This document shows positions 1-64,000 of a DNA stretch of 64,000 nt, piece by piece. The DNA is taken from the NCBI RefSeq assembly GCF_024713975.1, contig NC_091102.1, forward strand, positions 10,855,001-10,919,000, given 5' to 3'. The notes under the pieces were generated by a model that was given only the letters and a program-made list of their open reading frames with translations, was not told the origin of the DNA and made no database searches. Origin of the DNA: Paralichthys olivaceus. Its lineage: Eukaryota > Chordata > Actinopteri > Pleuronectiformes > Paralichthyidae. Both the position numbers and the translations under genes were made by a program. Positions within the stretch are counted from its first letter, which is position 1; the number at the start of each line of letters is the position of its first letter.

Positions 1-2460
1 GAGCTGCTGTGGATGCACTGTACAGGGAAGTGCATGCGCCTCCAGCTGCTGATGCTCCTGGGAGTTCATACTGTAAATCTCCTGCACTGTAGGTTGTTCT
101 GCGGTTACAGTACCGCTCCAGAGCTCATAGCAGTGATGAACACTGATGCAGACAAATCTACTTTTGAAAGCTTCTAAAAAAACGTTGATCAAATTGTTTC
201 TTTATGATGAGAAGTGGTTTGGTGTGACATATTTAAAAAGCTAGTGTTGTTTGGAACATATATGTGTCCATTATTTATGGCCCTTCTCTATAACTGCCTA
301 TATTAAACACTGCCAGTAAAACCATCAGACTCTGGATCCCCTCACTGCACCCTGCTGCTCATCATTTTTATGGTACATGACTTTAAAGCATGTTAAGTGC
401 TCTGTTTGAGCAAAGATGAGTCAGTATCCAGTTAAATTGCAACAGAAAATAAAATAAAACTATCAGCCTTTATCACAATGTGACAAGATAAAAAAAATAG
501 AGGGGCGGACAGTAATGGAGTTAGACAGTGAGAATCAAGTCATCCACTGGACAGAAGAATAAGTGCATAGAAACCTTGCAAAATATATTGTTTTATTCTC
601 AATTTAGCTTGTCTTCACCCTGATCTCTCACGTAGGCTCTCACGTAACACAGAACTGTAACATAAACAGGTTTGTAAACTGATCATGTGGGCCAGTATAT
701 GACAACTTTCTTAAACTTAGGGTCAAAAGGAGTTTGTATTTTCTCAACTTTTTAATTTTTTTTAGTGCGGCTAAGAGTAGAGTTAGTGCTTTGTGTTCTG
801 AGACTACATGTACAACCAGGTGTGCTGTGTCTACATGAAGTATTTTAACAGTTACATGTAACATATACTACAATCTGTCTTGTGTGAAATTGAATACAGC
901 TACTGATAACTGTGACAGTTAGGAATAAATGTCAAGTAAACGTAAATCACTCAGGGCTACTTACTTATCGCACTACAACCACTCTCCATCACACCGTAGG
1001 GTGGAGCGAGGAGTCCAGCCAAGCACTGAGGATATTTCTGTAAAAACAAAAAAGATAATAGAACATTATCAAATGTCATCAGGCACAGCAGATCTAGTGC
1101 CTGTAGTTTAGCATGTTAGTAAACCACAAAGCTGAGGCTGATGGGACACTTATTAGTTTAGGTAGAGGCTGAAACCATTGAATAAAGATGGACGATATGA
1201 TGGATCCCCGAAAGTGAAGCCAAAGTGTCTCCATTGCCCACTGCGGTACTCCATGGCTGGCTGCGGTATAGGTCATAAATGCTGTCTTCTCCATGATAGC
1301 AGATGGGATAAAGATCAAACCATGCATACATGTCAAATATTATTTTTCAGAGATTATTTCGATCATTTTGGGTCATTCTTACGAAACTGGTGTACAATCA
1401 ATGGGTTTGGTTTAAATAAGTTATTTTGTGCGAACGAGTGAAACATCATGATTGACAGCTGAGACTGTCCCAAGTGGAGACGTGTCATACAGTCTTTTGT
1501 TTAACAAGTACAGCCGGGGCCTGAGAGAGAGTTGATAGTTATTGCACTGAACCCTGTAGGAAAACATTTCTTACATTCTCAAATTAACTCACTGCCAATG
1601 AGAGGTTCACTGTAATTAGTAAACCATCTGTGTCTTTCACGTTTAACAGATGCAAAGACATAATATAACTAAGGTGTCAACAGTGCACATCCAGCTGGGA
1701 GTCTGTGTTGCATGTTATTTCTCAGAGTCTCTTCCAAGAAAAAGAAGGAAAAAACAACAACCCTTCTGTCATCATTTGCCTCCAGGATGAAAGGATGAGA
1801 AGAAAAGTCAATTGGAGTTTGGGGTGTTGGTTGATATTTCGTCCTCATCAGTTCTAACACGCAAATGTGAGTCTGGTTCAGTGAGAAATGATCACAAAGC
1901 TTAGTTATTAAGGACAAAATGTGCATTTGTTGTTCATTAAATACAAATTTGTCTTGATTCTACTTCCCAGTTACATTTATCTCATTTGTCTCTCGGTTTT
2001 TCCCTGTCATGCAGATTACATCTTTCGGATTTGTGCGTACCCACTTATGTTGTACATGCTGCAGAGAACCACAGAGCAAACAGAGCATGACAGTAAAACT
2101 GTATGTGTCTTATACCATCACTGTGCCCCGCAGCATCACAGACGTTATGCAATGAACATCATACTGCACCCATGCTCTCATATAAATGTCACTGGTGGAC
2201 TGAGAGGTAAATGTCGTGTTATGAACCATGTGACCCAGATAAATGCAAAACCATTAAAGTCATTGCTGTCTGATGCTAAAATGTGAAATCCTTGGTTTAT
2301 TATGATAATTTGATATTTATGCCCTGTCTTTTTATAGGATTTTTTAAAGAAAATTATCTTGTTACTTCAGAAAAACTGCAAGGTTGTGGTTCTCTCTTTT
2401 GTATCTGATTATTCTCAAACATATCATATCATATTTCTGATCCAAATAATATATAGCTTG

Positions 2461-2740
2461 TGGCACAGTATTGTAGGGGTTAGCACTGTTGCCTTACAAG
2501 TTTTAATCCCAGATTTTCTGCGTAGAGTTTGTTCTCCCTGTGTCTCTGTGGGTTTTCTCCAGGTTATCCAGCTTCCTCTCTAAATTGACTGTAGATGTGA
2601 AACTGAGTGTGATGGGTTGTTTGGTTCTGTATGTTGGCCCTGTTAGATGCAGTTGACCTGTCCAGTGTGTACCCTGTCCACTGGGATTGACTCCAGTTTA
2701 TCAGATAAGAGGTATAAATAATGGATGGAGGGATGGATGG
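2461..2740 (+). repeat. Degraded tRNA-derived SINE
   Basis: A diverged copy of a widespread fish SINE. The head has an A-box-like GGTTAGCACTGTTGCCT, followed by a decayed B-box region (TTTTAATCCC). The body contains TGGGTTTTCTCCAGGTTATCC, AAATTGACTGTAGATGTGAA and TGTTGGCCCTGTTAGATG. The tail is a GATGGATGG repeat. Identification is from memory of the consensus; the copy has internal losses. Confidence 0.75.
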
Positions 2741-5700
2741 AAAACACGAGTCATTGTTTTGTTTTATCTTTCTCCTTGATGGAGGAAATGCTTTCAGCTG
2801 TTTAATGGTTTATTAGTTTATTAGCAAGGTTACCCAAAAACAATTCAGCTGATATCCAAATCTTGTGGAAGGGTGGGTTTTTTCACATTTTGGACATTTT
2901 CTCAAATAACGGAATAATTCATGAATCATAAAGAAAAAACACTGAGGGACTGTTATGAGTGTGTGTAATGTGGTGCAGCTTGATTGAATTTAAGAAGGCT
3001 GTTTGGCTCGGCGGAGGTTTGTGCTCTTCTGAGTGCCATTCTAGTTTTTGTGTGTAAAACTACACTTTACTGTAATACAAGCTGATTCTTAAAAGTTATT
3101 TTTTAAACAATTCATGAAATGTAAATGGAAGCCTATGAGATTATTCTGTAGTCAAAGATGACCAGAAACTGATTATGTGCCACAGAGGCTGTGTTCAGTC
3201 AATAAAAAGCTGATAGAGGACCACTTAGTGACCGGCCAGGTCTCTGTGGCCTCCTATCTCCTGGTCAGAGGAGACTGAAAGCTAGAATTCTCCTGCCATT
3301 TGTTCCTGGACGGTAATGTGCTCTCAGAGGTCAGGTTTTTAAATTTAATTCCACCCTCTGAGGTCAGTTAATCACTTTAGAGACTCTTCTGTGGGGCACA
3401 GCTTTTACCCCTCAATCAAGACGCAGTTTGGAAATGTTTCAGCGAGGTTTTGGAAAAACTGTAGTCAACCCCATACTCAGATTATGAATGTAATTATCAG
3501 ATTAATTAATCATTCAAGTGAACCGATGCAGTGAAGCTTCCAGAGTCACTGCACCAAGACAATCTTTGTCAACAACCAGAGGATTTAGGATTAGGGAGGA
3601 GCACTTAAACTGAGCCGCACAGAAACAAAAGAACTCATCCCCTCTGAACTAATAAAGCTGCTCTCCCTGAGGAGCTGAGTCCGCTACACATGAGGCTGCT
3701 GTTGTTTCAGAGGAGGATTACAAACATGTCAGGTGTGTAAAAAGCACTCAGTCTCTGTTTTGTCAGTAATTATGTCTCTGACTCTTAAAACACATAATAC
3801 ACCTGTTTCCATAAGCAACTGTTTCACAACCTCCACTGTCGGCCGTTGAGTCTCTTCAGTTTACACTCTACTTGTATTAGTATATTTTTATTGTCTATTT
3901 GTCAAAAACCATTACTCACTTAACTGATTAGTCAGACAGAAAATCAATAAGTAATCAATGATTCATTAAATTGTTTAGGTTATTTTTAAGCAACTTTTCT
4001 AAATTGTACAGACGGTTTCAGCATCTCAGTTTTAAAAAGAATAAATCATTTCGTATTGAAGATCATTTGGTTTTCCTCAATCTGATTAATTGATTTAATT
4101 AATCAAGAAAAGAATTGAGATTAATGATAATAATTGTATGGGAGATACAATCTAAGGGAGATTAGAGTATTTCAATTTCAATTTGGAGGCTGGAGCCTTT
4201 TTTTCCTTTTGAAAGTTACTTGGGAAAATAAATTCCCATCCTGCATCATATTAGTTTAATACTGTTCCGCTGTTATACCCCCTTCCTTTGTTGTTATTTG
4301 TTTACCTGACACCCAGAAGTTAGAATATTGCTTTATAGTTAAATGAATAGTACAATGATAAGATTGTTCCCACTCTCACACATTATTGTTGGATCAATCA
4401 AATAAGCCAATTTCCCAAAATGTGAAACTGTTCCGTTGCATGAATCACACATTGGCCTTTATCATTTTAACTCCACGTGATTATTAGAGCATTAAATCCA
4501 TTCAAACAACAGCTAGAGAGAATAATACTGCAAGTGTACTGGAAAATAATGAAATCTTCTAATGAATATGTAAAACACTGTTGACATCCTGATTAGGTTT
4601 ATAAACCTTGTTTAGAAAGACATAAAAAGCTAAACGTGCTTGCTTTGTCACCCAGGAATGCAAATTCAAATATGCATGACAACGTTTTATGTCAGTAAAA
4701 CATCCACTGGGTGAGATTTGTGCAGCTACTTCCCTACAGTCCATCATTAAAAACCATAACACTGACAGAGGTTTTCTTATCATCCATTATCTCCAGTTGT
4801 GGAGGGACAACAGAGCAGTAAATCACTTTTTAGGGGTTTTAGGATCACTAAGTTGCTGCAGCAGAGTCAGAAACAAGCTCCACTGGGACTCACATGCATC
4901 TCTGTGCATAAAATCCACAGTTGTATTAGTGGTGCTTAGGTTTCTGAACACATACGATGTGTAAAGCACAGAGGAGTTGGGCCTTTAGGGTTATTCTACT
5001 GAGTCAAATAATCCGTTCATCACGTAGATGTAGTCAAACAGATTATATACTGACTCTGTCTCCAACAAACTACTGTGCTATTTCTATAAACTGATTCCAT
5101 CACATTACACGATGATGATCTGATGCTTTAGATTAATTTACCCTGAGTGGCTGTTTCAAACACTTCAGGAATTAGACCGATGAAATGAAATGATACATCT
5201 AATATATCTATAAGGAGCTTAAAGGACCCTTGACAAATATTGATCAGACTGCAGAGCATTCATACTTTATACTGCTCGGTGTATTTAGATGGTTTCTACA
5301 AAGCCTTGACTTTGGTTGAAATTTGGTGACTGACTGTTTCTTACTATTTTCCTCTAGTAAATAAAAAATGGTCTATATTTATTTTCCAATGTTTTTCTGC
5401 TGAAACTTTACAGTACAGTTCTGCCATTCACCTGTTCACACACACATTCATACAATGCAGCTATGTTCATTCTCTATTACTGAGATCGAACTGCCTGCCT
5501 TTAGGTGACTGAACGACCTAAGGTCATGTTTGATTCTCTCCTTCCTTGTGCCTTTGACTTTTATCGATGAACCAGATTTTTTTAAGTACACAAAAGAAAA
5601 CATACCCAGAGTATTGTCTGGCTGATAAAATACTAATATTTACAATGACTGAACATATATGATGATGTCATTGCAGGAAACATGATATACAAATGAGCAA

Positions 5701-7010
5701 TAATATTTCTGTTTTGAAAATGAATTGATTGTTGATTATTTTCTGAAACAAATGATGACAAAGATCACAAATCATTTTTGATTTACTTGAGAGGCATATG
5801 TAGTGTTCTCAGGTATCTCTGATTTGATTCTGAAATCATTCACCACACAACTTTTAACATGAAATTATAATATAAACATTAAAAAAAACATATAGAATTG
5901 TCTGCAATAATTTATGAACCATTCTGTTTCACCTTAATTTGGTTTGGTTGTGTTTATTTGCTCTCACACTGACTTCACTGTTTAGAGCAGCAGCAGCAGA
6001 GCTCTCACATGTCCTGTACCATCACTGTGTCATGTTAACTCACGCATCATGTGAATAAAAGCATCATAAACACTGTAAACATGAAGTGAGAAACTGTTGA
6101 GTGTACAGTCCTATATCTCTGTGCGATTTACATTGTTGCTATGTTTGGAGTGATTATGCATAAGAGTCCACAGATAAGTCCACTCTTATCTCTGTCATAA
6201 CGATAGATCAGTCAAGAGATTAACCATGTCATGTCGGTGCATCCTCGGTCTTACATGCCTGAGCACATGTGGCATTGTGAGCATCAACATGCATGAATGC
6301 ACTCTTGTATTTTAAATAATTCACCCCCAGATTACATAAGTGCAAACTGTTCTCCAAGCATCCAGTGATTATTCTGAACTCTTACAGGCACACTTCTGGA
6401 AAAAAGTGGGGGAGAACTGTCCCTAGAGTGTCACTGTACTTCATAAATATTTGATTTCCTCAAAACAGGAAGAGTAAAATATAAATTCAACATTTTTTAA
6501 TTTTTAGTTGACATGCACAAGCTAAATTTACCTAATTTTAATGCAAATTCTGACTTTCCAGGAGGTTTTGCAACACAAGCAAATTCTGCAGGAAATGTAA
6601 TCCTGCAAATTTTTACTTGCTCCAAAATCTAACACAGTACTCCTCATGAATCAAAAGCATTCCACTGTTCAAAAAGTTTGAGAAAGATTACCTAAAGATC
6701 AGCGTCCACATGCAGCTTATTATTGTTGTTTTACGCCTGGAAGATCCTCCACACCCTCTTCATCCAGGCATTAACAAACACTCCAAGCATGTAAATCCAC
6801 TTCTGAGAGTCCCAGAGTTTCACACAGGTCGTGGGTCATATGCAGCGTGGTCACACATGGTCCAGCAGCCCTGTCACTACAGCCTGCATGTCCCTGAGTG
6901 AACCACCGCACTGTGTAAGAGCAGCAGAGTGCTAGTCAGCCTCCGACTTGTTCTGAGCAGCAGTTGCCAGGGTGATTACTCAACTCCATTCAGTGAGCAC
7001 ACAGGAGCAT

Positions 7011-7036
7011 GCTCTCTCTCTTTCTCTCTCTCTCTT

Positions 7037-7068
<32 letters not shown>
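7011..7068. repeat. (CT)n microsatellite
   Basis: About 58 bases of nearly pure CT dinucleotides with a few CTTT and CCCT interruptions. Open frames across it (poly-Ser/Leu or Arg/Glu) are artefacts. Confidence 0.95.
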
Positions 7069-8843
7069 AAGCCACTACACTCCCAACAGAGTAGTAACTC
7101 ATTCATTTTCGGCACGGCCACCTTTCCAATGCAAGTCGAGCCAGGCCATTCACATGGGATGTGAAGGCAGCCGAACAAAATCACAAACAAATAAACAACC
7201 CAGCAGCATGTCCTTAAACTTTTAGAATCATGTCCTTTCTGAGCTCCAAAGTTTTTCTGTGTCCAACAGTTTAATGTACAGACAGATGTACAGACAGTAT
7301 CATCCAGTGTCCTGCTTCTATTGCTGTCTCTTCCTCTTAAGGACAGAGACCAGATGGTATCTCTGACCTTGTTACTTATCAAAGACACAGGACAGCTGCA
7401 TGAAACTCCCAGAGCTAAGAAATTAACCAAATCAAGCGTTTCTTAAAAGGATAGTACTGTGTCTCCACTGATTACAGTAATGGCAGATTTGCAAGAGAAC
7501 CATTGTTGTTACTAAAATAAAATTGTACGACCCTAGTCAGGCCTTTATGTCAAACTAGAATAGAATTGAGTTGAATTCCACACACTCCCCTAAATATGCC
7601 TTATTTTTCATCAAGATCCATGAAAATCAAAAAAGAAGAAAAAAACTAAATTCCTGGATCTGCACAAAAGTTAAGTCTGTTCTTCTGTGACCCGTCCTGC
7701 ATCCTTCCAGATCAGGTGTAAATGTGTGTCAGTGAATCAGTGTCTTTTCCAACTCTGTCACTTTATAGTCATGACTGACAGAACACACTGAAACTGATTA
7801 GCCTCTGTGATTTCAAAGGGAAACCATGAGATGGATGCATAACCCTCGTTTTAGGTTTTGTCATTAGTCATCTTGAATTAGATGGAATGAGGGTTTATAT
7901 TAAACAGGCACCAATTTCAAACTCAACTAAATTATATTTCATGAGGGGCAATAGGAAATCGAGGCATTGGAGAGAGAACATATTCCATCTTCATTATCTT
8001 CTTCTCCTGTCACCCACAAATTAGATTTTGATAAATCTGATCACAATTGTCAGCCTCATGGTGGCGCTAGAGGAAAAGTTGTTGGATCATAAAAGTCAAA
8101 GGGATTCATCCTCTGTGGACCATGAATGTCTCAACAAAATTTACCGGCAATCAATTGAACAAAGTGGTGGATCCATAAAAACAGATGCAGTGATGCAGTT
8201 TTTTTAGGTCTTTTATATTTCACAGTTTGCAGTTCACACTACAGGCTTTTTCATTAAGTATCCCCTCTGTGAACAGAGATAAGAGAATAAAACACAAATG
8301 TTTTTGATTCAATCTTCCCGTGCACATATCTGCTGCTCTGGATGTATCTCAGTACTTGGATGTTGAACAGCCAAAGAACTCATGTGGTCATGTTTTTTTT
8401 CCAGCCCCCCTCCGCCCCAATCCTGAGACACCAGAGGGCATGCTGCTTCCTGCCACTTCCTGTTCATCAGCTTTCTCCACTGGCTGCCCACCAGGCTGCT
8501 TCTATACAGACTGATGCTAGTGACACACCGATCGCCCTCCCGTGCTCTCAGCTCTGCACCTAGCAGATATGCTCCGAGCACAAACGCACATGAAGAATAC
8601 ATCCATTTGTAACATGGTGGCATTCAAAGCATGTGTCGTGCAACAGTCCTCCTGTGATGTGTAATTTGTCACAAGTGTTGCACAATAACAAAGCTTCCTG
8701 TCCAGGCCACATGCACACTGCTGTGACAGTAACAGAGCCGCCTTACGACCTTAAAAAAACAAATTACACTTGTGTTGTTTCAATCACAGTGGCTGTCGGA
8801 AGCAGGAAACACAGTGAAGAGCGAATTGATGATCAGGCAACAG

Positions 8844-8847
<4 letters not shown>

Positions 8848-8905
<58 letters not shown>
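8848..8905. repeat. (GT)n microsatellite
   Basis: An uninterrupted run of about 28 GT dinucleotides, likely length-polymorphic. It creates spurious poly-Cys/Val and poly-His/Thr frames. Confidence 0.97.
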
Positions 8906-8906
<1 letters not shown>

Positions 8907-10581
8907 ATGCTCGGCTCCATATCTGCTGTGTTAAACAAACAAGCACACAGCCAGTGACAGAATCCAGCTTCTGTCACGTGCAAAGCTGCAAGAGAGCCAT
9001 AGTGGTCAGCAGCACAAGAAAATATCAAACTTGCATGCATGAGTGAGGTCGATGGACCACTCGTGCATGGAGAGTCCCATCGTGTGCACTTGTCACAGTC
9101 ACACATGCAGAAAATATTGGAACAAATTGGGAAAAGGAAAACTTGCATTAAAATGCATTTGTTCTACAGCACAAAAACAACTGACATATCAACATCCTCA
9201 AATTCACTTAAGGAGAAGGGGCAAACACAGGAGGGAGATATACGCTGAATAATTGACATGGACAGATATGAATACAAAATTGGATGCATTGGTTCATTGG
9301 GGCATTGCTGTGCTCACCCTGGCATAGTTTTTGTAAAGTGCTCAGCCTTAGGGAGGACAGATCTGTGTGGGAGGAGGAGGAGGAGGAGGTGTGTAAGTTT
9401 GTTTCCTCGGCCTCTTCTTCAGCAAAGCAGGATAAGTGGTGCATTTCCCTTGAAATCGTCCCGTTACAGTCTCTCTCCAGCTGCATGGCATCAAAGAATA
9501 TTTCCTCTGTTCACCCAGGTTTTTAGTGAGCAACGACAATATATTTACCTCACGCAGCTTAATGTTTTCATGCATCGCAAAATGCCATTCAAATTGAATT
9601 TAACCTGGAACTACACTATTTAAGCAGCCAGTTATCTTGGCATGCAGGGATGGAAGTTGGAAGCAGTATGTCGCCACAGTAAAACTGTCAAGGGGACAAT
9701 CTGCAGTGTGGAGACACTAACAACAATAAAAACCATGCATCAGTCTTTGTGCATTGCAGCAAAACTGAGAGGACTAAAAAACGCCGTTGCCACAATAATC
9801 TGGCAAAACTGCTGTAAGAACAAGTAATTGTGAAAAGGAGCGAGAGCGAGTGTAACAGGCTGATCATGCGAATATTGACTCAACAGCCCTTCAATCACTG
9901 TTTTGTCGATGCTAATGCTGTAAACTGTTGTGGTTTTTTGGGCTAAAAAGGAAACAGTGAATATGTAATTTGGAACATTTGCAAATGCAAATGCTTGGAA
10001 TAAGTATTTGTTTATGATATATCTATAAAAGTGATGCTCATAACAAGCTTTTATAGTATCGCTCTGCACAGTGGAAACCAGAAATCCAATTAAATCCAGA
10101 AATCCAAGTAGAGTAACAACAAGAAAAAGGCAGCGGGCGACACCACATGAGTCAGTGGAGACATTTTCAGGAAAATAACTCTCCTGTAGATTTGAATTGA
10201 GTTGAGTTGAATAAGATATCACATGACATGAATTCTGTTATCCAATGCTGTTGAATCAAGCTGTTTGATTGATTTGATATAAATTGCAAAATATCAATTA
10301 AACATGATCATTTTACATCATATTCCATTATGTTATATAACGACCAAACCCAGATCTGAGGAGACAACATACAACAATCTGAAGCACTAGAGTCAGAGGC
10401 CATAAAATCTCATCTGGAACAAACCTGACTGAAGAGGTGGCCACGGGGCAGAGGTGAAGTGTGTGTAGGTTAGCAGTATCTCCAAGTGATCCTGAACACA
10501 CATCCAGCCAGGGTTAAGTAACCCATCTCACCACAGCTGACCACTGCCCTGACAGAGACACACGGGTCCTAATTTAACCCA

Positions 10582-10719
10582 CTTGTGCCCTTCGGTCCCA
10601 GAGGAAATGGACTATGTCTCTCAGGAAACCAGCCCATTACAGAGGAGGGGGCCTGGGAGGGAGAAGAAGGGCCACGACACAGCGGGACGCCCTCCAGCCA
10701 ACAGTAGCAGGAGAGGCAG
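10582..10719 (+). other. Orphan exon-like block, unassigned
   Basis: A GC- and purine-rich island in AT-rich DNA. It follows an acceptor-like sequence (CCCTTCGGTCCCAG), stays open for about 46 codons (reads EEMDYVSQETSPLQRRGPG near its start) and ends at a donor-like GCAGAG|GTGAGGG. I do not recognise the peptide and saw no partner exon. It could be an exon of an unknown plus-strand transcript, a conserved noncoding element or chance. Confidence 0.25.
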
Positions 10720-10808
10720 AGGTGAGGGACTCGGGGAAAATCAACCTACTTTGATAAATCCTCTACTTCTCCTCTAACATGTAAAAATAAATCTAAATAT
10801 GTATTATG

Positions 10809-11171
10809 TTAAAGGCTCAGCGTGTAGAATTAAGTGACATCTAGTGGTGAAGTTGCATATTGCAGCTGAATACCTCTTACCTCACCCTTCCCTTCCAAAT
10901 ATGAAAGAGAACCTGTGGTAGCCTTGTGTTGTCATAAAAGTGTTCATTTTGTCCATTTTGTGCTACTGTAAAAAACATGGTGGCCTCTGTAGAGAGGACC
11001 CACTCCTGATATAAACATAAAGTATTTAAATATAAAGGGCCTTTCTGGGGTAAATTAAACAATGGCCCTTGCAACTTAGATGAAACACGTGAAAACATCA
11101 CTAGGATTGTTTTATCTTAAATTTTTGCCAATAGATCCCTTTCACCTAAATCCTATACACTGGACCTTTAA
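10809..11171. mobile_element. Non-autonomous DNA transposon (MITE) with TTAA ends
   Basis: About 360 bp bounded by imperfect terminal inverted repeats: AAAGGCTCAGCGTGTAGAAT at the left, and at the right the complement of AAAGGTCCAGTGTATAGGAT. Both ends sit in TTAA (10809-10812 and 11168-11171), the target duplication expected of piggyBac-type insertion. The internal text (CATCTAGTGGTG near the left end, GTGGCCTCTGTAGAG in the middle) matches a repeat I know from percomorph genomes. It encodes nothing. Confidence 0.8.
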
Positions 11172-11250
11172 GTCTCATGTTTGTCCTGACACAGCAAGAT
11201 ACACTCCTAGTGTTGCATGAATATAATGAATCTGACTTACACTGGTTATC

Positions 11251-11390
11251 AGTGGTGGAATGTAACAAAGTACATTTACTTTGTTGCTGTACTGAAGTGC
11301 ATTTATCATGTACTGTACATTACTTACGTTTTTATTTTCATGTACTTCTCACTTTTACTCCAACACAGATCCGCTAAAATCTCTACATTC
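11251..11390. repeat. Dispersed fish repeat fragment
   Basis: The run AGTGGTGGAATGTAACAAAG, then GTACATTTACTTT and CTTTTACTCCAACAC, resembles a very common teleost repeat whose consensus begins the same way. The copy is short and decayed. Confidence 0.6.
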
Positions 11391-12307
11391 TAGTCTTTTT
11401 ACAAGTCATCGCGTAACATTTTCACATTGTTTTTAGACACATTTGTCAAATCTTTAACAAATGTATTGTTTGATTTTTGTGTGTGAATTTGTTTTAATCC
11501 CCTCTTTCCATTTTTATTCTTTCTGTTGAGTGCATTGTAACTTTGTTCAGAAAAGGGCCTAATAAATAAAGTTTATTATTATAATTACTTGTGTTGAAAG
11601 ATTATACTGAAAGAGTCAGGAGCAGAGTGACAGTTTCTCCTCAGAACTGTACCTCCATCTAGTGGTCACAAGGTGCAAACCTCTTACACCCCAATAGAAC
11701 CAATATCTGAGGACAAACACCAGCTAGAGAAGGTTACAGTATAATAAGTGGACAGATCACATTATTCATGCAGTGGGCCAAACAATACATTCTCAGTCCT
11801 CAGTCCACTCATCCACACAAACACTTGGACACCACCTACTCTTTGGCTTGTGCTCAGCTCGACTCATCAAAGTTTTCACATTCCACAGTTTGTCTCCAAC
11901 AAGAGCAGAATAGAATGTACGGTGATCAGTGCTGCCTTTAAGTGACTGATCGACTGTTACAGATCTGATCTACAATCAATGGCTTTAACAATGTTATATT
12001 ATTTTATTTTAGTAAAATTAGTAAAACATGTATATATGCTCTCTCTCTGAATGCCATGTAAGTTGGATTTTGGTGTTTGCTCATTATTGTCAGCTTCATT
12101 CAGACTAACTTTTTGTCTGTTTTTTTAAATCCAGAAAATAAATGTTCAGTTTGATGAAATGTGTATACTTTATGTAAGGTGTCTGGTCTTCTGTCCTCTG
12201 AAGGAACAAACCACATCAGTGATATGAGCGTGAATCTCACCAGCTGCTGTGTAGACAGAGATATCCTGCAGTCTGAATTTAAAGATGAAGCAAATAGAGG
12301 CGCTCAC

Positions 12308-15300
12308 CTGCCACAAAGACCTGAACTCCCTCTGTTCAATACGCAGGAGCTCACTGAATTCCCGTGTCACTATGGTGGCATGTCGGGGGGTGTTATCCAG
12401 AACAGACTCTCCAAACGCTGTGCCGGTCCCCAGTGTGCATATAATAACAGCATCCTATAACAGAAACAGAGGTAGTTCCCTGCATGGGTCATTGCTTCAT
12501 TACAGGGAAGCATGCAGCCACACAAGAACTATGCAAATGTAATGTCAGTACTCTTCTAAAGATAATGCTTTGTGCTTTACACTTGAGAAACAGTGGTCTA
12601 CTCTCAAAGGGTTAGAGGCAATCACCTGAGCACTTATGGTAGACAGACACATGCACTCCAATCTGCCCTCATATTACTCCAATCAGCCTCCAGACAAACT
12701 GGGGTGCATGAAGTCGTATAGTATTGAAAAATATTCAGCAATGTCCCTCAAACTAAAGTGTTAAATGTTCTTTACAGCCCACGTACACTCCAAACAAGCT
12801 TGGATGTGGATTCCTTTGCATGCGTGATGAATTTCAAGTGAGGCTTTACTGATAAAGTAACTCATCTTCACAGAGAGATGGACAGAGATGTTGTAAATAA
12901 GGCAAAGGGATTTTTTAAATTAAAGATATTTTAAAAAATATGTGAGGATTCCTGGTATGCTGTATGTGACATTCTTATAGGTCTACCTTAATATCCCATG
13001 TATTGTTTTACCATATTTCATTTACAACCAAGGTGTCGTGTGTGATCTTATCAGTCGTACCTGATGACGTGATGTCTCAGAGACTTTAACGTCCAGTGAA
13101 CCAGAGAGGACAGCATACCAGCTGGTGCCAATGTCTCCTTGGCGATACACTGAAAAAATGCAGCACAGTTTGAATAGATCAACCTTTTTTAATGACCTAT
13201 TTTGTTGTTTCAGAGCTCGTGTCTGGACGTACATGTGATGCCTTTCTCCAAACACTCGTAGAATCCACACAGGCAAATCTGCTGCAGCAAACCGGGGTGG
13301 AATCTCTCGAAGGCCTTTGCATATTTCAGACGTGCAAGGATGATATCAACATCTGCTCCAGAGCGCTCTGCTGGTCTGGAGACATACAGAGAAAATGATC
13401 ATTCAAAAGGAACTGCGCTTATAAATGTACATAACGCACCTAAATAGACTGCAGCCCAAGCAGCATAGTTTCATCTCTGTAGGAGGGATGTGACACCAGT
13501 TAATTCCTGCACAGCAGACATATTCTGTTTCATATAAACTCTATATGTTATAATTCAGCCTCACACAGTGGCAGCATCCTGGGCTGCTACAGTCTGATCC
13601 AGTATTCAAGTTTTCATCATCATCATCATCGTCACCATCATCAAATCAAATATAGAACTAGACAATCATGTGTAGGATGTGTTAGACTGTAGTGATGGAT
13701 TATTAAAATGTAGACAGCTTCTACTAGTCTGAAATTTATCATTACAACAACTCTGAGGTGACACGACTGTGGAACAATGACTAGTGTCCTCACACATATG
13801 TTCAATTTGTCCCAATTCTAAAGGGTCTGATGATAGAAATAAAAACTGTATCTCAGTGTTTTGTAGTAAATAAAAACATTTTGACAGATGATTTTAGAGT
13901 TACAGAAATACTTGAAGTTTAATTTAAAAGTAAGTTGTTTCTATTTTTTGGTGCTTTTACAATGACAGAAACAAACTGTAGCAGAAAATGCTGACCCTAT
14001 TCACATCACCTCAGGCGTGTCATCGTGTGCTTTATCCCCGTAACCCTCATGTTTCTTGTGTTACAGCACCACACATTTATTACACTAAATCCAGAAGCTC
14101 TGATGTAACATGTGGGTGGTTTTACAGTAGCATACAAACACTTCTGAATCCATGTTGTCCCTTTAAAAAGTGAAATACAACTGTATTAATAATTTAGAGA
14201 GGGGAAAGAAAGCTTTGCTTCAGCCCTGCAACAATTTCCGGACTCTCTAAAAACAATTCATCGTGCTAATATTTCCGCTCTGTCGTGGTACAATAAAAGT
14301 GTTTGAGCAACATTATCTCCATTCTGTGCACTTCCTGATAAGATGTTATGATCACATGTAACATGGGAGTTGCCCTTGTCTACTCTAAATTGTTTTTGTG
14401 CAGGAAAGGGACAGATTTACTGTCTTATTCCTACAAAGTGTTCTGTGGCAGAGTGAGCACAACAAGACGGAGCAGAGAGATGTGTGGGAGCCTGAGTTTC
14501 AGATATGAAGCCAAGATGTCTATTTGGACACAAGTCAACAACAAAAAAACACCTTAAAAAAAACACTGAAACAAGTGAAAACAGGATGTATTCGGGATGA
14601 GGCAGCTTTTTCAGTATTTATGAAATATAAACAACACAAACCTAATTTGAAAACTACTTTGAAGTTAAAGTCCAGCTGTGAGATGCAGAAGGTTTGTATA
14701 TCTCTGAATCTACTGAGTTCTTTATCGAACTGATTAAAACGGGTCATTGTGTTGTTTTATCTTCTGTAGAAATGCAATTAAGTTCAGTAAGTGACCTTGT
14801 TTTGGCAACATTCACGTTCATCAACCTCTGCAACATTTAATTAAACAGAATCATAAGGTGAACACCCGGGTGGAGCACACAGGCTATTTGCTGGCCTATT
14901 ACTAACCAGAGGATATTACTGTGTAAACATGTCTTGCACACTGCGTCACGTGGCTGTTTATAGATGATGTACTTTGAACCTCTGTTTGTGATGCGCCCCT
15001 CGTTCTGCCCCTTTCATACCGTGTATCTCATCTGAGCTGTGACCAGCCTCTCATTGTGAGTGTAAAGTGTAAAACCTCATTATCTTGAACACAGTATACA
15101 CACATATTGCAGTTTTTTGCGATAAATTGCAGATATTTACATTACAGCTGTGCGACACATCTTTCAGTGGTGATGCAGGTGTTCATAGCTCTTGTCATCA
15201 AAATTAGGTCACATCACTAAAGCGCTTCCTGCTTTAACACAGGACAGGTGTGCATACAGCAGTTCTTTTTTCAGGCCAAGATTTCCACAGTGATTTGTTG

Positions 15301-16312
15301 CTGAATTTAGTCTGAGGGTAAATTGTAAATAAACAGGCCTCTAGACTCCAAAGCATATTCCATGATGATAATGATGAGGCATCCACATGCTATTTATAAC
15401 ATCTTAACAGCTGATTGTCATCAAATATGGTCTTATAATTCTTATGAAACATTCAAATCTGTACAGCACTGCAATCTATTTATTTTCACAACCTCCAAAA
15501 ATCTACACCTCAGAGACAGCATCCACACAAGCTGCAGGGCTGTTCAATGTTGTATTGAACTTTTACACTGTGCACAATGCAGCAAAGAAGTGGCAGCTTG
15601 GTGTATGTATATTATCCAGTCCACAGAATCAGTGCAGCTCATATTCAGCTTATTGCAAAGAGATCATAAGGGAAATGTGTTGACATGTCTTTTAGAAAAT
15701 TATACTCCAGAATAATACTCTTTGTAATTCACACTTTAGATGTAGAGTACTGGGTACAAAATCCAATGACTTTTCAGCTTCATAAACCATCACAGTATTT
15801 GTCCTGGATATTAGCAATAATCAAAATTATAATTTAGTTAGTAAAACCACATATAGGAGTCAAATATGGATGTAGTCAATGCAAATAAACTTTTAACAGC
15901 ACATCAAACCCCATACCTGAAATTTCGTTGTGTCAATGCTGTGATTATTGTCCCCAGAGCTACAGTTTGTGCAAACTAATTTTGATTCAAACCCTCAGCC
16001 AGCAGTAAGGTAATGACAAACAAATGAACTCATAATATAAATGTATAACCTGACACCTGAGGCTTTCATGAATGATTCAATCACTGAGTCTCAATCCCAC
16101 TGGGAAATTAAAACTACAGAGTCGATGTTTTCATTCAGCTTTTGAAGCACGACGCCCAAAATCTGCTGAAAAATTCCCTTCATTCAGTTCATCTGTTATT
16201 ATTTGGGGAAATAAAGACACTGACATCACATTTAAATGAATTACCTCTTATCCAGACAAATAATCCACTCAGCAGATTCCGACGAATGTGAAGAAGTGTG
16301 CGCTGCTACCAT
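12308..16312 (-). CDS. rapgef4: rapgef4 (EPAC2), first four coding exons; 3' part outside window
   Basis: cAMP-activated exchange factor for Rap GTPases. Four exons read on the minus strand: 16312-16245 (start ATG, begins [16 protein letters not shown]), 13375-13233, 13149-13061 and 12454-12308. They join in frame into 149 codons. The product matches the EPAC2 N-terminus: the start MVAAH, then DVDII, a cyclic-nucleotide-binding fold with [20 protein letters not shown], and the phosphate-binding-cassette region [19 protein letters not shown], ending SLWQ. This is the first cNMP domain (CNB-A), which EPAC2 has and EPAC1 lacks. All borders are GT/AG. The DEP, second CNB, REM, RA and CDC25-type GEF domains are not in the window and must lie left of base 1 or in exons I missed. 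The start is chosen because it reproduces the family N-terminus. The a/b paralogue cannot be told from four exons. Confidence 0.95.
13376..16244 (-). other. rapgef4 intron 1
   Basis: A 2.9 kb intron from donor GAG|GTAATTC (minus strand) to acceptor CTCCAG|ACCAGC. It holds a short (ATC)n run near 13615 and otherwise AT-rich DNA. No exon was seen inside it. Confidence 0.75.
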
Positions 16313-16560
16313 CTTGCGATTCTCCTGCTGCTGCAGCTGCTATTGCTTCTGCGGAGGAGGAGGATGAGGATGAGGAGGAGGAGGAGGAGGAGGAGGAGGA
16401 GGAGAGGGCTGGAACACTTCATCTGCCTCCAAACACTCACTCACTCATTCCTCACAGGCAAATAGTCTCTGCTGCTGCTCACCTGTCCAGCATCAGCAGC
16501 ATCTAAATGAGTTAGAGGGGGAGAGCTGTAAAGTAGTGAAGAGTATTTTAATTGAGCATT
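16313..16560 (-). promoter_or_regulatory. rapgef4 5' leader / promoter region
   Basis: Sequence directly upstream of the rapgef4 start on the minus strand. It includes a (GGA)n tract at 16351-16407 (CCT repeats on the gene's own strand), only about 40 bases before the ATG, and GC-rich CTG-containing DNA. No TATA box was placed with confidence. Pyrimidine tracts of this kind are common in TATA-less vertebrate leaders; the exact start of transcription is unknown. Confidence 0.5.
16351..16407. repeat. (GGA)n / (GGAT)n microsatellite
   Basis: GGA triplets with two GGATGA interruptions, in the rapgef4 leader. The plus-strand frame through it (poly-Glu) is an artefact. Confidence 0.95.
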
Positions 16561-16661
16561 TACATTGTATGGTCCCTACTGCAGACAGAGTATTATATAT
16601 ATTTATATACTGTATGTAGAGAGGTAATTTTCACACAATACACACTCAGTTGCCATTGCTT

Positions 16662-16715
16662 CCATTAATGTAATGTTTCTAACAGATAAAACTGTTAGAA
16701 ACATTACATTAATGG
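16662..16715. repeat. Perfect 24-bp inverted repeat with 6-base loop
   Basis: Left arm 16662-16685 begins CCATTAATGTAATG. Right arm 16692-16715 is its exact complement and ends CATTACATTAATGG. The loop is ATAAAA. It may be a decayed MITE end (flank ACACTCAGTTGCCA) or a younger snap-back insertion. Confidence 0.9.
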
Positions 16716-17685
16716 CTGTTAATTTAACTTAATGGTCAATTTACAAGCTGCATTGTGCTGTGATGACATCCACACTACGTGAGTGAGGACAGATTAAATA
16801 TTACAAACACTTTTCATGATCATTTCATGAAGGTATGGACGAATAGGCTCATGATAGCAGTGTGACTTCGATATTATTTGTGAGTATGAATATTTCACTT
16901 TGATGTAGAATTCTCTCCCTTTTAAACAACATAAGTTATAAAACAATAGCAGCGATTTTTAACAGTTCTTCTCAAACATTGGAAACAGCCCACACATTGC
17001 AGCAGCTCGTACCAGCTGATTTCTTTGCTCCGCTTTTGTCCCTACCTAAAACTTTCTCACCCACACAGATCACTGATCTTAAAAACGAGGCTCTGAAGTG
17101 GAATTTGTCCAAACAAATATATTGTTTGTTGATTTTTCTCACTGTAGTATCGCTGTGATTCTGTGAAATATCATATTCAGAGGTATAATTATGGCAGTAA
17201 GATATATTATACTTTCAGATGACACTTCAAACAAGTACCAGAATGGGAAACCAATTAGCAAGGAAATTGGTTAGTGAGTCAAATGAAAGAATGTAGTGTA
17301 ATTATCATTGAAGGATGAATATTGAAATTTTAGATTTGAAGGTGCATGTGTGCACCGATGGCCATAAAGCAACAGTGGCTGCCTGATTTTAGAGCATAGA
17401 GCATAGGACTGACAGAAGGCTTGGTGGTAACATTGAACGTTGCCTAACCCTATTATCATCATGACCTCGAATGAACATAAGCATGCAAGGAGTCAAGAAG
17501 GTAAAAACAAACCTGCACATCATTTCTTCAGTGTCTATAATTAAATGGCTGACAGCAACCGCCTCCATTATATAGGGACTGCTGGCGTGTCTCCTATCAA
17601 AGTGGGAGCTGTTCTATAATGGCCTTGAGAAATTGATGCTTTGTAACAAGAGGCCACATACTGAAAGGGTCATTGGTCTCCCTTA

Positions 17686-17699
17686 GTTGCCGTGGCAAC
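17686..17699. promoter_or_regulatory. Palindromic X-box (RFX-type) motif
   Basis: GTTGCCGTGGCAAC is two perfect half-sites around a GT spacer and fits the RFX consensus GTNRCC(N0-3)RGYAAC. It lies between two divergent promoters, 4.3 kb from the neurabin-like start and 1.4 kb from rapgef4. Binding is inferred from the motif alone. Confidence 0.5.
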
Positions 17700-20600
17700 A
17701 GGGACAGAAGTGCAGAGACTCTGTGGTGCAGCCGCACAAAGCCGTCTGTGCATTCTGTCTGTTCTCATACTTTTTTTGTTGTGGGCTAAGAAGTTATTTT
17801 TCCCATTGTTACATAGTCAGTGAGAAAAGACTGCAGAGTCGAAGAATAAAACACAGACAGACTGTTATGATTGAGATAATTACCCATGTACCGTGTAGGA
17901 CTAGAGGACAGTTTCCACTGTTTACAGATAAGATTCAACCCAAGTAGAATTTTGCCTTTTATTAGAAAGTTTGACTTTAGACCCAAGCAACCGTTTTTTG
18001 ACTAATCACAAAAATAATTGGAATGTTTCAACAAAATTAAAAAGACAATAATCATTTTGCCTATCTGATAATTATTGAAATCATTTGATCATATGTTACA
18101 TATTATTAATAAACTATACACTATACCACATATCATAGATTGAATCATGAATACACAACTATTCAACTATTCATTTTGATTGTTATTCATTCAGTTTTAT
18201 TTTGTTTCATTTGGGGGTGTTAGTAAATGAGACATTTTTGGAGCTATATTTGACAGCATGCACTTCTATCTGACACAAGATGGCAGCATCCTCTTTGTAC
18301 AATGTAATCAGACCAGACATATGGGGTTCAGAGAGAAAAGGCTTTATCTTGGGTATCAAACAATGATTTGGAACTTTATAAAAAGGTCTAAAACATTTAG
18401 GGTTGTTTAGCATCATGTATCACAAAATAATATTGAATGTTTTTGATATAATAACTTTATTAACTGGATCCTGCTTTAAACCAGGATTATATCCTCAAAC
18501 AATTATCTCCATAAAAAAAAAAGTGCTTACACAAGGTGCATGTGCCCAGTCCAGCCCCCCACCCTCGCCTCTGACTTATGTAAATAGTAGAGATGCGAGG
18601 CTTAGCTCAGGCTGGGGCATGCACAACACTAGAACACGCATTCCTGTAATGCTGCATACCACCAAGTCACAGCAGCAACAGCAGACCAACACACAACGTG
18701 TGGAAACATCAACATGCACCGCAGCACTACTTTTCCACAAAACCTTTGTTACTGCTTCACTCAAGCTGGCAGGTCACAAACCACTGCAACATGTTTCAGT
18801 CCCAAACTAAATCACACATAGACGATAATCAGGTTTTAGGTAAATGTGCAAATTACATTATATATACCCTGAAAATGTTTTAAAACCCTGACATATGTGC
18901 AGAAAAACTGTATGGCAGTATTTAAACATCATAGAGTATTTCAGGTCCAGGTGGAGCAGCGGTTCTGTGCACCAGGTTGTGTCTCACAGGAGTGAGTCTC
19001 AAACATCATCTCAAAGATTCCACTGGCCCCTCAGACCAGATGTCTTCATGGGCTCCTGTTTTCATTTGGTGTGTCTTGTTCATTCGATGATGTTTAAAGG
19101 GTTACTAGGGACGACTGGCTTGGTTGCTGTGTGCCATGTTGCTCCCTGGAGAAAGACCACTTACTGTGTATGTACAGTACAGCTCTTTAGACCCGCAGTT
19201 GCTAGGAGAGGATCCAGGAAGCCATGAAATGAAGCATGTGTAAACACACTGACACATGCAAACCCTATGTGCACACATTGCATTATATCAGATGGTGATG
19301 AGCTTTTGCAGAGATGTTATTGCTGAACTGAGCCTTAAAACACTGAATCAAACTTCTCTTCAATTAATTTCTTTTTTGTCAGATAATTTTGAGACTTAAC
19401 ATTTGTTTTCACAATTTTGATTCTTATTCTAGAGAGTTAAGAAAGTTTGGAGTGAAGGAAATTGTTGTTTAAAACTCTGTGATCCGTAATTACACTGTTC
19501 AGACTCACAACCTCATGGCGCCCAAATGTTGGACCTCTGACCAGCATAAAACAAATCAAGACGGAGGAATGAATGGAACCACATAATGTGCAGTGTAAAC
19601 TAACAAGAACTCACATAAACTATGTACGTGTGTGAGCGGTTGTAAAGAAGCCGCATAAAATATATCAAACATATCAGATAACTGTGTCTCAGATGGAATG
19701 TGAGGGCAGATAACTCCAGAGGAAATGCCTGAGGACTGGACCTTTCCCAAGACATCTCTCTGACATCTCTCAAAAATATTAACTCACAACTTTGATTTGA
19801 TGGGAAGTTCCGTCAGAATGTCAAGCTATTTACACCATGTGTTTTTTTAATGACCTTTTGAAGATGAAGTGCAAAAAAAGTGTTGCTCTCTGGGAGAAGA
19901 AAGGAGGGTTGAATATTTCATGTTTAGCACAATTAAAAATGTAGATGGGATTACACTTTAGGCAACCAATTAAAAAAAATGACCACGCCTGGTAAATAGA
20001 TCACCATCTGCTTAAGCCTCTTGGTGCAGTCTAGTTTATATTTATCAATAATTACTGCCCTCTTCTTGCATAATGCTCCTCATACTTAGCTGCATGTAAT
20101 ATATATCGACATGTTTTGAGAACTCATCAAACATAACAACATTCACTCTTAAAGAATGGAAAATATCTTTTAAACATATGTATGTGTGTTATTTAAAATT
20201 TGCATCATCATCATCTTGTAAGAAAGTTCAGGTGATATCCGTACAAGTTGAAGTTGAGTTCACGTATCTCCTTCCACTTGTTCTGGCTCCTGTTTCCTGG
20301 GATTGGATGGTATTTTTGCAATCTAGGTTCTCAGCCACAGAGGAAATCTGACTATGTCTCTCATTCAGAATGTTTGAGGCTGATCTCTGTGAAAACAGAT
20401 GTAATGTGATGGATCACCTTTGAGTTAAATTGCATGAGTGTTGCTGTCAGGGGAAGGAACCTGATTTTACATATGAATAGGAAACAAAAAACAGAAGGTA
20501 TTGCACTGTATTTTGAGAGTTTTAATCCTGATATGTTGAATCTTTTACAGTTCAGTGGAATCGCTCCAACAGATTATGTCGGCATATTTTATAGAAACAA

Positions 20601-21764
20601 GAATGTCTAAAACACCTTGTATAGAAACATCTGAAGTATATAGGATATCTGCTGGTGAACTATTTTTACTCAGGCCATATATAGTACACCCTTAGTAGAT
20701 AAATATGTGAGGGGTTCCTATTATTTAAAGTATTTGTCTTGTCTCTATGTACTACAGAGCTGGAACAAACTCCTAAAGTCAGAAGAGTATGAACTTGACA
20801 AGCTCATGTTGTTGTCATACTTGCACTTATGACTCATTTTTTGTTGAGTGGTTTTAATCCTTTAATTTGTATCTCAATGATTTATGCCAGTTTTTCATAT
20901 AAAATGCTGGCATGCCTTTGTGTATAATATGTAATACAGACAAGCACAACTTGCATTGTCTTGTCACTGGCTGCACTTTTCCAGCACCTAGGTATGTTTT
21001 CAAGAACTATGGGTCCCTTAGGATTGTAGACCTGGGACCATGGGACCTTCCTGCATAGAATCAGTTCTGTTCCACTCAATTTTGATTTGAATGGAGCCCT
21101 GGTGCTTCCCAACTGGTATATTTATATTCCTGAATTCAGTAAAATTTTAGCTTTTTGACTTAATTAACTGTATTTTTTCACCTCATCTGTGCAATAGGCC
21201 TTTTTTACAGGATCATTTTTTTTCCACAATGTGACGGTGAGCCAACATTGCACAGTGCCAATTGCGTGAAATTAAAGAAGCTGAAAGATATTCGGTCATT
21301 GATACATTTATGATCAGACCTTTGCTTGCAGTTTGTCTTTTATGTAAAAAGGCCCATAAATCAAATGATCTGAATCCATTGGCATGCTGTGAACCTGGGG
21401 CTTCACACTTCACTCTCACACTGAGGATCATATTTCAGCCTTGACCAAATCTCTTTTATATAGCTGCAAAATATAGAAGCGTTACGTCATTTAAGTAGAA
21501 ACTGTTGAACCATCAGAAAATCTCCAGAAGATTGCTCTATTGCACTTCCATTTAAATGTGGGACTTTAAAAAAGAGACAGATTGTTTTTACAGTGGTCTA
21601 ATTCAAAGCAGCAGGGACTAGATATAAATCTACAGGGAATCTTTTAATGCTGGTCAATCTTTTATTAGACTCATCTGCCTCCTCAATGTGAGTTTTTCTT
21701 AACAAGGTGAATTATATATTTAAATGAGTGATCATGATGTGTTTATATATATATATATATGTAT

Positions 21765-21960
21765 ATGGAGGAGAAGGTGGAGGTGGTGGAGGACGAGGAG
21801 GAGGAGGAGGTGAAGGTGTTGGGGGAGGAGGAGAAAGTGGAGGAGGTGGAGCAGGAGGAGGTGGCGGAGGAGGAGGAAGTGGAGTTGGAGGAGGTGAAGG
21901 TGGTGGAGGAGGAGGAGAAAGTGAGGGTGGTGGAGGAGGAGGAGGGAATGGAAGTGGTGG
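21765..21960. repeat. Purine-rich GGA minisatellite next to promoter
   Basis: About 200 bases almost free of pyrimidines other than T in GGT, made of GGAGGA, GGTGGAGG and GGGGGAGG variants. It ends just before the GC-rich first exon of the neurabin-like gene. The Gly/Glu-rich and Ser/Thr-rich frames through it are artefacts of the repeat. Confidence 0.9.
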
Positions 21961-21969
21961 GGGGAGGAG

Positions 21970-22289
21970 CGGAGTGGTGGGTTACCGCTCTGGAATGTGT
22001 GCGCGCTCCCGATCGTCTCTCTGTTCTCGTCTGTCGCGCCCGCTCAGCCAGAACTTCTTCGTGAGCGCGCAGCCTCGCGACAGACAGACAGGTCTGGAAG
22101 TGGAGGAGGAGGAGGAGGAGGAGGCAGGACGACGCTGCTGCCGGAGCAGGAGGGGAATGATGGCGGAGAGCGAGCAGAAGTGGCAAGTTTGAGACGGCGA
22201 AGAAAAAGCGGGGACGACATTTGGAGCCTGAACACGATGGAGCGCGAGGGAGGTGAGAGGAGAACTCAGTTGTTGACCTTTGTTCGCTG
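21970..22289 (+). promoter_or_regulatory. 5' noncoding exon and promoter of the neurabin-like gene
   Basis: GC- and CpG-rich block (GCGCGCTCCCGATCG, CTCGCGACAG) ending at a strong donor GCTG|GTGAGT (22290). It joins exon 2 at the acceptor CTCTGTGCAG|ATGACTTCC (22694). The start of transcription is not fixed. Two upstream ATGs lie in it (22157 and 22237). Confidence 0.6.
22157..22192 (+). CDS. Upstream ORF 1 in the neurabin-like leader
   Basis: Eleven-codon frame MMAESEQKWQV followed by TGA, within the predicted 5' noncoding exon. It would be translated only if transcription begins upstream of it. A role in damping main-frame translation is inference. Confidence 0.3.
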   Translation: MMAESEQKWQV

Positions 22290-22693
22290 GTGAGTGTCGG
22301 GCATTTCTAACCGCTCGTACTTGAAGCGCTACAATGAATTGTTGAGAGCGAGGCTGCGGTGTTGAAGTGCTGGCCCAGAGTTAAACTTCGGTTTAACATC
22401 TCCGACGAAGCTTTACCAACCAAACTAACTCTGTTAACTACTTAAACTAAGTGCAGTTGAAGTTGCTAGCTAGTTGAAGGGTTAACAGTGGTTAGCTAAT
22501 GCACGAAGTCCGATAACAATCGAACTGCATACAAACGACTGCCCACGCTAGAGTTACTTTTAAGCTAGCATTACTTTTTGTTTCCATGCGAATTTTGATT
22601 TGATTGCCACTTTTTAATGCCTGCTTTATGTATAGTATATATATATGTTAGGTCTCTGTATTAACAGACTTTTCCCTGTGTTTCTCTGTGCAG
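22290..22693 (+). other. Intron 1 (leader intron) of the neurabin-like gene
   Basis: Runs from donor GTGAGTGTCGGG to acceptor TTTCTCTGTGCAG, within the 5' untranslated region. It holds only GCTAGC/TTAACT-rich text and a short TA repeat; nothing functional was recognised. Confidence 0.6.
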
Positions 22694-22751
22694 ATGACTT
22701 CCCTGTGACTGTGTAGTTGAGACAACAGGGCTACACAGCAGCCCCCCCACC

Positions 22752-22769
22752 ATGGCACCGCATGCGTAA
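22752..22769 (+). CDS. Five-codon upstream ORF (MAPHA) with strong start context
   Basis: ATG GCA CCG CAT GCG TAA lies in exon 2, 93 bases before the main start. Its context CCCACCATGG is close to the optimal vertebrate start context and better than that of the main start (AACGAAAATGATC). A third upstream frame starts at 22237 and crosses the exon 1/2 junction to a TGA. Confidence 0.45.
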   Translation: MAPHA

Positions 22770-22862
22770 AAGTGGAAGGATAGAAGTTCACCAGCAACCC
22801 ACTACAGTCTCTCCCCAATCCCCTGCTTTTCTGATTGTGGCTACAGAAACAAACAAACGAAA

Positions 22863-25800
22863 ATGATCAAAGCAGAAAGCAAAGTGGGCGAGAGGACCCT
22901 GAGGAGCGCATCCCCCCACAGAAATGCATACAAGTCTGACTTCCACGCCATTAAATGCACCTTTGATGGGCCAAAATCTGAGGGCTCCGCCAAATCGTAT
23001 ACGAATGGCTCCAGCGACACCCGGGAGGACTCAAGGGGGAGGCCATTTGGCACCAGAGTGAATAAGATAAAGAACATTTTCCTGCAGATGGATGGTCAGC
23101 AGCAGGAGTGTCAAGAAGCAAAGCCTCCTGTAAAGTCTGAGGTGACCCCGGTTTCCCCGCCGAAGCTGCAGTTTCCAGCCAACACACACAAAGTCAACTT
23201 CAACACCACCACAAGCCCCGAAACACACAATTTAGATAAAACACCCAAGGGGGAGGAGGTTGAGATTGACAAAGTGGCTTTGGCAGAGAAGTTTTCTGTG
23301 ACCAGAAAGCTCTTTGAAAGAGGCATCAAAGAGCAGCCCGTAGCTGAAAAGCAATCCCCGAACAGAGTCGTGAGTCGCCTGTCCCTAGGAAGTGCCTCTG
23401 ATGAGGGGAAAAGCACAAGGAGAGTATCGGGATCTTCGGAGACCACTATCAAATCAGAGCAGACTCCCACATCAACGGCAAACAGTCGAGATGAAAAGGC
23501 TGATGGTGAGAAAAAGCATGTGTCTAAAGCGTCTCTGAATTCAGGACCAATTTCTCGGAGGTTGGAGAATTACATGGCTGAGAATGACTCAGAAGACAAC
23601 GACACAGCTGCTGGAAAAGGGGAGATGGTGTCTGCCAAACAGCACAGTACCACTGAACACTCACTGCCTACCTCTCCAACTAGGGAGAGCTTACATAAAC
23701 CAAGGTCTCCTGTCAAAGAAGCCACCAGCTCTTCACCTGTAACTAATACCACTAACAAAAATACATCCCAGATGCCGTGTGTCACCAACAAACAGTCGAC
23801 CCCTGGGTCTAACAGCGGCTTCAAACCAACATCTCCAATTAGTAATGCAGCTTCCAAGTCTGTTTCTCCGACAACTGATGCCACTCACAAACCCCCCTCA
23901 CCGGACCAAACAACTCCAATTAGCCACGGCTACAAGGGTTCTACGTCATCTTGTGATGGATTTAGCAGGACATCTATTGGTGGAGATGAAGGCAAGCCAC
24001 ATAGTCCATCCCCGAGGGATGTGAAGCAGCCTCCTCCATCAGCTGGTGGCTTTCAAAACACCAACAGGACCAAATACTCCAGAAAAACCAAGAGTAATGA
24101 CAGTGTGGTTCCTTCCGGGGGGAATCCACCCAGCCAGAGCTCATCGCTGGACTCCAGAGGGGTGGGCATGGTACGGGCAGAGCTGGTGGTTGTTCAGAAT
24201 GAATCTTCGGAGAGCGAGGAGAATGAAGATGAAAACGCTGAAGATTGTGTGTTCGAGGAGGAGACAGTGCAAAGCCTTTCAGAGCAACCGATAGAACTGA
24301 AAAGAACCTTTCCACCAGAAATACAGAACTGTAACAGTCCTCATCAAGTCTTAGTTAGAGATGGTGCAAGAGAGACACAAAGGTTAGCAGAGACTGTGGG
24401 TGAAGGTAGAGTCCTCGAGGACGTTGAGCAATTTGAGTTGGAAGAGGACAGAGGAGAATATAGTTTGATTTCAAATGATGATAATCATGAGGAAGATGAT
24501 GAGGTAGCAGAGGAAGAGACTGAGCTGGAGGAGCATGTGGGTGAGAGCATCCTGGATCGGGCCTCTCCAGTAGTGTACGGTATTGAGAACGCAGCCTTTG
24601 TGGATGACAGGGATGTGGACCATGTCCTCAGGGAAGAGGAGGAGGAAGAGGAAGAAGAGGAGGAGGATGAGGTGGATCAAATGTATGTGGAGTATGATGA
24701 CTGTTATGAAGCCCCTGGTCTGTCAGATGAGGAGGAGCCTCCCACGAAGAGGAAAATCAACTTCTCCACAGGTCCAATCCTGGTACGTATTTTGTATTGT
24801 GTTGACATCTGAACCACCAGAAAACACATTGCACAGACCTGTCATCACAAACCACTGTCTCACTGACTCAGCAATGATGCGTGAACTAGGCGTTTCCCTG
24901 CAGACATACGACACACTAGAAGAGGCTATGTTTTTTGTCAGGGGTATTGATGTCACAGCTTCTGCACTCTATCATCACACATGCTTTGAAACAGCTCAGA
25001 AAAATCTCAACTAGTTGTTAATTTTTATCTTAGTAACCAGGGAGGCGGGTAGTTTGACAACCTCATCTACTTCTTCTTGCAAGAGAGAAATCCATAGAGT
25101 TGGGAGAAATTTGGGGGATGTGAGGTTGCAGCGTTGTTTGTGTGATATTTTTGGAAATACTGTTTGCATAACAAAGCATGTGAGATTGGGGCCACAGATG
25201 AACGAGGGCAGGAGTGAGACAGAGATATGAAACTTTCAAGACAGTAGCAGAAGAAAGGAACCAGGATCACCCTCTGAGTCACTGCACTGGTTTGGTATTT
25301 TTTACTCAGAGTGGTTCCCGTCTGTTGTGATTCATGAGGGACTTTTCTCTTCTTTCCAACATGGAGGAATTCAGGGATTTGATTCATCCATATGATCTCT
25401 TTTACAGATTATGGAAAGGTTATTTCTATCACTGCAGGGAGAATTCTTCATTTTTATTATCATGAAATTTATAAGGATATAAATCCTTGTGAACAGCAGA
25501 GAGGCACATTTAGCATTTTTCCATTTCTCTGAACGATCTTATTGGCTTTTGTGTTTGTGATTTGCGTAGCATCATTTCATTGGGAATAGATGTTCTACAG
25601 TTGAGTTTGTCGAGCTGACTGTCTCAGGTGGCCTGTGTGCAAAATGCAATCATGATATTCATATATTTGTTTTATTTTACCTTCCTTCAACAGTCAAGTT
25701 CAAAGAAATGTTTAAAACAATGCAACCCTAAAGACAGCATTCTATTGATGTCTTACATAAATAAAAATCAAATTAATCTTATAGAATACATGTATTTGAT

Positions 25801-28800
25801 GTATGTCTCAGCTTTACAGTATGTAGTCCAACTGATTTTCCAGTTGGTGTCATCTCTATTATAGTATTGCCACATATCATTCGCTGTAAACATTGCCTGC
25901 GGGTATTTTAAGGGTGTGGGGGTACTATCTTCCACCATGGATATTTCACTATCATCATATCTAATCAACATGTTGCTAAATTTGGTGAAAACAAATCACC
26001 CCAGTGCACTCCACTTTGCTTTGTGAATAGCTCAGTGTTTATCCAGGCCTTAAAATGTGCTGTTATCTCAGGGTGTGGGTCCCTCCTCCTCATCACAGTC
26101 ATCCTGGCAGGGGGTCCTGGGAGAGTGGACCAGAAGCTGACCTGGGCTGGAGGGGACACAAACAACAGTGTACTTCCTCCGTCCATGGTGGAGCTATGAC
26201 AGAGATAAACACAGCTTTACAGTTCACAACAATATGCTTGACTGTGTCTGTGGTCTGTAGCAGCTCTGTCCTCATAACACCCATCAAAGAGAGACTTCAT
26301 GTGAAAGAGACTTTATATTAAAGAGAAATAGCTGACACGTGGTTGGAGTTGTTGTGTGGGGTTCATCCATGTATATTTCCACAATTAATCTTTAAGTTTT
26401 CTTTGATAATTTATAGAATTGGTTTTGTTGCGTGCTCACAGCCTAATGGTGACAAATCAATTATTTGATTATTTCTGTCAACAATTGAGCTGGGAGTGGT
26501 TGAATGGCACTAGCTGTACCCAGTCATTTTTTCCCACATACTATGTATTGTGTGGGAAGTTTAGTATGTGCGATTCTCAAGTGGACTTGTACCATGAACC
26601 AATATTATCAGGGGGATGGCATCTTGAGTGAACTAACTGCCCAACTATACCTCTGCCAAGCCCCAGCAGTCCCCTGATGAGTTCACAATTAAAATCACTA
26701 GATCTGGATTTTTGAAAGAATTCCTGGACGTAAACACAACGTCCTTGTTGGAGGTGGAAATTATCCTTTAACCTGGAGTAAAGTAGGCTGGAAAGGAGAC
26801 AGAAGTTTTTCAAAGGGCTATGGTTACAGATTAGTTGTGTTGGCTAATGAAGTCACAGCCAACATTTCTACCAGTGTTCCGGCTAACGGAGACCCCCTGC
26901 TAACGCCGGATCCATCTCTACATTCTGCTTGACAGAGCTGGCATTGTGATCGAGCAAACCTGAGTCTTTACAAACTCTGAGAGAAAAAGTGCTTTGTGTT
27001 TCTGGCTCAGAACAGAATTAGCTCATGTAACCAGAGTCTTTTTGACATCGGATGTGTCCTGTGTGGAAGAGAAAGTTCCTCTTTATGAAGAAAAGGAACA
27101 TGTGCAGTTTTTGCATGTTTTGGTCAAAAAATAAACTTAAATGATGAGCGCTGCACTTACACTGAAGTTATTTTATACCTTTTATATTTTATGAGAAGAT
27201 CCTTTTTCATACATTTTAATGCAGAGCCACACTTTAGTAGGACATAGGAATGCTGCAGTCCCATCGCTGCTGTGTCAGTATAAAAGTTTGCTGTGTCCTG
27301 CAGCTGTATGAGCAGCATAAATATTGAAACACTTCTTTAAAGTATAACTTTGGTCTTTACAGTGAGGAGGTAGTTTCGTTTATAACTGAAGATTAAAAAC
27401 AGGCCCGTAACATTAGATTTGTGTGCGTCCAGACATGTCTTTACCCAGAGTAATTTTACAACCTCAGATCACTTTGGTTTTGCAGTTTACAGGATTGCAT
27501 CTGCTGTAATTCACCCAGACTCTTGAATATGGAAAAAAGCCAAGAGTTATCAATGATTAACGCTCTCTGCTGAAGGTGTGTTATCTGCTTCAGGACAAAG
27601 ACTCGTTTTCAGGGGAGTTACATCAGATCTCAAGAGAGGTCATCATCTAGGTTTTGTTTGTCATGTTGCACATGAGAGGATTTGTAAAATAAAACCAGAA
27701 TAGAAAATGTCCAAAACCATGGTCTGCACCTGTCGCTGTGACCCACCCATGCAAAGTCACAGGAAGTACCACACGCAGTTATATGTCAGGAAAGGCATTG
27801 TCCCTACCAGGACGCACAGGGTGTGGTTAATGAAAATCCAACATTTCTTTGTCTGTTTACACTGAAGATAGTTAAACTATCTACACTAGCGACTATCCAA
27901 GCGTACACATCCTTCTGTCAGTTGGATTTCCATGAAGCCAGCAGTACTGCTTTGTTTCAATATCTGTAGACATTTCACAATGTGCCAGGTAGGCAGTTTG
28001 CACACATTTATGTGGAATCAGATAATAGCGTCATAGGTGCCCTGTGGTGTTTTTGCAGTAATGCTTCCAAGCCAGGAGGTATTTTATTATTTATTCAGGG
28101 TGGAAAGTGGGGAATTATTTTCACAAGATTCTGTAGCTATTCACAGTGTATTTCATGTGATTAGTAAAAAGCACCATGGCTGGACTCGTTCCGTAGTGTT
28201 ATGCTTTCCATTTCCTATCTGTAATGTGTCTTCTTTCTGGCCAGAGGAATGTGTCTTGCAAAACTCCACCCTCATCCAATCATTAGAGGCCCTCCCCTCG
28301 TAGGATCCGACTTCTCTCCAGCCACCTGGGATGGTGGGTGACTATCTGACACGATGGTGCTGAATACTAATGCAGTCAGCTCAATGCTGTTCATTAAACA
28401 GCTTGGCATGGGATGAGTGTGGGGCTGATTGTGATTGCCTTAAAAAGGTTTCATTGTGTGATTACGGACCAAAACATTAGCGCATGCTGTGTGTTTTCAT
28501 TGAAAGTTGTAAATGTGTGTTAAACTTTTCAACAGCCCTTGCGGCAACAAATGTAGCTTTTGTGGGCCATTCATAAAGAGACCTGCCGAACCTGTTCATG
28601 TTTGCACTCCTTGAAATTTGATTCCATTATGGCACTCTGCTCCACTCACACTCCACCTTCGTTCATACATTAACACTCTAAGTTCAAGGCAGAGAGACAT
28701 AAATATTATTTCAGTTATAGTTAGTGTGAACTCTTCAAAGTGTTTATGATTCCAAGGCCATTAGGGCTTTACACACTGATATTGAGTGGCCAGCAGTCAT

Positions 28801-31800
28801 CCACAGTTCTGTTGTTGCCCTGTCTTGTTCTTCTACTCATGCTTTATAACAAAAACTTGTTAAGCAAGTTACATTGGTCCTAAAACTAAATGCAATTTAG
28901 TTTTAGGACCCCCCCCCGTCTTTTAAATGTATAATGTGGTAAAATGTACATACCTAACCCCTAACCGTTACTGCAGGAAGTTACATTGAAATATATTTTA
29001 TTTTTAAAACATGATTTGACAATACCTTGCATAATTGCTCAATGGAAAGAATACAAACTACATTTATATGGTGGTGAAGTTCTTTACACTGGTGTTTTCT
29101 CCCAACTACTGAGATTGTCCCGTCTGTGCAATATTTTTTTCAGACACTAAACATCACCATGGAAAGTTTTCCATGGTGGAAGGACTGACCCAGAAAGATG
29201 GGAATCTTTCTTTTTCATCAAGCTTGCGTTTGTAATGCTAATGGTCATAAAATAGACTTGCATGGTTGATTGCAACTTTTTAATTTAACTATTTTGTTCG
29301 AATTGAAATTAAGACAGTAAAGTGGCCGGCTGGACTTAAATAAGTGGTCAGCTGTTTGGTGGTTGTGGAAAACTCGGCATTTTTACAGGAAGTACCAGAT
29401 ATTTTGTTCTTCTTCCTCGTGTGTTTACACAGGATCTAAAATCTGGGCCCCATGCCTTCTTTCCTAATTGCGCTATGATCTGCGCCAGGCCACCACCCCT
29501 TCCCCAGCTCACTCTCACAGCATGTTTTGATTTGCTGTCTTTCTGTAGGCCCGCTTACATTGCGAACTCCCCAATCCAGTGGTCAGCCCTCGTTTTGCAC
29601 TGGCAAGAGATTCCTCTGGTTTGCTTTTCCTCGCAGCTGCTGACTCATTTCCCACATTGGTATTCAGTTATGGGGAGGGGAACGAGGGGAAAGATGGAAT
29701 GGGTTTCGGTGTGGGTGTGGGCATGTGAACATCTGTGAGTGTGAGCACACGTAGTGAGGACAGACCACTGTACTTGTTAAAGATGGATGAAAGGCCCGCA
29801 CACACTGCTGATGGCTAGCTCTTTGGAGGAAAATTACAGCGTGGCATAAGTTGTCTGACCCACAACACAACCCCACTGACCACAACAAGATGTTAAGGGC
29901 AAGAACTGGCATGAAAACACATTAAATACCTTGTTTTGTATAAACTCAACAATAAATTGTTATTTCTCCTTAAGTTACATACTGTTTGAGTTAGCCTGCC
30001 TGTTTTGGTATTGTTCAATTGTTGGACAGTGCTCGCTGAGCCACAAAGGAAAATTGGTAGCTGGAAAATCTGATATCTGGAGAGAGTAAGAAATGTGAAA
30101 GACTTTTTTGTGAGGGTGAAGCTAATAAAGACACTGATTTCTGTCGTTTTTGTCAAGAAGACAGAGGTTGAGTGATTAAAGTTTTAGCAAAGAACAGAGC
30201 ATTGTTTGAAAATGGCCTGGGAGTCCATGGCAACAGAAAAGACAGACTTTGGCATTGAGTGGGAGGAAGGACCAAGAAGCCAAGCTGCGCTGCTGCTGTG
30301 CTAATGCCGTGGCTTGGGATACAGCGGTTCTCCTTATATTCTATTAACCTACATTTTCAACCCTTAATTACTAAAGTCTCCAAAGTCTAAACTAAAAAGC
30401 ATCTTTCATCCTTGATGAAATCTCTGCCTGCTCTAGTTCTGTGAATCCATTTTTAACTAAATTAGAAGTTGATAAACTTTGTCCGTCTTATTTATAGAAA
30501 TGCTTTTAAGCTTGTTTTTCAGAGAAATGCAGAATTGGTTTAAAGATGAAAGAAGGACAAGAATGTCTAGAGAAGCTTCTTGGTTAATTAGAAGTTATAA
30601 TCTTCTCTTTATGTAACTACCAATAGGGGGGAGCAAAATATATGGGTCATAGATTATAAACCTATTGCAATAAGTTTGTTGTAGACTGTATGTTAATAGG
30701 GCCAATGCGTCTCAATGTTCTGCCAATATCCAGTAATGAAGCTCAAATATCCTGAATAAGTGCACCAGGATTGTGGATGGAATCGTGGTAGGAAGATCCT
30801 GTCAATACAAGCACTCACAAGTCAGTCTCATCTGTCTACATGAAGTTTCAGCCCGTTTTATATAGCATTAAATAAGTGATTAAAAGCAAACCTATTGGAA
30901 AATGGAGGACTTGGACAAACATCAGTGTGATAAGAACTGCCTGAAATGAAACCTTTCAACGCATACTTGATTTGTTTGGTCATGTTCCATTTACTTCAAT
31001 GGTGGAGGTGGAATTTATGACCAATACTGCACCCAGCCCTCAGTCTATGGCTTGTTCAAGTGTAAAAGGAAGAGGCGGATTCAGAGGGTGAAGACTTGGG
31101 TTGATGGAGAGTTGAGGCCCCATGAATAGCATTCCTGTCTCTACCACAGAACTACAGTATTGTGAATAATCAGCCAGTTTCCTATCTATTCTGTTTTCTA
31201 CTTCTTCTCATAACATCAGGGGTCCCCACACATGTACCATATCAGTGCATGTATGTCTTTATCCTAAGATGACACAATATGATTCCACTTGGATACGTTT
31301 GTATGAAAATCAGATGGATGTTGTAAAGTGCAAATAGATGTTGTAATCCACTTTGACATAATGAGCAGAGGGTTTATTGAATTATTTTGGAAACTTACTA
31401 TCTACACTGTTTTGGGCTACATCCAAGGGCTACACAGTGAGGAGACAAAAAGACAGAGGGAGATTGTTTGTGGTTAATTCCTCATGTCTTGACTTGCTGC
31501 AGATCTAGACCTCAGAACCTCTGTTGCCCAGAGTGAAAATGTTTGTGATGACATCACACAGCCTCATGCCAAATGCCTCAATCATTCCTATCAACCTACA
31601 GTTTTACTTAATTTTGTTTGGTTAAGGTACAAGACTAAGACCGTATGCAATATATTGTGTTATAATACTGAGGCTACATCCACACTATGTTTACACCTGC
31701 CATTTATACAACTGCACAGTTTTCAAGTGTCAAAAATTGAGGAGTTTGTCACTGCTTTGGGTCTGTTTTCGCATAAAACTTTGGGCCTAAGTGTAGTATG

Positions 31801-34800
31801 GACAGGCAAAAACTGAGACAATCGCATTCACTTCCTGAATGGTTCTTATCAGTCACAACTAGACCATCTGCAGTGAAGGCAAAACATTGTAAACACTTAC
31901 AGTTCAAGCTTGTCATCAGCCCAAGAAAAGAAAGACCTCTTAAAATAAAAATAAAATAGAGCAAATATATTGAAAGTTAAGATGTGTACAGATTTTGTTC
32001 ATTAATTAACATCCAGAATATAAGCATAAAAATACGTTTAACTTCTCACAGTTTTCCCTGAGTAAAGCATAGATCCTTTTTTTACCACAATACGGATAAA
32101 ATGCAGTGGACTTCTGTGTCAGCCCTCATTCAGGATCTTGTTGAGCTTTGTTTGTGCGTGTTATGAACTGGTTCTTTGCTCTTGAAAGAAATGCTCTGTA
32201 CTTGCTCACTAACTTGACTTGATGACTTCATCATCATGTTTCAAGTCCAAAGTTCATGCTCTGTGTTTATTGCCACTAAGAGAAATAAAGCAACCATTTT
32301 CATGTAATAATTTCTTAGGCAATTATGAATGAAAGCAAACAGAATGAATCTCTAAAGACTACTTCATCCTTTGTCTCATATTCTACATGCAGCTTATATT
32401 TACTCATTCACTTACTTTCCCCATTTTTCTGTTTGAATTCAAAATTCCAACTCTTTGCTCCATATAATCAGTAAGTCTATCATTCAATAAAACTCTCACA
32501 TGCTCAGTGGAGCCAGAATTTCAGCTTGCTCATTATTAACTCAGTCTGCCTCACCTTTTGACATGGTTGCCAACATCCTGTCATGACTCCACCCAGGTAA
32601 AGACTAATAATGTCCAAGCAGGGGGTTTAGGTATCCGACCAATAATCAGGCATTCTGATAATGACTGGAACTTAAGTTAGAAGACATTACTTTGCAGTTA
32701 ATTAGAGCTGCAGTAATTAGCAGTCTGAGAGAAAATGTATTTCTCTACCAAGGTTATGTTTTCATTGCATGTTTTTCATAATGTTTTCTGTCTGCTAAGA
32801 ACTCAGGATTGTGCAAAAAATGCAGACTTGATTTTGTTGAAACTTGGTGGAGTATGGCCCAAAGAAGAGCCCATTATCTTTTGAAGCAGATTGGATTGAA
32901 AGGGGAGATCCAGGAATTGTTTTCACTTTCTTTAACATTGCAAGTTCGGACATTAGCCTTATCAATGGTCTCTCCAACTGCCCTCCTAGTTGGCATCAGC
33001 AAAGACCAAATATGACCAAAATTTAAATGGGATGCGACAAATTCAAAACACCAAATGTTGCATTTTGGACTGTTGTCAAAACAGGAGATTTAAAGATGTT
33101 ACTTTGGGCAATGGAAAACTATTTATAGCAAGTAACAAGTATAATATAATGACAAAAACTTTTTGCTACTGCCCTGCTGATGACTTTGTTTTGAAATATT
33201 ATGAACTGTACACTCTCACTACATGGTAGTAGCTGAGACACGTCAGATGGTCATCTCCAGGCCACTATATGCTAAATAATGTACTGCTCACTTTAGCCTG
33301 ACCCCTGGAATGTTTCTCAGAGTGGATTACGATTACCATTTGTACTTGTATCTGTGGAATTCGAGGGCAAAATATAGCGGTGTGTATTAATAGGCTGCTG
33401 CTGAGCACTGGAGCAATGGCTGTTGATTGACGATTAAGTGATACATTTTTTTCTTTGCTTTGGTTGTGATTTTATTTCTTCTTTCTGTGCTGATGACATC
33501 CCCTTGTCTACTCTAATCATTGATCTATGCTACATCCACTGCTCAGCTCTCCCCAGCTGTGCCCTACTTTCCACACCGCTCATGTTCTGTGTGTGCGATA
33601 TAATTTCAAACAGTCTCTGGGACATATCCAGTGCATTGTGAGGCCTGCCTGCAAATTTCACAGATTCTTACAACTCTCATAAATGTCCTCAACAGTTTGT
33701 CTTGGGAATGCATCTTCTGCTTTGTTGTCAATGACACTTTATTCACATCGGTTCATCTTTTATTAAAGATGCAAAAGATTAGTAACAGCGGTTCAATAGG
33801 CATGTCTGGATACGTGCATATGATTGTCTACAGTCACAAGAAAAAGTTAGCTCTTTGAAATAATCTCCATTTATGTATGAAATATGGTTAGACCTTCATA
33901 TGAGTTACATTTATGAACCAGCACAATATTTTTTGGGATGAGTAACACAAATCATTGTATTGTTCTTGTCCAGATTGAGTACATATTTCAAACATTCACA
34001 GTGTAGGTAAGTGAACAGTCAAGCTAATGGGATCAATAAAAGCTAACTCAACCAAGTCCAGTTGGTGCAACAAGATTCTAGGTGTGGATGAGTTATTTTA
34101 ATTTATAATAACTGGAAACGGTAACAAATTAATCTTAAATAGTAAAGATATTCATCTACATTCAGACAAATAATCTATAAATGGAGATTATTGAGTTCAA
34201 TGGCTACACTTTCAGGATAAAGGTACCCAGCTAAGATGACTCAAAGGCACAAACCAGAATTCTCAGTGAGGTCAAAAACAAACCAAGAGTAACAGGCAAA
34301 GGCCTAAACAAATCACTGGAGCTTGTTAACATCTCTGTTCATGGGTGTATCGAATGCAAACCATAGTGTTTGGTATGAAACATTGTGCCCATGTCGAGGA
34401 AGCTGCTGGTCAAACAAACAATACCAAGGCGCAGTTTTCCAGATAACATCTTGATATCACACAGCACGACTGGGAAAATGTTCATGGACTGATGAAATGA
34501 AAAAAATGAAAGGTTGAATTGTTTAGGAAGAATATGCAGCACTGCATAACAACATGAAATCATCACAAGAGCAAAGGTAGCATCATGGTTTGGGCCTTTG
34601 CTGCCTCTGGGCCTGGACAGCTTGCTATTATTGCAGGGAAAAGAATTCCTAAGTTTATCACTGTATCTAACAGGATAATGTCAGGGTGCCTCTCTGCCAG
34701 CTGAAGCACAGCAGAAGTTTGGTGGCTTCAAAACAAAAAGGATAATCCACCTTTTAGATTGGCCCAGTCTGAGCCCTGACCTTAACCAAATATAAGTGTC

Positions 34801-37800
34801 GTGTAAAGACCTTAATAAATCAGTTCACACTAGACATCATACTAATATGGCCGAGCTGAAGCCGTTCTGTAAGGAGAATGGTCCAAAATTCCTCCTGAAT
34901 GCTTGTTAGAGGTTATTGGTGCCAAAGGACGTTTTAAACAGTTGTCTATTCCAAAGAGTTCACTAATGTTTTACCACCAGCTCTGTGAAATTTGAAGGGA
35001 TGTATTCAATTAAGGCACAAAGGTTTGTTGTTCGGTATGCGGTTAAAACACATAGTGAGTGTGTGTTAATACTTATGATGAAGATCAGGTCACATTTTAT
35101 GACCAGTTTAACGCAGAAAACCAGATTGTTCCACTGGCTTCACATTCTTTTTCTTTCCCCAGTAGCTACCAACCTAAAGATTATTCCTCTTCATAATCTC
35201 TGTCAGACATTCTTGTGGAAATTATAACACATTTGATGAGTGAATTTCATTATCAGTGGTCCTAATCATCAACAAAGAGCTGTGCTGTCCTTCAGCAGCT
35301 GTTAAAGCACAGTGATTTCCTGAGTACATTTCCAAAGAATGTGTGCAATTCTCCCTCACCGTGCTTTTTCGGCCAAATGAATATGTCCTTGTTCACTTTA
35401 CTTAGATAAATAAAAATAACTTAAAAGTGAAAATAATTTGCAGTTCTCTTTGCGAATGCCTCTGATACTCTGTGCACTTGATATTTTAAAAATACAGGTC
35501 TACAGTACTTTCTCCAATGAGGAATATGATCGGCGAAACGATGACGTGGACCCAGTCGCTGCATCTGCAGAGTATGAGCTAGAGAAGAGAGTGGAGAAGA
35601 TGGATGTGTTTCCTGTGGAGATAGAGAAAGGTAAGGCTAGAGGAAGCAACCAGTAAGGAACATTAGTGACTTTTGAGTATTTTAACAATTAAGTGGTTTA
35701 GACTGTGGTTTAAATTTTGCTGTTGTATTATTGATGTCATATCAGTGCTATCAAATTATATAGTCTGTTTAAACATAAAAGTCGATTTTACACCAATCTT
35801 GATTTGTCAAAATTGTCTAAGGTGTAAAGCTGTGAAATTTTATCCCGTATGAAATTTTTTCAACCAACAGTTTTTAACGACTTTTCCTTTCTCTCCATCA
35901 GGAGACAATGGGCTTGGCATCAGTATCATAGGAATGGGAGTGGGAGCTGACCAGGGTCTGGAAAAGCTGGGCATTTTTGTGAAAACCATTACAGAGCAAG
36001 GAGCAGCTGAGAAAGATGGACGGTGAGTTAACGCAGCAAAACTCACTCTATTTTTGCACAACCTCATACTTGAATCTCATTCTAAGACTAATACTGTTTT
36101 AATGTCGCACTCTAGGAAATCCTCAAATTATTTTTGTCCTCATGAGGACAATAAATAAAATGGTCTCAATACTTAAGCTAATGAATTTCTTTTATGTTTG
36201 CTTCTAGGATGACGTGGGTGGGTCTCTGTTTGAAATGCTTTGAAAACTTCTTCCTTTAATCACTATCTTTTGTCTGTGTAGGATACAGGTGAATGACCAG
36301 ATAGTGGAGGTGGATGGTATCTGTCTGGTGGGCGTTACACAACTGTTTGCAGCTACAGTTCTAAAGAACACCAAAGGCACAGTGAAGTAAGACCATCTCT
36401 TTCTTCATCTAGAAATTAACTTCTCACCATTGAATGAGCCAATTTAATCTCACAATTGAGTCTGTCTGTTTCCTAAGAATCCAGAGGGCATAAATGATGT
36501 GATGTAATGTGGCATGTTAGTGATTTATGATGTGGACATAAAAAAGACACACACGACAGGGTCAGGTCTAACTGCAATATGGTGTTTCCAGGCAACATGT
36601 ACAGTATTTTATTTAACTGGGCATTGCCATGTTGCTTTATTAAAAATAAATGAATAAAACAACAGGTTCCTGATTGGACGGGAGAGGCCAGGGATGCAAA
36701 GCGAGGTGGCGCGCCTCATAAGCGAGACACTGGAGCAGGAGAAGAATCAGCAGCAGCAGCAACACCTGGATGATCCCTATGAGCACTCCACAGAGGAGGT
36801 GAGAAAGTTGTACTGGAAAGTTGTTTCTTGTGTTAAATGAAATGGCCGGAAGAGTTGGTAGATTCATAAATATGTACAGTAGCTTGTGAGCGTTCACTTC
36901 ATCATGGCGATCGTATGATTACAGAGCTTGTTATGTGTATTGAAATACTTTGCGTTGACAATATAAAACCTCATCTGTAAACGGGTTATGTTAGGCATCC
37001 ATATGTGTCTGGTTTTCTGTCCAGTCCTAATGAATAAGCCAGACATATTTTTCTAGTTGTAATTACTACTTAGATGTTGACATTGTTGTTTCCCTCCTGC
37101 CACTCCCAGTCCAATCCCACGTAGCTTATTAAGGAAACAAGGATCTGGCTATGAGTAAGCCATGTGTCACCATTGTGCTGTGTAGAAAAATTATTATTCA
37201 ACTGCTGCCTGTCTACCAGAGTTGAGAAATGTTTATTTTGCGAAATTCAAGTAGCCACAAGCTACTTGAACAATACTGAGATTTGAGCTGAGAGTACAGT
37301 CCAGGAGTTTGGACTGTAATGAATATTTTGTTTCTCAGACTCTGTGTTTCAACACATTTAATTTGAAATAAAACATTGGAAATAACATAAAAAAAGTCTC
37401 AGCTTTACAAATGAGTTTTTATTCGAGTAGGTTTATAACGATAGAGAAAGAATTTTAGGGGAGATTCTGTCGTTTTAACTCATAATGCCCTGTTGTGGAG
37501 CTCCACTGCAGCCACTGTAAACTCTTGGTTGTTGTTGGGTCTTTATGCAACATCTTAGTAATCATTGACAATTTAGAAAAAAATATTTGCATTGGCTGAT
37601 ATATCAGTATCGTAAAATATTTTACTCCCTAGTATCGGTACTGGCCTTGGCCCCCAAAAATCCTTGTTGGTCGGCAAACCATAAATTATTGCTTTTTTAT
37701 ATCAATAAAGTATTTTACCTCAACCTGTGAGCTCTTTGTCCATGAACTATTAAAGAAATGTAACAGACGCCAAGAAACATTCAATAGCCAAGTGTACAAT

Positions 37801-40800
37801 TACTTTTAAACCCCTGAAATTTGGGCACCATATATTCCCACACAGTTGTTGATGTAAACCGACTCAAATGAAAGCTGAGACTTGGTACTTTAAGGAAGAA
37901 TGTTCAGGACTGTTCAGGATTTTTTGTGATGTGCATATTTATTTCCCTACCATGTGGTTATGCAAAATGTTTGTATGTCTTTGCAGGTGTGTTTATAGTG
38001 TCATGATCATTTTGTGACTGAGAATATTGATCATGTTAATGTGTCAATTTATCAGACATGTGTTTCCAAATTACTACAGAGCCTCAGTGTGAGGCAGCCC
38101 ACTGATGGTTGGTTTTGATGTATCGATTAAAATGTTCTCTCCAGACTGGGAAAGGGTGCCACAGGGTGTGTTGTTGACACATGCTGAGCCTGTTCCTGGG
38201 CATGTAGGCTGTGTTGGTGTTTTGCAATATGTGATGCCATGTGTGATATCATATTTCAGGACGAGCGCTATGAGGAACAGGAAGGAACGGATGAGAGGAT
38301 TCTGTGCTCCAATTTCTCTCCAGGGCGGAATGTAGAGGTGTTTGAGCTGCCGGATTCTGAGGTCTTGTTTATGCCAAGCAACATGGACAGCTCTCAGATG
38401 GCCTTCAAGTTGAAAGAGGTATCACCCACATGTGACAGTCTTATAAACTCTGTTGAGCCAACAAGGATTCAATAAAATACAGTAATGGGTATAACCACAT
38501 TTATTTCCCCTCTTTTGTTGCATAGCTGCAGCTCAAACACAGCATTGTGGCAGCTGAAATAATTCAACTAAAGGAAAAGGTATGGATATACAATCATCTT
38601 TTTAAATACTTTTCTAAGATATTCACATAACATACATTCAAAATAAGTACCCTGTCCAGTCAATACACATGAATGCAGTTACATTACATAATAAACCAAA
38701 TCAGAAAGACATATTCTCTAATATTTCTTCCATTATTATTTATGCTATATATATCGAATAAGGTTTTTCGAGTGATACTTTTAAAGTAGACATATTATGT
38801 TTCTTCAGGTTTTCTTTCGTCTTGTGTGTTATATAGATGGTTTATTTATGGAAAAGTTCTGCAAAGTTAAAAAACCCAAAGTCCCTGGTAAAGGGAGCTT
38901 CTTCCTCACAAAGAAAACACTGCTTCTTAAGCTTCTGAAACCCTTTGTCAGTAGTTCAACCAATACTTAGCACAATTATGATGGCAGATGGCCCACATTT
39001 GTATAATACAGGCCTGGTGCCTTGTCTGGCACGCACCCTAACAAAGCAAGGCACATCAAAAGAAGAGGCCAACTTTTCTTTCATGCGCTGGAAGGGGTTG
39101 ACCAATCACAACAGAGTGGGCAAGGCTGGGTGAGAGGACAACCTTAAAAACACAGGAAGTAAAACCAAGTGTTTCAGACAGAGGTTGAAAAGAAGAGCTG
39201 CAATGGACAGTTTGAAGAAAGTGATGAACATTAGAGCATGTAAACATTTTCAAGTAATAACCCAAATTAAAATTATGAACCTGAATATGATCATAATATG
39301 TCTCCTTTCACTATTATTGTGTTGCAATGACTGATACTGATTCTGGGGATACGTATTGCAAATTAGTTTTCCTAGCATTTTTGCAGGCAGCGGACTTAAA
39401 TTATTACATCGTAACTTTGAATTATAAGACACTGTAAAATTTTGATGTTATTATAGTAAATTATTGGAGAAAATAGGATACCACTTGACAAGCAGTCAAA
39501 ATGTGTGACCTAGTTCTTCTAAATTACTGCTTAATACAATAATTAACACACAGGCTGTGTCAGGCCACCTGTTAAACAAATTCAATCTAATGGATTAGCA
39601 AAGATAACACGACATCTCTGTTCAGCTAAGGGCATCAGAGGAAGACAGATCGTTGTGGGAAGCCAGGGAGTCTGCACTGGAGCAAAAGATCGAGGATGGC
39701 AGTGATAAAATCCTGAAGATGGAGAGTTACTGGCTGGAAGCCCAGGCTCTGTGTAAGAATGTGAATGAACAATTAGCTGAGACTCAGGCCCAGTATGAGA
39801 CCCTGGACAAGAAGTACAACAAGGCCAAGAAACTGCTCAAGGACTACCAGCAGAAGTGAGTTTCTTCTCTGTTATACAACACTAGGTTTCAGTGGTTCAC
39901 TCAAATCACTGTATTCATAAGACAAATTTACTACTCCCTGATTTTACCTTTTGCGATTTATTTCTTTGGTGATAATTACATGAAATATTTGTTTACAAGC
40001 TAAAAGTCTGACGAGAAACTGCATTTTCTTGTTTCCTCCTCAGAGAGATAGACTTTGTGAAGAAAGAGGAGGAGCTGAAAAAAACTTTGGATGAAAAAGA
40101 TAAGTGGTACAAGGAGCAGCTGGAGATCTTACAGAACAGGGTAAGACCCCGGATAAGATAAAAGGTTCTTATACACCACAGTGGACTTGCTGGAGACTTT
40201 AATAAGCTGAGGTGTTGCTGGTTTGTCCACAGATCTCTGTCCTGGAATCCAGAGGGGCGTCAGGTGCAGAGCATCAGAGTGGTCAGGACAATGCTGCAGA
40301 GGAGAGACTGAGCAGCCAAGGCTCAGTCACCAACACACAATCTGTTGACTCACTGTCAGGTACAAAGGGTCATTTAAATTCAGTTCAATTTAAAACTTAA
40401 GTTCACATGTCACTTATTTGACTGTGACCTGTCAAACATTCACTTACATGCATCATAAACTCCTGGGAGCCCTAGTAAATCATTACAACTGCAATATAAT
40501 GTTTTATGACTGATGATGAAGTGTGTATTGGTTTATTTGATTATCTTCTGTAGAACAAGACTGGGGTGAGTTGGTGCCTGAAACTGAGCGTTTGGACACC
40601 AGTGCACACAGAGCTAAAGGCTTGTTGGCTCAGAAAGCCAAACGTCAGCCTCCATCCCGGAACAAACTGAAGGAAAGCCTTACAGTGACTTCAACTCACT
40701 CTCAGGTCAGAACTGAACTACTGTGGAAATACTACAACATTGGCTTATTTGCAGCAAATCACAGACCAGTGTTCTAAGAGCAAATTATTTGGTAGGAAAA

Positions 40801-43800
40801 TGCCTAATGACACGATCACCTTTTCCTAAAAAGCAGAGTTCACATGCAAGGAAAAAAAAGTTTTGCTTCTGTAAAACAACAATATACCTTGAAATAATAT
40901 AGTGATTATACAATGCACCAGGAATCAATTACTGTTATGATAATAGGGTCAAATGTGTGCCATGTAAAAAGAAGGCATACATGTCTCAGCTAATCAGAAC
41001 AGAGCAGTGAGGCTTTCTGTTATATTTAGCTTTCATCCCCTCTTCCTCGCATTGTCCTCGTAAATAATTATCTTTGTCTCCACAGGAAACTGATGAAGAC
41101 GACGAGCAGGAGGAGCAGGAATCTCCCAGGAGGCGGAGGTCAATCCAGGAAAGCCTCTTCCTCCCTGTGACTGTCTGCTATCCTGGGAATGGACAGAAAG
41201 ATAAGCCCAGCGAGGCCAGAGAGGGATCCAGGAGTACGGTGGAGCTCTGCAGCAGCCCGTCTTTGTCACCATCACAGGGCGACAGCATTGAAAGCAGCGG
41301 AAGTCCTTCTTTGTCTCCTCCAAAAGACCCCTGCTCACCACATTCCCCCTCTGGATTGATGCGCAATGCCAAGAAGAGAGAGTCCAAAGGAAAGGGCAAA
41401 GGGTCCAAAGGTCTGTGAGGCCCAATTACAATGGCTGCATTAGCAAAGCTTTTATTACATTGTTACTGATACTGATAATTATGGTTTGATTCCAGAGGAG
41501 TTAAATGAGCCTTCACCAGCAGGAAAACCTAAAAGACGATTTCCAGACTTTGGGTATGTCTCCACAGAAACCACTATTTTTTTATTTACAATTTCCCACC
41601 ATTTTGTGCTAATGGAACAAATGTTACCGATGTTTAAAAACAGTGGCCTCCGGAAGTCGGGTGGCAAAGGAAAAAAACAACATGAGAAGGAGGCAATGAG
41701 AGCATCTTTGGACAGCAGGTACTGTATTACTATTAGAAATAGTGTTTATAATGATACCATAACCATATTGGGCTGTAAATATTATTAGAAGTGCTACAGA
41801 GATATGTCAGACATCTATGTAAAATATGACATCCTCATCGGAAAACAGAGGCTCATGTAAATAGCTTAACTCCACAAAGACAATAACCGCATTATTTCCA
41901 GTATTTATTTATTTATTTAATATAAATATTGCACTTCTACACTCCTGTTGTCAAAGCTTAATATAGATTGCTTTTTTCCCATATCTGTGTGTCAAACATA
42001 TTTTTTTTTTTCTTCTTTCATTGATTTCCAGGGGGTCGGCAGAGTTACTGGATGAACCTGGAGCTGGGAACCTGTCTCCTGCAGAGTCCATGACCTCCAT
42101 CCCTACCTGTATGCCCTTCACCTGGTTTGGAGACAAGGAGAGGGACAGAGACAGAGAGCCGTCCTCTTCCAGCAGCAGCCTGCCGTATACTGCAACTGAG
42201 ACGAGCGGCGAGCAAAGCCATGATCGCAAGAATAAAGTATGAGACTTCCTCTGACTAAATAAATATGAAAGTAAATTTGTGATGTAGAGAGTATTTGTAT
42301 CCAGTACTGCATTAAGATATAAGTAGCATTTTATATAAACGAAAAGGAGATGTGCCAGCAATGGGGTCTTGATGTGTGACTGACGACCATGCTTTACTTC
42401 TTGCATCACTGAAAGTGTAAAACTAGCAGACACATAACAGGAGGCTGTTTACAGACGTGTGCCATCTCTCCGTTTTTCAAAATAAGCTGCACTGTGCAGA
42501 GGCAGCAGTAACTGGATCCATATGTTAGCATTCAGAGGGACGGGGAGAGTTTCCAAAAAAAGTGACGCATGAAACTCAGCCAGTGAAACGGCTGAAACCG
42601 TCACACAGGCTGTGGTTCGGCTGATGTTCCCACGTTTCTGTTTAATGAGTTCAAGACGCGAGCCGAACCAAAGTGAAATAATTACTAAGAGAAGGGTTTT
42701 GGTTGTTTTGCTGTGTACACTATGGCAGGTCAGTGCTTATTTCTCACTGAATCATGTTTCCTTTAAACAGACAAATCTCTCCTGGTCCTCTTTATTCAGT
42801 CGCTCATTAGATTTGGTACAGTATACAACTTTTGTTTTCACTTTTGATTTTAGACGACTAGCTAGAGCATTACTAACAAATGCTGCTCTGCAACCTGTAA
42901 TTTCTCATCTCAACAAAAAAAAAAACATGTTTTGTCCTGAGTTTGTGGTTGTGCTATTAGAAACTAGAACTACATATAAGAAACTCAAATTTTCTAATTT
43001 CTCTAATGTATCTTGATATTCAGAAAGCCTTTTGGCTCATATTAGAAGACAAGTAATGAAGCTTAAAAGAGTCTGTCAGGCTTGTTGCACCAGCAAATCA
43101 AATCCGATCAGAGACTTGTGTGTGAAATCAACACTAACTGCTTTTAAGTAACTAACTTGTTTTTTGCAGCCTGTTTTAATAATGAAATCCTCACTCCACA
43201 TAATAAAACTAAACTGCACATTCTTTCACATAGCTGGTGCAACCGCCTGCACATCTGGATGTTTTTTTTATTCCTTAATTAACTCACATATGTCTGAAAA
43301 ACAAGCTACAGTTTCACTTTTAGATTGGATTCCTTAATAAATTTGATCAGCCAGATAGTTCATCTAACAGCACATGTTTGTGTTCTTAAGGCCTTTGCAC
43401 ATCAATGGCAACGTGACTAATCAAAGGCAACTTTGGACGTGCAGGACTTTTCATTTGAACTGTGACGCGATTTAGAGAATGAAGTACTTCTGAAGGATTC
43501 TTTTTAAATCGTGCCTTGGGAAAAGAAAGATGAAATCAGCATTAAACAATCCTGTTTTGGTCCTTAAACTAAGTGAAAGGAAAAACAGATGAAATACCTG
43601 GACACATACACTATTGTTGAAGAGAGGAGAATCTTTTCACTGCTTGGTTCAGGAGCATAAACTATACCAAAGCTGCTTATTTAAGTTCGAGGAACTGCTG
43701 CAACATCTGGCACCAAGATCATAGTTTGTCTTTAGTATTGAGGTCCCATCGTTAAACAGTTACAGCTGGGCACATTTGGCATAATCATTTTCTTCGACTG

Positions 43801-46741
43801 GAGTTGTGTCGCCTGTTGTTTGATCCAAGCTTCAAGTCACCTCATTTTCTTTTTAAGACAAAAATAACATAGTACATTAAATAAACCTACAACAATCAAA
43901 GTTGATATCAGACTGGATAGAGGAGGAAGTTGTTTGTTGGTAACATGTGTGCGTGTCTGAAGAGAAACCTTGAAAAAACTTGACCTGGGTCCAAAAAAAC
44001 AGAAGCCTCCATTGCCCAGCAAAATTCCATCGCTGATCAGAAGCTTGCACTGACTTGGTGTGCAAATTTATTGCACAAAAAAACGCTTCTAGTGTGCAAA
44101 GGCCTATCGTGTTACTTGCTGTAGTTTAGATGTTGATGTAGTTGGTGGTGGACTGGTTTTAGCTTTAATCACCTTGAATATTGTGCTTCATAGTAGATGC
44201 TTGATCTTCTCACTTTCTTTCCACACGATGAAGATCAAACTTGGATTACTGCCCCTGTGATTGTTTTTTAATCATTTCTCGTTATTAATCCAACACTCTC
44301 CCCTCACAGCCCCTCACACCTGCAGCACCATGTTTGTGTTCCTCTCGTAGATCTGTGACGTGTGATACTTTTCAGTAAATACGTTCCTTGTTTCCACTTG
44401 TTCCAGAGTTTTTCAGTCATAGATGATTCTAACGCTGCCAGTCCCAGTTCAGACATCTCTGGGTTAGTTGCGGAGCCCAATCTGTCTGGGCGCTCACACA
44501 CTTTAATCTTCTCTTCCAGCGAGGTGAGTTTCTCGACATTGTTGCACCGTCACACAAAAGCCATGTGGGACGCCTTGATGCAGCTGAGAGGCGAGGTTCT
44601 CAAGCATGCTCTTTGAGCCCCCCCCCACACACACACACACATAACAGACACGTTTTAATAGCGAGTAGAAGAGGAGGAGTAGAAGAACTGCATGTGTGTG
44701 TGTGTGTGTGTGTGTTAGAGCTGTTTTGTGCTACAAGTCGTTTGGCTGAGCTTCGGTCAGCTGATATGTGAAGTTTGTATGTTTGCCTCTGTTAGAACTG
44801 TCAACCAATGCTTCATTTTCAGTACATGCTTTGGCACGGAACAAAACTGATGGCTGTGCTGCCTGCTCAGTGGTACCTCACCTCTGTTATTATAGTTCTT
44901 TAAGTGTCTCAGTTTCTCTCAGTGAAACACGAGGACGCATAGTGACATGCATCTGAGAATGTTGATACTTTGCTGTGATTGCTTGCATGTTTTTCTCTGT
45001 GCTCTCCTGGTGAATTTGTTCATCACACATGTCAGTAGAACTTGCACATGTGCTTTCGTTTATTGTTTACATACTGCGTACCTTTATCTGGAACTCTTTT
45101 TAAGGGATTTTTATGAATGAACTGGAAAACATGATCAATGTTTAACGACCATTAACTAGAATAGTACTTAGTAGAGCTCACACCTCCATCAAAGCCCAAC
45201 AGTGAATCAAATCTGCACCAAATCTCACACACTCATAGATATGAGTCCTAAACATGACAGATTTGTTTCTCATTATTTTTTGAAAAATTCGCAAATGTTG
45301 AACGAAGTGACAATGTTAAGAAATCCCTTCTAATCACATCCACTCCAAAATGATTTTGCAGAAAACCTCTTTAGGGGAGATTATTACACTGAATGCATAG
45401 ATTTGATTTATAACATCAACTATATCTGCGTATAAAGTCATTATAATCTATTTTCCATGCACCAGATATGAGTAGTGATCTTTTCACCGTAGAGCAAAAT
45501 ATTACACAAAGGAGTTGAACGCTGGAAAGATTTTCAGAACCATGCAGTTTTTTCTGCATTTGAATAGAAAGTATAAAATATTGATGCTCTCATTAAAGCA
45601 GCAGTTAGATGATTTGACTATATCTGTTTGTTTTATCTGTGTCCTGTGTAGACTCTGGATGATGAACCAGTAGCTGCAGGGAAAGAATATCAGTGGCAGA
45701 ACCGGCCTGTGTCTGAATGGACCAATCAGCAAGTGTGTCACTGGTTGATGGGAATGAACATGGACCAGTACACACCTGAATTCACAGCCAAGGGAGTGGA
45801 CGGACAGCAGCTCCTGTACTTGGATAGTGACAAATTAAAGGTCAAGGAAAAACTTACATGCACACACAGTGGGATCCACGATTCTATTTTCCCAATGAAA
45901 ATCAACGGTGATGATAATTGACTCTGGATTTTCTGTGTTATGATGCAGCTGGAAGGAACGTGATGTTTGAAATGTTTTTATTGTCCTCATACAAAGAGGC
46001 CTCTGTTACTGTCAAATAAGTCATAAGTTAAGCCTCGTCAGCCTTTGACTGCCACCCTGTGGCAAGAAGTTGCAAGTTAATGGTAACGTTGTAATTTCCT
46101 GTGAGGAAAGGAGAGAACATTTCAAGACAGGAAGACTGAATAAGGATGATGGGAGAACTACCCAATGAATATTTAATATATTAATATTTTAATCCTAATT
46201 GTTAACATTTCTCATAGCAAATTCTAAGACTAATATTTTGTGTAGTTTTCAGTTTAATATCCTGATGTAAATCCAAAGAAAAAGAGCAGAAACCATTAGT
46301 CGATCAATCAATGTGTTGACCATTAGAACATTTTTAGTTTGATTTGTAGATTCCAGCCTCTTAAATGTCAATATTTCCCAATTTAAGTTTCCTCATGTGA
46401 TAGTAAACTGTCTTTGGGTTTTAGTTTGTTGTCTCATTAACTCTGGGACATTTTGATTTGTAAAAATGTACTCTGTTTTCTCAGAGTAAAGACCAAATGA
46501 ATGAATGGTGATGAAAAGAAATGATGAAAACTTTGGTCTAAATATGCTCTGACGTGTTAAATCTGTGCTCTTGGCCCTTCAGGCACTCGGCGTGTCGAGT
46601 CAGAGCGACCGCTCAACGATCAAGAAGAAGCTGAAGGACATGCGCAAAGCTCAGGAGAAGCTGGAGAAACAGAGGGAGAAAAGAGAGAAGGAGGTTCGAC
46701 GCAGTGGGAAACTTCCTGTCAGTAATGACTCGGTCTGCTGA
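22863..46741 (+). CDS. ppp1r9al: Neurabin-family PP1/actin scaffold (neurabin-1-like), complete
   Basis: Scaffold that brings protein phosphatase 1 to actin-rich sites such as dendritic spines. Coding exons: 22863-24782, 35498-35630, 35902-36022, 36282-36386, 36666-36798, 38260-38418, 38526-38579, 39626-39855, 40044-40140, 40233-40359, 40554-40705, 41086-41410, 41496-41553, 41644-41718, 42032-42236, 44407-44523, 45652-45840 and 46583-46741. They sum to 1453 codons without a frame break (1452 aa). Order: N-terminal SASPHRNAY region (actin binding in the family); Glu-rich tract near 600; PP1 docking motif KINF at 631-634; family block [23 protein letters not shown] at about 676-770 (GLGI loop 688-691); coiled coil about 858-1000; SAMD14-like stretch from [11 protein letters not shown] at about 1358-1422; basic [15 protein letters not shown] tail. 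The symbol follows the fish PPP1R9A-like naming as I recall it; the a/b copy is not settled. Confidence 0.93.
28876..28919. repeat. Perfect 16-bp hairpin followed by poly-C
   Basis: Left arm 28876-28891 begins GGTCCTAAAAC. Right arm 28895-28910 is its exact complement. The loop is GCA and a run of Cs follows. It lies within intron 2 of the neurabin-like gene. Confidence 0.85.
34100..35170 (+). mobile_element. Decayed Tc1-like DNA transposon
   Basis: The plus strand carries broken remnants of a Tc1/mariner-family transposase gene. Recognisable pieces run from GAATTCTCAGTGAGGTCA through AACATCTCTGTTCATG, GCATCATGGTTTGGGCC, GGATAATGTCAGGGTG, TTGGCCCAGTCTGAGCC and CCTCCTGAATGCTTGTTAGAGG. The 3' end has the typical ACTTATGATGAAGATCAGG and CACATTCTTTTTCTTTCCC. 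Many stops and indels mean no frame is intact. The left limit is uncertain because no clear terminal repeat was found there. Confidence 0.8.
38783..39308. mobile_element. Non-autonomous DNA transposon with short inverted ends
   Basis: About 526 bp inside an intron of the neurabin-like gene. The left end is AAAGTAGACATATTATG and the right end is the complement of AAAGGAGACATATTATG, differing at one base. Internal text (TTCTGCAAAGTT, GAAAACACTGCTTCTTAAGC, GTTTCAGACAGAGGTTGAA, GATCATAATATGTCTCC) matches a repeat common in percomorph fish. No coding capacity was seen. Confidence 0.8.
42237..44406 (+). other. Intron 16 of the neurabin-like gene
   Basis: A 2.2 kb intron from donor AATAAA|GTATGAG to acceptor TTGTTCCAG|AGTTTTTC. 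The right half is largely occupied by a probable 0.7-kb transposon (43388-44106). The left 1.1 kb shows nothing recognisable. Confidence 0.7.
43388..44106. mobile_element. Probable non-autonomous DNA transposon with inverted ends
   Basis: The left end reads AAGGCCTTTGCACATC and the right end is the complement of TAGGCCTTTGCACACT; the shared core GGCCTTTGCACA is exact. About 720 bp lie between with no open frame. Target-site duplication was not resolved. Confidence 0.6.
44524..45651 (+). other. Intron 17 of the neurabin-like gene
   Basis: A 1.1 kb intron from donor AGCGAG|GTGAGT to acceptor CCTGTGTAG|ACTCTGG. It contains a C-run plus (CA)n at 44619-44642 and (GT)n at 44691-44715. No exon was seen. 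Confidence 0.75.
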
Positions 46742-47825
46742 GGTGGCAGCTCTGTTCTGTGAAGTCATGTAGCATCAAGTTTATCACAGAACTCTAAGAA
46801 AAGCCTTTTTATGCTGATGTTCTTCATGCCACATGTTAATGCCAATAACCACAGAACTTTGTCCCTGCCTGAGGTGCCAGTAGTGATTTATCTTCTGACT
46901 GTAGCTCCTGTCTCTTCCCTCATCGCTGTTTTCACCCAAATGTTTTAACAAACATCAGCTCAAACCATTTTTATCTGTTAGTCGGGGGATGTCAAAAAAC
47001 ACTCATGAGTTGGATATGTGACCAAAAAGGTATCCTAACATTTTTAACCACTAAAACGCTCTAATTATGAAATGTCAGATATGATGTAGTTTGTTGCAAA
47101 TCATGCACAAGTTTAAAATTAAATGTATACTGCTTTTTGCGCATTTTATATTTTAGCTAGTATAACTTGCCTGTTTCCATGTACACCTCCTCTGCAGGAA
47201 CCATGATTGTACAGTTCAGATAAAAGCACTATATTTGTCTTTTAAGCTTCAATGGGCGACGTGGTTTTAAATGTATAAATCCGTTTTATACATGTTGCCT
47301 ATTGAACTGCATATCTTTTTTTTTTTTTTTTTTTTTACTCAAATACCATTGTTCATTTTATACTATCAAATTTTTTCTACTAAGTAGAATAGCCACGCTG
47401 TTGTTTTTGCTGAATGGAAAGCAAAAAAAACCGATCAAGTAGAGACGAGGTGAATGCTGCTCCTGCTGTCCCTGACTCTGACTGTGTGTGGCTGAGATGG
47501 TGCCGTGGTGCTCCATGTAAAAACACACCATGTGCAGGTCCGCTACACGTACACCTCGCTGGTCCGTTAGATGGCGAGATGAGCCCATGACAAGGACTTG
47601 TGTGAGTCGGGAGCACAGCTTCATGTATGAATGTGAGGCCGGAAGAAGAGTCACTGACAGATAAACTCAAGTTCTTCCTCTTTTTTTTTTCTCGAGCTTG
47701 ACTCCATGTGCAGTATAGAATACAACATGTTGGGACTGCAAGGCAAAAGATGTTTCCCACGTCTTCTGGAATGAAGAAACGTTTCTTGGTACATACGGCT
47801 ACAATAAACTAATTTTCACTTTATG
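46742..47825 (+). other. 3' untranslated region of the neurabin-like gene
   Basis: About 1.1 kb after the TGA. It contains a T-run at 47316-47336 and ends near an AATAAA at 47803-47808, which is followed by the T/G-rich TTATGTGATGTTTGTTTCG, a normal cleavage context. The extent is inferred from that signal. Confidence 0.5.
47803..47808 (+). terminator. Polyadenylation signal, neurabin-like gene
   Basis: AATAAA about 1.06 kb after the stop codon with a downstream GT-rich stretch. It is the best candidate in the 3' region. Confidence 0.55.
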
Positions 47826-49419
47826 TGATGTTTGTTTCGTAGTCGTCACTGCTCTAACAACGGGTTGTATTTATTGTGGGACTAGAGTTTAGTAGGTTCA
47901 CATTGCACAGGCATGTCTTCTTCAGTGGCTCAGTCCTCATGGATTACACACAGCCTATCAATGTGTTGACTGGAGATCTGACTGTTCCACTGACCGAACT
48001 GAAACACAACTGAACGATGGATATTACCCATGATCCCCTTCTTCCTGAATCAAAGGAGCTGCAGCTGAGAGTTCTTCATGTTTTTAATGATCTACAGTTC
48101 AGCATTAAACTTTAACTTGCTGGGTCTGATTCTGACGATTGAAGCCGTGACTTAAGACAGAAACAAGTGTCGGTTTAAAGTGTTTATTTTTTACTGAACA
48201 TGATCCAGTGTAACAGTTCTTGTGTAACATTGAAAATTAGAAATATAGCTTATTTAACAGAAAGACCCTCTAAAAAATACAACCACAGAAACACAATACT
48301 GCATTTCACTGAATAATGCAACTCTGATGACGGCAAAGCATGAGATTCATCTCGTTTCCATCTGCTGCACATTACTTGCAAATGAACTGAAAATTCAAGA
48401 AGGCTTAATAACACATGAATCTACATATTGTACCTTCAGCTGTGACGAATTCCAATTACTCCTTAACAGACGGTAAACAATGACTACATTGGTAACTTTG
48501 CTTGTAAACACCAAACAACTGAGGAAGAAATGCCCTGAATGAAAGACATTAAAAAATAAAACTCATCAGCAAAAACTGTGTGTGTGCGTGCGCAAAATAG
48601 CTCAACAACACATGGTTGGAATTTCACTTAACCTGGTGTTGTTATTATGCAGGAGGGGATCTCCAGATGATTCACTTTTGGAGGTTGATAGGTCAAAGGT
48701 TCAAAAATATTCCCAGAAATCTCAGTGGATAATAGAGACAATGTAAAGCTTATATTGATCAGATATTGAAACCTGATTTTATGTGACTCCATGAAGAAGT
48801 CAGAGAACTGCCTAGTTCCACAATGAAAGATTTCTATATCTCCACAGACACGACTCTAATCAGAAATAAGACCACAGATCATTTATGATCATATGGTGGG
48901 GATGACGTCATCATGATGACATATATTGCAACCATTAGTATCGGAGAGACGCTCGACATACTTATTCAGATGAACATCATATGTTGCAAGTGATGTCATT
49001 ATAATATAAAGAGTTAGTATTGCCTGATTGGGGTAAATACAGCATATCCACTGGGTGTTCATCAGCCCTCTGAAGCTTTTCATTCTATACTGAATATCCA
49101 GGGAACAAAATGACTGGCTAATATCAATTGAGACTTGAATATTAAACTATCAATATCGGTATTGACCTAAAAAATCCAGAACCGTTTTTATTTTTGTGTC
49201 TGGTTAGAAAGCTGGTCCTGTTTACTTCCAGTTCTAACCCTTAATCGCGAGGAGCAGCAGGAGTTTTGTTTCTGTTCTATCATCATCATTGAAATATTTA
49301 TGGCACATTTACTTTCTGTACAAAACTGATATAAAGTACCTTTCAACGCTCATACACACACACCCCATTTACCACCTCACCTCTCCCCCTTTGTTCCAGG
49401 ACTCATTTGTCCTTTGAAA
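47826..49419 (-). other. Convergent tail region and pdk1 3' untranslated region
   Basis: The two convergent genes end here. On the minus strand, AATAAA occurs at 49187-49192 and at 48183-48188, so the pdk1 3' UTR could be about 0.23 or 1.24 kb long. A palindromic CRE-like TGACGTCA lies at 48903-48910. No gene was recognised in the stretch. Confidence 0.45.
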
Positions 49420-52400
49420 TTAGAAACTACGAAACGTGGTCATGTCCTTGGGCTCTTTGCTCGGGACGCACCAGTCGTCGGCCTCGTGGATCGTCTTGTA
49501 GTGTTTCCATGCCGACTTGTTGTACACAGGCAGCCTCTCAATGGATTCTGTGGAGAGTGCCTGATGGGAAATTGAGAGGAAGTTCAAACATCCATTCTGC
49601 CTTTCTTCATGAAGATGCGCTTTTTGAAAAATTATGAAAAAATTACCCGAAAATAGATCACAGCATCAGTTCCATAACCCTCCAGAGAGTACAGCTTCAG
49701 GTCCCCTTGAAAGTAGCGAGCGTACAGACGAGAGATGGGGAGGCCGTAACCGTAACCAGCCTAGAAAATAACACAAAGCAGGGTTCCTCTGTGCAGCCTC
49801 AACACAACACAGAGCCACATCACAACTACAGCGACAGAGCAGTGAGCTGTTCTATGGTAAAGACAGGAAATGCATATTTTTCTTTGTGAAACAATGCAAC
49901 AGTGAGAAGGAAGTTCAGAAAAACTTTTTTTTTTCTGAGTTCTAGTATGAACTTTGCTGTTGAGGAGAAAACTTATATTATAGAAATCAGATCAGCTTCT
50001 GAGGTTGTCGACAGATTGACCCTTTAAGACAAAAAACTAAATTTGCACATGAAGGTTGTGATGAAGACTTGAAAGATTTTAGTGTTTAAAAAAAAAAATA
50101 TTGTTTTGTCATCTAACTGTACAGTCACTTCAGTAAAAGGACATTTGATCAAGATCAAAAAATATGATTTCGATGACAGACTTTGTTGAGAGCTGGTTTA
50201 AATCCTGACGCACCAGGACTGAGAAGATATTGATATTGAGAAGAACCCTGGTCAGTTATTGACGTGATCATCACGTTACGCTCCAGCAGAAGTCAGTAAC
50301 AATAAAACTGAATGATCAATCTAAGCCTGTTATGTTTATGTCCAAGATGTGTTTACTTTTATAAATACAGATATACCAGATTAAAACAACAGAGACAGAA
50401 GTGATTGCAAATATGTAGTTAAGGCACATAGAGTCAGTTCAATTTTAAAATGGGACATAGTATTAACACAAGAAGCAATGGCAGTAAATTAAGTTTAGAG
50501 TTTTTAATCTGTGTATGTTTTTCCGAGCACTGACCAGAGGAGCGGCGTGTGATCCGTCGAGGCTCGGCCGAGGAGCGGTGGAGTACGTGTAGGTGAACAG
50601 CCTGTCAATCTTCCGCAAAGGCACGCCTCCGCCGCGATCGCTCACCTGCAGAACAACATGTGGTTCTCATCGAAAACAAATATACAGGATGGATTTTCAT
50701 TTCCACATCTGTTGCTCCAACAGGTGAAGAGTTTATTCTGGTAAATTCTAATGAGAGAAATGAAACGGGGATAAATGGAGCAGATCAAACTGAGACACAA
50801 CTGATTTACCTTGACGGTCAGATCCTCAGTTCCCAGAGCGATGTGTGCGTGGATAGGAGGACACTCCATGGAGTCGCCATATAACTCCATGGTGGCCCGC
50901 ATAGCGTTCTGCAAAGAGGACGCGATGTTCAAGACGTTCTGCGACCTTTTAGTGTAAAATTGCTCTCATTGGATGTGACCAATTCACAGGATGAATAAAG
51001 GAACATTTAAATTTAGCTTATATGAAGAGTCCAAAAAGCAAACCTTACCTTAAAAAGTTCAAACACCATGTGATACAGATGAGACGGAACGTAGACCACA
51101 GTGACGGGGTTGTCCTGCTCTTTGACTGTCAGGACAAATACATCATAAAGAAATTCAATTAATTTTTATGGAACAAGGTTGAATCAAACTATTTCTATTC
51201 ATTTATCTCAAAATCCATGAATTGCTCCAGATTATAAGTGAAAGTAAATCTGTGAATACACGTACATACATAATTAAAGGTTTGTGTAGATGTATAGTAA
51301 ATAATATCCAAAACAAATTCACCATTGAATTCCTCCAGCTTCAGCTCAGGAGAGTTCATGTAATACCGGTCACAAAGATTTCTAGCGTTTTCGTAGGCGT
51401 CTACAAAGAAGACGTTTATTTTCAGGGAGAGACAGAAAAAACACTTTAATATTCAAATGAAAACTGTTTTAAAACTCTCACAGTTTGTTGCTCATCATGT
51501 TGGTGTTCTTAAAAAAAGACATTCTCACCTCTGATCACCTCACTGACCCGACAGTGCGGATCAATACTGCCGATCTGTTTGGGATGAGCCGGGTTCACCT
51601 TCACCTTCCCACCAAAGAGGAGCGCTAGGAGGAAACTGACACGTTATAGTCATGACTGACAAAAGCCAGAGTCATGTTTTTATGAAGTAAAAGAGAATGT
51701 TCTTACTGTGCTGGTTGAGCAGCATCCGGATGGATATCCGACTCATGTAGAAACGATCCAGGAAATACTGAACATTCTGGCTGACGACCGGGTCTGTGCC
51801 GTACGTCTCTTTGTATTCCACGACTCCCTGAGCCATGGTGGGAATGACATCATTGTGTCGATTTCTGATTTTTATCACAGCGTCTGTGAAACTAAACAGA
51901 AATACATGAAGTGCAGAAAGAAACAGATTTCCACTCATTTAAAAACATCATTATTATCACTGCCTGGTGTGATTCACTTACTCATACGCAACTTTCTCAT
52001 CAGCTGCATTTTTGTCTTTGAACTCAAGAATCTCCTGTAGACTCTGCATGTACCTGTGCAAAGAAAAAGAAATCACTGTACAGGCGGTTGCATCAGTGTA
52101 ATCAGAGAGATGACATGGACGACACAAAACCTGCATACCAGCTCTGAACCAACCGGACTGATGGGGTCCTTAACAAGTTGTCTGGCAGTAAGTTGATTTC
52201 TTTCATGATGTTTGCCAACCTCACAGGCAACTCCTGTCTGAGGAAGACGAAGGATGTTTTCTCGCATCCATTTTCTGAACCTGAGGAGTGAAAACACAAA
52301 CAGAATCATAAGTAGCCTCTTGTGTTAATGTTCTAAAGAATAATGTGAGCGGTTTATTATTTATGTTGGTGCACATGTTGTTTTTTTAAAGATATTTTTG

Positions 52401-52924
52401 GACACTTTTATAGATAGGACTGAGTTAAGTGTGAAAGAGGGAGTGAGGACATGCAGCTTATGTAAAACCTCAGCTGCTGCAGATGACTCAAGCCTCCAGA
52501 TGGAGGCAACAGGATTATTGAAACTATGAAAATAAAAGAAAATTTGTAATTTTGCCATGTCATTGTAGGCAATTGGTTCGGGATTAGGTTTTTGGTTAGG
52601 CTGTCCACAATGAATGGAAGTCAAAACAAAGTCCTAACAAGGATAGCTGCACAAACGTGTGTGTGTGGTCCAGGTCTTACTCAGGTTGCAGGGACAGGGG
52701 CCACAAACAGTTGTAAGTTTAGGTTAAGGTTTGGTTTAAATCAGGGTCAGTAGGTTAGAGCCAGTCTCCAGGAATTTAATGTAACTCATGTGCTCTAAAG
52801 TGACTGGGGTCTTACCAAAATCCAGAAACTGCTTAATGGAGAGAGGAGACGGTGAGAATTTGGAGTAATAGTCGATGTCCTTCCCTATGGACACGCTGCT
52901 CCTCAGAAACCTTAAGATCCTCAT
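49420..52924 (-). CDS. pdk1: Pyruvate dehydrogenase kinase 1, complete
   Basis: Mitochondrial matrix kinase that phosphorylates the pyruvate dehydrogenase E1-alpha subunit and switches off pyruvate oxidation. Exons (minus strand): 52924-52816, 52280-52139, 52053-51982, 51891-51707, 51624-51529, 51400-51323, 51125-51049, 50908-50810, 50645-50535, 49760-49647 and 49560-49420. The sum is 1224 bases, 407 aa plus stop. Visible motifs: Arg-rich presequence [16 protein letters not shown] with the family's conserved His at 120; N-box ELFKNAMRAT with Asn254; G1 box DRGGG at 289-293; G2 box GYGYG at 325-329; DW at 390-391. PDK1 rather than PDK2, 3 or 4 is shown by [29 protein letters not shown] and the tail [18 protein letters not shown], and by adjacency to itga6 and rapgef4. 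The presequence is about 30 residues shorter than in human PDK1. Confidence 0.95.
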
Positions 52925-53990
52925 GGTGCCGCCTCGTGTGTTCACTCAGTTGTTGTTGTTGATAATTGTTATTATTCAGACGATCACTCACAGTCGCTGG
53001 ATCCAGGCTGACATTAGCTTGTCGGCTAACTTCAGCCGTAAACTCACACTTTACCACAGCCCTGCTGTCGAGCGGTTTGGTGAAATGTGATCGTCCATAA
53101 TCCTCACTACCGTGATCAGATGATATTGAAATGCTCTCCTCGGCTGAGTCGCAGAAATGTCAACATGTCTGAACAGTCGTGAAGGTGCTGCTGCAGCGGC
53201 CTGACGGTTTTGTTAAGAAAATACTTTATTTACACGAATATAATTCAATTGTATTTCCTGTGTCGTCTTTTTTTAATCTCTATAGGTTTGTCGTCGTGTT
53301 TACTTTATTTAATTTACAGTGCGTTTGAATACAATATTATATTTTTCACCAATAATGCACCAATTGCATAATTTAAATGTATAAAACAAAGTAAAATACA
53401 CTTGAGCAGAATATTGTTTTTTCTTTTTCCTTTATTAAAGTTATCAGGAAGTCAGTGAGTCATTTCATAAACTGTTTACTCTTTGGTCCTTTTCGAATAA
53501 AAAACAAAACATCCCTGAATGGGTTTGTCGGGCAGGAGGCTAAACCAATCAGATGAGAGGGTTTGTTCCAGACTGGGCCGTGATTGGACATTACATCAAT
53601 CACTCTTCTAAGAGAGGCGGGGCTTCTACGTCTCGGACCAGAAACGTCATTCCTCCCTGGTCCTGACAGACGTCATTTCCTTTAGTAGTCCACAGCAATG
53701 CCTTCGTGGAGGATCATCGAGGAACGCGGGCCACGTTTTTTGTGAAAGATGTGTTTTTAATTTTCGGTCTCCGCGTCGGTCAAGGTAACGTCAACACACG
53801 TCAGATCGACGGTATTACCCGGTGAAGTCTGGGAAGTCGCCGCAGGAGGAAAGCTGGCCCCCGGTAACTTCAGCATCTTGTAGTAGTGACCCGCCAAAAG
53901 CCGCGGAGGCTCAGCGAGGAAGTGACCATTTTGAACCGTGTCTGGTTTCGATAACTGTTTATATTCCTCTTTATCTTGTTGGTTAAGAAA
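52925..53990. promoter_or_regulatory. Shared (bidirectional) promoter region of pdk1 and nup62
   Basis: Only 1066 bases separate the two divergent start codons. The block holds a CCAAT box (53545-53549), an inverted CCAAT (ATTGG, 53583-53587), a GC box GAGGCGGGGC (53614-53623) and two ACGTCAT CRE-like sites (53644-53650 and 53670-53676). No TATA box is obvious. These cluster about 300-450 bases before the nup62 ATG, so nup62 transcription probably starts near 53680-53750. The pyrimidine-rich run ending TTAAG just before its ATG could also be a 3' splice site. Confidence 0.55.
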
Positions 53991-55990
53991 ATGAGCGGAG
54001 GGTTTACCTTCGGGCAGCCCGCTGGAGGCTTCGCATTCGGGGCCCAGAAGACCGCAGCCGCGGCCCCCGTTCAGGGCTTCGGGCTGCCAAACTCCGCACC
54101 TGTAGCCGCTGGAGGGGGCTTCACCTTCGACACCGCCGCCCAGGCCAACGCCAACAGTACCGGAGGTTTTAGTTTCGGGACCCCAGCAAAGAGCACGGCA
54201 GCCGGGGGTGGAGGACTTTCTTTTGGGACCCCCACCCCCGGCACGTTTGGTCTCGGCGTGACTCCTCAATCCACCGCCGCAGCACCAGCCCCGGGTTTGA
54301 CTCTAGGCTCCGCGGTAGCTCCAGCTGCGATGTCAGGGTTCACTCTGGGCGGCGCGTTGTCCGCACAGACCACCGCTGCCGCCCCCCCAGCTGCAGGCGG
54401 CTTCACATTCGGGACGGCTCCTCAGGCTCAACCCCAACTTGCTGCACAAGCGGCAGCTGCCGCACCACCACCGGCAGCGGCAGCAGCCGCAGCCGCCGCC
54501 GCAGCGGCAGCAGCATCAGGTGGCCTCTCGTTTGGAAGCTTCAGCTTTGGGGCTACAAAGTTACAAGCGACCACAGCTGCAGCCCCCACTGTCCCCACAG
54601 GAGGAGGCTTCGGCTTTGGCACCAGTGCTCCCTCCAACCTCACCCTGGGCACCCAGCCCCAGCCAGTCTCCACCGCTGCAGCCCCAACAGCTCAGGGTGG
54701 AGGGTTTGGCTTTGGGATTAAACCTTCATCCACCCCAGCTCCTCCAGCATCAACACAGCCAGCCCCAGCCGTAGGTCCCTCTCTCTTTTCAATGCCCTTC
54801 ACTACAGCTCCTGCTCCTGCTCCAGCTACTGGCTTTACTCCGAGTGTAGCTCCAACTGCAGCAGCAACCACCGCTCCTGCAATAACCACAGCAGCTAGTG
54901 GAGGCATGTCTTTTATGCTCAAACCTCTGGGGGCAGCTACCGCCACCTTGACCCCTGCCACTGCCCCTGTCTCTACTGCGGCTGCCACAACAGGTGCTGC
55001 AGTAGCCTTTACCCTGGGACTCAAACCTGCATCTGGCATTAGCACCACAACAACCGCCACAACAATCACTACAACAACGGCTCCTCCGGTGATGTCCTAC
55101 GCCCAGCTAGAGGGTCTCATTAACAAGTGGAGTCTCGAACTAGAGGACCAAGAGAGACATTTCTTACAGCAGGCGACTCAGGTGAACGCCTGGGACCGAA
55201 TGCTTGTTGAGAATGGGGAGAAGATCACAGCCCTGCATAAGGAGATGGAGAAGGTAAAGCTGGACCAGAGGAGGCTGAACCAGGAACTGGATTTCATCCT
55301 GTCCCAGCAGAAGGAGCTGGAGGATGTGCTCTGCCCGCTGGAGGAGTCTGTGAAAGAGCAGAGTGGAACCATCTACATGCAGAACGCCGACGAGGAGCGC
55401 GAAAGAACATACAAGCTTGCAGAGAACGTGGACGCGCAGCTGAAGAGGATGTCGCAGGACCTGAAGGAGATCATTGAGCACCTGAACACATCCAGCGGCC
55501 CTGCAGACACCAGTGATCCAGTAAGATGAAACCCGGCTTGTAAACTAGCTTTGTGTTTTAAGTGTGCTGTTCTGTAACATTGGGGAATAATCCATAGATC
55601 CCTCGGTGCATTCCATGTCTTTAAGGTTTAGTGCAAATCTGACGAAACAAAACAGAAAGAAAACAAACAAACCAAGGAAATCATTAGGCAACAATTATAA
55701 ATATATCAAAAATAGTCATTAGAGAGCTATCTTCATTACAAGAAAGGTACAAAACTTTTGTCCTGATGAAATGTTCATGCTTTTGATATTTTACGCTTAA
55801 TTAACATCTGCCTGTTGTTTTCTTTTCATAGCTTCAGCAGATCTGTAAAATTCTCAACGCGCACATGGATTCTCTTCAGTGGATCGATCAGAATTCCGTG
55901 CTCCTGCAGAGACGAGTGGAGGAAGTGTCCAAACTGTGTGATAACCAGCGCAAGGAGCAGGAGAAAACCTTTCGTTTAACATTTGACTGA
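53991..55990 (+). CDS. nup62l: Nucleoporin p62, complete, two coding exons
   Basis: FG-repeat nucleoporin of the central channel of the nuclear pore, working with Nup54 and Nup58. Exon 1 is 53991-55520 and exon 2 is 55832-55990; the join is in phase and gives 562 aa. Residues 1 to about 365 are low-complexity Ala/Thr/Pro with FG repeats (GGFTFGQPAGGFAFG, GGLSFGTPTPG, GGGFGFGTSAP) and a poly-Ala run near 160-175. From about 368 (MSYAQLEGLINKWSLELEDQ) the conserved Nsp1/p62 coiled-coil domain follows, ending LLQRRVEEVSKLC and KTFRLTFD, which closely matches vertebrate p62. The ATG at 53991 is used because it gives the family start MSGGFTFG. The symbol follows zebrafish nup62l as I recall it; human NUP62 lies on another chromosome. 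An AATAAA lies 5 bases after the stop. Confidence 0.93.
55521..55831 (+). other. Intron of nup62 within the coiled-coil coding region
   Basis: A 311-base phase-0 intron from donor GATCCA|GTAAGA to acceptor TTTTCATAG|CTTCAGCAG. Without splicing, translation would stop three codons past the donor, losing the last 53 residues. Confidence 0.9.
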
Positions 55991-55995
55991 TGGGA

Positions 55996-56001
55996 AATAA
56001 A
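55996..56001 (+). terminator. Very early polyadenylation signal of nup62
   Basis: AATAAA starts five bases after the TGA. A second AATAAA at 56252-56257 is the more usual distance, so both short and 280-base 3' UTRs are possible. Confidence 0.45.
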
Positions 56002-57224
56002 CACAACAGCCTGCATATTGACATTGTTCTAATTTTTCATTTGTCATAAAAAAGGATGTTTTTTAGGCATCAAGATGTTTTTGATTTGCATTCATCATAG
56101 TTCCTGTTAAACTGCTTTTCCCTGCTTTTGTGTGACCTTAAGATATTACATATTTTCAAGATATTCTCAATGCATAAGGTTTTTATATAGAATTGTGGGA
56201 GTGATAGTTTCTTCCCATGTAAATGCTGTGTGTTCTTAAAAAGAATGATTAAATAAACCTTAAGATTAAGGCTTTGTTTTATTGAGTAGTAAAATACAAA
56301 CACTTCACTTTGTTTCAGTGGTAGTAGTTGAATCACAGAATGAGACATCTGTGTACTTAAATAATCTCCCTGTAAGATTTAAATTATATGTTGGGGATTT
56401 GAAAATGTTAACTAAGGCCATATGAAATTGTGAGAGGTAGTTTTGCCAGTTTCCGTGGAGAGGATTTATGGTACGAAATAATCAGTGACGCCTGATTTGT
56501 ATATTGTTACTAATGGTAATTGAATTCAACAGTAGTGACCAGTTTTTATAGATTTTATTTTAGACAGCTGAAAAAATTAGACAAGTATGACTTTGAATTA
56601 AATCTACAAAAAGCAAAGCATTGCTTTTCACCAGCTTCCCTTTGGATTCCACACATGCAATTTAAAAATAAACATACTTTTCATACATCAGTGATGACCT
56701 ACAGCACAGTGGATGCTACCTGAATGCCACATGAGTGAGAGGAGGAGAGAAACGACCTCTACTTTAATGAAGTCAGTCATGGTCATTCACACACAGTTGA
56801 TTACTGACATGATGATGTACCTAAATGTCTTTGTAAAGACGACAAATGTACATTTTTGGAAACTGACAAATTTGAAAATGTGCCCTGATTTACATTCACA
56901 TTATACAGAGCGAGCTGTACCTTCCTTGCATAGACGTTAAGACAGTACAACGTCATTAAAACTACAAAACTCTTTGGCTGCATTATTTCTTTTTATCAAA
57001 AAATAAATATACAGTGTGTGTAAGTATTTAAATATGTACAAAACTTACAGTACAAAAAAGTAATCATCTATACAGTGTAAGAGTTCAAAATATGAAACCA
57101 GCTACTTAATAAATCACCGAGCATCAAGCTCACAGGAAAAAAACAAAGTTCAGTGTTTTTGTGTCTTGACACAATTTAAGAAAAACAAGTTATCCTCAGT
57201 AGCAAAAAATCTCATTAAACAGAA
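56002..57224. other. Convergent 3' regions of nup62 and itga6
   Basis: The nup62 tail from the left and the itga6 3' UTR from the right. On the minus strand AATAAA occurs at 56554-56559 and 56278-56283, so the itga6 3' UTR is probably 0.65-0.95 kb. Open frames here are short and unsupported. Confidence 0.45.
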
Positions 57225-57389
57225 TCATGAGTAACTTTCGTTGTTGATCCAAGTCGTCATCCACTGCTTTTTGTCAAAAGCGTCAAGCTTGACTTTCCCA
57301 TCTTTGTACTCTGGAGTCTCCTTTCGTATCCGCACTGCGTTGTAACGAGGGACGCTACTGTCTTGTTTGGAGCGTTTGAAGAATCCACA
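57225..57389 (-). CDS. itga6: itga6 alternative cytoplasmic exon B
   Basis: A 165-base terminal exon encoding CGFFKRSKQDSSVPRYNAVR and ending NNESYS, the counterpart of the alpha-6B tail (family SVPRYHAVRIRKEE and ...NENESYS). Acceptor CCCCTCTCAG. It is used when exon A is skipped. The tail has its own stop TGA at 57225-57227. Confidence 0.93.
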   Translation of the reverse strand, partial: CGFFKRSKQDSSVPRYNAVRIRKETPEYKDGKVKLDAFDKKQWMTTWINNESYS

Positions 57390-60300
57390 CTGAGAGGGGA
57401 AGATTGCAAACGTTTAAAAACACACAAGAGATTTATTTTTATGAAATCAATGTGTGCACATTGTAAACAACAGAGCGGAGGTGTTAAGCATGCTTTGCAG
57501 ATTTTAACAGGTCATTTTAAGCTGTAACAGCCATGTCAGCGAAAGCACCTGCAAAGCACTGTTACAAAAAGGTAGAACAAGTTAAGCCTGCTGGTAAGAA
57601 AGCACATTCATTTATTGGCAAAATTCAGAGACACATATTGTACAAATACCAGAGAAGTTTTGATCAATTATACTTTTCTAATTTTACAGAGACTGGATTC
57701 TATTGGTACGCGAACATTTCTCCAGATAACCTGCCTCCTCTGCTTCGTACAAAATGTGTCTGATTGAATTTCGCCACAGTAAATTAGCTGCTTTGGCCGG
57801 AGAGTGAGTCGGTTAGTGGCGGCAGGAATCACACTCCATGCTGACAGCTTGTTTTTACCCCTGTTCACAGGATAAATCAGGCCTCAGCAGAGAGTTTGTC
57901 TTTGTCAGAGGGTTGGACATGGATCTCTGCCTTGTGATATGCAGCATCATACTGGTCTTTTGTTGCTCTCTTGAAGAAACCACACTGAGGGGGGGAGTAA
58001 GGGTTGTGGATGGTTAAGAGTGACAGTGACACCAGTCAATGGCTGATAGGATTTCTTCTTTCAGCAAAACAACAGAAAGAAACGAGTTTGTTAAGGGAAT
58101 GACTTCATCTGGTGAATCCAGTGGACACCAACCAGATATTTCTCACTCATCTATGGAATAAAATGGTAGTGTCATTTAAAAAGGAACCGATTCTAATATC
58201 AGACTCTGAGTGTCAATAGATGATGTCACAGATATACACACTTGCTTTTTCACATAATTAAACCCTTGAATAGTCAGTAACCACATATCTAAGTTCATGG
58301 GGTGGAAAGTTATTTTTTCTTTTCCATGTTCACAAATTCACATTATAAATTAAAATGTCCGTCATTTCCTGTTTCTCATCTGCACTTTGTTTGGATCATG
58401 TGACTGTCAGAATAAAACCTTTCAGAACAGAAGTCGGATTTATTTATTATCTTCTGTAGCTCTGATGTTCAATTATGGATATTTCATCTCAAATTCTGAA
58501 CTTTTTCAATCAAGAAAAAAAAGTTTACGACTAATCAAAAAATTAAGAACCCCCCCGCTGATAATACAACTTTGGACTCGCCCAACGTAAAGCAGCCCGT
58601 CAGCTCGTGTTTACGTCAGTTTGGCGCCAGTCGGTGGAGTGTGAAGCTCCGGACATGATCCAGTCATGTGAAGAAAGTTTAGTTAGAACGCTTCACTGAG
58701 ACATCGAGTTTAAACTACACTAACAACACTTTAATCTTCTCACCCAACAACATGGCGCCTCACGTAAAGACGGTAAGCTAATGCTAACTCTGCGTTAAGA
58801 GGCTAAGTCAACTTTGTGTGTTATTCTCTCTGGGCAGAGAAAACACCGCCAGTCTTATGTCTGCTGTGGAAATCAGGTTAAATGAATCAGTACGTTGCAA
58901 GTACCGTCACTTCATGTTCATGATCATGTTTATTTACAGTTTATTTCGGTGAATGAAGCTGTTGCATTGAGGCTGATTTAATTAACACTAATCATCCCTG
59001 ACTAATCGATTGGTTCGACTAGGTTCGATTTTCCACTTTTCATTCATTCATCAGTTTTTTTATTTCGAACATGAAAATACAAAAGAGAAATTAAACATAC
59101 AAATCATTTTTTACAAACAGTGATGAGGAAAACAAATAAAAACTTGTTGATTTAATGTAAACATTCAAAAATGAATGAGAAGAAGTGCATTTAATCTCAC
59201 CCCTTCACTATAAATCAATAATAATTATATTGTTCTTAACCAGCGTCCTATGTATCTATGAATATGTTGTTGACCCGTGCTCTATATTGTATATAATGTA
59301 TAAAAAAATATATGTAATAATACATGCAATATAAATAATTATATATAATAATAATAATAATATATACATATATTTGTATATGCATTTATACATATATAAG
59401 TAAAGAAAGGTAAAGAAACTCTAATTTCAGGTTGACTTTTCTGGAAGTGTGTTGCATTCACATAAGGAAAATAATAATATTGAGTGATCTCAGAATTCAA
59501 AGAAATGTCTTTCTGAATTAATGAGATCACTCAAATTATTATTATTATTATTTTTTATGCTTTCCATCTGAGTAATCCCAAAGTTCAGAGATGCCTGCAT
59601 AAAGTCCACAAACTAATAGTAATGTCGTCTATATTTCTAAAGATATTTTACTATGCACAGAATAAACCCTCTTCAACCTATTTTCTTAGAAGATTCAATG
59701 AAGTTCATGTTTTAACTCACCATTTAACACTACATGGGTGATATGAAGATGTAGAACTCACCTTCCAGAGCAGAAACACCAGCAGAGCCAGGATCTTGAT
59801 TCCTGCGAGAACAGCCACCAGTATGATCCACCAGGGAACTCCTCCATACTGAGCTACGGCACTTTCTGGAGACACGGCCACTGTCACCTGCCATGAAACA
59901 ACAAAGGGAGTGAAGCCAAGCACTTTAATATCAAGGTATAAAACAAAGTTAGTATTTGTTGTAGCTGTTGAGCTGCTTACATCAGTGTCAGGGGTTGTCA
60001 GGATCATGTTTTCAGCCTGGGCGTGAAGCACGAGTAAGGCCTTCACGACTATATGTAAGGTTGAAACGGTGGCGTAATCCTGCGTAAAAACAGAAGCACA
60101 TGCTTAGGTGGAGGTAGAAATCAGTAGGACCAGCGTTATCACAAAAACATGGATGATATCTCACCTCAATAAAGGTTGAGTTCCACAGACGAGACCTCAG
60201 CTCAATTGTTGTACCGTCCAGGCCCTGCAGGGGGCACTTGAGCACCACACATTTGAGCCCATTGTCACAGGTCTAGAGGAGAAAGAGCCTATTACACATC

Positions 60301-63300
60301 AAATCTAAAAATCTTAAAAAGACTGTGAATACATCCATACACATACTCACCAACACTTTGTTTTTCTCTAACAGAAAAGCCTTTTTTCTTTCAGCTTTTC
60401 TTTGTTTTCTCTCAATTTCTCGTTTTGTCCGGGACACACTGGTCTCCTGAAAGCACGATTATCTCAATATTAAAAAGCCTTAAGCGTAACGTGGTCTTAC
60501 TTTAAGTACCTGAAAATAAAGAGGAATTATAGAGTCCTACCTGGATGTGTTTGAGATAGTTGATCTCAGACTCAGGAGAGCAGTGGACGTCCTCCTCTCC
60601 TGTCGCTGTGATCTTCACCAGATACAACAGCCATTTCCCATCTTTGTTGAATTTGGGCCACTGAATGTGCAGTGAGGCTTTAACAGAAGGCTTCAGAGAC
60701 TTCCACAGGTTGTTTATCTGCAGGAGTAATCAACACAGAAGCGTTTACTTACTTCATACATTATCACATCAACATTGGATCATTATCAGATGGATAAACT
60801 TACTCTGAATGTAAAGTTAATCAAGCTTCCAATCTCCTCCTCTGTCTTCATGGCACTTTCTCCTTTCACAACGCCTCCAAAAGAAACCTGACTAGGGCTG
60901 GCCTCCCTGGGGAAAACAAGCAGATATTTTATAATGGATAAGTTTTCATTGCCATTTGTTTGTCTGTGTTTTTATGAGCATTTATTTACATAAAAAAAAC
61001 TACTGAACCGATTCCCATGAAATCTTGTGGGTCATGACCCACTCTCTGTCTCTCTCAAACAGTAGTTTCCCATGACATGATTCATAACAACACACTTACC
61101 CACTGACGGACAATGGTAGTTCAATCACCACCTGAGCCTTTACTTTCACCGGGATTGTATTTCTTTGCACGCTGGTCCTGAAAGAAAAAGCACAACAAGC
61201 AATAAATTGATATGTAGAGTTAACAACTTTGTTTTATGACACTTTCACATTGTAGTCCGGCAATTTTTCACCAGGTGCAGTTCTTAACATGAAGCTCAGT
61301 GTCTGTAGTACTTACGTGTGGAGCTGCAGGTCAATGTCAATCTCTGTCGTGTCGAGATTCATACCCACTGTGCTCAGGATGATGAAAAAGGTCGTCTTGT
61401 AGAAAGAAGCAAAGAACAATCTTTCACATTTGAAGAGCTAAATGTCAAAGTCAGGATTAGCAGGTGAACACGACAAGTCTTTACCTCTGAGTCTCTCCTA
61501 AAAGGATTTCCCAGCTCGCAGTCCGCCTGAGAGCCGTTCTGATTGGCAATACAGATGATCGGCTGGAAAGAACAAATCATTACTAAACCTTTTCACTGGG
61601 CATGGTAATGGCTGACAAGGTGATTTGATTTATTTATGTCACCATCTATTTTGTGGATTCCTGTGAAATTTTGTCAAACCACGTATGATCCCCATTGGAT
61701 GAATTGTGATGACTTTGGTGACTTCTCATCCAGTGCGACAAATAGGTCAAAAGGCATTCACCATGGAAACGTGAAAACTTGCACTGTACTTAGACACAGC
61801 TTTGATGGTTATCATGTTAACATATAAACTGCTCACAGGTTATAATGTGTTTTAACATACTTCATTTTTATCTAACATGCTAAATAAAGCTCAATACTAT
61901 CTGGTATCAGCCAAACTCTGTCTCTAGTAGCGAGAATTGCAGCAAAAATGATTTAAATTTTTTTTTTTACCATTTGTGGTTTAAATAAAAATATAGTTAA
62001 TCTTATTTAATTTTACAACTATATTTCTCAAAGTAAGGTATTGTGGAAAAAAGGATAATTTCAGTATTATGACAGTATAACATCACCTATTGTTTAGAAT
62101 TCATTTTTCTTTACCACTTTGGCTCCAAATGTTATTATTTACACTTCACTAATGGTGAAATTGCCTCGTTTTGTTTTTTCCTAACATGTATGTCATATTT
62201 TACTTTGACTGTGTTTCTGTGAACTTACCATTGTTTGTTGGGAGCGGACTCCAGAATACGACAGTGCATCTGGGAAAGTTCCCACCAGCTTTGCCTCATA
62301 AGCATCGTCTCCGTCCATGTTGTTCACCGTCACCCGCAGAGCCAAGTCCTTCCTCTCGTAGTTCAGGTGAAACATGGGGACGTTGTTCTTGCTGCAGAAA
62401 CACAAACATGGACGCTCACCTCAGGCTGAGCTTGGTGGAGACAAACAGGCTCGTGCTATGTTTTCATATATTACAATAGGTTTATCAAGCTGTAGTAGCA
62501 AACCTTAATTTTTAACCACTGCCTTATTATCACAGCCAGGGAAACATACATGTTGTTAAAACATTTTTTTTAATTGAATTGAATTTTTACTGTATGAGTT
62601 GCAGAACTTACACAGGTAGTGGGGTATGCATGTTGTTTTGTCTGTAGAATAATTTGTACTCCATCTTCAGGTTACTGCGACAAATATGATCACTTCCACA
62701 TCCCTCTTTTACAAAGTTCACCTGCAACAAGGACAAATAAACAACCAAACTTGCCTCCATTTAAACCATTTTGTCCTTAAATTCATAGTTTAAGTCTTAC
62801 CTCAATGACTTCCTTGCTCAGTTGAGAGGAGTCTAAAATGGGCATAAGCTGAGGGAGGCCGTTCCTTGACTTCTGTCGCTTTGTACCCAGAATTTCTGCA
62901 GACACCTCGATAGGGATACTTCGCATCTTGTCCTTAATGTTGTCCTGAGGAAATCAGAGACAGCAGATGTAGAGTGGAGCATAATCCTGGCCTTTAATTT
63001 ATTTATCCATATATACGTACATTTTACTGAAAACAGTGCACAGTATTCATGTCTTTTGCTCTCTGTGTGGATTCTATCCTGCCGATGTGGTTTATCTCTG
63101 TGATCAATATGTTTTACCTTGAGTTTAGCTTTTATCTTGATACACGTTTCCTGTTTTTGACCCCGAAGGTCCAAGGTGCCATTAAACAAGTAGTCCGTGT
63201 CCAAGTGGGATTTGTTCATGAACATAACCCTGGAGGTCAGTCCGTGCTTCCTGCGATCTCCGTCTGCCTCCACAGAATAGCTGATAGCTGCAGTATTGTG

Positions 63301-63823
63301 GAGAAACACGTGTAAGAAAGAAAGGCTGAACAATGTTGTGTCAGGATAATAAATCTTCTTTGACTCACTCAGTCTGGGGCTGTAGGATGCTGGGTTCGCC
63401 GTGTAGGTGAAGCATGCATCCACGGTGAAGCTATTGTCAGAAAAGTGATTTTAAAAATAATTTATAACAGTGTAACTTTTGACTGTGAGGCCTGTTTAAT
63501 TATAAGAGTATTAGAGCACATACCAAATGCTGTTACCGCAGGTTTTGATTGTAAGGTCAATTTCCCGCGGAGATATTTTGACATCTCTCCTGATGCTAAT
63601 GATTGGTCGGGCCCTGAAAGAAAGGTTGTTAAATGAAGTTGTGATGGGAATCAGTGGGGTTTAATTCCACTCACAATGTGTGTGGAAACAATTACCTGTA
63701 AATTAGAGCGGTGTCAGACAGAGAGCCCACAGCTAGGTCTGGATAAGAATTACTGTCCAGGTCCATGTTTCCTGCCAGAGAATAACCAAATAACTGGAGC
63801 TGGTGTTCTTTTCCTGAGAGGAT
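57225..63823 (-). CDS. itga6: Integrin alpha-6, C-terminal part; 5' part outside window
   Basis: Laminin-receptor alpha chain of epithelial hemidesmosomes and neural tissue. Sixteen shared exons (minus strand): 63823-63696, 63613-63524, 63430-63369, 63287-63118, 62944-62801, 62721-62612, 62391-62229, 61562-61485, 61395-61316, 61177-61100, 60906-60804, 60717-60541, 60446-60351, 60272-60165, 60079-59981 and 59887-59762. They join into 604 codons, followed by one of two tail exons. Seen: last beta-propeller FG-GAP repeat with Ca-binding DLDSNSYPDL; thigh/calf segments (KEGCGSDHICRSNLKMEYK, NQNGSQADCELGNPF, WPKFNKDGKWLLYLVK); a furin-type site RTKR|E; LRSRLWNSTF; transmembrane segment PWWIILVAVLAGIKILALLV; and KCGFFKR. 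The RTKR site, the WNSTF block and the tail exons fit ITGA6 better than ITGA3 or ITGA7. Missing: signal peptide and most of the propeller. Confidence 0.95.
57877..57984 (-). CDS. itga6: itga6 alternative cytoplasmic exon A
   Basis: A 108-base exon encoding CGFFKRATKDQYDAAYHKAE then IHVQPSDKDKLSAEA and TGA, the counterpart of the alpha-6A tail (AEIHAQPSDKERLTSDA in mammals). It carries its own stop, so inclusion gives isoform A and skipping gives isoform B. Both exons begin at the same phase-0 codon after LLWK. Confidence 0.93.
   Translation of the reverse strand, partial: CGFFKRATKDQYDAAYHKAEIHVQPSDKDKLSAEA
58560..58772 (+). other. Promoter-like block with putative first exon, nested in an itga6 intron
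   Basis: In the intron between itga6 transmembrane exon and tail exon A, on the opposite strand. It has an E2F-like TTTGGCGCC (58620-58628) beside a CRE-like TTACGTCAG, then a leader and ATG in good context (AACAACATGGCG, 58752). The frame reads MAPHVKT up to a consensus donor GACG|GTAAGC at 58773. The gene is not recognised and no convincing continuation was found. Confidence 0.3.
59467..59548. repeat. Imperfect hairpin (MITE-like)
   Basis: The left arm, around ATTGAGTGATCTCAGAATTC, pairs with the right arm GAATTAATGAGATCACTCAA, with a short AAAGAAATGTCTTTC turn and flanking ATT/AAT runs. It lies in the same itga6 intron as the putative nested first exon. Confidence 0.7.
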
Positions 63824-64000
63824 CTGTGGAGGAGAGAGAGAGAAGAAGAAAGGAGTGAATTATTACCATGTCAGTCAATTTATGAAAATAACATAACATG
63901 GAATTTTTTTCTTCTTCTTTAGTATCAGGAGCTACAATGATTTCCAGATGTTGGATAAGTTAGCTCTGTGTATTAATATATCTTATTTAGAGCCCAACCT

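Follow-up and report, generated by a model that had tools for sequence, protein, structure and literature searches.

A probable third vertebrate neurabin gene beside pdk1 in Paralichthys olivaceus, and spinophilin and SAMD14 as the probable halves of a split neurabin

The DNA stretch analysed (hereafter referred to as the window) covers 64,000 nt of Paralichthys olivaceus (assembly GCF_024713975.1, contig NC_091102.1, positions 10,855,001-10,919,000 of the forward strand). Its chromosome is designated C10, and further chromosomes of this genome are labelled C5, C16, C17, C20 and C21. In tblastn searches with human probes, exons of itga6, pdk1 and rapgef4 were found on the minus strand of the window (Table 1), in an order matching that of human 2q31, as the sequence-only reading had it. 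Five coding exons were found for rapgef4 (16312-16244, 13377-13234, 13156-13061, 12454-12308 and 1040-972), the last of which, at about 1.0 kb, lies below the start previously given for this gene; rapgef4 extends past the low-coordinate edge of the window. The gene products matched PDB chains of RAPGEF4 (1o7f, E 4e-92; 2byv, E 3e-91), PDK1 (2q8f, E 2e-184) and integrin alpha-6 (7ceb, E 4.4e-60). No alpha-3 or alpha-7 chain was present among the best 60 of the 66 PDB matches for the integrin, and its assignment to alpha-6 rather than to alpha-3 or alpha-7 is based partly on its pdk1 and rapgef4 neighbours; itga3 was rejected on these grounds, together with the top match being alpha-6. A nup62-like gene sits between pdk1 and itga6, head-to-head with pdk1.

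On the opposite strand, between rapgef4 and the pdk1/itga6 pair, tblastn, Pfam and PDB matches confirmed the presence of a complete neurabin-family gene, which had been recognised from the sequence alone. The predicted gene (22863-46741, plus strand) has 16 coding exons and an open frame of 1388 amino acids. All 15 introns have GT/AG splice sites and, the frame being open as well, a chance ORF or pseudogene was excluded. PDZ_5, PDZ, SAM_2 and SAM_1 domains scored above the Pfam cut-offs, with E-values of 4.3e-29 for PF17817, 6e-13 for PF00595 and 1.6e-17 for SAM_2. The best PDB match was Neurabin-1 (9gsu, E 2.6e-68), and the SAM domain matched that of Neurabin-1 (2gle, E 5.8e-23). Protein phosphatase 1 (PP1)-docking motifs follow the rule [RK][VI]xF; here, an RKINF motif precedes the conserved PP1-contact stretch and the PDZ domain, as expected for the PPP1R9 family, and the C-terminal SAM domain is of the neurabin-1 type. 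In 175 aligned columns, the N-terminus displays 37% identity to human neurabin-1, and F-actin binding is putative; the coiled coil following the PDZ domain was assigned by homology, exon 8 being 54% identical to human neurabin-1. By analogy, the protein would be a scaffold binding F-actin through its N-terminus, docking PP1 through KINF and binding the tails of membrane proteins through its PDZ domain, with the coiled coil mediating dimerisation and the SAM domain at the C-terminus.

Table 1. Features of the window, in window coordinates.
Feature	Position	Strand	Basis and remarks
rapgef4 (EPAC2), 5' part	972..16312	-	tblastn with human probe; PDB RAPGEF4 chains 1o7f, 2byv
neurabin exon 1	22863..24782	+	start codon; F-actin-binding-type N-terminus; KINF PP1-docking motif near exon end
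neurabin exons 2-5	35498..36798	+	post-motif PP1-contact stretch and PDZ domain; GT/AG splice sites
neurabin exons 6-9	38260..40140	+	coiled coil
neurabin exon 10	40233..40359	+	counterpart in C5 spinophilin appears to stop after 17 codons
neurabin exons 11-14	40554..42236	+	collinear with samd14; exon 11 has capping-protein-binding-like stretch
neurabin exons 15-16	45652..46741	+	C-terminal SAM domain; stop codon
pdk1	49426..52876	-	tblastn, PDB, small kinase tree; tail-to-tail with neurabin
nup62-like single-exon gene	53991..55529	+	PF05064, E 1.4e-34
itga6, 3' part	57880..63835	-	tblastn, PDB; 5' part beyond window

The same genome contains a separate ppp1r9a gene on C20, tail-to-tail with pdk4, 11 kb away, and PPP1R9A also lies near PDK4 in human 7q21. 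The neurabin with the greatest similarity to human neurabin-1 (core 88%) is the one on C20, whereas the core of the window gene is 72% identical to this human sequence. PPP1R9A resembles the window gene in having the same domains, including SAM, identical intron ends at exons 2 and 3 and a tail-to-tail PDK gene, but it is linked to pdk4 rather than to pdk1-itga6-rapgef4. Two copies of ppp1r9b were found on C5 and C21, the two pdk2 chromosomes, at distances from pdk2 of 1.9 Mb and 2.1 Mb, respectively. No SAM match was obtained for either copy in the stretches searched, and none of the probes, integrin included, matched in the first 8 kb upstream of either pdk2. In human 17q21, the order is PPP1R9B-SAMD14-PDK2-ITGA3, in the matching relative orientation. 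In the PDB comparison, which took in C20 and C5 and left out C21 and C17, the scores of the C20 kinase were too close to name it (PDK1 302, PDK2 292 and PDK4 285 bits), and PDK2 was barely apart from PDK1 for the C5 kinase. A small kinase tree was therefore used, in which C20 grouped with PDK4 (support of 68) and C5 and C21 grouped with PDK2 (support of only 41). Table 1 of PMC2685005 places Itga6 and Pdk1 beside DLX2, and Itga3, Pdk2 and Samd14 beside DLX3.

A sister block on C16 has rapgef4 (minus), a neurabin (plus) and itga6 (minus) in the same order and orientations as in the window, its integrin having been compared with two sequences only, human ITGA6 and the integrin of the window. It lacks pdk1: of the 36 PDK matches in the genome, not one lay on C16. 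The rapgef4-neurabin-itga6 arrangement thus predates the duplication of the whole block, presumably the teleost genome duplication (3R). The zebrafish and carp genes ppp1r9ala and ppp1r9alb are probably orthologous to the neurabins on C10 and C16. The name ppp1r9ala occurs in PMC10113649.

Two paralogous chromosomes of this genome, C10 and C20, thus each carry a neurabin and a PDK gene tail-to-tail. Had the window gene instead arisen from ppp1r9a in the teleost (3R) duplication and come to adjoin pdk1, its new position would again have had to be tail-to-tail with a PDK gene, like that of its source beside pdk4, and it would have had to arrive there before the duplication of the C10/C16 block. 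The retention of the SAM domain in both proteins is consistent with such an origin, which we nonetheless consider very unlikely and which was also addressed by phylogenetic analysis.

The neurabin tree was based on only seven rows, two of which were human proteins. The window and C16 neurabins formed a clan of their own (bootstrap values of 99-100), and the spinophilin clan was supported by values of 97-98%. The sequence-only reading had treated the window gene as a neurabin in its own right and, in this tree, the gene was not placed firmly inside the ppp1r9a or the ppp1r9b clade. Three separate clans constituted the best of six topologies for the core plus SAM alignment, whereas the core alone favoured the topology in which human neurabin-1 groups with the window clade, which was never rejected (AU values of 0.66, 0.23 and 0.41). 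For the descent of both copies from ppp1r9a, the AU test gave values of 0.018 for core plus SAM, 0.058 for the core alone and 0.144 for core plus SAM under the LG+C20+G4 mixture model. With core plus SAM, the rejection held without C16 (0.039) and without the window gene (0.004); the corresponding values for the core were 0.077 and 0.067. With both copies included, the KH (0.17 and 0.08) and SH (0.72 and 0.53) tests did not reject this topology. Descent from fish ppp1r9a is therefore disfavoured on the sequences, and the placement with C16 and the pdk1 neighbour, instead of pdk4, are not those of a PPP1R9A orthologue.

Descent of both copies from ppp1r9b gave AU values of 0.039 and 0.016, but SH values of 0.15 in both cases; with the window gene alone, the AU value was 0.002, whereas C16 alone (window gene left out) gave no rejection (0.22 and 0.15). 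The window gene has a SAM domain and pdk1 as its neighbour, instead of pdk2, and ppp1r9b is already represented on C5 and C21. A fast-evolving ppp1r9b copy thus appears exceedingly improbable as an explanation of the window gene. Both window-type copies do evolve fast, and long branches may push them outwards in the tree. The sequence tree is weaker support than synteny for a separate third neurabin.

The window gene is, then, most probably a third independent vertebrate neurabin (PPP1R9), derived with PPP1R9A and PPP1R9B from a duplicated neurabin-PDK-integrin block. The ancient block proposed in the sequence-only reading is partly supported by the separate ppp1r9a/pdk4 pair, the presence of ppp1r9b on the pdk2 chromosomes and the C16 sister block; the tree lends it less weight. 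Paralogous blocks were identified on C10, C16 and C20, with co-chromosomal genes on C5 and C21, and the arrangement is older than the later block duplication. The three neurabins would have arisen together when one ancestral block was multiplied by the genome duplications behind the HOX paralogons, which we infer to be 2R. The third neurabin would have stayed by pdk1, itga6 and rapgef4, and a later duplication of its whole block, presumably the teleost one, would have given the C16 copy. It appears to be an ancient duplicate absent from mammals.

Comparison with the window gene also bears on spinophilin and SAMD14. Spinophilin matches the exons up to exon 10 and SAMD14 matches exons 11-16, but these are two genes, on pdk2 chromosomes. 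The matching stretches of samd14 are in the same order as neurabin exons 11-16, and inspection revealed intron phases common to the two genes at three places. The C5 spinophilin appears to end in exon 10, whereas exon 10 of the C21 copy was sought and not found. Since samd14 corresponds to exons 11-16 and spinophilin stops in exon 10, the pair looks like a split neurabin. In C. elegans NAB-1 and Drosophila Spinophilin, according to PMC6179291 and PMC4633989, PDZ, coiled coil and SAM occur in one protein, as in the window gene, although these proteins are the sole family members of their genomes; their SAM suggests that the unsplit protein probably came first. Alternatively, SAMD14 may not stem from a split and may instead have acquired a SAM domain and a short stretch resembling neurabin independently. 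SAM domains are common and, in tblastn, most of the sequence linking the motifs common to both genes was without a match in the window gene; against this stand the order of the matching stretches and the three common intron phases, and the exon 11 stretch has 14/36 identities between neurabin and SAMD14, whereas 20000 shuffles gave at most 11. Furthermore, samd14 lies on the same contig as ppp1r9b in this genome, and PPP1R9B adjoins SAMD14 in cattle and human, according to PMC3833843. We therefore regard independent acquisition as very unlikely. Very probably, spinophilin and SAMD14 are the halves of one neurabin that broke between exons 10 and 11 on the HOXB side, the HOXD-side copy remaining whole and surviving in fish beside pdk1. 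The window-type neurabin name is already known, but no description of neurabin fission was found in the literature searched.

The capping-protein-binding-like stretch in exon 11 has a proline in the C10 and C16 neurabins where human neurabin-1 has an arginine. At this position, the HOXD-side copies appear to have changed one of the two arginines on which the affinity of SAMD14 for capping protein depends.

If the fission is real, one gene would have given rise both to a synaptic phosphatase scaffold and to a red-cell stress factor, and the split would have separated the actin/PP1/PDZ part from the SAM domain and the stretch that binds capping protein. The third neurabin branch would provide an unsplit protein as a reference for reading mammalian spinophilin and SAMD14 as separated parts. 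Two questions would also become testable: at what point the HOXD-side neurabin disappeared in the ancestry of mammals, and whether SAMD14 became free for its blood-cell role through the separation of the SAM/capping-protein part from the phosphatase scaffold.

Human protein sequences used as probes identified rapgef4, pdk1 and itga6 in the window (G000:C10:10855001-10919000; the genome searched, G000, comprised 588 Mb in 25 contigs), and translations of the window itself, compared with PDB, returned the names RAPGEF4, PDK1 and integrin alpha-6. Gene content and duplicated genes point to a teleost. The sequence-only reading had placed a neurabin-family (PPP1R9) gene between pdk1 and rapgef4, on the strand opposite to these three genes, and the gene model, the probes and the PDB searches bore this out. 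All 15 introns of the model begin with GT and end with AG, and its open frame of 1388 codons encodes a PP1-docking motif, a PDZ domain, a stretch homologous to the coiled coil and, at the C-terminus, a SAM domain. A GGA-rich microsatellite lies about 0.9 kb 5' of its start codon. A nup62-like gene, absent from the sequence-only reading, is head-to-head with pdk1, and itga6 has two alternative cytoplasmic-tail-type exons, which we take to be of the B and A types, the second being a weak match (E 0.7).

Features of the window (window-relative positions) and of related loci on contigs C1, C5, C16 and C20
Feature	Position	Strand	Basis or context
rapgef4	exons 16312 down to 972	-	human-protein probes
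GGA-rich microsatellite	21767-21945		
neurabin gene, 16 coding exons	22863-46741	+	between rapgef4 and pdk1
Arg-to-Pro site (SAMD14 R45 equivalent)	within 40554-40705		also in C16 counterpart
pdk1	exons 52876 to 49426	-	human-protein probes
nup62-like gene, single exon	53991-55529	+	between pdk1 and itga6; Nsp1_C, E 1.4e-34
itga6	exons 63835 to 57880	-	human-protein probes
itga6 tail-type exon, first	57987-57880	-	
itga6 tail-type exon, second	57392-57318	-	
rapgef4	C16 13.744-13.753 Mb	-	cut by edge of stretch
neurabin (sister gene)	C16 13.763-13.772 Mb	+	
itga6	C16 13.787-13.775 Mb	-	
ppp1r9a	C20 11.673-11.700 Mb	+	neurabin-family search
pdk4	C20 11.711-11.717 Mb	-	PDK search and tree
samd14 (loci L073, L065)	G000:C5:136.8-140.4 kb		about 1.36 Mb from ppp1r9b, same contig
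coiled-coil fragment (locus L059)	G000:C1:15642480-15642695	-	

A genome search with the window residues from the PP1 motif onward (E ≤ 0.1; 59 of 82 candidates scored) gave at least 53 matches, with neurabin-type matches on C10 (the window), C16, C20, C5 and C21; there was also a SAM exon at 139.6 kb of C5, and C1 held a coiled-coil fragment. The C20 gene was nearest human neurabin-1 (core 88%), and the C5 and C21 genes (ppp1r9b) were nearest spinophilin (87% each). The C1 fragment, a spinophilin-like coiled coil, crosses an exon boundary without an intron and has a stop codon; it looks like a processed pseudogene. Searching the genome with PDK1 yielded 36 matches, located on C10, C20, C21, C17 and C5, plus a weak one on C15. 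In a tree of four conserved blocks that included the human PDKs, the C10 kinase grouped with PDK1 (support 92), the C17 kinase with PDK3 (100) and the C20 kinase with PDK4 (68), and the C5 and C21 kinases paired at 73, their placement next to PDK2 receiving only 41. Both neurabin/pdk1 in the window and ppp1r9a/pdk4 on C20 are tail-to-tail, the 11 kb separating the C20 pair being known by coordinates alone. Given the positions of the C20 and C10 kinases in the tree, the ppp1r9a-pdk4 pair parallels that of the window. On both C5 and C21, pdk2 is found on the chromosome that carries ppp1r9b, at a distance of about 1.9 Mb and 2.1 Mb, respectively.

The core alignment (239 columns, seven rows) yielded a clan of the window and C16 genes (99) and one of the spinophilin genes (97), the placement of human neurabin-1 with respect to the C20 gene being poorly resolved (53). 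The addition of 70 SAM columns resolved three clans: neurabin-1 and C20 (78), spinophilin (98), and window and C16 (100). Descent of the last clan from fish ppp1r9a gave AU p values for the core and core+SAM alignments of 0.058 and 0.018 with both copies, 0.077 and 0.039 when C16 was left out, and 0.067 and 0.004 when the window gene was; under LG+C20+G4 the value was 0.144. With both copies, this descent was not rejected by the KH (0.17, 0.08) or SH (0.72, 0.53) tests. For descent from within fish ppp1r9b, the AU values were 0.039 and 0.016 when both copies were included (SH 0.15 each time); the mixture model gave 0.022, the window gene alone 0.002, and the C16 gene alone 0.22 and 0.15. A topology uniting human neurabin-1 with the window clade was never rejected (AU 0.66, 0.23, 0.41; 0.82, 0.33 without C16; 0.10, 0.08 with the window gene left out), and with only the core it ranked first among six topologies. 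Sequence favours a separate clan for the window and C16 genes without settling the matter; the argument is borne by synteny.

On C16 (40 kb fetched around the neurabin gene, 48 kb in all), the block keeps the gene order and orientations of the window, minus pdk1. The genome-wide PDK1-query search gave no match on C16, and PDK1 and nup62 probes gave none at E ≤ 1e-3 in the 48 kb. Because C10 and C16 share rapgef4-neurabin-itga6, this arrangement is older than the duplication that produced both. From the wide divergence of the two genes (core identity 70%) and established knowledge of teleost genomes, we infer that this duplication was the teleost one (3R).

The C5 SAM exon is part of samd14: a further 10 kb of sequence contained successive stretches that match human SAMD14 in order. 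The fish samd14 matches the window gene in exon 11 (E 1e-5) and in two SAM exons (E 3e-14, 2e-4). By inspection, KRRF-D-G and F-WF-type stretches between exon 11 and SAM are collinear in the two genes, and intron phases are common to both where compared (1 before exon 11, 2 after the RRF..D.G stretch, 0 inside SAM). In the exon 11 stretch, 14 of 36 residues are identical, the maximum in 20000 shuffles being 11. In C5 ppp1r9b, a post-acceptor stretch starts like exon 10 (ISDLE vs ISVLE) and reaches a stop after 17 codons; an exon 10-like stretch was looked for in C21 ppp1r9b and not found. Since samd14 is collinear with exons 11-16 and C5 spinophilin appears to stop in exon 10, the two read as the back and front of a neurabin, of which spinophilin would cover exons 1-10 and samd14 the remainder. 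The human order PPP1R9B-SAMD14-PDK2-ITGA3, quoted in the earlier reading, would then become neurabin front, neurabin back, PDK and integrin, as in the window block. PPP1R9B adjoins SAMD14 in both human and cattle, and in cattle an automatically built PPP1R9B model extended over SAMD14 in one case (PMC3833843); SAM is present in worm NAB-1 (PMC6179291) and fly Spinophilin (PMC4633989), each described as its species' sole homologue.

By homology, the window neurabin would bring PP1 to actin-rich membrane sites, its PDZ domain holding partners, its coiled coil dimerising the protein and its SAM domain mediating further contacts; such binding activities, and its expression, are expected by analogy. 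Capping-protein binding by Samd14 maps to residues 37-55, 64.7% identical to Neurabin-1, which likewise has a SAM domain, and changing R43 and R45 together reduced binding without abolishing it (PMC9282853). These positions are R and R in human neurabin-1 and SAMD14 and in fish samd14, and R and P in the window gene and likewise in its sister on C16, a replacement predicted to alter capping-protein affinity.

No third neurabin family is known in mammals. Two are spoken of for this group (PMC4633989). That a fish PPP1R9A-like gene already has a database name holds, ppp1r9ala being named in carp (PMC10113649). No description of a third 2R neurabin, or of SAMD14 as a fission product, was found in the available portions of open-licence papers, which is weak evidence of absence.

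With HOX sides presumed from human gene positions, the simplest history would be that of a whole ancestral neurabin that stayed whole on the HOXA (ppp1r9a) and HOXD (window gene) sides and was cut into spinophilin and samd14 on the HOXB side. Mouse data, in which large inversions between HoxD and Itga6, one of 2.4 Mb, bring Rapgef4 near HoxD (PMC5547506), agree with a HOXD side for the window block. The third neurabin would date from the early vertebrate genome doublings (2R), and would have been lost in the human lineage.
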